DNA of 32,531 bases from Acidimicrobiia bacterium (lineage in GTDB: Bacteria; Actinomycetota; Acidimicrobiia; IMCC26256; DASPTH01). Positions 1-32,531 of this stretch are shown here, piece after piece. Location: the NCBI GenBank assembly GCA_040880805.1, contig JBBDHW010000023.1:1-32531 (forward strand). The letters are read 5' to 3'. A model generated the notes under the pieces. That model saw only the letters and a program-made list of their open reading frames with translations. It was not told the DNA's origin and did no database searches. Made by a program: the position numbers and the translations under genes. The first letter of the stretch is position 1; the number at the start of each line of letters is the position of its first letter.

Positions 1-268
1 GCGGATCGGTCATCACACGCACGCTGCCGCCGGCGCAGTGGAAGTCGAGCTCGTGTACGAGCGTGTTCTCGCGGTAGCGCCGCGCGACGCGCTCGACCTC
101 GCAGGCTGGGGCGAGCAGCCAGCGGCCGTCCGAGTCGCTCCCGAGCAGCGCGGAGAAGCATGCGGCCGAGTCGAAGCGCGGCAGGCACAGCCAGTCGACC
201 GAGCCGTCCAGGCCGACGAGCGCGGCCGTCTGCAGGTCGCCGATCAGGCCGTAGTCCTCGATCCGCAC
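1..268 (-). CDS. GH15 family glycoside hydrolase (trehalase/glucoamylase-like), N-terminal fragment
   Basis: The gene starts with GTG at 268 and runs off the left edge, so only 89 codons are visible. The translation begins VRIEDYGLIGDLQTAALVG and continues with GSVDWLCLPRFDS and ACFSALLG. This is the characteristic N-terminus of actinobacterial GH15 proteins of the trehalase/glucoamylase type, which are cytoplasmic and hydrolyse alpha-glucosides such as trehalose. The catalytic domain, with its glutamates, lies outside the window, so the substrate cannot be judged. The stop of the AftD-like gene upstream is only 2 nt before this GTG (TAG-cc-GTG), so the two are probably co-transcribed and this start may depend on reinitiation. 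Family assignment is confident; trehalase rather than glucoamylase activity is inference. Confidence 0.85.
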   Translation of the reverse strand, partial: MRIEDYGLIGDLQTAALVGLDGSVDWLCLPRFDSAACFSALLGSDSDGRWLLAPACEVERVARRYRENTLVHELDFHCAGGSVRVMTDP

Positions 269-270
269 GG

Positions 271-2334
271 CTAGAGCCTCACTCGAGGATGCCGTCGGAG
301 TGCGGCCCGCTCGAAGGCGGCCGCATACTCGTCCGCGGCGTTCTCGTCGAGCGTCGTCGAGTACGTGTCGCGGAGCTCGCCCAGCCGGTCGGCGACCGAC
401 TCGAGCACGAGCTGATTGCCGTCGATCAGCCCCGCCGCGGCCGCGTCGACGATGCCCTCACCATCACCCGCGATGAGCACGGGCTGCGCACTCGGTGCGG
501 TGTGCACGATCGGTACGGCATCGGTCACTCCGAAGAGCGCTACGGGTGGAGGATCCTGGGCATCCACCGCGGTGCGTAGTTCGACATTGTCGAGCATCGG
601 CAAACTCGGTGACGGACGATTCGGCAACGCCTCACCGAACAGCTCGGGTGCGTCGAGTCCGGGTGCGAGCGGTTCCGTGAGCTGGGACCAGAGGAGGCGC
701 GGGCGTGGGGTGTTGAAGCGTTCGTACTCGAGGTCGGATCGAAGCACGATCGTTCCGACGTCGACCAGGCGCGCATACGCCGCGAGAGACGAGGGTTCGA
801 ACGTGCCCTCCTGGAGGCGGTGGTCGAGCGCTTCGAGGATGTTCACCGACGCAGGTGTGCCCGCGGGCAACACCTCGCGAGCGACGAAGGGTCGGTCGAT
901 CAAGCCGGGGGTCACGGGCTCGACCGTGTTCCCCCATCGATACGCCGAGAAGTTGATGCCCGGTACTTCGAGCACCCGCGCCGCGTCGCCGTCGCGCTGC
1001 AGTGCAGCGGTCGCGTCCTTCCAGTACGACGGGATGTCGTTCGGGCGATCGAGGTGCCGCGAGAGGTAACCCACTCGCCAGACCGGGATGAGCGCGGCGA
1101 GCGTCAGCGCTCCGACCACCGCCGCCGCCACGAGCTCATGCCGCCGCGAGCGAAGTGCCGTCACACCCGCCGCGAGCAGCCCCGCGAGGCCGAGCACGAT
1201 CAACGGCACCACGCGCGCGGTGTTGCGCAGCGCGAGCCCGGCAGCCGTGTCGTTGAAGGCCTTGAAGAGCGCGCCGTACGGGCTCGGGTTGTCGTAGGGC
1301 CAGGCTCCGACACCGATCACGGTGCCGACGACGACGAGCACTGCGAAGTACGCACGGTGGCGCCAGCGGAGCACTCCGGCAGTGGCGAGCGCGAGGACAG
1401 GTATGGCGAAGCTCGCGAACACGACAAGTCCGTCGTGGAGGTAGTCCGACGCCTGGTCGATGGAGAAGCCCACCGCGTCGCGGCCGTAGAAGATCCAGTT
1501 GCCGATCCCCCGCAGCAGATCGGTGGGCGAGGACGACCTGGCAGCCGTGCGGAGCGACTCGGTGAGCTGGAGGACCGGCAACCCGTACGCGCCCTGCATC
1601 CGCAGCCCCACCACCCACCAGACCGAGACACCGGCGCTCAAGACCGCGATGCGCGCTGCCGCGCCGACCGTTGCGCTCGCTGCCGCCCGACCACCGCACG
1701 CAGCCATGACGAGCCACAACGCCGGCGCGATCAGGACGAACACGAGCGACGACGCGTTCACGCTGCCGACGCTGAGGACGACGAGCGCGAACAGCGCGGG
1801 GTCGCGCCAGCCGCCTTCGCGGACGGCGCGCATCGTGAACGCGACGAGCCACGGGAGCCCCGCCCAGGCCAGCAGGAGCACCGAGAACCGCGCGGTGTAC
1901 GCGAGCTGGTACGGAGTGAGCATGTACACGAGCGTGCCTGCGAGCGCTCCCGCTCGACCCGTGCCGAGCATGAGGAAGAGCCACCGTGCACCCAGCGCCG
2001 CCGCGAGCGAGATCGTGCCGAGCCACAGACGTTGGGCCACCCAGTCGGGTACGCCGACTGCCTCCATGAGCCAGTAGTACGGCCCCATCGGGAACAGGTA
2101 TCCGATCCCCTGATGGGGCACGGTGCCGAACCCGACGTGTGGATCCCAGAGGTACGGTGCGCGCGCGAGAAGCCGTCCGGGGTCGAGATACAGGTACTGC
2201 TTGGTGTCGATGCTGACCCTGCCCGGCGACGAGAGCAGGAACGGGACGTAGGCCAGCGCGGCGAGGCCGACGACGTCCATCAGCCGGCGACGGTCGACGC
2301 CACGTCGCGCGGTCGGCGCCGCCACAGCTTCCAT
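271..2334 (-). CDS. Short AftD-like GT-C membrane glycosyltransferase (DUF3367 type), lacks C-terminal modules
   Basis: The 687-aa product is a polytopic membrane protein. Its N-terminal half closely matches that of the 1480-aa protein at 4432-8874: both share DTKxYLYLDPGRLL, GIGYLFPMGPYYWLM/NIGYLFPMGPYYWLM and QRLWLGTI. In AftD of mycobacteria this GT-C domain transfers arabinofuranose from decaprenyl-phosphate-arabinose outside the membrane; the same chemistry here is inference. After the membrane part a soluble region reaches a GDGEGIVD motif near residue 625, also present in the long paralogue. It then diverges and stops, without discoidin-like modules or C-terminal membrane helices. The start at 2334 is chosen because MEAVAAP directly precedes the conserved region and a TACGAT box lies 10 nt upstream; the open frame continues to 2505 as non-conserved Arg-rich sequence. 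Donor and acceptor are unknown. Confidence 0.85.
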   Translation of the reverse strand: MEAVAAPTARRGVDRRRLMDVVGLAALAYVPFLLSSPGRVSIDTKQYLYLDPGRLLARAPYLWDPHVGFGTVPHQGIGYLFPMGPYYWLMEAVGVPDWVAQRLWLGTISLAAALGARWLFLMLGTGRAGALAGTLVYMLTPYQLAYTARFSVLLLAWAGLPWLVAFTMRAVREGGWRDPALFALVVLSVGSVNASSLVFVLIAPALWLVMAACGGRAAASATVGAAARIAVLSAGVSVWWVVGLRMQGAYGLPVLQLTESLRTAARSSSPTDLLRGIGNWIFYGRDAVGFSIDQASDYLHDGLVVFASFAIPVLALATAGVLRWRHRAYFAVLVVVGTVIGVGAWPYDNPSPYGALFKAFNDTAAGLALRNTARVVPLIVLGLAGLLAAGVTALRSRRHELVAAAVVGALTLAALIPVWRVGYLSRHLDRPNDIPSYWKDATAALQRDGDAARVLEVPGINFSAYRWGNTVEPVTPGLIDRPFVAREVLPAGTPASVNILEALDHRLQEGTFEPSSLAAYARLVDVGTIVLRSDLEYERFNTPRPRLLWSQLTEPLAPGLDAPELFGEALPNRPSPSLPMLDNVELRTAVDAQDPPPVALFGVTDAVPIVHTAPSAQPVLIAGDGEGIVDAAAAGLIDGNQLVLESVADRLGELRDTYSTTLDENAADEYAAAFERAALRRHPRVRL

Positions 2335-2344
2335 GTGGCCACGG

Positions 2345-2350
2345 ATCGTA
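2345..2350 (-). promoter_or_regulatory. Putative -10 box TACGAT for the short AftD-like gene
   Basis: TACGAT fits the actinobacterial TAnnnT -10 consensus. It ends 10 nt before the ATG at 2334, so the transcript would be leaderless or nearly so. No convincing -35 element is seen. It shares an 86-bp divergent region with the box at 2408. Confidence 0.45.
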
Positions 2351-2407
2351 GACGTGAGTCCGCGCGCCCACGCGTCGGCTGCACGATCGATCTCGAACAG
2401 TGCTCGG

Positions 2408-2413
2408 TAGACT
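2408..2413 (+). promoter_or_regulatory. Putative -10 box TAGACT for the 2421 gene (leaderless)
   Basis: GGTAGACT is followed by 7 nt and then the ATG at 2421. This spacing puts the transcription start on or beside the start codon. It supports ATG 2421 over the GTG at 2400, which lies upstream of the box. Confidence 0.5.
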
Positions 2414-2420
2414 GCGGCGC

Positions 2421-4448
2421 ATGGCGGCGCTCGGAACCGGTCTCGACGCGCGGCCCGACTCGACCGCCGCCTTGGCGCCTGAACCCACCGCGACGATCGC
2501 GGCACCCACTTGGTTCGGTCGCAACTGGCCGGTGCTCGCGCTCGGGGCGGCCGCGATGGTGATCGCGATCGTCGCCCGCCACGTGATCTACCCGTCGTTC
2601 TCGTGGAACCGGGACGAGCTCACGTATCTCTGGCAGACCGACGCACTGCGCGGCGGTCACATCTTCACGACCGGCGGCGGCGCGCCACAGTTCTACTGGC
2701 CATGGCTGGCCGGCCTCCGTGGTGATGTCTTCTTCCCGCAGTACACGGTCGGCTGGCCGCTCGTCCTGCTGGTGGTCGACGTGATCTTCGGGTCTCCCGA
2801 ACTCGCACTCGCGCTCGGAGCGGCACTTGCCGTGCTCGGCACGTACGCGTTCGCTCGCGCGCTCACCGACGACCGTCAGCTCGCCCTGGTGTCGGGAACC
2901 CTGATGCTCGCCTCACCGATCGTCGTCATCCAGGGCGGCGTGTACCTCGCCTACCTCTTCTCACTCGGGCTCGGCCTGTTCTTCGGCGCCGCGTTGCTGA
3001 CCGGCCTGCGCCGCGAATCACGGTGGTTGTTGCTCGGGGCGGGAGTGATCCTCGGATGGGTCCTCCTGACGCGCCCGTACGACGCCGTGTTGTGGGGCGG
3101 CCCGCTGTTCGCGTACGCGGTCTTCATCTCGTGGCGGAAGTGGGGGGCGCTGTGGCGCGCCGCGTGCTGGGTCGCAATCGGTTTCGTGCCGTTCGTCGCG
3201 TTCACGCTGCTGTACAACCGCCGCGTCACCGGGAGCTTCACGCAGTTCCCAATTACGGCGAAGGATCCGCTCGACACCTTCGGGTTCGGGCCGCGACGGC
3301 TCATGCCGATCGGGCAGATCTTCGACTACTCGATCGGTCGGGCCGCTCGAAGCGTGGCGCACAATCTCCGAACGGCTCCGGCGTTCCTCGTCGGTGGCTG
3401 GCTCGGCGCGGCAGCAGCAGTTGCCGGCTTGTGGCTCCGGAGGCGCGAGCGCAGCACGCTGGCACTCCTCGCGCTCGCGGCCGCGTTTCCGGTGGGCTAC
3501 TTCTTCTTCTGGGGAAACCTGCTCTCGGGTCGCGCCGCCTCGTTGTCGAGTCCCATCTACTACGTCCCGCTGTATGCACCGGCATGCATCTTCGTTGCCA
3601 CCACCGTGATCGCGGCATGGCACCGCCGGCGCGGTCTGGCGGTCGTTCTCTGCGCCGTGGTCGCGGTCGCCACGATCCCGTACCTCGTCTCGAAGATCGG
3701 TACCAACCACAAGATCAGCGCGGCGCAGCAGGCATGGAAAGGGGCCACCCGCTCGATCCAAGGCAGGGCAGCGGTCATCGTCGAGCACTCCGGCCCCTAC
3801 CTCATGCACCTGAACCCGTACTCGCAAAACGTGCCCGACCTCGACGGAAAGATCCTTTATGCAGTTGATTCCGCCGCGGCGAACCTCGACCTGATCGCCG
3901 CGCACCCCGACCGGACGCCCTACCTCGAGCGCACGAGCGATCCCGCGTTCGACGATCCGGTCTCGTACCACGACGCCCCCCTCCCGCGGGTCTCGCTCAT
4001 CCCACTCCGTGTACTCCGCGGCAAGACCGTGACCTTGCGTGTGCGCGTCAGCGACCCACGCGACGAACTGGCCGTCGTCGTATTCCTCCAGATCGGCAAC
4101 CACGTCGAGCAACGCACGCTCGCTACCGACGCGAGCGCGGGCGCGACGTACGAGACGGAATGGACACTGGCGCCCGCCGCCTCTGCGGATCTCACGACCG
4201 GCACGGTGCCGCTCACCAAGCGATTGGGCACCATCAGGATCGGGATGGGTGCGGCCGCAACACCCGGCGACGCTCTCGCTCAGAAGCAGGTACAGGAGCG
4301 GTTCTCGTACCGTCTGAACGCCGACACCGACCAGGTCGAGGTGCTCTATCCGAGCCGCAAGTTCGTACGACACCGGCGGGGCCGCACGCTGGTGCGCGAG
4401 GTCGACCGGCTGCGCGAGCTCGGCGTCGAGATCACGACGAATCTGTAG
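2421..4448 (+). CDS. GT-C fold membrane glycosyltransferase (GT39/ArnT-like)
   Basis: The 675-aa product has a short cytoplasmic N-terminus, a first membrane segment near residues 30-48 and then an extracytoplasmic loop with WNRDELTYLWQ. The acidic pair in this loop is typical of GT-C enzymes that use polyprenyl-phosphate sugars. Further hydrophobic segments extend to about residue 430. A soluble C-terminal domain of about 240 residues follows, with no family I recognise. The start at 2421 (MAALGTG) is preferred over GTG 2400 because of the TAGACT box 7 nt upstream. The gene diverges from the short AftD-like gene, and its last 17 nt overlap the convergent end of the long AftD-like gene. GT-C membership is well supported; substrate is unknown. 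Confidence 0.75.
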   Translation: MAALGTGLDARPDSTAALAPEPTATIAAPTWFGRNWPVLALGAAAMVIAIVARHVIYPSFSWNRDELTYLWQTDALRGGHIFTTGGGAPQFYWPWLAGLRGDVFFPQYTVGWPLVLLVVDVIFGSPELALALGAALAVLGTYAFARALTDDRQLALVSGTLMLASPIVVIQGGVYLAYLFSLGLGLFFGAALLTGLRRESRWLLLGAGVILGWVLLTRPYDAVLWGGPLFAYAVFISWRKWGALWRAACWVAIGFVPFVAFTLLYNRRVTGSFTQFPITAKDPLDTFGFGPRRLMPIGQIFDYSIGRAARSVAHNLRTAPAFLVGGWLGAAAAVAGLWLRRRERSTLALLALAAAFPVGYFFFWGNLLSGRAASLSSPIYYVPLYAPACIFVATTVIAAWHRRRGLAVVLCAVVAVATIPYLVSKIGTNHKISAAQQAWKGATRSIQGRAAVIVEHSGPYLMHLNPYSQNVPDLDGKILYAVDSAAANLDLIAAHPDRTPYLERTSDPAFDDPVSYHDAPLPRVSLIPLRVLRGKTVTLRVRVSDPRDELAVVVFLQIGNHVEQRTLATDASAGATYETEWTLAPAASADLTTGTVPLTKRLGTIRIGMGAAATPGDALAQKQVQERFSYRLNADTDQVEVLYPSRKFVRHRRGRTLVREVDRLRELGVEITTNL

Positions 4449-7400
4449 GTTCGGCGACCTCCCGGCCCCGGATGCGCACGACCTCGACGAGTGCGTCCGC
4501 CGCAAGGAGCAGAACCGCCAACCACGCGAGATTCGCGACCCGAGTGAAGTGCTCGACCCAGAAGTATCCGTATGGGTAGGCATACCGGTACTGCTGGACG
4601 ACCACGTACAGGGCAGTGATCGCGATGCATGCGGGCGCGCCGACCGTGAGGAGCGGTCGCAGACGCGGCCGAACCAACACCGCGGCGACGAACGCGCCCA
4701 CGATCACACCAACCCACCAGCGTGCGACGAAGGCGCCCGCGAGCCCGGCTCCGATCGCGGTGACGATCGCGGCGCGCCGACTCACGCCCGCGCCGCGTGC
4801 GACGAGCGGGCTCGCCAGCTCTACGTCGCCGTCGAGCGCGGCGCTCTCGTCATCGTTGCCCCGTCGGCGCCGCCACAGCGCGAGCGCGAAGCACAGCACG
4901 AGGGCGACTCCAGAGATCGCGAGCGCGATCCACACCGTGCGCTGTGGAGTCCATTCCAGCGTGACGGCGAAGCTCGCGGCACTGGGTACGACGAGCCAAC
5001 CGTTCGCGTAACCGTTCACGAGCGTGGAACCGCCGGCATCCACGCCGTCGACGGTCGCCTTCCAACCGGCATTGTTGCTCTCGCCGAGCACGAGCCAGAA
5101 CGGCTTCCCGGGCTGCGCACCGCTCACATGGAGCTCCATCTTCGACCGACCGTTGTTGACCACTCGTACGACGGGTGTGTCGGTAGGAACGCGCTCGGCC
5201 GACCGGGTGGAGTTCGCCAGCGAACCACCGGGGCCGAGTGCTATCGGCGTGCCGTCGAGCTGGGAACCGAGCACGAGGCCGTCGAGGTCGATCCCGGTCG
5301 TCGTGCCGGGGGTGGACTGCACGACATGGTTGCCGGCCGTGAGCGTCATCGCGCCGTCGCAGGGCTCGAGATCGACCGCGCCACCCCCCTCGGCCTGCCC
5401 GGTGTCACCGGTCAACCGCACACGTCGGGGCGCGCCGTCGACCGCGAGGAGATCGGTGTGGCACGTCGGCGGGAACTGCGTGGGCATGGGCGCCCGCACC
5501 ACGCCGGGCACCCCCATCTCGGCGATCGCAACCGGCATGACGATCGGCTGGTTGTCGTGGTACTCGATCGTCGTGACCGGGCGGATCGCGGTGATCGTGA
5601 TGCGCAGATCGTTCGCGGCGAGGGGATCGAACGACACCGGGACATCGACGGTTCCATCGGGGGTGGTCTGGTCGACGATGGGCGGGAGGTCGACCGTGCG
5701 CGACTCGCCGCCGGCGTCGATGCGGACCTGGGTGGGTACGGAGTGGCGGCCGTCGGCCACGAGCTGAAGATCGAGATGGTCGACGGTGATCGGCTGCGCG
5801 GTTCGCACGTCCACCCACTGCCCGACCGGTTCGCCGAACGCGGTGTTCCAGGCGGTGCCGGGATCGCCGTCGAACGCGGCCGACCCGCGGGCACGCACGT
5901 CACCGGGAAGGTGCTGTGACGCCTGGACCGTGATGCCACCTGCTGTGGCGTCGGGGATGCCGAGCACCACGTCGATCACATCGTCGGGGGCGGCGGCGGC
6001 GAGGCGCGCGCTTCCTCCCCACCCGAAGCCCCGCGAGTTGGGCACCCGCAGCTCGCGCACGAGTGCGTCCTCGTCCTGGGAGTACCTCGGAGGAATCACG
6101 GCGTTGCGCGATCGGCTCATCACGAACACGAGTGGACGGCCGGCCGCGAGCGGACCGGCGGCGTCGACGAGATCGGTCGGCATGCGCACGGTTTCCGTGG
6201 CGCGAAGGTTCTGCGCACCCGGCGCATCGTCGCGCAGACCGATCTCGGCGAAGCCGACGCCGTTGTTCCCCGGATAGTCGAACGTGTCGCCCACGTTCGT
6301 GTCGTCGAGGGTGATCTCGAACCGGTGGAAGGTCCGCCTCGGGAAGGCCACGGTCTCGCCGTCGGAAGTGCGCGATGCATCGTGGAGATCGACGTTGATG
6401 GGATTCTTGCCGTCGAAAGTGAGCGTGATCTTCGTGAGGTATCGGGCTCTCGGCCCTACGAGCGGCTGCACGAGGTTCACATGGTCGGCGGTGACCGGCT
6501 CGGCGAGGTCGATCCGAATCTTCTCGCCGAGCACCGAAGCGTCGGCCACCTCCCACGCGGTGTCGACGTTGGCGTCGACTGCGCGCGAACCGCGCAGCTC
6601 GGGAAAATAGGTGAGCACGTTCCCGAACCGCGTGGTGCTCACCTTCACGTTCGGTGGGACCACGACGGTCCGTGTGTCGGGACCTGCGCCGGGGAAGAGG
6701 TCGAGGCGCGCGTCGAACTCGTCCTTCGCGAGGGCAGATTCGCCGACCCGCTCCGTCGGCCCCTCCACGTTCTTGATTCCTGTCCAGCGCCGACCGCGCT
6801 TGCGGTTGGAGTCGGTCACGACGAGCACCGAGCCCGGTCGTGCGATCTCGGCGCGCAGCGCAGCCTGATCGTCGGCGAAGGACGCCGAGTAGAGCGTGAC
6901 GCCGCGGCCGCCGAGTGCTCCGAGCGCGGCGAGGTCGACGAGACCCTCCCCGTCGCCCGCGACGATGAGCGCGTCGGTTGCCGACGCGCTGTGAACGATC
7001 GTCGGCGCATCCTGCACGGGGAACACCGACACGGGCGATGGCTCCGGCGCGTCCGGCGGGAGCGCGAGCGCGACCTCGTCGACCTGTGTGGAGTGCAGCG
7101 GCGGGCCCAGCCCCGACCCGTACCCGGTCGGTTGGCCGAGCCCGTCGGCCACAGACGGCTCGGTGAGCAACAACCATGTGGGCACGGCACGCGCAAGGTC
7201 GAAGCGGTCGGTCTCGAGGTCGGCCCGGTACACGATGTCGCCCACGCTCATGAGCCGGGCGATCGGCGCGACGGCGGCGGGATCGAGCACGCCCTCCTGG
7301 AGCCTGCGGTCGAGCGCGTTCAGGAGGTCGGCCGTCGCCGGCGACCCCCACGGCACCAGCTCGCGCGCGACGTACGTCCGGTCAGCGAGGCCGGGCGTGA

Positions 7401-8874
7401 TCGGATCGACCGTGCCGCCCCACCGGTACGCCGCGAAGTCGGCGCCCGGGAGCTCGAGGATGCGGGTGTCGTGCGAACCGGCGTCGAGATCGTCGATCGC
7501 GGCGGTCCAGTACGACGGGAGGTTCTCGTCGCGTTGGAGGCTCTCGCCGTAGATCGACCCGTTCCACAGCGACGGCAGGTTCACGGCCGCGACCACGATC
7601 ACCAGCCCTGCGAGCACCAGCCCCGCAACAGGAACGCCGCGCCTCGACCACGATGCCGCGAGCGCGTTCACGCCCAAGCCGAGCAAGACTGCGACGCCGA
7701 GCGCGACGAGCGGAACGGCACGCGCGGTGCTGCGCAGCGCGAGCCCGAAGCTCGACGACTCGGCGAACCACTTGAACATGCGCCCGAGCACGGAGGGATC
7801 TTCGTAGGGGTTCGCGCCGACCGCGACGACGAACCCGATCAGTGTGACGAGCACGAAGAACGCGCGGTGCCGCCACCGCACGAGCCCCGCAGCCGCGAAC
7901 GCCAGCAGCGGCAACGCGAAGCTGGCCGCGATGAGCCAGAGGTCTTGGGTGTAGCCGACGCTCGGTTCGATCCACGCGCTGATCTTGTCGCCGCCGTAGA
8001 AGAACCAGTACCCGAAGCTCCGCAGCACCTCGCTCGGAATCGAGGCGTGCGACACCGTTGCCAGCGTCTCCGTGAACTTCAGGATGTCGAGCCCGTAGGC
8101 GCTTTGCGTCGCGAGACCCACGATCCACCACAACGACGCGAGGATCGTGAGCCCTGCGATCTTCGCGACCGTGTTGACGGTGCGCCGCCAGTCGACCTCG
8201 TGGGTGACGAAGACGGCGTAGAACACCCAGAGCACGGGCACGATCCCCGCGAACACGAGCGCAGTCGCGTTCACACTGCCGACCACCTGCACGACGATCG
8301 CGAACAGCGCCGGGTACTTCCAACCGTCGTCGCGCAACGCGCGGATCACGATGGCGAGCATCCACGGGAGACCTGCCCATGGCAGCAGGATCACCGAGAG
8401 GCGCGCCGCGAAGTCGAGCACGTACGGCGAGAGCATGAACACCAGCGCCGCGACCACGACGCCCGGGCCACGCACGTGCAGCGTGCGCAGGAGGTACAGC
8501 ATCCCGAGCGCCGCGAACAGCAGGATGGTACCGAGCCAGAGTCGTTGCGACACCCAGGCAGGCACTCCGAAGAAGTGCATGAGCCAGTAGTAAGGGCCCA
8601 TCGGGAACAGGTACCCGATGTTCTGGTGGGTGACGGTCCCCAACCCGATGTTCGAGTCCCACATCGACGGCGCGCGCTCGAGGAGCCGGCCGGGGTCGAG
8701 GTAGAGGTAGCTCTTGGTGTCGGCGACGACCCGGCCCGGCGCCGTGCGCAGCAGCGGAATGTACGCGAGCGCGGCGAGCACCCCGTACCCCAGGAGGCGC
8801 AGAGGACCGCTCGAGACGCGCGCAACGCTTTCGGGTTGCGCGCGCGAGCGGTGCGCGTCGAGCGTTGCGGTCAC
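4432..8874 (-). CDS. Full-length AftD-like alpha-(1->3)-arabinofuranosyltransferase family protein
   Basis: At 1480 aa this is about the size of mycobacterial AftD (about 1400 aa). The N-terminal GT-C membrane domain spans roughly residues 25-450 and includes DTKSYLYLDPGRLL and NIGYLFPMGPYYWLM. A soluble region with GDGEGLVD follows near residue 641. Two F5/8-type (discoidin-like) modules come next, near 755-900 (VDANVDTAWEVAD) and 980-1080 (AFDGDPGTAWNTAFGEP). A YfhO-like segment (ESNNAGWKATVDG) precedes membrane helices near 1315-1340, 1368-1400, 1408-1430 and 1445-1467. AftD branches arabinan in arabinogalactan and lipoarabinomannan; an arabinan role here is inferred from family only. The GTG start at 8874 overlaps the TGA of the upstream GT4 gene by 4 nt, implying translational coupling. 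Confidence 0.88.
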   Translation of the reverse strand: MTATLDAHRSRAQPESVARVSSGPLRLLGYGVLAALAYIPLLRTAPGRVVADTKSYLYLDPGRLLERAPSMWDSNIGLGTVTHQNIGYLFPMGPYYWLMHFFGVPAWVSQRLWLGTILLFAALGMLYLLRTLHVRGPGVVVAALVFMLSPYVLDFAARLSVILLPWAGLPWMLAIVIRALRDDGWKYPALFAIVVQVVGSVNATALVFAGIVPVLWVFYAVFVTHEVDWRRTVNTVAKIAGLTILASLWWIVGLATQSAYGLDILKFTETLATVSHASIPSEVLRSFGYWFFYGGDKISAWIEPSVGYTQDLWLIAASFALPLLAFAAAGLVRWRHRAFFVLVTLIGFVVAVGANPYEDPSVLGRMFKWFAESSSFGLALRSTARAVPLVALGVAVLLGLGVNALAASWSRRGVPVAGLVLAGLVIVVAAVNLPSLWNGSIYGESLQRDENLPSYWTAAIDDLDAGSHDTRILELPGADFAAYRWGGTVDPITPGLADRTYVARELVPWGSPATADLLNALDRRLQEGVLDPAAVAPIARLMSVGDIVYRADLETDRFDLARAVPTWLLLTEPSVADGLGQPTGYGSGLGPPLHSTQVDEVALALPPDAPEPSPVSVFPVQDAPTIVHSASATDALIVAGDGEGLVDLAALGALGGRGVTLYSASFADDQAALRAEIARPGSVLVVTDSNRKRGRRWTGIKNVEGPTERVGESALAKDEFDARLDLFPGAGPDTRTVVVPPNVKVSTTRFGNVLTYFPELRGSRAVDANVDTAWEVADASVLGEKIRIDLAEPVTADHVNLVQPLVGPRARYLTKITLTFDGKNPINVDLHDASRTSDGETVAFPRRTFHRFEITLDDTNVGDTFDYPGNNGVGFAEIGLRDDAPGAQNLRATETVRMPTDLVDAAGPLAAGRPLVFVMSRSRNAVIPPRYSQDEDALVRELRVPNSRGFGWGGSARLAAAAPDDVIDVVLGIPDATAGGITVQASQHLPGDVRARGSAAFDGDPGTAWNTAFGEPVGQWVDVRTAQPITVDHLDLQLVADGRHSVPTQVRIDAGGESRTVDLPPIVDQTTPDGTVDVPVSFDPLAANDLRITITAIRPVTTIEYHDNQPIVMPVAIAEMGVPGVVRAPMPTQFPPTCHTDLLAVDGAPRRVRLTGDTGQAEGGGAVDLEPCDGAMTLTAGNHVVQSTPGTTTGIDLDGLVLGSQLDGTPIALGPGGSLANSTRSAERVPTDTPVVRVVNNGRSKMELHVSGAQPGKPFWLVLGESNNAGWKATVDGVDAGGSTLVNGYANGWLVVPSAASFAVTLEWTPQRTVWIALAISGVALVLCFALALWRRRRGNDDESAALDGDVELASPLVARGAGVSRRAAIVTAIGAGLAGAFVARWWVGVIVGAFVAAVLVRPRLRPLLTVGAPACIAITALYVVVQQYRYAYPYGYFWVEHFTRVANLAWLAVLLLAADALVEVVRIRGREVAEPTDSS

Positions 8875-10091
8875 GAGCCGGCGCGGCGCCGAATCGCGGC
8901 CTGCGCGAGCACCTCGAGGGTGCCGCGTGCCGTCGCCTCCCAGGTGTAACGGGCGGCGTGCTCACGCGCGCCGGCGCCAAGACGGGCGCGCAGGTCGGGA
9001 TCGGAGATCACCGTGTCGAGACACGCGGCGAGTTCGTCGCGCGTGTCGGCGAGCAACCCGGTGCGCCCCTCGATCACCGCGTCGACGAAGCCGGGTACAC
9101 GGGTCACGACCGACGGCGTGCCGCACGCCGCAGCTTCGGTGACAATCATCCCCCATCCCTCACGCGAGGAGGCCATGGAGAGCACCCACGCGCGCCGGTA
9201 GAGATCGATCACCTCGTCGTCGTCGACGCGACCCGGAAGGCTGATCCAGTCTTCGGCTCGCTCAGCGCGGATCTGTGCCTCGAGGTCGGGCCGGCAGTAG
9301 CCCTCCCCCGCGATCACCGCGCGCAGTGCAGGGTGCCGCGGCTTCAACGCGACGAGCGCGTCGATCAGCATGTCGTAGCGCTTCACCGGGACGAGACGGC
9401 CGACCGCGACGACGAGTGGGACGTCGGACTTCTCGCCGTCGGGCGTGAACTGCGGATCGATCCCCGGCGGGACCACGGTGACGTGGTCGGCCCGGAACTT
9501 GAGATCGTGCACGATCTCCCGCTTGCTCGACTCCGACAGCGTGACGATCGGCGTGTGCCGGTACATCGGTGGCGCGACCCTCGACTCGACGAAGTTCCCG
9601 AACGCCGCGAGCCGGCGTGGCAGCGTCATGCGCCACATCTCGGCGTGCACGTGGTGCAGCCAGGTGACGTGCGTGGTGCGTGCCCAGAGCGGCGAGAAGA
9701 ACGGCATGCCGTTCCAGATCTCGACGAGTCCGTCGCGCCCGCCGTGCCAGCCCATCATCTCGCTGAAGGCCGCGCGGGGGAACACGAGATACCGGCCGGC
9801 CTTCCGGATCACGCGGTAGCCGTCGCGCCAGCTCACCACTGGGTGGTTCGCCGCATACGAGGTGCGCATCGTGACCTCGATGCCCGCCTCGGCCCACAGC
9901 GCGGCGATGTTCGACGCGTGGAGCTCCGACCCGCCGGCCTCCGGATCGTCGAGGTCGCGCCATGCCAGGATGCTCACGCGCTCGAGACCGGCCTCACCGG
10001 CGACGTCGCCGAGCTTGGCGATCTCGGCATCGTGCCCGGCGGCGACCGCCCGAGTCCGTTGTGGCGCGCGCTCTCGACGGGGCCGGATCAT
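8871..10091 (-). CDS. GT4 family (GT-B fold) glycosyltransferase
   Basis: The 406-aa product has the layout of a retaining GT4 enzyme. An N-terminal acceptor domain contains ERVSILAWRDLDDPEAGGSE, with the glycine-rich GGSELHA stretch near residue 38. The C-terminal nucleotide-sugar domain contains VGRLVPVKRYD near residue 234 and the EX7E-type motif REGWGMIVTEAAACG near 308-325. Such enzymes act at the cytoplasmic face, using nucleotide sugars to extend lipid-linked glycans or cap metabolites. ATG 10091 is chosen because TACCAT lies 9 nt upstream; the frame stays open to 10205 but overlaps the divergent methyltransferase start. A GTG just before SILAW is a less likely later start. It is coupled to the AftD-like gene by a 4-nt overlap. 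Donor and acceptor are unknown. Confidence 0.85.
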   Translation of the reverse strand: MIRPRRERAPQRTRAVAAGHDAEIAKLGDVAGEAGLERVSILAWRDLDDPEAGGSELHASNIAALWAEAGIEVTMRTSYAANHPVVSWRDGYRVIRKAGRYLVFPRAAFSEMMGWHGGRDGLVEIWNGMPFFSPLWARTTHVTWLHHVHAEMWRMTLPRRLAAFGNFVESRVAPPMYRHTPIVTLSESSKREIVHDLKFRADHVTVVPPGIDPQFTPDGEKSDVPLVVAVGRLVPVKRYDMLIDALVALKPRHPALRAVIAGEGYCRPDLEAQIRAERAEDWISLPGRVDDDEVIDLYRRAWVLSMASSREGWGMIVTEAAACGTPSVVTRVPGFVDAVIEGRTGLLADTRDELAACLDTVISDPDLRARLGAGAREHAARYTWEATARGTLEVLAQAAIRRRAGS

Positions 10092-10100
10092 GGTCGAGGA

Positions 10101-10106
10101 ATGGTA
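10101..10106 (-). promoter_or_regulatory. Putative -10 box TACCAT for the GT4 gene
   Basis: TACCAT ends 9 nt before the ATG at 10091 on the minus strand, matching the near-leaderless arrangement at the other gene heads in this window. It would drive the GT4 / AftD-like pair. Confidence 0.45.
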
Positions 10107-10150
10107 TTCCGCCACCAACGCGGAGACGGGGCGGGGCCCAGCGTGCTCAA

Positions 10151-10156
10151 TAAGCT
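10151..10156 (+). promoter_or_regulatory. Putative -10 box TAAGCT for the 10165 methyltransferase (leaderless)
   Basis: TAAGCT is followed by 8 nt and the ATG at 10165. This decides between the possible methyltransferase starts at 10090 and 10165: the earlier ATG would overlap the divergent GT4 start codon, whereas 10165 sits at the leaderless distance. Confidence 0.5.
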
Positions 10157-10164
10157 TCTGGCGC

Positions 10165-10950
10165 ATGGCCCGCCTGACCGGCGAGCGCCCGATGGAGGGC
10201 GCCACACCCGACTCGCTCCTCGCGTTCCACGACGCGGGCTACCGCGAGATCCGCAACCGGCTCGGATCCGGCGCGGTCCTCGACGTCGGTTGTGGTGTGG
10301 GCACGGAGACCGCCGGCCTCGCGGCACCGGGCCGCATCGTGCTCGGCGTCGACTACAGCGCGGAGACGGCCGGCGACGCCGCGCGCCATCTCGGCACCGA
10401 CGGCCTGCGGTTCGCGGCAATGGACGGCGCCGCGCTCGGTGTCCGCGACCACACCATTGATTGGGTGTGCTCGTCCCACATCATCGAGCACTTCGTCGCA
10501 CCCGAGCGGCACGTCGCCGAGCTCGCGCGTGTGTGCGCGACGGGTGGCCGGGTGTTCGTGATCACCCCGAACCGGCCCGCAGACTTCGAGAACCCGTTCC
10601 ACGTCTCTCTGTTCGAAGCCGCCGAACTGGCATCGATGCTCCGTCTCTTCTTCGACGACGTCGAGGTGCTCGGCCTCGAGGGCTCGGCCGAGTTGCACGA
10701 GGACTTCGCCCGTCGGCGAGCGAGCGGTGAGCGCCTGCTCCGACTCGACCCCCTGCGTATCCGCCAGCGCGTGCCGAGAAGCTGGTACGTGTGGGGCTAC
10801 GAGCACGTGCTCCCGGTGGTGTACCGCGCGCTCGGCTCGTCGACCACCGGCATCGGTTCCGGCATCGACGACTCACACTTTTTCGTCACCGACCAGATCG
10901 AGCCCACGACTCCCGGCCTGTTCGCGATGGCGTCCGGCCCGCGCGTCTGA
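10165..10950 (+). CDS. Class I SAM-dependent methyltransferase
   Basis: The 261-aa product has SAM-binding motif I at residues 39-46 (LDVGCGVG), an acidic strand-2 end (LGVDYSAE) and the post-motif region with SSHIIEHFVAPE. This is the Methyltransf_11-type Rossmann fold; such enzymes in glycan loci often O-methylate sugars or lipid carriers. The C-terminal part (RVPRSWYVWGYEHVLP onward) is not recognised and may set the substrate. The start is chosen from the TAAGCT box 8 nt upstream. The last 78 nt overlap the end of the convergent MBL-fold gene. Methyltransferase assignment is firm; substrate is unknown. Confidence 0.82.
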   Translation: MARLTGERPMEGATPDSLLAFHDAGYREIRNRLGSGAVLDVGCGVGTETAGLAAPGRIVLGVDYSAETAGDAARHLGTDGLRFAAMDGAALGVRDHTIDWVCSSHIIEHFVAPERHVAELARVCATGGRVFVITPNRPADFENPFHVSLFEAAELASMLRLFFDDVEVLGLEGSAELHEDFARRRASGERLLRLDPLRIRQRVPRSWYVWGYEHVLPVVYRALGSSTTGIGSGIDDSHFFVTDQIEPTTPGLFAMASGPRV

Positions 10951-12363
10951 CGACGCTGTTGTCGTGAAGCGCCCGGAGAGCCGCTCGAACAACGAGCCCG
11001 AGCCTCCGCTGCGCAACGCGTCGGCCCACTCGAGCCACTCGCGCCGACGTCGCCACACCACCTCCGCGAGGCGGGGGCTCACCGACCGCCGGAGCGGCAG
11101 GTAGCCGAGCTCCCACGGCACGAGCAGGGCCCAGAAGGTGAGATCGTCGCCCGCGCCGCCGGGCAACACGTGAACGTGGATCCGCATCGACCCGTGAACG
11201 ACGTGGAGGAGGCGCTTCTCGATCGCGTCGGCCAGCACCGCGTCGTTCACCTCGATGATGCTCGCCACGTCCGGTGGCGGTTCTGACAGTCGGTACACCG
11301 CGCCGCGACCGAAGTCGAGCACCCAGAACGGGAGTAGCGACGCCGGCACCTTGAAGACGATGGGCCGGCGCGGCAGAGCGCGGCGGAGCAACACCGAACG
11401 GAAGACGTCGAGGAACCCCTGGAGGTAGGTGGCGAACTGCGCGTACTCGAGCGTCACACCCTTCTCTGCGATGGTCTGCGCGTCGATCTTGGGCTGCACC
11501 TCGGCCGCCAACTCGTCGAGCCGGCGATCGCGGTCGACGTACCAGTCGATCCCCGAACGTTCGAAGCCCCCCGCCGAGCTCCACCGGTCGCCCGGATCCA
11601 TCTGCACGGCTTCGGTGGTCGCGTTCGGACGTTCGTGCGCGAAGGCGCGCACCACGTCCTGCGGAGTCACGAGATGACGGTTCACGTGCCGGCTCTCAGG
11701 ATGCAGGAACGCGACCATGCTGCCGAACGGCACGCCGTACCGCGGCTCGAGCTCCCCCACGACGCTGAGCCAGTCGCGTATGTAGTCGTCTCGCGTGACG
11801 AGCGTGAGGTCGTCGGGATCGTCGGCTGTGTAGCACGTGGGGTACGCCTGCGCGAACGAGTAGCTCTTGAAGACGAACGTCGGCGTGCCGAACTCGTCTC
11901 GTATGTGGCGTAGCGCTCGTCCGCGGATCTTGCTGTCGTTGACATCGACGAGCACGTCGTTGCCGTCGGCAACCACGAAGACGGTGTCGTCCGCGCCGTA
12001 CTGATACGAGGCGACGCGCACGCGGGGACCGAGCTGCACGACCTGCCCGTGCGGGAGCTCCATCACCTCGTGAAAGTCGAGCGCCCGCACCTCTCCTGCC
12101 ATCACGTCGATCCCGAACTTCGGTACGAGCACGTGAGTTCGGCGGTCGATCCGCCTCATCGAGGGGAAATGGAAATGGTCGAAGTGGTGGTGGGTGAGGT
12201 AGACGTAGTCGGGGGCGAGCCAGGCCGGGGCGGCGTCCTGCGTCGGTGGGTAGTGCCACCATGAGCGCCAGTAGCACGAGCCCGACAGCCAGGGGTCGAC
12301 GAGGATCGTGCCGGCGCTCGTCTCGACGTAGAGGCAGCTGTGGCCGATGATCGTGAAGCGCAT
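10873..12363 (-). CDS. MBL-fold metal-dependent hydrolase with long C-terminal domain (CMAH-like MBL region)
   Basis: The 496-aa product begins MRFTIIGHSCLYVETSAG, followed by ILVDPWLSG, as in UlaG-like and CMP-Neu5Ac-hydroxylase-like MBL domains. The metal-binding signature THHHFDH lies at about residues 57-63, and a later D-rich strand (VLVDVNDSKI) fits the fold. The last ~250 residues are not a domain I can name. It has no signal peptide and is probably cytoplasmic. ATG 12363 is chosen because the fold begins there; the frame upstream runs into the acyltransferase gene. It follows that gene after 4 nt and is likely co-translated with it. The reaction is unknown; a phosphoester or lipid-linked intermediate hydrolase or a CMAH-like oxygenase are both possible. 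Confidence 0.75.
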   Translation of the reverse strand: MRFTIIGHSCLYVETSAGTILVDPWLSGSCYWRSWWHYPPTQDAAPAWLAPDYVYLTHHHFDHFHFPSMRRIDRRTHVLVPKFGIDVMAGEVRALDFHEVMELPHGQVVQLGPRVRVASYQYGADDTVFVVADGNDVLVDVNDSKIRGRALRHIRDEFGTPTFVFKSYSFAQAYPTCYTADDPDDLTLVTRDDYIRDWLSVVGELEPRYGVPFGSMVAFLHPESRHVNRHLVTPQDVVRAFAHERPNATTEAVQMDPGDRWSSAGGFERSGIDWYVDRDRRLDELAAEVQPKIDAQTIAEKGVTLEYAQFATYLQGFLDVFRSVLLRRALPRRPIVFKVPASLLPFWVLDFGRGAVYRLSEPPPDVASIIEVNDAVLADAIEKRLLHVVHGSMRIHVHVLPGGAGDDLTFWALLVPWELGYLPLRRSVSPRLAEVVWRRRREWLEWADALRSGGSGSLFERLSGRFTTTASSDARAGRHREQAGSRGLDLVGDEKV

Positions 12364-12367
12364 CGCG

Positions 12368-14467
12368 TCAGGTCCCGCGCGTCTTGCGCCGGTCGTAGTG
12401 CTCCACCACGTCGGTCTGCTCGACGGAGGGCTCGTGTGCGACCCGCTCGAGCTGCGGCACGAGCCACGCCGCGACCATGCCCGCACCCTCGACCGTGAAG
12501 TGCACACCATCGTCGCGAATGCGCACGCCCCGGAGATACTCCGCGAACCTGCCGCCGGGAGAGACGTAGCGATTCAGATCGATCAACTCGTACGCGCTGG
12601 GGTGCGCGACGACGTAGTCACGGAGCAGCGCGTTCACGCGGTCGACACGCCACGGCTCGTACTCGGGAAAGCTCTCCGATCCTCCGACGAGCTCGGGACG
12701 AGAGAAGAACGGCGTGGTCAGCACCACGATGTTCGCACCCTGCGACGCGAGCAATCGGGTCGCCTCGCCGAGCTCCGACAAGAAGTAGCGGTCGAATCCC
12801 ACCGAGCCGGGGCTGTACTGCCGGCCGTCGATCTCTCGGTCGAGCAGGTCCCACGCGCCGGTGAGCAGCACGACCACGTTGGGCTGGAACTCCACGATCC
12901 TGTTGACCCAGCGTTGGTTCCAGTCGTCGCATTCGAGCTGCTGGTCGATGAGCTCACCGCCGACGCGGATCATGCCGCCGCGGAGCATGCCGCACCCGAA
13001 CGTGCCGCCGTTCCTGAACTCGACGCTCCCGTTGCTCGCGGCCGCGACGTTCCCCAGACCGATGCCGAGCGTGACCGCTACGGAATCCCCGACCAGGAGC
13101 ACACGGGAAGCTGTGGGCGCGGTGGGCACCACGCTGCTCTCCGGAGTGGGGGCGCGCCGAGGGGCCTGGCGCTCGACCGAGCCCCGGGCGACGTTCGCCA
13201 CCGACGTCTCGCCGCCGGTGGTCGACAGGACCAAGGCCACGACGAGTGCACCCGCGACCGCCGGTATCACGAGCGCCGGCCGCGGGATCCGGAGCGTCCC
13301 CCGACGGATCGGTCGCTCGACCAGGTAGTACGAGAGGTCGGCGAGAACGAACGTAGTCGCGAGGCGCAGGAAGAGGAGGGCGTTCCCCTCGACTCCGGTG
13401 CGGGCAGTGGTGAGCGTGAGGTAGACGGGCCAGTGCCAGAGGTACAGCCCGTAGGAGATCATCCCGATCCAACGGAGAGGGAACCACGACAGCGCCAAAC
13501 CGATGGTCCCCCGGTCGGGCTGCGTCACCGACACGATGACGGCGACGACGGCGAGCGCGGCGAGGAGGAAGCCGCCGCGATAGAGCCCGTCGGTACGCTC
13601 CGACATGTGCGACCACAACCACAACGTGTACACGGCACCGACGAGCGCGGCAGCCCGGAGCACGAGCCGCGCCGCACGCGACCTGATCGGACCGTGGAGG
13701 TACACGAGGATCGCCGCGATCGCGCCGAGAAGCAGTGACTGCGCGCGGGTGTCGGTTCCGTAATAGACACGCGAAGGGTCGTGCCCCGGCGCGTAGAGCA
13801 GCCCCATGAGCACCGCCGACCCGACGAGCATCGCAAGCGAAGCCGCGAGCAGGACGCGCAGCGAGCGCCCCACCGCGAGAACACCGGCGACGATCAGCGG
13901 CCAGATCAGGTAGAACTGCTCCTCGATCGCGAGCGACCACATGTGCCGGAACGGTGACGGCTGCGTGAAGTGCTCGAAGTACGAATCGCCGGAGAACACG
14001 AACTTCCAGTTCGCGACGTAGCCGATCGTCGCGAAGCCGTCAGAGCGGATGCGCGCAACCTCTCCCGGCGCCGCGAACACAGCCGCGTAGACAAGGATCC
14101 CGACGATCACGAGCCCGAGCGCGGGGAGAAGGCGTCGAGCTCGACGCGCCCAGAACGCGGCCAGATCGATTCGCGGTCGCGAACTCCACTCAGTAACCAG
14201 CAGCGTCGTGATGAGGAAGCCGCTCAGCACGAAGAAGGCGTCGACTCCGAGATAGCCGCCGATCATCCAGGATTGCCCGGCGTGGTAGAGCAGCACTGAG
14301 CCCACCGCGAACGCACGGATCCCGTCGAGCGCGGGCTGGTAGCTGAACTGTGACGCGGGACGGTGTGACGACTCGCTCGCCGGAGACCGCGCCGATTCCG
14401 CGTCGACCTCAGGCGAAGTCGGTGGTGACTCCGCGACGCGGGCCGTCTCGTGCAGGGTTCGAGCCAG
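12368..14467 (-). CDS. OafA-type membrane acyltransferase fused to SGNH domain (OatA-like), non-AUG start proposed
   Basis: With the proposed CTG start at 14467 the protein has 699 aa. The N-terminal acyltransferase-3 membrane domain carries YQPALDGIRAF with the catalytic R-x10-H pair at R51 and H62, then GVDAFFVLSGFLIT. After a Pro/Thr-rich linker comes an extracytoplasmic SGNH esterase-like domain with VLLVGDS near residue 457 and a C-terminal DDGVHF near 652. Such fusions O-acetylate or acylate envelope polysaccharides or peptidoglycan. The in-frame GTG at 14305 would remove the conserved LDGIR segment, so translation must begin upstream. The frame is open back to a TAA at 14504-14506 but contains no ATG, GTG or TTG. 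CTG 14467 follows GGGGGA at a 6-nt spacing. The exact start is uncertain; the family is clear. Confidence 0.8.
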   Translation of the reverse strand: MARTLHETARVAESPPTSPEVDAESARSPASESSHRPASQFSYQPALDGIRAFAVGSVLLYHAGQSWMIGGYLGVDAFFVLSGFLITTLLVTEWSSRPRIDLAAFWARRARRLLPALGLVIVGILVYAAVFAAPGEVARIRSDGFATIGYVANWKFVFSGDSYFEHFTQPSPFRHMWSLAIEEQFYLIWPLIVAGVLAVGRSLRVLLAASLAMLVGSAVLMGLLYAPGHDPSRVYYGTDTRAQSLLLGAIAAILVYLHGPIRSRAARLVLRAAALVGAVYTLWLWSHMSERTDGLYRGGFLLAALAVVAVIVSVTQPDRGTIGLALSWFPLRWIGMISYGLYLWHWPVYLTLTTARTGVEGNALLFLRLATTFVLADLSYYLVERPIRRGTLRIPRPALVIPAVAGALVVALVLSTTGGETSVANVARGSVERQAPRRAPTPESSVVPTAPTASRVLLVGDSVAVTLGIGLGNVAAASNGSVEFRNGGTFGCGMLRGGMIRVGGELIDQQLECDDWNQRWVNRIVEFQPNVVVLLTGAWDLLDREIDGRQYSPGSVGFDRYFLSELGEATRLLASQGANIVVLTTPFFSRPELVGGSESFPEYEPWRVDRVNALLRDYVVAHPSAYELIDLNRYVSPGGRFAEYLRGVRIRDDGVHFTVEGAGMVAAWLVPQLERVAHEPSVEQTDVVEHYDRRKTRGT

Positions 14468-14473
14468 CTCCGT

Positions 14474-14479
14474 TCCCCC
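14474..14479 (-). promoter_or_regulatory. Possible ribosome binding site GGGGGA before a CTG start
   Basis: On the minus strand GGGGGA is followed by 6 nt (acggag) and the CTG at 14467. It is the best Shine-Dalgarno-like sequence in the 5' part of the acyltransferase frame, which lacks conventional start codons. A second CTG at 14455 is poorly spaced from it. Confidence 0.3.
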
Positions 14480-14507
14480 AGTGGCAGCTCGCGTGCGGGG
14501 CCGTTAC

Positions 14508-14513
14508 AGGATA
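14508..14513 (-). promoter_or_regulatory. Putative -10 box TATCCT for the acyltransferase / MBL operon
   Basis: TATCCT (TAnnnT) would start transcription near 14500, giving a leader of roughly 30 nt before CTG 14467. Unlike the other boxes in the window it is not at leaderless distance from a start codon. Confidence 0.35.
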
Positions 14514-14567
14514 TGCGACACCACAGACCCGCGTGACGGTCGGCACAATCCGGCGAGAGGCCACTGG

Positions 14568-14573
14568 TAGCGT
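14568..14573 (+). promoter_or_regulatory. Putative -10 box TAGCGT for the five-gene GT operon (leaderless)
   Basis: GGTAGCGT is followed by 8 nt and the ATG at 14582, nearly the same layout as GGTAGACT before 2421. It would drive the operon 14582-22052. Confidence 0.5.
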
Positions 14574-14581
14574 GCGCGGCG

Positions 14582-15922
14582 ATGGCCGCCCGCAACCGTC
14601 GCTTCTTCGCACGGATGGGTCTCGTCACAGCGGGGGCGGCCATCTGGCGCGTGTGGTACGCGGCCGCGATCGTGGATCCCCGCGTGCGCGACGTGCGCCT
14701 GAGCGACCAGGTCTTCTACACGGTGCAGGCGAACCTGCTCGCCCACGGTCACGGATTCTCCAACCCGTTTGCCTTCATCTTCTTCGACCGCGAGATCCCG
14801 ACCGCGCTCCACCCACCGCTCTACTCGCTCGTGTTGGCGCTCCCGGCCCGGCTCGGGATCACCAGCGAGCTCTCCTATCGCGTCATCACCGCGCTCCTCG
14901 GGGCGGTCGTCGTGTTCCTCGTGGGCATGCTCGGCCGCCAGCTCGGGGGCGACCGCGTCGGCATCGTCGCCGCGATCCTCGCCGCCGCGTACCCTCCGCT
15001 CTGGACCAACGACGCGGTCATCGGGTTGGAGACGCTCTACTGCCTCCTCGTGGTGCTCGCGTTGATGGCCGCGTACCGGTTCTGGGACTCACCCGGGATC
15101 AAGCCGGCCGCGGCGATGGCCGTCCCTCTCTCCCTCGCGGTGCTCACGCGCTCGGAGGGACTGGTCCTGTTCGTGCTGCTCGGGGGGTCGACGGTGCTGC
15201 TCGCGCGCGGTATCGACTGGAAGCGCAAGCTGCAACTGCTCGGCGTGGTGGCCGGGATCGGTGTCGTCATCACCGCGCCGTGGGTGGTTCGGAACCTCGT
15301 GACGTTCGAGGAACCCACCACGCTCGGAACTGGCTTCGGCGGCGTCCTCGCGTACGGCAACTGCGACACGACCTATTACGGCGAGAAGTTGGGGTACTGG
15401 GACGACAGCTGCAGCTTCGGCGACTATCCCCGGAACCTCGAGGAGAGCGTGGTCGACGCGCGCGCACGCGACCAAGGGCTCACGTACATTCGGAATAACC
15501 TCGACCGCGTGCCGGTGGTAATGCTCGCAAGAATTGGCCGCATCTGGAACGTGTTTCAACCGGTCCAGGATGTCCATCTGAACGATGCGTTCGAACGACG
15601 CGGCCTGGTCGAATCGTGGGCGGTGCTCCTCGCCTACTACCTCTTGATCCCATTCGCGATCGGCGGGCTCTTCGTGATGCGGCACCGGCACCTTCCGATC
15701 TTTCCGATGCTCGCGATCGCCGCCGCGGTCACGATCACCGTCGTGGTGGGATTTCCGGTCACGCGTTATCGCGCGCCGTTCGACCTCGTGATACCGGTCC
15801 TCGCCGCGTTCTCGCTCGACGCGCTCTGGCGCCGTTACCGCGCGGCGAGATCCGCCTCGAGCGCGCCGCTTGTCGACGACGCCTGTTCCACTCCCCGCTC
15901 GGTCGAGCACGTGGCTCCATGA
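14582..15922 (+). CDS. GT39-like membrane glycosyltransferase, paralogue 1
   Basis: The 446-aa polytopic protein starts with MAARNRRFFARMG and enters the membrane at once. The first extracytoplasmic loop has LSDQVFYTVQANLLAHG, matching the acidic loop of GT39/PMT-like GT-C enzymes that use polyprenyl-phosphate sugars. Further landmarks are HPPLYSLVLALPARLG, YPPLWTNDAVIG and LTRSEG. An extracytoplasmic loop has a cysteine pair at residues 261 and 277 (NCDTTYYG then DSC), probably a disulfide. ARIGRIW follows, then two or three terminal helices. It shares all these landmarks with the next two genes, showing tandem duplication. Its TGA overlaps the next ATG by 4 nt. Substrates are unknown. Confidence 0.82.
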   Translation: MAARNRRFFARMGLVTAGAAIWRVWYAAAIVDPRVRDVRLSDQVFYTVQANLLAHGHGFSNPFAFIFFDREIPTALHPPLYSLVLALPARLGITSELSYRVITALLGAVVVFLVGMLGRQLGGDRVGIVAAILAAAYPPLWTNDAVIGLETLYCLLVVLALMAAYRFWDSPGIKPAAAMAVPLSLAVLTRSEGLVLFVLLGGSTVLLARGIDWKRKLQLLGVVAGIGVVITAPWVVRNLVTFEEPTTLGTGFGGVLAYGNCDTTYYGEKLGYWDDSCSFGDYPRNLEESVVDARARDQGLTYIRNNLDRVPVVMLARIGRIWNVFQPVQDVHLNDAFERRGLVESWAVLLAYYLLIPFAIGGLFVMRHRHLPIFPMLAIAAAVTITVVVGFPVTRYRAPFDLVIPVLAAFSLDALWRRYRAARSASSAPLVDDACSTPRSVEHVAP

Positions 15923-17304
15923 CTGCCGAGCCGTCGACCGCCCAAAGCTCGACCATTGGTGCGCCGACGACGCCGCGGCGCACGACCTCCACGCGCGACC
16001 CCGTGAGGTTCTTCGCCCGACGGCTCGGCGTCATCACGGTGTTCGCGTTCGCGGTGCGCGTGGCCAACGTCTTGTGGTGGCGACCGACTACCGATATCCA
16101 CAGCTACCACAACGGCTATTACCTCTGGGGCGACGCGTACTACTACCACTGGCAAGCAAACGCGCTGGCCAAGGGCTATTGGTTCGTCGACCCGTTCCGC
16201 TTCTCGATCTTCGGCTCCACCCACCGGCCGAGCAGTGTGCACCCGCCGCTCTACACGATCTACCTCTCGATGTGGTCGTGGCTCGGGCTCGACACGGTCA
16301 CCTGGCACCGTCTTGCATCGTGCGTGCTCGGCGCGGCTGCGGTACTCGTGATCGGCATCGTCGGGTACCGAATCGCGGGCACCGCCGTCGGTCTCCTCGC
16401 CGCCGGCATCGCCGCCGTGTATCCGCAGCTCTGGATCAACGACGGCATGCTGCTCTCCGAGCCGATGGCGGTGCTCACTGCCGCGGTTGTGATCCTCGTG
16501 GCGTACGAGTTCTGGCGCCGGCCGAGCATGCGATGGGCGGTGCTCCTGGGTCTGGCGTGCGCGCTCGCGACTGCGAGTCGGTCCGAGCTCAGTCTCCTGT
16601 TCCCACTGCTCGTGATTCCTCTGGCGCTCCTCGCGAAGGGCCCGGATCGCAAGCGACGGCTGCAAATGGCGGGAGCCGCGTGCGTCGCGGGAGGGCTCCT
16701 CCTCCTGCCCTGGGTCACGTTCAACCTGCTCCGGTTCGAGGAGTTCTCCACCATGAACACCGGGTTCGGGGCCGCGCTCTCCGCCGCGAGCTGCGACGAG
16801 ACGTACTACGGGGATCGCATCGGCTACTACGCCGACTGTTTCCAGGGCCCGTGGCCACCGCCCTCGTACGACGAGTCCGAGAGCGACGCGGTGGCGCGCA
16901 AGGACGCGATGAAGTACATCAAGGCACACCTCGGGCGACTGCCCGTGGTGGCCGCGGCGCGCGTCGGTCGCCTGTGGGATCTCTACATGCCCGGCGACAC
17001 CACGAGACTCGACTACGCGCTCGAGGGACGGGGCCGTGCCGCGTCGTGGATCGGGCTCTTCTCCTATTACCTGCTCGCACCCTTCGCGGTGGTCGGCCTG
17101 GTCGTACTGCGACGACGACGAGTGCCCCTCCTGCCGCTCATGGCGTTCATCGTCATCGCAACGATCGCGGCGGCGCTCTTCTTCGGAAACACGAGGTACC
17201 GCGCGCCCGCTGAGGTCTCCGTGGTCCTCGCGGCCGCCACCGGGATGGTCGCGGCCTGGCACCGGCTCGCCGACCGGCGTTCGGACCCGGTCGCTTCCGC
17301 CTGA
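15919..17304 (+). CDS. GT39-like membrane glycosyltransferase, paralogue 2
   Basis: The 461-aa product has a Thr/Ser/Pro-rich cytoplasmic N-terminus of about 30 residues before the first helix. The GT-C loop motif is GDAYYYHWQANALAKG, followed by HPPLYTIYLSMWSWLG, YPQLWINDGMLLSE and ASRSEL. The cysteine pair lies at residues 292 and 307 (SCDETYYG then ADC), and ARVGRLWDLY follows. The ATG at 15919 overlaps the preceding TGA (ATGA), so the frame upstream to 15616 is not coding for this protein. It is closest to the next gene, with which it shares YYHWQANALA and HRLASCVLGA. It probably transfers a lipid-linked sugar at the outer face of the membrane; specificity is unknown. Confidence 0.82.
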   Translation: MTAEPSTAQSSTIGAPTTPRRTTSTRDPVRFFARRLGVITVFAFAVRVANVLWWRPTTDIHSYHNGYYLWGDAYYYHWQANALAKGYWFVDPFRFSIFGSTHRPSSVHPPLYTIYLSMWSWLGLDTVTWHRLASCVLGAAAVLVIGIVGYRIAGTAVGLLAAGIAAVYPQLWINDGMLLSEPMAVLTAAVVILVAYEFWRRPSMRWAVLLGLACALATASRSELSLLFPLLVIPLALLAKGPDRKRRLQMAGAACVAGGLLLLPWVTFNLLRFEEFSTMNTGFGAALSAASCDETYYGDRIGYYADCFQGPWPPPSYDESESDAVARKDAMKYIKAHLGRLPVVAAARVGRLWDLYMPGDTTRLDYALEGRGRAASWIGLFSYYLLAPFAVVGLVVLRRRRVPLLPLMAFIVIATIAAALFFGNTRYRAPAEVSVVLAAATGMVAAWHRLADRRSDPVASA

Positions 17305-17315
17305 CCAACAACCTC

Positions 17316-18722
17316 GTGCACACCGTCGACACCGCGCCTTCCACGATGCCCGCGCCGGCGCGGCGCCGCTTCGCCCTCGCGCTGACCGGGGTGGGGCTCG
17401 CCGCGCTCGTGATCCGGGTCACCTGGGTGCTCGTCGCCCGGCGCAACTTTGTGCTGAAGGGCGACGACTTCTACTACCACTGGCAGGCGAACGCGTTGGC
17501 CGACGGGCTCGGTTTCGTCAATCCGCTCACGTGGAAGGCGCTCGACCGGCTCGACCCCAGTGCCGCACACCCCCCGCTCTACACCCTCTACCTCGCGGCG
17601 GTGTCGTGGTTCGGGGGCACGAGCGCGCTGACCCACCGGTTGGCGTCGTGCGTGCTCGGCGCGGGGGGCGTGGTGGTCATCGGCCTCGTCGCCCGCCGCA
17701 TTGCCGGCGACCGGGCAGCCCTCATCAGCGCGGGTGTCGCGGCCGTGTACCCCATGCTCTGGATCAACGACGGCATGCTCGTGTCGGAGTCGATGTACGT
17801 GCTCGTCGTCGCGGCGATCCTGCTTGCCGCGTACCGGCTCTGGGAGTCGCGCTCGGTACTCGACGCGGTCCTGCTCGGGGGCGCGATCGGCCTGGGCGCG
17901 CTCACCCGACCCGAGGCCATCATGCTCGTGCCCCTCATGGGGCTGCCGCTCCTGCTCGCGCGCGACCGCGACGTTCGCTCGCGGCTCACCGTCGTGGTGG
18001 TGGTCGGAGCCGCGTGCCTGCTCGTCATCCTCCCCTGGTGGGCGCGCAACCTCGCGACCTTCGAGGAGCCGGTGTTCCTCGCAACCGGTCACGGAAGCGT
18101 GCTCCAGATCGCGAACTGCGACAGCACCTACTCCGGTCAGTTGCTCGGGTACTGGGACATCCGGTGCTTGACCGCGTCGCGCCCGCCGGAGAACGCGGAG
18201 CAGCAACGGCTCCTCGAGAGCACCAAATTTCCGGGGATCGCCTACCTCCTCCTCCAAGACCCACGCGACGAGTCGATCCCCGACGTCAAGGCCCGCAACC
18301 ACGCGTTCGACTACATCGGTGACCACCTCACGCGCGCGCCACTGGTCGCGGCAGCGCGCGTCGGTCGCGTCTGGGGCGTCTTCCGAGTGGAGCAAGGAGT
18401 GGACCTCGATGTGTTTTTCGAGCGTCGAGGCGAGTGGCCGTCCTGGCTCGGGACCGGCATGTACTACGTACTCGTCCCGCTGTCGATCTACGCGCTCGTG
18501 GTCATGCGTCGGCGCCGGCTCCCGATCTCCCCGATGATCGCCATCGCGATCATGGTGACGGTGACCGCGGCGATCTCGATCGGCATCACCCGCTACCGGG
18601 TGGGTGGGGATGTGGCGCTCGCCGTCCTCGGTGGCATCGGGATCGACGCGCTCTGGCGACGGGTTCGCGACGAACGCGCGGGCTCGCGCGCCGAGCATGA
18701 ACCGGAGCTCGCCGCGCCGTGA
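17316..18722 (+). CDS. GT39-like membrane glycosyltransferase, paralogue 3
   Basis: The 468-aa product carries the loop motif GDDFYYHWQANALADG, HPPLYTLYLAAVSWFG, HRLASCVLGA, YPMLWINDGMLVSES and LTRPEA. The cysteine pair is at residues 268 and 284 (NCDSTYSG then IRC), with an insertion of about 30 residues after it compared with paralogue 1. ARVGRVWGVF and a terminal membrane bundle follow. The GTG at 17316 lies 11 nt after the previous stop; an ATG at 17346 is an alternative start and would only shorten the cytoplasmic tail. Its end overlaps the next start by 4 nt. GT-C assignment is well supported; donor and acceptor are unknown. Confidence 0.8.
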   Translation: MHTVDTAPSTMPAPARRRFALALTGVGLAALVIRVTWVLVARRNFVLKGDDFYYHWQANALADGLGFVNPLTWKALDRLDPSAAHPPLYTLYLAAVSWFGGTSALTHRLASCVLGAGGVVVIGLVARRIAGDRAALISAGVAAVYPMLWINDGMLVSESMYVLVVAAILLAAYRLWESRSVLDAVLLGGAIGLGALTRPEAIMLVPLMGLPLLLARDRDVRSRLTVVVVVGAACLLVILPWWARNLATFEEPVFLATGHGSVLQIANCDSTYSGQLLGYWDIRCLTASRPPENAEQQRLLESTKFPGIAYLLLQDPRDESIPDVKARNHAFDYIGDHLTRAPLVAAARVGRVWGVFRVEQGVDLDVFFERRGEWPSWLGTGMYYVLVPLSIYALVVMRRRRLPISPMIAIAIMVTVTAAISIGITRYRVGGDVALAVLGGIGIDALWRRVRDERAGSRAEHEPELAAP

Positions 18723-20458
18723 CGACGGTCGTCGACGAACCGGTCGTCGCTCGATCCGCCGATCCGATCACGGTCGGTCGGGTCGCGCGCGAAACCGCGG
18801 TCGCGCTCGCGGTCGCGCTCGCGGCCGCCATCGTCGTCACCTGGCCACTCGCCACGAAGTTGGGTCACATCGCGCACGACCCGTTCGACCCGCGCTTCCA
18901 GGCGTGGACCATCGACTGGGTGCAGCACAAGTTGGGCTCGCCGGGTTCGCTGTTCAACGCCAATATCTTCGCCCCCGAACCCAACACGCTCGCCTATTCC
19001 GACTCGCTGCTCGGGATCGCGATACCGCTCCTTCCGCTCCGATGGCTGGGCGTGTCGCCGATCGGGCAGCTCAACATCGCATTGCTGCTCGGCTTCGCCA
19101 CATCGGCCGCATCCGGCTACCTCTTCGGACGCGTCGCGACGCGATCAGTTGCCGTCGGCGCCGTCACCGGTGCCGCGTTCGCGTTCGGGCCGTTCGGGAC
19201 GCTGTCGAGTGGCGCGCTGCACGCAACCGCGCACGCCGGCGTGGGCGTCGCGGCGGCCGCGGCGTGGTGGCTCGCCGACCGCTCCGAGGCGGGACGGCCG
19301 GTCGTGGCACCCGCCGTCCTCATGGCCGCCGCGATCGCATGGCAGGCGTCGGTCTCGTTCTATCCGGGTGCGTACGCGTTCGGCGCCGCCGCGATCGTGC
19401 TCCTCATCCGGTGCCGATCGCTCCGCGAGCGCGGCGTCGTCGCGGCGCTCACCGCCACCGGTGTCGCGCTCGTATGCACGCTCGCGCTCGCGATCCCGTA
19501 CTTCCAGGTGCACAACGACCAGCCGACCTTCGCTCGGAAGCTGTCCGACCTCCCCGCGCTCAGCGCCGACTTCGGGGCCACCGACCCACGCCTCACCGTG
19601 TGGGGATCGCTCCTCGGCAAGGGCGACGACTGGCCTGTGTACGGCGAGCCCGCGTTCCCGGGAGCGGTGCTGCTCGTGCTCGCCCCGATCGGGGCGGTCG
19701 CCGGCTGGCGACGGCAGCGTCGCGTTGTCGTCGCCGGGGGCGCGCTCGTCGCGGCCGGCGCGCTGCTCGGGCTCGGTGCCGGTCCCAGCGGCTGGCGCCA
19801 GTACCTCCCGTACCGGCTCTTGTTCGAGTACGTGCCCGGATGGGAGGCGCTGCGCGCGACCGGACGCGCGTGGGTCGTCGGCCTGCTCGGCGTCGGTGTC
19901 CTCGCCGGTCTCGGCGCAGTGGCCGTCGGCCGATGGATCGCGAAGCGTTCCGGATGGGACGCACGCCGAACCGTCGCTCTCGTCGCGACGATCGCCGCGT
20001 TGGGTGTGCTCGTCGAGGGCTACGCACCGTGGACGGATCGGCCCGACGTGCGGGTAGCGGCAGTAGACGAAGCGCTCGCGGCGCGGCGTGAGCCCGGCGG
20101 TGTCCTCTACCTGCCGGCGATCGAGCCTGGCCGCACCGCGGGCGCCCTCAGTGGGTTCGCGCAGGCGGAGAACGTGTACGGAACCACCGCGCACCACCGC
20201 CGCACGCCGAACGGGTACTCGGGGTTCTTCCCGCCGTCGTGGAGGACGCTGTCCGCGCAGATGCGCACGTTTCCCGACACCGCCGCGCTCGACCGGCTGC
20301 GTGAACTCGACGTGCGCTTCGTCGTCGTGCGAGGTTGGGCCCGGGGTGGGCAATGGGGCGCGCTCCTCGACCCGCAGCAGGCCCGACCGCTCCGCTTCAT
20401 CGGCCGCTACGGGGATGATCTCCTGTACGCGATCCCTGCGGTCGCGGGCGGAGGCTGA
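18719..20458 (+). CDS. Polytopic membrane protein, YfhO-like / GT-C-like
   Basis: The 579-aa product has a helix near residues 25-45 followed by a large loop with FDPRFQAWTIDWVQHKLG and FAPEPNTLAYSDSLLG. This layout recalls actinobacterial YfhO-like and GT-C-like membrane proteins. Many hydrophobic segments follow, including an Ala/Val-rich stretch around 135-185. A C-terminal extracytoplasmic part of about 140 residues contains GVLYLPAIEPGRT. The GTG start at 18719 overlaps the preceding TGA (GTGA). The cysteine pair and WINDG motif of the upstream paralogues are absent, so it is a different family member. Whether it is a glycosyltransferase or has a transport/scaffold role is not resolved. 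Confidence 0.65.
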   Translation: MTTVVDEPVVARSADPITVGRVARETAVALAVALAAAIVVTWPLATKLGHIAHDPFDPRFQAWTIDWVQHKLGSPGSLFNANIFAPEPNTLAYSDSLLGIAIPLLPLRWLGVSPIGQLNIALLLGFATSAASGYLFGRVATRSVAVGAVTGAAFAFGPFGTLSSGALHATAHAGVGVAAAAAWWLADRSEAGRPVVAPAVLMAAAIAWQASVSFYPGAYAFGAAAIVLLIRCRSLRERGVVAALTATGVALVCTLALAIPYFQVHNDQPTFARKLSDLPALSADFGATDPRLTVWGSLLGKGDDWPVYGEPAFPGAVLLVLAPIGAVAGWRRQRRVVVAGGALVAAGALLGLGAGPSGWRQYLPYRLLFEYVPGWEALRATGRAWVVGLLGVGVLAGLGAVAVGRWIAKRSGWDARRTVALVATIAALGVLVEGYAPWTDRPDVRVAAVDEALAARREPGGVLYLPAIEPGRTAGALSGFAQAENVYGTTAHHRRTPNGYSGFFPPSWRTLSAQMRTFPDTAALDRLRELDVRFVVVRGWARGGQWGALLDPQQARPLRFIGRYGDDLLYAIPAVAGGG

Positions 20459-20459
20459 G

Positions 20460-22052
20460 ATGACTACCGCGACCGGCGCGCCGCCGATCGAGTCGAGGCC
20501 CGGCACGATCGCCGCCCGGGCATTCGGCGTGATCGCGATCGGCGGCGTGGCGCTGTTCGGCCTCGTCTCGCTCGCGTTCGTCGTCCGCGGGCGCTTGAAT
20601 GCCGACGAGGGTTGGTACCTCTACGCGGGCCGGTTGGTGTGGCGGGGCGAGATTCCGTTCCGCGATTTCTCGTTCACCCAGATGCCGCTGGTCCCCTACG
20701 TGTACGGGCTCTTCCAACTTCCGGAGCCCAGCCTGTACGTGGGCCGTCTCGTCTCGTTCGCCTTCGCCACGACGGCGGTCGCCCTGAGCGTGCGGGTGGC
20801 GTGGCGCGAGGCTGGCCGCGCCTCGGCCGCAGCAGTTGCGGTGCTGTGCCTCGCGTTCCCGACCGGGATCTACAACCTCACGCTCACCAAGACGTACGCG
20901 CTCGTGGCGTTCTTGCTGGCCGCGATACTCGCGGCGCTCACTTCACCGGGGCGACGAACCTTCACGTTCCCCGTCGCGACCGCGGCGGCAACCGGGCTCG
21001 CGCTCACGCGGACGTCTGGCATCCCGCTCGCGTGCTTCGTCGTCGCGTATGCGATCTGGCGCGCGCCCGATCGTGTGACGCGATGGCGCGCCGCGATCGT
21101 CCCCGCGATCGGGGCGATCTTCGCGGGCACGCTCGTGTTGCTCGACCCGAGCGCGGCACGCTTCGGCCTCAGCACGTTCCATCAACTGCTGTGGCACCAC
21201 GCGTCGACGCGCACGCGCATCGACACCATCCTCACCGACCGCATTCCGGAGTGGGCAAGCCACTACTGGGGCTATCTCCTGCTGACCGCGGTCGCGCTGC
21301 TCGCCGTCGCTCTGTCATCAGACGTGCGTCGATACGTGCGTGAGAAACCGGTCTATCTCATGATGACCGTCGGGCTCATTCTGTACCTCGGCGTACAGCT
21401 CGTCGCCGGTCAATGGGCACCGATCGAGTACGTGGCGCCGGTCGTTCCCGTCGTCGCCGCGATGGCGACGGTGCTCGTGTTCCGGTGGTGCTTCGGACCG
21501 TCGGGCACCCGTCCGGCATTTCGCCTGGCACCGCTCGTGGTCGGGGGTGCCGTGCTCGCGCTCGCGGTGCTCACGATCTTTCATCCGAGCGCACGCGGGT
21601 ACCTCGTCGACGACGCGACGCCCGGGACGATCGCAGCCGCGGATCGGGTTGCCGACTACGTGAGCGCACACACGGACCCGTCCGACGAGGTGCTCGCACT
21701 CTGGGGCCAGCCGCAGACGCTTGCCGCCGACCGCGACCTGGTGCACGACGCGACGTTCGGCATCTTCTCGTACGAAGATCTGAACACGCGGCACGCGAAG
21801 GAGCTGCACTACGTCAACCAGCGACGGCTCGTGGATCTGCTCGAGTCGGGCACGCCCGCGGCGGTCGTGCTCACCGACCTCGATCGCATGTTGTTCGACT
21901 TCCGCGGCTCACTGTCGCATCGCCGTACCGATCCGGACACGATTCCGAGCGCGCTCGCACGCCACTATCGGAAGGTGTACTCCGACACGGGCTGGGGAAC
22001 CGACGGGCCGATCGGTGTCGACGTGTACCTGCGCAACGACCGCACGCCCTGA
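20460..22052 (+). CDS. GT-C membrane glycosyltransferase (GT39/ArnT-like)
   Basis: The 530-aa product has a first helix near residues 18-42, then the extracytoplasmic motif LNADEGWYLYAGRLVWRGEI followed by PFRDFSFTQMPLVPY. The DE pair and the FxxQxPL element are typical of GT-C enzymes in the GT39/ArnT superfamily. About ten hydrophobic segments follow, then a soluble C-terminal part of about 150 residues (VADYVSAHTDPSDEVLALWG), as in many GT39-like proteins. The ATG at 20460 lies one base after the previous TGA. It is the last gene of the operon and converges on the 22075 methyltransferase with 22 bp between them, where I see no clear hairpin terminator. Sugar specificity is unknown. Confidence 0.78.
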   Translation: MTTATGAPPIESRPGTIAARAFGVIAIGGVALFGLVSLAFVVRGRLNADEGWYLYAGRLVWRGEIPFRDFSFTQMPLVPYVYGLFQLPEPSLYVGRLVSFAFATTAVALSVRVAWREAGRASAAAVAVLCLAFPTGIYNLTLTKTYALVAFLLAAILAALTSPGRRTFTFPVATAAATGLALTRTSGIPLACFVVAYAIWRAPDRVTRWRAAIVPAIGAIFAGTLVLLDPSAARFGLSTFHQLLWHHASTRTRIDTILTDRIPEWASHYWGYLLLTAVALLAVALSSDVRRYVREKPVYLMMTVGLILYLGVQLVAGQWAPIEYVAPVVPVVAAMATVLVFRWCFGPSGTRPAFRLAPLVVGGAVLALAVLTIFHPSARGYLVDDATPGTIAAADRVADYVSAHTDPSDEVLALWGQPQTLAADRDLVHDATFGIFSYEDLNTRHAKELHYVNQRRLVDLLESGTPAAVVLTDLDRMLFDFRGSLSHRRTDPDTIPSALARHYRKVYSDTGWGTDGPIGVDVYLRNDRTP

Positions 22053-22074
22053 GGAACCTCGTCGGGCGGGCAGG

Positions 22075-22770
22075 TCACTCGGGTTCGGCGTCGACGCGTC
22101 GCGCGACCACGAACATCTGCTCACCCAACACGCGCCACGCGAGCGGCACGCGCATGTAGAGCCGAACGAGCGCCAGGCTGTGTGGCAGCCGGGTGTGCTT
22201 GATCGTGTACGGCAAGAACCGCGGGACGACCATCTCGGCGCGGAACCCGCTGATCGCCAACGCTTCGACCAAGCTGTAATGCGTGAGGGCGAGGTGGTGA
22301 TCGAAGTAGTCCCAGTACCGTCCCGGCAGGTAGCGAATGTTCGGCATCACCACGAGGAGCCGACCGCCGTCGCGCACGATCCGGTGGCACTCGTCGAGCG
22401 TGGCGAGCAGCTCCGCCTTGTTCGGAAGGTGCTCGAAGAAGTTCGACGTGAACACGACGTCGACCGAACCCGTGACGATCTCGGGCATGGAGTTGCTGTT
22501 CGCGACCACTGCTTTGCCCTCGTCGAGATAGTGCTCGAGGTCGGGGTTGAGATCGACGGCGATCTTCTCGCCGCACCGAATCGCGTTGATGAACTCACAC
22601 GAACCGGCTCCGAGGTCGACGACGGTCTCCGTGGGAGCGATGAACTGCTGGAAGTAGCTCTCGCAGAAGACCTTCCACATGCTCTGCTTGAAGGCGAGCT
22701 CCTCTGGCGTGAAGCGTTCGCCGTAGAGGCGCGAGAGCTGTTCGCCACTCAGGCCGTGCTCGTCGGGCAT
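22075..22770 (-). CDS. Class I SAM-dependent methyltransferase
   Basis: The 231-aa product has motif I at about residues 50-60 (VVDLGAGSCEF), an acidic strand-2 end (IAVDLNP) and TSNFFEHLPNKAE as the post-motif catalytic region. This is a Methyltransf_11-like domain. The N-terminal YGERFTPEELAFKQSMW and the C-terminal YLPGRYWDYFDHHLALTHYS resemble methyltransferases seen in polysaccharide loci, so a sugar or lipid-carrier substrate is a reasonable inference. TAGCCT lies 6 nt before the ATG. The gene stands alone on the minus strand, divergent from the GNAT/deacetylase cassette. The stop is 22 bp from the convergent GT-C gene. Confidence 0.82.
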   Translation of the reverse strand: MPDEHGLSGEQLSRLYGERFTPEELAFKQSMWKVFCESYFQQFIAPTETVVDLGAGSCEFINAIRCGEKIAVDLNPDLEHYLDEGKAVVANSNSMPEIVTGSVDVVFTSNFFEHLPNKAELLATLDECHRIVRDGGRLLVVMPNIRYLPGRYWDYFDHHLALTHYSLVEALAISGFRAEMVVPRFLPYTIKHTRLPHSLALVRLYMRVPLAWRVLGEQMFVVARRVDAEPE

Positions 22771-22776
22771 CGCCCG

Positions 22777-22782
22777 AGGCTA
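22777..22782 (-). promoter_or_regulatory. Putative -10 box TAGCCT for the 22770 methyltransferase
   Basis: TAGCCT ends 6 nt before the ATG at 22770, a leaderless spacing. It faces the TACGCT box of the divergent gene within a 75-bp intergenic region. Confidence 0.45.
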
Positions 22783-22831
22783 GCGGTCGCGTCTCGCGGC
22801 GACTTCGACATGAGTCGGGCAAGGTGGAAGG

Positions 22832-22837
22832 TACGCT
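22832..22837 (+). promoter_or_regulatory. Putative -10 box TACGCT for the GNAT cassette (leaderless)
   Basis: GGTACGCT is followed by 8 nt and the ATG at 22846. This spacing supports 22846 over the in-frame ATG at 22810, which lies upstream of the box. Confidence 0.5.
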
Positions 22838-22845
22838 CGGCGGCC

Positions 22846-23787
22846 ATGACGCGTCCCGAACCGGCGGAGACGAGCACCGACAACCAGCTCAACACGGAGC
22901 TGCTCGACGCCGAGCTGCCCAGCCCCCGGTTCGTCGACACGCAGTACCTGCACTGGCTCTACGACGAGAGCCCGTACGGACCCGCTTCGCAGGCCAATGC
23001 CGACGACGACGGTGTGCGCGCCGCGCACTACGCGATGATCCCGCAGCGCTACCGCGGGCCCGACGGCGTCGTACCGGCGGGCTTCTCGCTCAACGCGGTG
23101 GTGCGCACCGGGGCACAGCGCCAGGGGTGGTTCCGCAAGCTCGCGCCCATCGTGTACGAGGGCGCGCAGGAGTACGGCTGGCGATTCGCAACCGGGGTCT
23201 GCAACGAGAAGTCGATCGGCACGGTGGTCAAGTACCTGGAGTGGAAGACCCCGGGTCCGCTGCCGGTCACGCTGTGCCCGCCGTGGCCAACGCGCGTACG
23301 GGCTGCGAGCCGCGCCGTCGACCGCGCGTTCCTCGACGACGCGGCGTTCGAGCGGCTCACCGCCGGCCTCGACGACTCACCGGTCGCCTCGTGGACCAAC
23401 TCCTACACGCCCGAGTACCTCCGATGGCGGCTGACGTGCCCGCACAGCTCGTACGCCCTGCACTGGACCGACGAGCTCGTCGGCGTGAGCACCTCCGACC
23501 GGCGCTTCGGCGTGCGCGCGGCGGTGATCCTCAAGCTGCTGCCGCGCGACGGCCGTGCGGGACCGCTCCGAGCGCACGCGATCGTGAACGCGGCGTGCCG
23601 CCACCATCGCGCGCCGTACGCGGTGTACGGCGGTTTCAACGCCCACGTCGAAGTGCGGGGTGTGCAGCCACCACGCAGGCTCCAACCGTCTCCCCTCCAT
23701 CTCATCCTCAAGTCACTCTCCGACGACATCGACCAGGACGCGTTCGCGGTCGACACGTTCGAGTTCCTCGACATGGACGCCTACTAG
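22846..23787 (+). CDS. GNAT-superfamily N-acetyltransferase (polysaccharide-locus type)
   Basis: The 313-aa product matches the GNAT type often found beside polysaccharide deacetylases. It has YLHWLYDESPYGPAS (the W-Y-x-N/S-P-x-G entry motif), AAHYAMIPQRY, then SLNAVVRTGAQRQGWFRKLA. The last corresponds to the acetyl-CoA-binding R/Q-x-x-G-x-G/A loop, here GAQRQG. ATGVCNEKSIGTVVKYLEW is the usual asparagine/serine-containing C-terminal part of the fold. A second half (about 180-313) is less familiar and may be a further GNAT-like lobe. The protein is cytoplasmic. Its TAG overlaps the next GTG by 1 nt, so it is coupled to the deacetylase. Acetylation of an amino sugar is inference from context. 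Confidence 0.65.
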   Translation: MTRPEPAETSTDNQLNTELLDAELPSPRFVDTQYLHWLYDESPYGPASQANADDDGVRAAHYAMIPQRYRGPDGVVPAGFSLNAVVRTGAQRQGWFRKLAPIVYEGAQEYGWRFATGVCNEKSIGTVVKYLEWKTPGPLPVTLCPPWPTRVRAASRAVDRAFLDDAAFERLTAGLDDSPVASWTNSYTPEYLRWRLTCPHSSYALHWTDELVGVSTSDRRFGVRAAVILKLLPRDGRAGPLRAHAIVNAACRHHRAPYAVYGGFNAHVEVRGVQPPRRLQPSPLHLILKSLSDDIDQDAFAVDTFEFLDMDAY

Positions 23788-24617
23788 TGGGTACCACGCT
23801 CCCCGACGTCACGTTCACGCTCGATCTCGAAGATCATCGGCCGTCGGATGCCGCCGAGGTGCGCTTTCCGCACATCACGCGGCGGGTACTCGACTTCCTC
23901 GACACCCGCGGCGTGCGCGGCACGTTCTTCGTGGTCGGCGAAATCGCCGAACAGCACCCCGAGCTCGTGCGTGACGTCGCGGCACGCGGCCATGAGCTCG
24001 CGCTTCACGGCTGGCGACACGTGCCGCTCACGGAGCTCGACAACGCCGAGTTCCGTTCGGGAGCCGCGCGCGGCAAGGCGCTGCTCCAGGAGCTGGGGGG
24101 CCGACCGGTCACAGGGTTCCGGGCGCCGGTCTTCTCGCTGGTGCCGGAGTCGCGCTGGGCAGTCGACGTGCTCGCCGACCTCGGCTTCACCTACTCCTCG
24201 AGCGTGCTGCCGGCGAAGAGTCCGCTGTTCGGCGACCCGACGTTGCCGGTCACACCGTTCACCTGGCCGAACGGGGTCGTCGAGCTGCCCTGCCCGGTCG
24301 CGCGCATCGGGCCGATCGGCCTCCCCTACCTCGGTGGTGTCTATTTGCGCGCCATCCCGACGATGGCCTCGCGCGCGGTGGCCGCCACCTTCGGGCGCGG
24401 CCACGCGCTCTGGGTGTACTGCCATCCGTACGACTTCGACCCCGCAGAGCCGTACTGGGTGGTGCCCGAGGCCGGGCGATTCGGGAGCCGGCTGCTCTGG
24501 TACAACCGCAAGCGCATGTTCGCGAAGGTCGACGCGGTGCTGCGCGGGCGCGCCGCGCTCCCCTTCGGCGAACGCATCGCGACCCTCGACGCACTCCCCA
24601 TGGCGGGACGCAGATGA
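23787..24617 (+). CDS. Polysaccharide deacetylase (NodB/CE4 family, PuuE/XrtA-locus type)
   Basis: The 276-aa product opens with VTFTLDLEDH; the acids near residues 13-16 stand for the CE4 motif 1. HGWRH at 74-78 provides the two metal-binding histidines (HxxxH), and TGFRAPVFSL is motif 3 with the catalytic-region Arg. CHPYDFDP supplies the late histidine. The RGTFFVVGEIAEQHPELV stretch is highly typical. There is no signal peptide, so it acts in the cytoplasm or by unusual export, as is common for the exopolysaccharide-locus subgroup. The GTG at 23787 shares its G with the previous TAG; the TGA overlaps the next ATG by 4 nt. N-deacetylation of a lipid-linked sugar is the likely but unproven role. 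Confidence 0.85.
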   Translation: MGTTLPDVTFTLDLEDHRPSDAAEVRFPHITRRVLDFLDTRGVRGTFFVVGEIAEQHPELVRDVAARGHELALHGWRHVPLTELDNAEFRSGAARGKALLQELGGRPVTGFRAPVFSLVPESRWAVDVLADLGFTYSSSVLPAKSPLFGDPTLPVTPFTWPNGVVELPCPVARIGPIGLPYLGGVYLRAIPTMASRAVAATFGRGHALWVYCHPYDFDPAEPYWVVPEAGRFGSRLLWYNRKRMFAKVDAVLRGRAALPFGERIATLDALPMAGRR

Positions 24618-25339
24618 ACGACTACTCGCAGCTCGACATGCTCCACCGCCTCCCGCCGGCAACGCTCGTCGACCGGTTCGAGTACCTGCGCGAGCTCACA
24701 GCCCGCCGGCGGGTCGTGCACGTGGGATTCGCCGACGCGGGCTTCCAGATCCTCAACGAGGAATCGGGCGCATGGCTGCACGCGCACCTTGCAGCGACGG
24801 CACGCGAGCTCGTCGGCCTCGACGTCGACGATGCCGGCGTCGCTCGCGCGGTCGCGGAGGGATACGACGCCCGCGTCGTCGACTGCTGCGACGTCGACGC
24901 GGTGCGCGGGCTGGCGCTCGAGCCTGCCGAGGTCGTCGTGGCAGGTGAGGTGATCGAGCACCTCGACGACATCGGTTCGTTCCTCGACGCCCTGCACATG
25001 CTCGTTGCCGCTGACGGGATCATCGCGATCACCACGCCGAACGCGGCCGGTCTCGTGAACACGTTCGCGTCGCTCGCGAACTACGAGGTGAACCATCCCG
25101 ACCACGTCACGATGTTCACGTGTCACACGCTCGACGCGATGCTGCGGCGGCACCGGTGGGATCCGGTCGAGCACCGGGTGTTCGTCCAGCAGGTGAAGAC
25201 CAGAGCCGGCGGCAGCGCGAGATCGGCGGCCCTCACCACTGCGGCACGCGCCCTGCTCGGCCTCGAGCGCCTCCTCGCGCGCGCCGGCCGCCCCTACACC
25301 GCCGACGGCCTCATCGTGCTCGCCCGCCCCGCGAGCTGA
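24614..25339 (+). CDS. SAM-dependent methyltransferase, degenerate motif I
   Basis: The 241-aa product fits a class I methyltransferase. VVHVGFADAG near residues 34-43 replaces the usual DxGxGxG, LVGLDVDDAGV gives the acidic strand-2 end, and VVVAGEVIEHLDD with ITTPNAAGL gives the later motifs. The variant glycine loop means SAM binding is probable but not certain. The ATG overlaps the deacetylase stop (ATGA), so GNAT, deacetylase and this gene form one coupled unit. It ends 10 bp from the convergent secreted-protein gene. The substrate is likely the same glycan intermediate handled by its neighbours, which is inference. Confidence 0.75.
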   Translation: MNDYSQLDMLHRLPPATLVDRFEYLRELTARRRVVHVGFADAGFQILNEESGAWLHAHLAATARELVGLDVDDAGVARAVAEGYDARVVDCCDVDAVRGLALEPAEVVVAGEVIEHLDDIGSFLDALHMLVAADGIIAITTPNAAGLVNTFASLANYEVNHPDHVTMFTCHTLDAMLRRHRWDPVEHRVFVQQVKTRAGGSARSAALTTAARALLGLERLLARAGRPYTADGLIVLARPAS

Positions 25340-25349
25340 TCTGAAGCGA

Positions 25350-25775
25350 TTATTTGGCCGCGCCTTCGCTGATTGAAACAGAAATCGGGGGAACGTCACG
25401 CGGGTCAGTTCCCACCGGGACGAAGCCACGAGCGGGGTACATGTGACCGACTACGGTTTTGAGGTCTTTGTCGTAGACTGTCTCAGGCTTGTCCTGGGGA
25501 GCAAGTTCTCCCGGCGGCTCTAAACCTTCCTGCGGCATAACCTCATCACGGGCGACGTAGCCAACGATGTCGCCCCGCCGGTCGAGTGCCGGGATGTAGT
25601 CCGGTACTTGCGTGCGGTCGATGCTGCCGTCGGAACGAAATGCGGCCTCCGGTACTCGCCCGACCGTTGGGGCATCGTCGGACGCCATCGCGGCCACGCC
25701 GAAAAACGCGGCGGAGATCGTTCCTATGGCGACGAGCGACACCAGGGCAACCCTCTTTCCCGCATTCAACGTCAT
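25350..25775 (-). CDS. Small secreted protein of unknown function
   Basis: The 141-aa product starts MTLNAGKRVALVSLVAIG and has a hydrophobic signal segment to about residue 30 with a likely cleavage after AMA. The mature part is polar and Pro/Asp-rich (VPDYIPALDRRGDIVGYVA, VYDKDLKTVVGHMYPARGF) with no cysteines. I do not recognise a family. The DNA is visibly more A/T-rich than its neighbours, with codons such as AAA, TTT and TTA, which suggests transfer or weak selection. AGGGAG lies 6 nt before the ATG, so unlike the other gene heads here it has a normal ribosome binding site. That site overlaps the stop of the transposase remnant upstream, so its promoter must lie inside the remnant. Confidence 0.65.
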   Translation of the reverse strand: MTLNAGKRVALVSLVAIGTISAAFFGVAAMASDDAPTVGRVPEAAFRSDGSIDRTQVPDYIPALDRRGDIVGYVARDEVMPQEGLEPPGELAPQDKPETVYDKDLKTVVGHMYPARGFVPVGTDPRDVPPISVSISEGAAK

Positions 25776-25781
25776 CGTATG

Positions 25782-25787
25782 CTCCCT
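25782..25787 (-). promoter_or_regulatory. Ribosome binding site AGGGAG of the small secreted protein
   Basis: AGGGAG is followed by 6 nt and the ATG at 25775. It fixes that start and overlaps the TAG that closes the IS21 transposase remnant. Confidence 0.55.
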
Positions 25788-26244
25788 ACTCGTCTTCAGT
25801 AGTTCTGACCCCCGAGACAACCCACAACTTGTCGGCCTGACCGAACCCGAGAGGGATCTCGACGTCGGGCTGCCACAGATCCCACTGCGCCAACTCGCCC
25901 GGCGCGTAGCTCGTGCGTTGACACGGATCCGGCGCCACGAACAACGGCCGGAGCTCCGCGACCCGGTCGCGCAAGATCGTGATGCCACGCGTCCAGCCGA
26001 TCCGCTCCGCGATCACCGTCGCCGGCATCGACGGGAACTCGGCCAACAGCTCACGGATCCGCCATTCGACCGCGTCGACCGCCGATCCCGGCGACTCGCG
26101 TTCATACCGAGGCGGCTCATCGGACCGCAGCGCCTCGCGCACCGTGTTGCGCGCGACCTTCAGTCGGCGCGCGATCGCCTTGATACCCAACCCCTCCCCA
26201 CGATGAAGCCGACGGATCTCGGCCCAACTCTCCACATCGATCAC
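25786..26244 (-). pseudogene. istA: IS21-family transposase (IstA) remnant, 3' truncated
   Basis: About 152 codons remain of a gene that is normally 400-500 codons long. The N-terminus, read from GTG 26244, is VIDVESWAEIRRLHRGEGLG, then the helix-turn-helix IKAIARRLKVARNTVREALR and PPRYERE, which is characteristic of IstA. The frame reaches the start of the DDE integrase core (AQWDLWQPDVEIPLGFGQ) and ends at RTTEDE plus TAG, so most catalytic residues are missing. No istB ATPase gene follows. The remnant therefore cannot transpose itself. Its upstream side carries the paired repeats of an IS21-type end. It sits 10 nt upstream of and in the same direction as the secreted-protein gene. Confidence 0.8.
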
Positions 26245-26317
26245 GCCCTTCCTCCCCAGCTCGCGATCGAGCCAGGTTTCGAGTTCCAACACTCCAAGTG
26301 GTGGACCCGACCACAAT

Positions 26318-26338
26318 GGGGTCAGTTTTCGACCGGTG
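26318..26338 (+). repeat. istA-end: IS21-type end repeat, inner copy
   Basis: This 21-bp unit contains GGGGTCAGTTTTC then GACCGGTG. It matches the copy at 26348 except at two adjacent bases, with a start-to-start distance of exactly 30 bp. IS21 elements carry multiple such repeats at their ends as transposase binding sites. Confidence 0.6.
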
Positions 26339-26347
26339 ATAGGATAG

Positions 26348-26368
26348 GGGGTCAGTTTTCAGCCGGTG
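26348..26368 (+). repeat. istA-end: IS21-type end repeat, outer copy
   Basis: This 21-bp unit contains GGGGTCAGTTTTC then AGCCGGTG. It is followed by GCGACA, which on the opposite strand reads TGTCGC as an IS21-like tip. The element border is therefore probably near 26374. Confidence 0.55.
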
Positions 26369-26484
26369 GCGACACCGTCAAGGAACTTCCTCGGTTCCCG
26401 AGCACGGAGCCCCGCACGGTCACGTGCCTCGACTGGTACGAGACCTCGATCGCGGTCCTCCCTCGCGGCCCAAGAGTGGGACAA
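26369..26484 (+). other. Non-coding flank between IS remnant and DUF2304 gene
   Basis: Together with 26245-26368 this makes about 240 bp without a gene. I see no supported ORF, hairpin terminator or RNA gene in it. It probably contains the pre-insertion downstream region of the minus-strand operon that ends at 26485. Confidence 0.4.
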
Positions 26485-26859
26485 TCAGTTCTCGCCGAGT
26501 CGTTCCTCGACCTGTTGGCGCAACAGCGCGTGCTCTTCTGCCAGCGCGCGGGTGCGGTCCTCGAGGCGCGACAGCTCCCAGGAGAAATGGAGGACGAGGA
26601 TCAACAGGAAGCTCATCGCCAGCAGCATGAAGGTGGCCGGCGGGTACCCGATCCCGAGGAGGTCGGAGACATCCTCGAGCAGGCCGGGAAAGACCGCGAG
26701 CACCGCCAGCGCGAGACCGATCGAGAACCAGAGCACCGAGTACTTGGCGCGTAGCTGCCGGCTGCGTACGAGGTGCACGATGAACACGATCACGCCCGCC
26801 GCGAGCACGATGATGAGGATGTGCGCTTCGGTGCTCATCGCCGCGAGCGTCGGCATCAT
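26485..26859 (-). CDS. DUF2304 family small membrane protein
   Basis: The 124-aa product has three hydrophobic segments: about residues 12-30 (ILIIVLAAGVIVFIVHLV), 42-60 (SVLWFSIGLALAVLAVF) and 72-92 (ATFMLLAMSFLLILVLHF). These are followed by an amphipathic, coiled-coil-prone tail (RLEDRTRALAEEHALLRQQV). The RAKYSVLWF motif between helices is typical of DUF2304. Members commonly sit beside dolichyl-phosphate-mannose-synthase-like GT2 genes, as here, and may anchor the soluble GT2 to the membrane; that role is inferred. The ATG at 26859 overlaps the GT2 stop by 4 nt; a second ATG follows directly. It is the last gene of the operon. Confidence 0.82.
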   Translation of the reverse strand: MMPTLAAMSTEAHILIIVLAAGVIVFIVHLVRSRQLRAKYSVLWFSIGLALAVLAVFPGLLEDVSDLLGIGYPPATFMLLAMSFLLILVLHFSWELSRLEDRTRALAEEHALLRQQVEERLGEN

Positions 26860-27614
26860 TGCTCTCCCCCGCGGTCAGCGGTGCGCCGGGCGCGCTGGCC
26901 GCGGCTCGTCGTCGACACGACGAGCACCACGATGAGGCGCACGTAGTAGTACACGAGCTTGATCCGTCGCGTCGACGGTGCTCCGCCCGTGCGGCCCCGC
27001 ATGTTCACGGCCACCTCCTCCACCCGGAACCCGGTGTTGCAGGCGAGCACGAGCGCCTCCACCGAGTCCATGTACTCCACCGGGTATGTGTCAGCGAAGT
27101 AGTCGATCACCGGCCGGGAGAACGCCCGGAACCCCGAGCTGGTGTCGGTGAACCGCTGACGCACGAGCACGCGCACCAGCCATTGCAGGAACTGCATCGC
27201 CCGGCGCCGCACCCGGCTCACGCCGTAGGTGACCGCGCCGCCCTCGGCGAAGCGGCTCCCGATCACCATGTCGGCGCCGGCGTCGAGCCGGTCGAGCAGC
27301 AGCCGCACCGCGAGCGGGTCGTGCTGGCCGTCGGCGTCGAACTGCACCGCGCGCTCGTAGCCATGCCGCTGCGCGAACGCGAAACCGGTGCGCAGCGCGC
27401 CGCCGATCCCGAGGTTGAACGGGAGCACTGCCACGAACACGCCGGCATCGCGCGCGACGTCGGCGGTGCGGTCGGTGGAGCCGTCGCTCACGACGAGCAC
27501 GTCGTGCTCCGGAGTCTGCTCCGCGAGCTCCTTGAGGACGGCGGGAAGCGATTCCTCTTCGTTGTACGCGGGGATGATCACGAGCGTGCGCGCAGTCGCG
27601 CGTGGGCCGATCAT
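26856..27614 (-). CDS. GT2 glycosyltransferase, polyprenyl-phosphate sugar synthase (DPM1-like)
   Basis: The 252-aa product is a GT-A fold GT2 enzyme. It has VIIPAYNEEESLPAVL at 13-28, VVSDGSTDRT at 41-50, the metal-binding DxD as DADGQHDP with D93 and D95, GSRFAEGG, and TDTSSGFRAFSR in the acceptor region. DPM1-like enzymes move a sugar from a nucleotide donor to polyprenyl phosphate at the cytoplasmic face. This would supply donors for the many GT-C proteins in the window. It lacks C-terminal membrane helices, which the adjacent DUF2304 protein may replace. The ATG at 27614 overlaps the upstream stop by 4 nt. Which sugar it transfers cannot be told. Confidence 0.87.
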   Translation of the reverse strand: MIGPRATARTLVIIPAYNEEESLPAVLKELAEQTPEHDVLVVSDGSTDRTADVARDAGVFVAVLPFNLGIGGALRTGFAFAQRHGYERAVQFDADGQHDPLAVRLLLDRLDAGADMVIGSRFAEGGAVTYGVSRVRRRAMQFLQWLVRVLVRQRFTDTSSGFRAFSRPVIDYFADTYPVEYMDSVEALVLACNTGFRVEEVAVNMRGRTGGAPSTRRIKLVYYYVRLIVVLVVSTTSRGQRARRTADRGGEQ

Positions 27615-28879
27615 GACACCTTCGCAGGCTCGCGTCGGAACCGCGACAACAGCGAACGGTCCTTCAAGCGCAGGAAGGGTCGCTCGATCAACACGTAGCT
27701 CACCGACGCCGCCGCGATCGACGCGACGAACGTGAGCGTGAACACGGTGGGAAGGCTGCCGTAGAAGGCGCCGTTGCCGTCGGGTGCGAGCCAGTCCTGG
27801 ATGTTGGTGAGCAACGCGAGGTGGAAGAGGTAGAAGCCCAGCGACACCGAGCCGAGGTACACGAGCACACGGTGAGAAAGGACCCGCCGAGCGCGGCCCC
27901 GTGTCTGGTCGCCGAACATCGCCGGCGCGAGCAAGAAGAATGCGAACACGCCGAACAGGAACCAGCGGAACCAGTACTCGGCGCCGTACTCACCCGGATC
28001 GAGCGGCGCCCGGAAGCTGCAGCTCGCCAGGCCGGCAACGGCCGCGGCGACCCACGAGACCACGGGGTGGTCACCGAGGAATTGGAGGAAGCGGGGCACG
28101 CGACCGGCGTCGTGCTCCCACGCGCTGAACGTGGCCATCGCCATGCCGATGGCGAAGAAGTCGACCCAGTTCGGCGGCCAGATCGTCGCAACGCGCTCCC
28201 ACGACGGGTGCGCGGTGAGGAAGTAGAGCCGGAACAGTTGGCCCACGAGGTAGAGACCGAGCGCGACGAGCAGCGCGTGCCGCACCTGCAGCGCCTTCGC
28301 CTTGCCCGCGCCGAGCCGGATGAGCCACAACCCCAGCAGCGGGAGCATCAGGTAGAAGACGAACTCGGCGGTGAGGCTCCACGCCTGTGGGATCGCGTAG
28401 TCACCTTCGTGGCCGGGCCCGCCCCCCAGCGCGACGTTCTGGCTCGCGAACGGGTACAGCAGGAAGTAATAGAGGAACGCGTTCTTCGCGCTGCCGAGGA
28501 GCTGGCCGAGCAGCACGACGCACGCCGTCAGCGCGAACCAGTAGCCGGGGATGACGCGGAGCACGCGCCGCCGGAGATAGGTGCGGATGCGCAGCGGCGG
28601 CTTGGAGTCGAGTTGGCGCGCGACGAACGGCCGGAACAGGAGGAAGCCCGAGATCACGAAGAACACGGCGACGCCCACGTCCATGCGCTCGAGGATCGCC
28701 TGGAGCCAGCCCGGGAGGTTCGCCTCCACCCACGGCCGGGTGGCGAAGGCCGCGTGTACGAGCAGCACCATCGTCATGCCGAAGAAGCGGAAGGCATCGA
28801 AGCACGGGAAGTGGAGCGTCTTGCCCGACTCGAAGCCGGCGGCGCCGATCTCCGGCGACGATGCCGCAGGAGAGGTCAT
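27611..28879 (-). CDS. OafA-type membrane acyltransferase (acyltransferase-3)
   Basis: The 422-aa polytopic product has the acyltransferase-3 entry motif FPCFDAFRFFGMTMVLLVHA with the R-x10-H catalytic pair, then GVAVFFVISGFLLFRPF and RRVLRVIPGYWF. About ten membrane helices follow, ending with GSVSLGFYLFHLALL and YVLIERPFLRLKDR. There is no SGNH domain, unlike the protein at 12368-14467. Such enzymes transfer acetyl or short acyl groups across the membrane to envelope glycans or lipids. The ATG at 28879 lies one base after the preceding TGA, and its own stop overlaps the GT2 start by 4 nt. The acceptor is unknown. Confidence 0.87.
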   Translation of the reverse strand: MTSPAASSPEIGAAGFESGKTLHFPCFDAFRFFGMTMVLLVHAAFATRPWVEANLPGWLQAILERMDVGVAVFFVISGFLLFRPFVARQLDSKPPLRIRTYLRRRVLRVIPGYWFALTACVVLLGQLLGSAKNAFLYYFLLYPFASQNVALGGGPGHEGDYAIPQAWSLTAEFVFYLMLPLLGLWLIRLGAGKAKALQVRHALLVALGLYLVGQLFRLYFLTAHPSWERVATIWPPNWVDFFAIGMAMATFSAWEHDAGRVPRFLQFLGDHPVVSWVAAAVAGLASCSFRAPLDPGEYGAEYWFRWFLFGVFAFFLLAPAMFGDQTRGRARRVLSHRVLVYLGSVSLGFYLFHLALLTNIQDWLAPDGNGAFYGSLPTVFTLTFVASIAAASVSYVLIERPFLRLKDRSLLSRFRREPAKVS

Positions 28880-28880
28880 G

Positions 28881-30365
28881 TCACTCCCTCGGGGCGGGTT
28901 CCTCGGCGTCGTGCGCGACCTCTTCGTGATACTCCTCTTCGACGTTCACCGACCAGACGTCGTGGTTGGCACCGAAGATGTTCTCGACCGAGAGCATCGC
29001 GGTGAACATCGAGTGGTCCTGGTTGTTGTACCGGTGCATGCCGTTGCGGCCGACCGGATACACGTTGGGCGCGTGCTCGTGGAGCCACGCCGCGAGCGTG
29101 GCGACGTTCTCCTTGTAGTGCGCGTCGTAGAACGGGTACGCCTTCGGCATGCGCACGACGTAGCCCGACTCAACGTGTGACGCCGGCACGAGACCGATCT
29201 GCTCGAGCTCGCGCTTACCGTTGGCGATGAGGTCCTCGTCGGCCATCGTCCACCACTCGTCACCCTCGTCGACGAAGAGCTCGAGGCCGAGGCACGTGCG
29301 GCCGTCCTTCACCAGGTACGGCGACCACCGCCCGAAGTTCTGGATGCGCCCGACCTTCACGCTCGCGTCGTTGATGTAGATCCAGTTGTCGGGAAAGCCG
29401 TCTTCCTCGGGCACCACGAGCGCAACGGTGATGAAGTCGCGGTAGCGCAGCGAGTCGGCAGCGACGACGATCTCGGACGGCACCGGCGGGTCCATCGCCC
29501 GCAGCAGCGCGCCGATCGGCATCGACGAGATCACGTGGGTGCACTCGTAGCGGTTGGACACGCCGTCGCTGACCGCGGTGACCGCGGTGGCGCGGCCGTT
29601 CTCGTGCTCGATCTTGGTGACCTTCGAGTCGAAGACGACCTTCGTGCCCTTGGCAGTGACGAGCTCGGTGCAGCGCTCCCACATCATGCCGGGGCCGTAC
29701 TTCGGGTAGTTGAACTCCTCGATCAGGCTCGTGACCTGCTTGCTCTTGCTCCGCCGTTGACGGATCTTCTTCGGCGTGAGCGCCTCCTTTACCGCCCGCA
29801 TGATCGACAGGTTCTTGATGCGCTGAGCGCCCCAGTCGGCCTGGATCTCGGTGCAGGGCACGCCCCACACCTTCTCGCTCTGGGTCTTGAAGAAGTGCTC
29901 GTAGAGCCGCCACCCGAAACGCGAGGCGACGAAGCCCTCGAGCGTGTTCTTGTCCTTCGGGGGATGGACGCGCACCCACAGGTACGACCCCATGCAACGC
30001 GTCGCCTCCACCGGCCCGAGGTTCTTGAGCGCGTTCATCGCGACGATCGGGTAGTCGTAATACTTGCCGCGGTAGTAGATCCGGCTGAGCCGCGGACGGC
30101 GCAGGAAGTCGTCCTTGCCGAGGATCTCGAACCAGAGATCCTCGACCGGCTTCACCTTCGTGAAGAAGCGGTGGCCGCCGATGTCGAAGCGCCAGCCGTC
30201 GCGCGTGGCGGTGCGGCTGATGCCGCCGACGACGGTGTCGGCCTCGAGCACAGTGGGTGCGACACCGCGCTTGGTGAGCATGTAGGCGGCGGTGAGCCCG
30301 GCCGGACCCGCCCCGATGATCACGATTTCGGATGTCGGTTCGGTGTGGGCCTGGGTGTCAGTCAC
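28881..30365 (-). CDS. FAD-dependent oxidoreductase, UDP-galactopyranose mutase / protoporphyrinogen-oxidase-like
   Basis: The 494-aa product starts with a short tail and the FAD-binding Rossmann motif IVIIGAGPAGLTAAYML (G18, G20, G23). It continues with EADTVVGGISRT, FDIGGHRFFTKV and a C-terminal cofactor-contact region VGRNGMHRYNNQDHSM. This subgroup is common in glycan loci and related to UDP-galactopyranose mutase and flavin amine oxidases, but is longer than true UGM (about 370-400 aa). A sugar-nucleotide ring isomerase or oxidoreductase role is inferred. The GTG at 30365 is chosen because GGAG lies 8 nt upstream and the Rossmann motif follows; the frame is open to 30449 but would overlap the upstream gene. 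It lies 25 nt after that gene. Confidence 0.82.
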   Translation of the reverse strand: MTDTQAHTEPTSEIVIIGAGPAGLTAAYMLTKRGVAPTVLEADTVVGGISRTATRDGWRFDIGGHRFFTKVKPVEDLWFEILGKDDFLRRPRLSRIYYRGKYYDYPIVAMNALKNLGPVEATRCMGSYLWVRVHPPKDKNTLEGFVASRFGWRLYEHFFKTQSEKVWGVPCTEIQADWGAQRIKNLSIMRAVKEALTPKKIRQRRSKSKQVTSLIEEFNYPKYGPGMMWERCTELVTAKGTKVVFDSKVTKIEHENGRATAVTAVSDGVSNRYECTHVISSMPIGALLRAMDPPVPSEIVVAADSLRYRDFITVALVVPEEDGFPDNWIYINDASVKVGRIQNFGRWSPYLVKDGRTCLGLELFVDEGDEWWTMADEDLIANGKRELEQIGLVPASHVESGYVVRMPKAYPFYDAHYKENVATLAAWLHEHAPNVYPVGRNGMHRYNNQDHSMFTAMLSVENIFGANHDVWSVNVEEEYHEEVAHDAEEPAPRE

Positions 30366-30390
30366 CAGCAATGCTCCGTGGAGGCAGGGA

Positions 30391-31683
30391 TCACGGGCCG
30401 TCCCCCTGGCCGCGCCCCGAGATTGTACGGCCCACCGGCCACGCGTCACGGGACGGAGACAGCCGATCGAGGAGCCGGTCGACGGCCACGGCCGCGAGGA
30501 CGACGATGCTCACCTCCGCCGGGACACGGAAGCGCACCAAGCCATAGACGGCCGCCGCGGTGATCGTGACCACCACGAACTGCGCGACCAAAGGCGTGAG
30601 CGGGGCGCGACGGCGCAGGATCACTGCACCGCCGATCGCGAACGGGACGAGCAGCCAAAACGCCACGAACGCCATCCACGAAGCCCAGGGCTCGCGCCCT
30701 TCACCCTGGTTGTAGTCGACCATCGCGCCCGGAGCGTAGAGGCTCCAGACTCGGGCCACCCGGACCGCGACCACCGCAGGCAGCCGCTCGAGGTGATCGC
30801 CGATGAAGCGCAGACCCCGGCTCCGCAGCTGGTTCGACACGACCGACCGATCGCCCCGGCGCGTGGGGAAGCCGGCGCACTCGAGCGACCAGAGGCCGGT
30901 CCCGTCGCCGTACCACGTGCCCTCGAGATTGGCGCCGCACAGCGTCAGGCCGTCGTTAGTGGAGAACAACACCGGCTCGTCGAAACGGCTGATGTTGTAC
31001 GCCAGCCACGGGCTCACGATCGCGAGCGTCGCAACCGACGCGATCGCCACCATCGCCACGCGCCGGCCGACCGTCAACGCGCGCGCAAAGAGCGCTATCG
31101 GCAACACCATGCAGGGCAGGAGGAGCAGGAGCTCGGCGCGCGTGAGCACCGCGAAGCCGCACGCGATCCCGAGGAACGCGGCGTTCGCGCCAGTGGGCAC
31201 GCGGCCGAACCGGTACGCGAGGAGAATCGCGACCGCGACCGTGAGCGCGGCCAGCGTGTCCGACATCACGAGCCCGTCGTTGATCCAGAAACCCGGATAC
31301 ACCGCGGCGAGCGCGGCAGCGAGCAGACCGGCTCGATCGCCGGCCACGGTCCGCCCGACCAACCCGATGAGCACCACCACACCGGTCCCGAGCACGGCCA
31401 TCGTGAGCCGCTGGGGGAGGAGGTGGTCGCCGCCCGGGTCGATTCGCTCCGCGACCCACGACGTGGGGGTGAGTGCCAGCGCGGCGAGCGGCGGGTGCTC
31501 GGCATTCTCCGACCCGTCTCGCGGGTCCGTGAAGCCGTCGCCCCGCGCGATCTGGTTCGCGGTGTAGTTGTAGTAGATCTGATCGCCCATGCGGGGCTCG
31601 TCGTGCTTGGCGAGCACCACGTAGCCAACCCGAAGCGCGAGCGCGCCGAGCACGACCAGCAGCAGCACACGGGCGAAGCGCAT
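30391..31683 (-). CDS. GT39-like membrane glycosyltransferase, paralogue 4
   Basis: The 430-aa product shares the landmarks of the three tandem genes at 14582-18722. These are the loop motif MGDQIYYNYTANQIARG, HPPLAALAL, YPGFWINDGLVMSD, LTRAEL, VARVWSLYAPG and LLVPFAIGGAV. Its cysteine pair is at residues 249 and 269 (LCGANLEGTWYG then LEC), slightly wider and shifted compared with the others. This makes it a diverged fourth copy in a separate operon. The ATG at 31683 (MRFARVLLLVV) goes straight into the first helix; it lies 5 nt after the epimerase stop. It is likely to act on a lipid-linked sugar made by the same operon, which is inference. Confidence 0.82.
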   Translation of the reverse strand: MRFARVLLLVVLGALALRVGYVVLAKHDEPRMGDQIYYNYTANQIARGDGFTDPRDGSENAEHPPLAALALTPTSWVAERIDPGGDHLLPQRLTMAVLGTGVVVLIGLVGRTVAGDRAGLLAAALAAVYPGFWINDGLVMSDTLAALTVAVAILLAYRFGRVPTGANAAFLGIACGFAVLTRAELLLLLPCMVLPIALFARALTVGRRVAMVAIASVATLAIVSPWLAYNISRFDEPVLFSTNDGLTLCGANLEGTWYGDGTGLWSLECAGFPTRRGDRSVVSNQLRSRGLRFIGDHLERLPAVVAVRVARVWSLYAPGAMVDYNQGEGREPWASWMAFVAFWLLVPFAIGGAVILRRRAPLTPLVAQFVVVTITAAAVYGLVRFRVPAEVSIVVLAAVAVDRLLDRLSPSRDAWPVGRTISGRGQGDGP

Positions 31684-31688
31684 CGCGA

Positions 31689-32531
31689 TTAGATGAGGCC
31701 GCGGTCGACCGCGTCCACCACCCACGGCACCACTTCGTCGAGCATGTCGTCGAGCGACGTGGTGGCTTCGAACCCGAGCACGTCGCGCGCCTTCTCGGTA
31801 GACGGGACGCGGCGCTGCACGTCGTACTCGAACGGTTCGTCGCACTCGTAGCGGAACGGCGTGTCACCCTTGATGCGGCGCCAGATGCGCTCCGCGAGGT
31901 CGAGCACCGTCGTGGACTGCCGGGTGGAGAGGTTGAAATCGTCGTTCAGCGCGGCGGGGTGCTCCATCGCGGTGACGATGCCGCGCGCGAGATCGCCCGC
32001 ATAGGTGTAGTGACGGATCTGGTTGCCGTCGCCGAGGATGCGGAGCGGATCCTGGCCCTTCACGATCTTCTGCACCAGGTCCGGCACTACGTGGCTCATG
32101 GCCAGCTTCACGTTGCCACTCAGCACCTCCGCCTCCCCACGGGCGCGCACCTCGCCGGTCCCGACGCAGTTGAACGGGCGCACGATCGTGTACGGCAGGC
32201 CGTGCTGTTGGTGCGCGGCGCGTGCGAAGTACTCCACCGCGAGCTTCTGGAATCCGTACGACGATCCGGGGGGCGGGATCTCGAGCTCCTGGCCCTCGTA
32301 CGACGGCCACGACGCGGCCGACTCGAACACCATCGACGAGCTGATGAACGTGACCTTCTGCAAACGAGTGTGGCGGTGCGCGGCGATGGCGGCGTCGCAG
32401 GTAGATGCGATGATCCGCTCGTTCGTGGCAAGGAGGTCGTAGGCGTACGCATGGAAGTAGGCGATGCCGCCGATCATCGCCGCGCCGGCGATGAGGTGGT
32501 CGGCGTCCCGCGCGAGCGCGGTGAGCACCTC
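31689..32531 (-). CDS. NAD-dependent epimerase/dehydratase (extended SDR), 5' end outside window
   Basis: 281 codons are visible; the reading frame is open at the right edge, so the start and the N-terminal GxxGxxG nucleotide-binding loop are missing. The visible part has FISSSMVFES (catalytic Ser strand), SYGFQK with the YxxxK pair, YTIVRPFNCVG, and the ILGDGNQIRHYTYAGDLARG segment typical of UDP-sugar epimerases and dehydratases. The C-terminus TEKARDVLGFEATTSLDDML is also standard. It acts in the cytoplasm on a nucleotide sugar, probably supplying the downstream glycosyltransferases. The exact reaction (4-epimerase, 4,6-dehydratase or other) cannot be told from this part. It is the first visible gene of the operon that ends at 26485. 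Confidence 0.85.
   Translation of the reverse strand, partial: EVLTALARDADHLIAGAAMIGGIAYFHAYAYDLLATNERIIASTCDAAIAAHRHTRLQKVTFISSSMVFESAASWPSYEGQELEIPPPGSSYGFQKLAVEYFARAAHQQHGLPYTIVRPFNCVGTGEVRARGEAEVLSGNVKLAMSHVVPDLVQKIVKGQDPLRILGDGNQIRHYTYAGDLARGIVTAMEHPAALNDDFNLSTRQSTTVLDLAERIWRRIKGDTPFRYECDEPFEYDVQRRVPSTEKARDVLGFEATTSLDDMLDEVVPWVVDAVDRGLI

Follow-up and report, generated by a model that had tools for sequence, protein, structure and literature searches.

Gene Heads and Boxes in the Window

The window, i.e. the whole 32,531-nucleotide stretch of contig JBBDHW010000023.1 (assembly GCA_040880805.1, Acidimicrobiia bacterium) that was analysed, contains four divergent gene pairs, and seven of the eight heads carry a TANNNT box shortly before an ATG, with three pairs boxed on both sides and their start codons separated by 73-86 nt (Table 1). 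These seven boxes had been listed in a preceding sequence-only reading, and all boxes, gaps and ATGs were confirmed as given by direct reading of the window and then re-derived. The GGTA described there for three forward boxes was also retrieved (at 2421, 14582 and 22846, thus in three of the four forward boxes and in none of the three reverse ones). The statement that all of these divergent heads are preceded by a box holds for seven of eight, but not for the reverse acyltransferase head opposite 14582, where no ATG, GTG or TTG lies between the conserved N terminus and the upstream in-frame stop. Gene calling suggested three more heads of possible units, at 16003 (+), 26292 (-) and 30323 (-), which likewise lack a box, and Rfam gave no match in the window at gathering scores. 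Several of the window heads encode glycosyltransferases or methyltransferases.

Table 1. Putative promoter boxes and coding sequences at the divergent gene heads of the window.
Feature	Position	Strand	Remarks
Putative -10 box TACGAT	2345..2350	-	N10 before ATG 2334 (AftD-like arabinofuranosyltransferase); gap 10 is the edge of the genome peak
AftD-like (PF11847) coding sequence	271..2334	-	Start is the box-implied ATG
Putative -10 box TAGACT, preceded by GG	2408..2413	+	N7 before ATG 2421
Coding sequence with PF25230 (DUF7846) stretch	2421..4448	+	Start from signal-free calling
Putative -10 box TACCAT	10101..10106	-	N9 before ATG 10091
Glycosyltransferase (PF00534) coding sequence	8871..10091	-	Start from signal-free calling
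Putative -10 box TAAGCT	10151..10156	+	N8 before ATG 10165
Methyltransferase (PF08241) coding sequence	10165..10950	+	Start supported by relatives
Acyltransferase/SGNH gene	12368..14305	-	Unboxed divergent head opposite 14582
Putative -10 box TAGCGT, preceded by GG	14568..14573	+	N8 before ATG 14582
PMT_2-family (PF13231) coding sequence	14582..15922	+	Start compared with ten homologues
Putative -10 box TAGCCT	22777..22782	-	N6 before ATG 22770
Methyltransferase coding sequence	22075..22770	-	Start from signal-free calling
Putative -10 box TACGCT, preceded by GG	22832..22837	+	N8 before ATG 22846
Coding sequence without Pfam match, then gene with polysaccharide deacetylase match	22846..23787	+	

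On both strands of the window, the pattern TANNNT-N6-10-[AGT]TG occurs 13 times, nine times with ATG, and seven of these nine are the boxed heads. At gaps of 6-9 nt before ATG there are eight cases versus 0.9 expected from other gaps; six of them are boxed divergent heads (2334, with its gap of 10, falls outside), and the remaining two are 25765 (-), in a frame differing from that of the called gene, and 30723 (-), within a gene. The earlier estimate that such a box should arise by chance at a few percent of genes agrees with control windows, in which it was found at about 2.4 % for divergent heads and 0.5 % for operon-internal genes.

One might nevertheless suspect mere chance combined with a choice of starts that suited the boxes, as a caller using no upstream signal picked other starts for 2334 and 10165, and as the window is richer in boxes than the genome (P about 0.0002 at a rate of 23 %, 0.002 at 33 %), which is to be expected of a window that was noticed. 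However, five of the seven starts were called as the boxes imply without any upstream signal, seven of eight boxed heads have a P of about 4e-11 at the control rate, and the genome-wide contrast and an annotation-free test (see below) point the same way, so that this suspicion can practically be dismissed.

Distribution Across the Genome

For the genome-wide tally, the window was combined with 800 kb from the same genome, and start calling made no use of upstream signals; 778 of 817 called genes were kept, whereas 5'-open genes and those with less than 60 nt upstream or no upstream neighbour in the stretch were dropped. TANNNT at a gap of 6-10 nt precedes 68 of 280 divergent heads (24 % with a strict box at the called start) as compared to 13 of 258 genes inside operons (p 1e-10); of the 172 internal genes that overlap their upstream neighbour or follow it at under 4 nt, only 3 are boxed. 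The equal frequency before internal genes against which the sequence-only reading had asked to be checked was thus not observed. Same-strand heads are boxed in 32 of 124 cases when the intergenic gap is 21-80 nt, and rarely (8/116) when it exceeds 80 nt. The box shows a sharp positional peak at gaps of 6-9 nt before called starts, while the reversed motif ANNNTA at the same gaps was found at 8 of 280 divergent and 2 of 124 same-strand heads.

Overall, 412 of 520 first genes lack a strict box at the called start. The boxed share of divergent heads comes to about 31 % once the control rate is subtracted and the surplus seen at other in-frame starts is added. A mixture model whose starting matrices were loose versions of TA--T and AGGAGG converged on CGGTANNNT at gaps of 6-9 nt in divergent heads and gave a boxed fraction of 0.32, a rough value as the background component received zero weight; in internal genes, the model drifts off TANNNT. 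ATG opens 64 of the 108 boxed versus 202 of the 412 unboxed first genes, a preference that is not significant (p 0.07). Selection for stop codons behind TAG-type boxes was considered and rejected (31/54 at in-frame and 31/54 at out-of-frame gaps).

A/T patterns were also counted by their distance to start triplets, independently of gene calls. Among eight such patterns, only TANNNT peaks 6-9 nt before ATG (108 vs. 31 expected), and its peak is present at ATG and GTG and absent before ATC or AGG. The negative control, 50 kb of E. coli K-12, gave 72 vs. 62.5 at ATG. In 200 kb pooled from six genomes of the phylum, no peak stood out clearly (85 vs. 76.9), which speaks against phylum-wide uniformity, the sample being small and mixed and including one genome at 50 % GC.

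Probable Promoter Architecture and Shine-Dalgarno Contrast

Shine-Dalgarno motifs are found at 3 of 108 boxed as compared to 139 of 412 unboxed first genes. Geometric exclusion as the sole reason for their lack was rejected on the basis of a geometry control, in which 22 of 59 carried the motif. Among unboxed divergent heads, 80 of 212 possess a Shine-Dalgarno 4-mer versus 22 of 212 in a control stretch, and such a 4-mer also accompanies the box in 4 of 13 boxed internal genes; the 16S sequence was searched for in the assembly and not found. A box that keeps a constant, small distance to the start codon where Shine-Dalgarno is missing could in principle be a translation signal, i.e. a ribosome-binding element of another kind and no promoter. 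Such an element would, however, mark operon-internal genes too, which at gaps below 4 nt are hardly ever boxed (3/172), and the sequence instead fits the mycobacterial -10 element with its SRN/CGN extension (PMC3898074), making a translation signal very unlikely.

The triplet before the box in the 108 boxed first genes conforms to SRN in 54, to CGN in 34 and to TGN in 4 cases (background 35 %, 14 % and 5 %, respectively), and in the annotation-free set the extension is weakly enriched (C 0.45 vs. 0.37, G 0.40 vs. 0.32, G 0.49 vs. 0.43). The genome encodes a SigA-like protein of 449 aa (L003:1003-2352(-)) that aligns with SigA/HrdB chains and whose -10-binding region 2 is nearly identical to theirs, as judged by eye from the alignments. 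As 26 sigma-region-2 matches occur in the genome, this protein is a probable rather than a certain reader of the boxes. This number, together with the glycosyltransferases and methyltransferases at several window heads, might suggest promoters of alternative (ECF) sigma factors or a regulator common to these cell-envelope genes. Yet no -35 partner at fixed spacing emerged among the 108 boxed heads (GGAAC, GAAC, TTGACA and shorter forms were tried), and the same box recurs throughout the sampled parts of the genome as well as in relatives, which renders an ECF or regulon origin highly improbable.

Judged from sequence, the boxes are as a class very probably -10 elements of principal SigA/HrdB-type sigma promoters giving leaderless mRNAs, with single heads being less sure. 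TANNNT, often with a 5' CGG extension and no -35 found, would be bound as -10 element by the principal sigma factor; the polymerase would melt the box and initiate 6-8 nt downstream, at the start codon or up to about 4 nt upstream of it. A transcript starting there would therefore lack a 5' leader and with it a Shine-Dalgarno site, and the ribosome would directly engage the start codon at the 5' end. In this view, the box would mark first genes of transcription units, while operon-internal genes would rely on Shine-Dalgarno or coupling. Position, polarity, internal depletion, scarce Shine-Dalgarno motifs and the sigma-A-like extension all speak for the leaderless promoters at unit heads that had been proposed at the outset, but to call them the rule goes too far at about 31 % of divergent heads.

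Start Codons and Possible Switching in Relatives

Of the seven starts, 2334 and 10091 are the least secure. For 2334, the signal-free caller preferred an ATG 54 nt inside (2280), and relatives settle little; for 10091, the rival is a GTG at 10205 led by a Shine-Dalgarno motif. At 10165, the caller chose an ATG 75 nt upstream, and 7 of 14 relatives support the box-implied start to within one codon. Residue 1 of 14582 is aligned in two of ten homologues, one of which has a TANNNT box at that very ATG, while the other is boxed at an ATG four codons earlier and has a Shine-Dalgarno-led ATG further up. ATG 22770 is the first possible start, because the TAG of its TAGCCT box is the upstream in-frame stop. 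A scan of named genomes for AftD found no relative, a plasmid DNA search for the methyltransferase gave no match, and a plasmid protein search for the acyltransferase returned 257 records, each of which covers less than 80 % of it.

The tally of relatives additionally omitted genes with less than 80 nt of upstream sequence; for nine class or phylum genomes outside the order set (17 stretches), gene calls were few and undertrained. Most relatives show Shine-Dalgarno at the 10091/10165 pair and a few show boxes, so the boxes there are not deeply conserved. It is a doubtful, though conceivable, extension that the envelope-glycan stretch is largely run by back-to-back leaderless promoters and that, within the order, the orthologous heads at 10091/10165 have changed from one initiation mode to the other, Shine-Dalgarno or leaderless. 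If true, the pair would offer a natural series for following such switches at one divergent pair. With its mixture of signals in relatives, the pair is a ready case for studying the exchange of initiation modes.

Relation to Known Leaderless Systems

The pattern belongs to the TAnnnT leaderless class that is known from Actinobacteria (PMC3160421, PMC3898074), with which it shares the sharp TANNNT position, first-gene enrichment, scarce Shine-Dalgarno motifs, lack of a -35, SRN/CGN rather than TGN, and the presence of a SigA/HrdB sigma factor. For TA-led genes of high-GC genomes, Zheng et al. 2011 reported a TAnnnT that precedes the start by about 10 bp, for around 20 % of genes in 86 of 89 Actinobacteria, with distal operon genes usually requiring Shine-Dalgarno and orthologues swapping between both modes (PMC3160421). 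Placement and operon-position contrast are the same here, as orthologue switching may be, whereas the lineage is another, uncultured one, "Acidimicrobi" being absent from the main text of that study.

In Mycobacterium tuberculosis, Cortes et al. 2013 found TANNNT without a -35 at 73 % of primary start sites, and SRN preceding the box in 49 % (PMC3898074), compared to 54 of 108 here. Of the 1,779 genes there that have a primary start site, 552 are leaderless (505 + 47 of the four classes in their Table 1, our sum). This is near our estimate of 31 % for divergent heads, with the difference that their numbers stem from start-site mapping and ours from sequence alone. Leaderless and Shine-Dalgarno starts mixed within one genome are also common to the leaderless class of GeneMarkS-2/StartLink for Actinobacteria, and promoter boxes were noted there to aid start-codon choice (PMC9581028). 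These findings extend to an uncultured, probably acidimicrobial order a promoter and translation habit known from Mycobacterium, Streptomyces and Corynebacterium. They also provide a practical start rule for this order: where a unit head carries a TANNNT, an in-frame ATG or GTG 6-9 nt past it is a strong start candidate.

Boxed Gene Heads in the Window and the Genome

All seven TAnnnT boxes of the window, with their gaps of 6–10 nt and their start codons, were confirmed on re-reading the sequence. They belong to four divergent pairs with boxes on both strands, in which seven of eight heads are boxed, a share above the genome rate by the kind of excess that noticing a window would give. TANNNT stands 6–9 nt before an ATG eight times in the window (0.9 expected), and six of these eight are heads listed below.

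Heads and related features of the window
Position (strand)	Feature	Box	Start given by signal-free caller
2334(-)	AftD-like gene	yes	2280
2421(+)		yes	2421
10091(-)	glycosyltransferase	yes	10091, chosen over GTG 10205
10165(+)	methyltransferase	yes	
14305–14505(-)	acyltransferase/SGNH gene (eighth divergent head), frame upstream of conserved N terminus	no	
14582(+)	PMT_2-family gene	yes	14582
22770(-)	methyltransferase	yes	22770
22846(+)		yes	22846
271–2334(-), 4432–8874(-)	two AftD-like (PF11847) arabinofuranosyltransferase paralogues		
25350–26292(-)	two weak gene calls (18.0, 25.6), coding frames unclear		
25765(-)	box–ATG match, out of frame with gene call of 25350–26292(-) region	yes	

For a genome-wide tally, 40 stretches of 20 kb (800 kb) were sampled from the draft genome holding the window (3.49 Mb, 69 contigs), and the window was added. 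A dicodon model blind to upstream sequence called 817 genes, of which 778 were kept, and a gene counted as boxed when TANNNT ended 6–10 nt before its called start.

Box frequency by gene class (control: mean of nine windows further upstream)
Class	Boxed	Control
Divergent heads	68/280	2.4%
Same-strand heads, gap 21–80 nt	32/124	2.2%
Same-strand heads, larger gap	8/116	1.0%
Internal genes, gap 20 nt or less	13/258	0.5%

This comparison of first with internal genes had been proposed in the sequence-only reading, and the two are not equal (divergent against internal, p 1e-10; 63/272 and 13/245 with the window left out). Boxed internal genes are concentrated at gaps of 4–20 nt (10/86, as against 3/172 where genes overlap or nearly touch), so some of these ten may be unit heads; a Shine–Dalgarno 4-mer is present too in four of the 13. 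ANNNTA, the mirror image of the box, stands at these distances before 8/280 divergent heads and 2/124 same-strand heads with gaps of 21–80 nt. Close divergent heads are boxed most often in this sample (28/76 below 60 nt, 13/104 from 150 nt up).

The peak also appears without gene calls. With expected values taken from other gaps, TANNNT at 6–9 nt precedes ATG 108 times (31.4 expected) and GTG 135 times (65.8 expected) in the 800 kb, in which no such peak was found upstream of ATC or AGG, and the seven other arrangements of A and T at the box's three fixed positions gave no peak at ATG (ratios 0.91–1.13).

Once the control rate is subtracted, strict boxes account for some 22% of divergent heads. 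About 9% more comes from boxes at other in-frame starts, of which 212 heads hold 28 where 3.6 would be expected, for a total of about 31%, and the alternative-start and mixture-model results suggest that with degenerate boxes the share may be nearer 40%. Leaderless transcription as "the rule" at gene heads was thus too strong a claim: boxed heads are a large class, about a third.

Nature of the Signal

A Shine–Dalgarno 4-mer accompanies 3/108 boxed but 139/412 unboxed first genes (p 3e-13). Because a box occupies the room of a Shine–Dalgarno site, a geometry control was made, and genes with another A/T pattern at the box place carry the 4-mer in 22 of 59 cases. Starting from loose TA--T and AGGAGG matrices as seeds, a mixture model converged, for divergent heads, on CGG-TANNNT at gaps of 6–9 with a weight of 0.32, a rough value because the background weight fell to zero and the second component was only partly Shine–Dalgarno-like. 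It retained TANNNT for heads with gaps of 21–80 nt and drifted to other patterns in the larger-gap and internal classes.

The preference for CGG before the box (21/108 boxed first genes, background 3.7%) explains the GGTA that had been seen at three forward heads. CGN (34/108, background 14%) and SRN (54/108, background 35%) precede the box as well, and TGN does so in 4/108 (background 5%); this extension is weak in the annotation-free set, which chance matches dilute. No peak indicative of a -35 element was found in the spacing upstream of the boxes, and the ATG preference of boxed genes is weak (64/108 against 202/412 unboxed, p 0.07). Upstream stops were ruled out as the cause of TAG/TAA-type boxes, since these boxes occur equally often at in-frame and out-of-frame gaps.

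Established promoter geometry places the final T of a -10 element at -7, so that with gaps of 6–10 transcription would begin on the start codon itself or no more than 4 nt ahead of it. On these sequence grounds, the boxes are very likely leaderless promoters. The genome encodes a SigA/HrdB-type sigma factor; in addition, 26 sigma-70 region 2 matches in the 3.5-Mb draft point to many alternative sigma factors. By the names of its sigma-factor relatives, the host belongs to the actinomycetotes and probably to Acidimicrobiia.

Individual Start Codons

The box ahead of 22770 supplies, with its TAG, the upstream in-frame stop. The start at 10165 has a homologous start within one codon in 7/14 relatives. 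Two of ten homologues of the 14582 gene align from residue 1; one is boxed at that same ATG, and the other is boxed four codons ahead of it, again at an ATG, and has a Shine–Dalgarno-led ATG further up. Start 10091 has a competitor in GTG 10205, which is preceded by GGAG/GAGG; from that GTG the gene would reach, on the antisense strand, into the start of the methyltransferase. Relatives say little about 2334: the 17 AftD-like matches adjoin the glycosyltransferase and are therefore probably orthologues of the other paralogue (4432–8874), and two align from residue 3, with candidate starts mostly further upstream. The actinomycetote carrying both paralogues is probably outside Mycobacteriales.

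The frame of the unboxed eighth head extends about 200 nt upstream of its conserved N terminus (DGIRAFAV), as far as the in-frame stop, and over that length has no ATG, GTG or TTG; another start codon (CTG) or an assembly error is therefore likely.

Relatives and Known Systems

The pair 10091/10165 was compared by eye in relatives. Among 14 methyltransferase heads, nine have a Shine–Dalgarno 4-mer at a plausible start, two are boxed (L187, L191), one is ambiguous (L178) and two show neither signal (L174, L175); the L191 head carries AGGA besides its box, and the two genes are not adjacent there. Among 20 glycosyltransferase heads, 13 have a Shine–Dalgarno site at a start within the expected stretch, two are boxed (again L187, L191) and five show neither. 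With Shine–Dalgarno sites in most relatives, the boxes, judged from these readings, are not widely common to them, and these heads seem to have changed their mode of initiation, as Zheng 2011 (PMC3160421) describes between orthologues.

In the same order (23 stretches, 20 genomes), 46/204 first and 7/75 internal genes are boxed, and the annotation-free count at ATG is 91 (51.2 expected). Within the class, it is 12 in G070 (1.5 expected) and 17 in G083 and G094 together (6.4 expected). A small and mixed 200-kb pool of six other genomes of the phylum showed no clear peak (85, 76.9 expected).

Among the papers covered by a text search, none paired "leaderless" with Ilumatobacter and two paired it with "Acidimicrobi"; in one of these, PMC10783764, the word occurs in an anti-Shine–Dalgarno table. 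Leaderless starts are treated as frequent in Actinobacteria (PMC9581028) and make up one third in M. avium (PMC3774663). In M. tuberculosis, 73% of primary start sites have TANNNT, without a -35 element, preceded by SRN in 49% (Cortes 2013, PMC3898074). According to Zheng 2011 (PMC3160421), TAnnnT about 10 bp upstream marks leaderless genes in 86/89 Actinobacteria, at around 20% of genes. The TAnnnT leaderless class is hence already known in Actinobacteria, and this genome adds another case.
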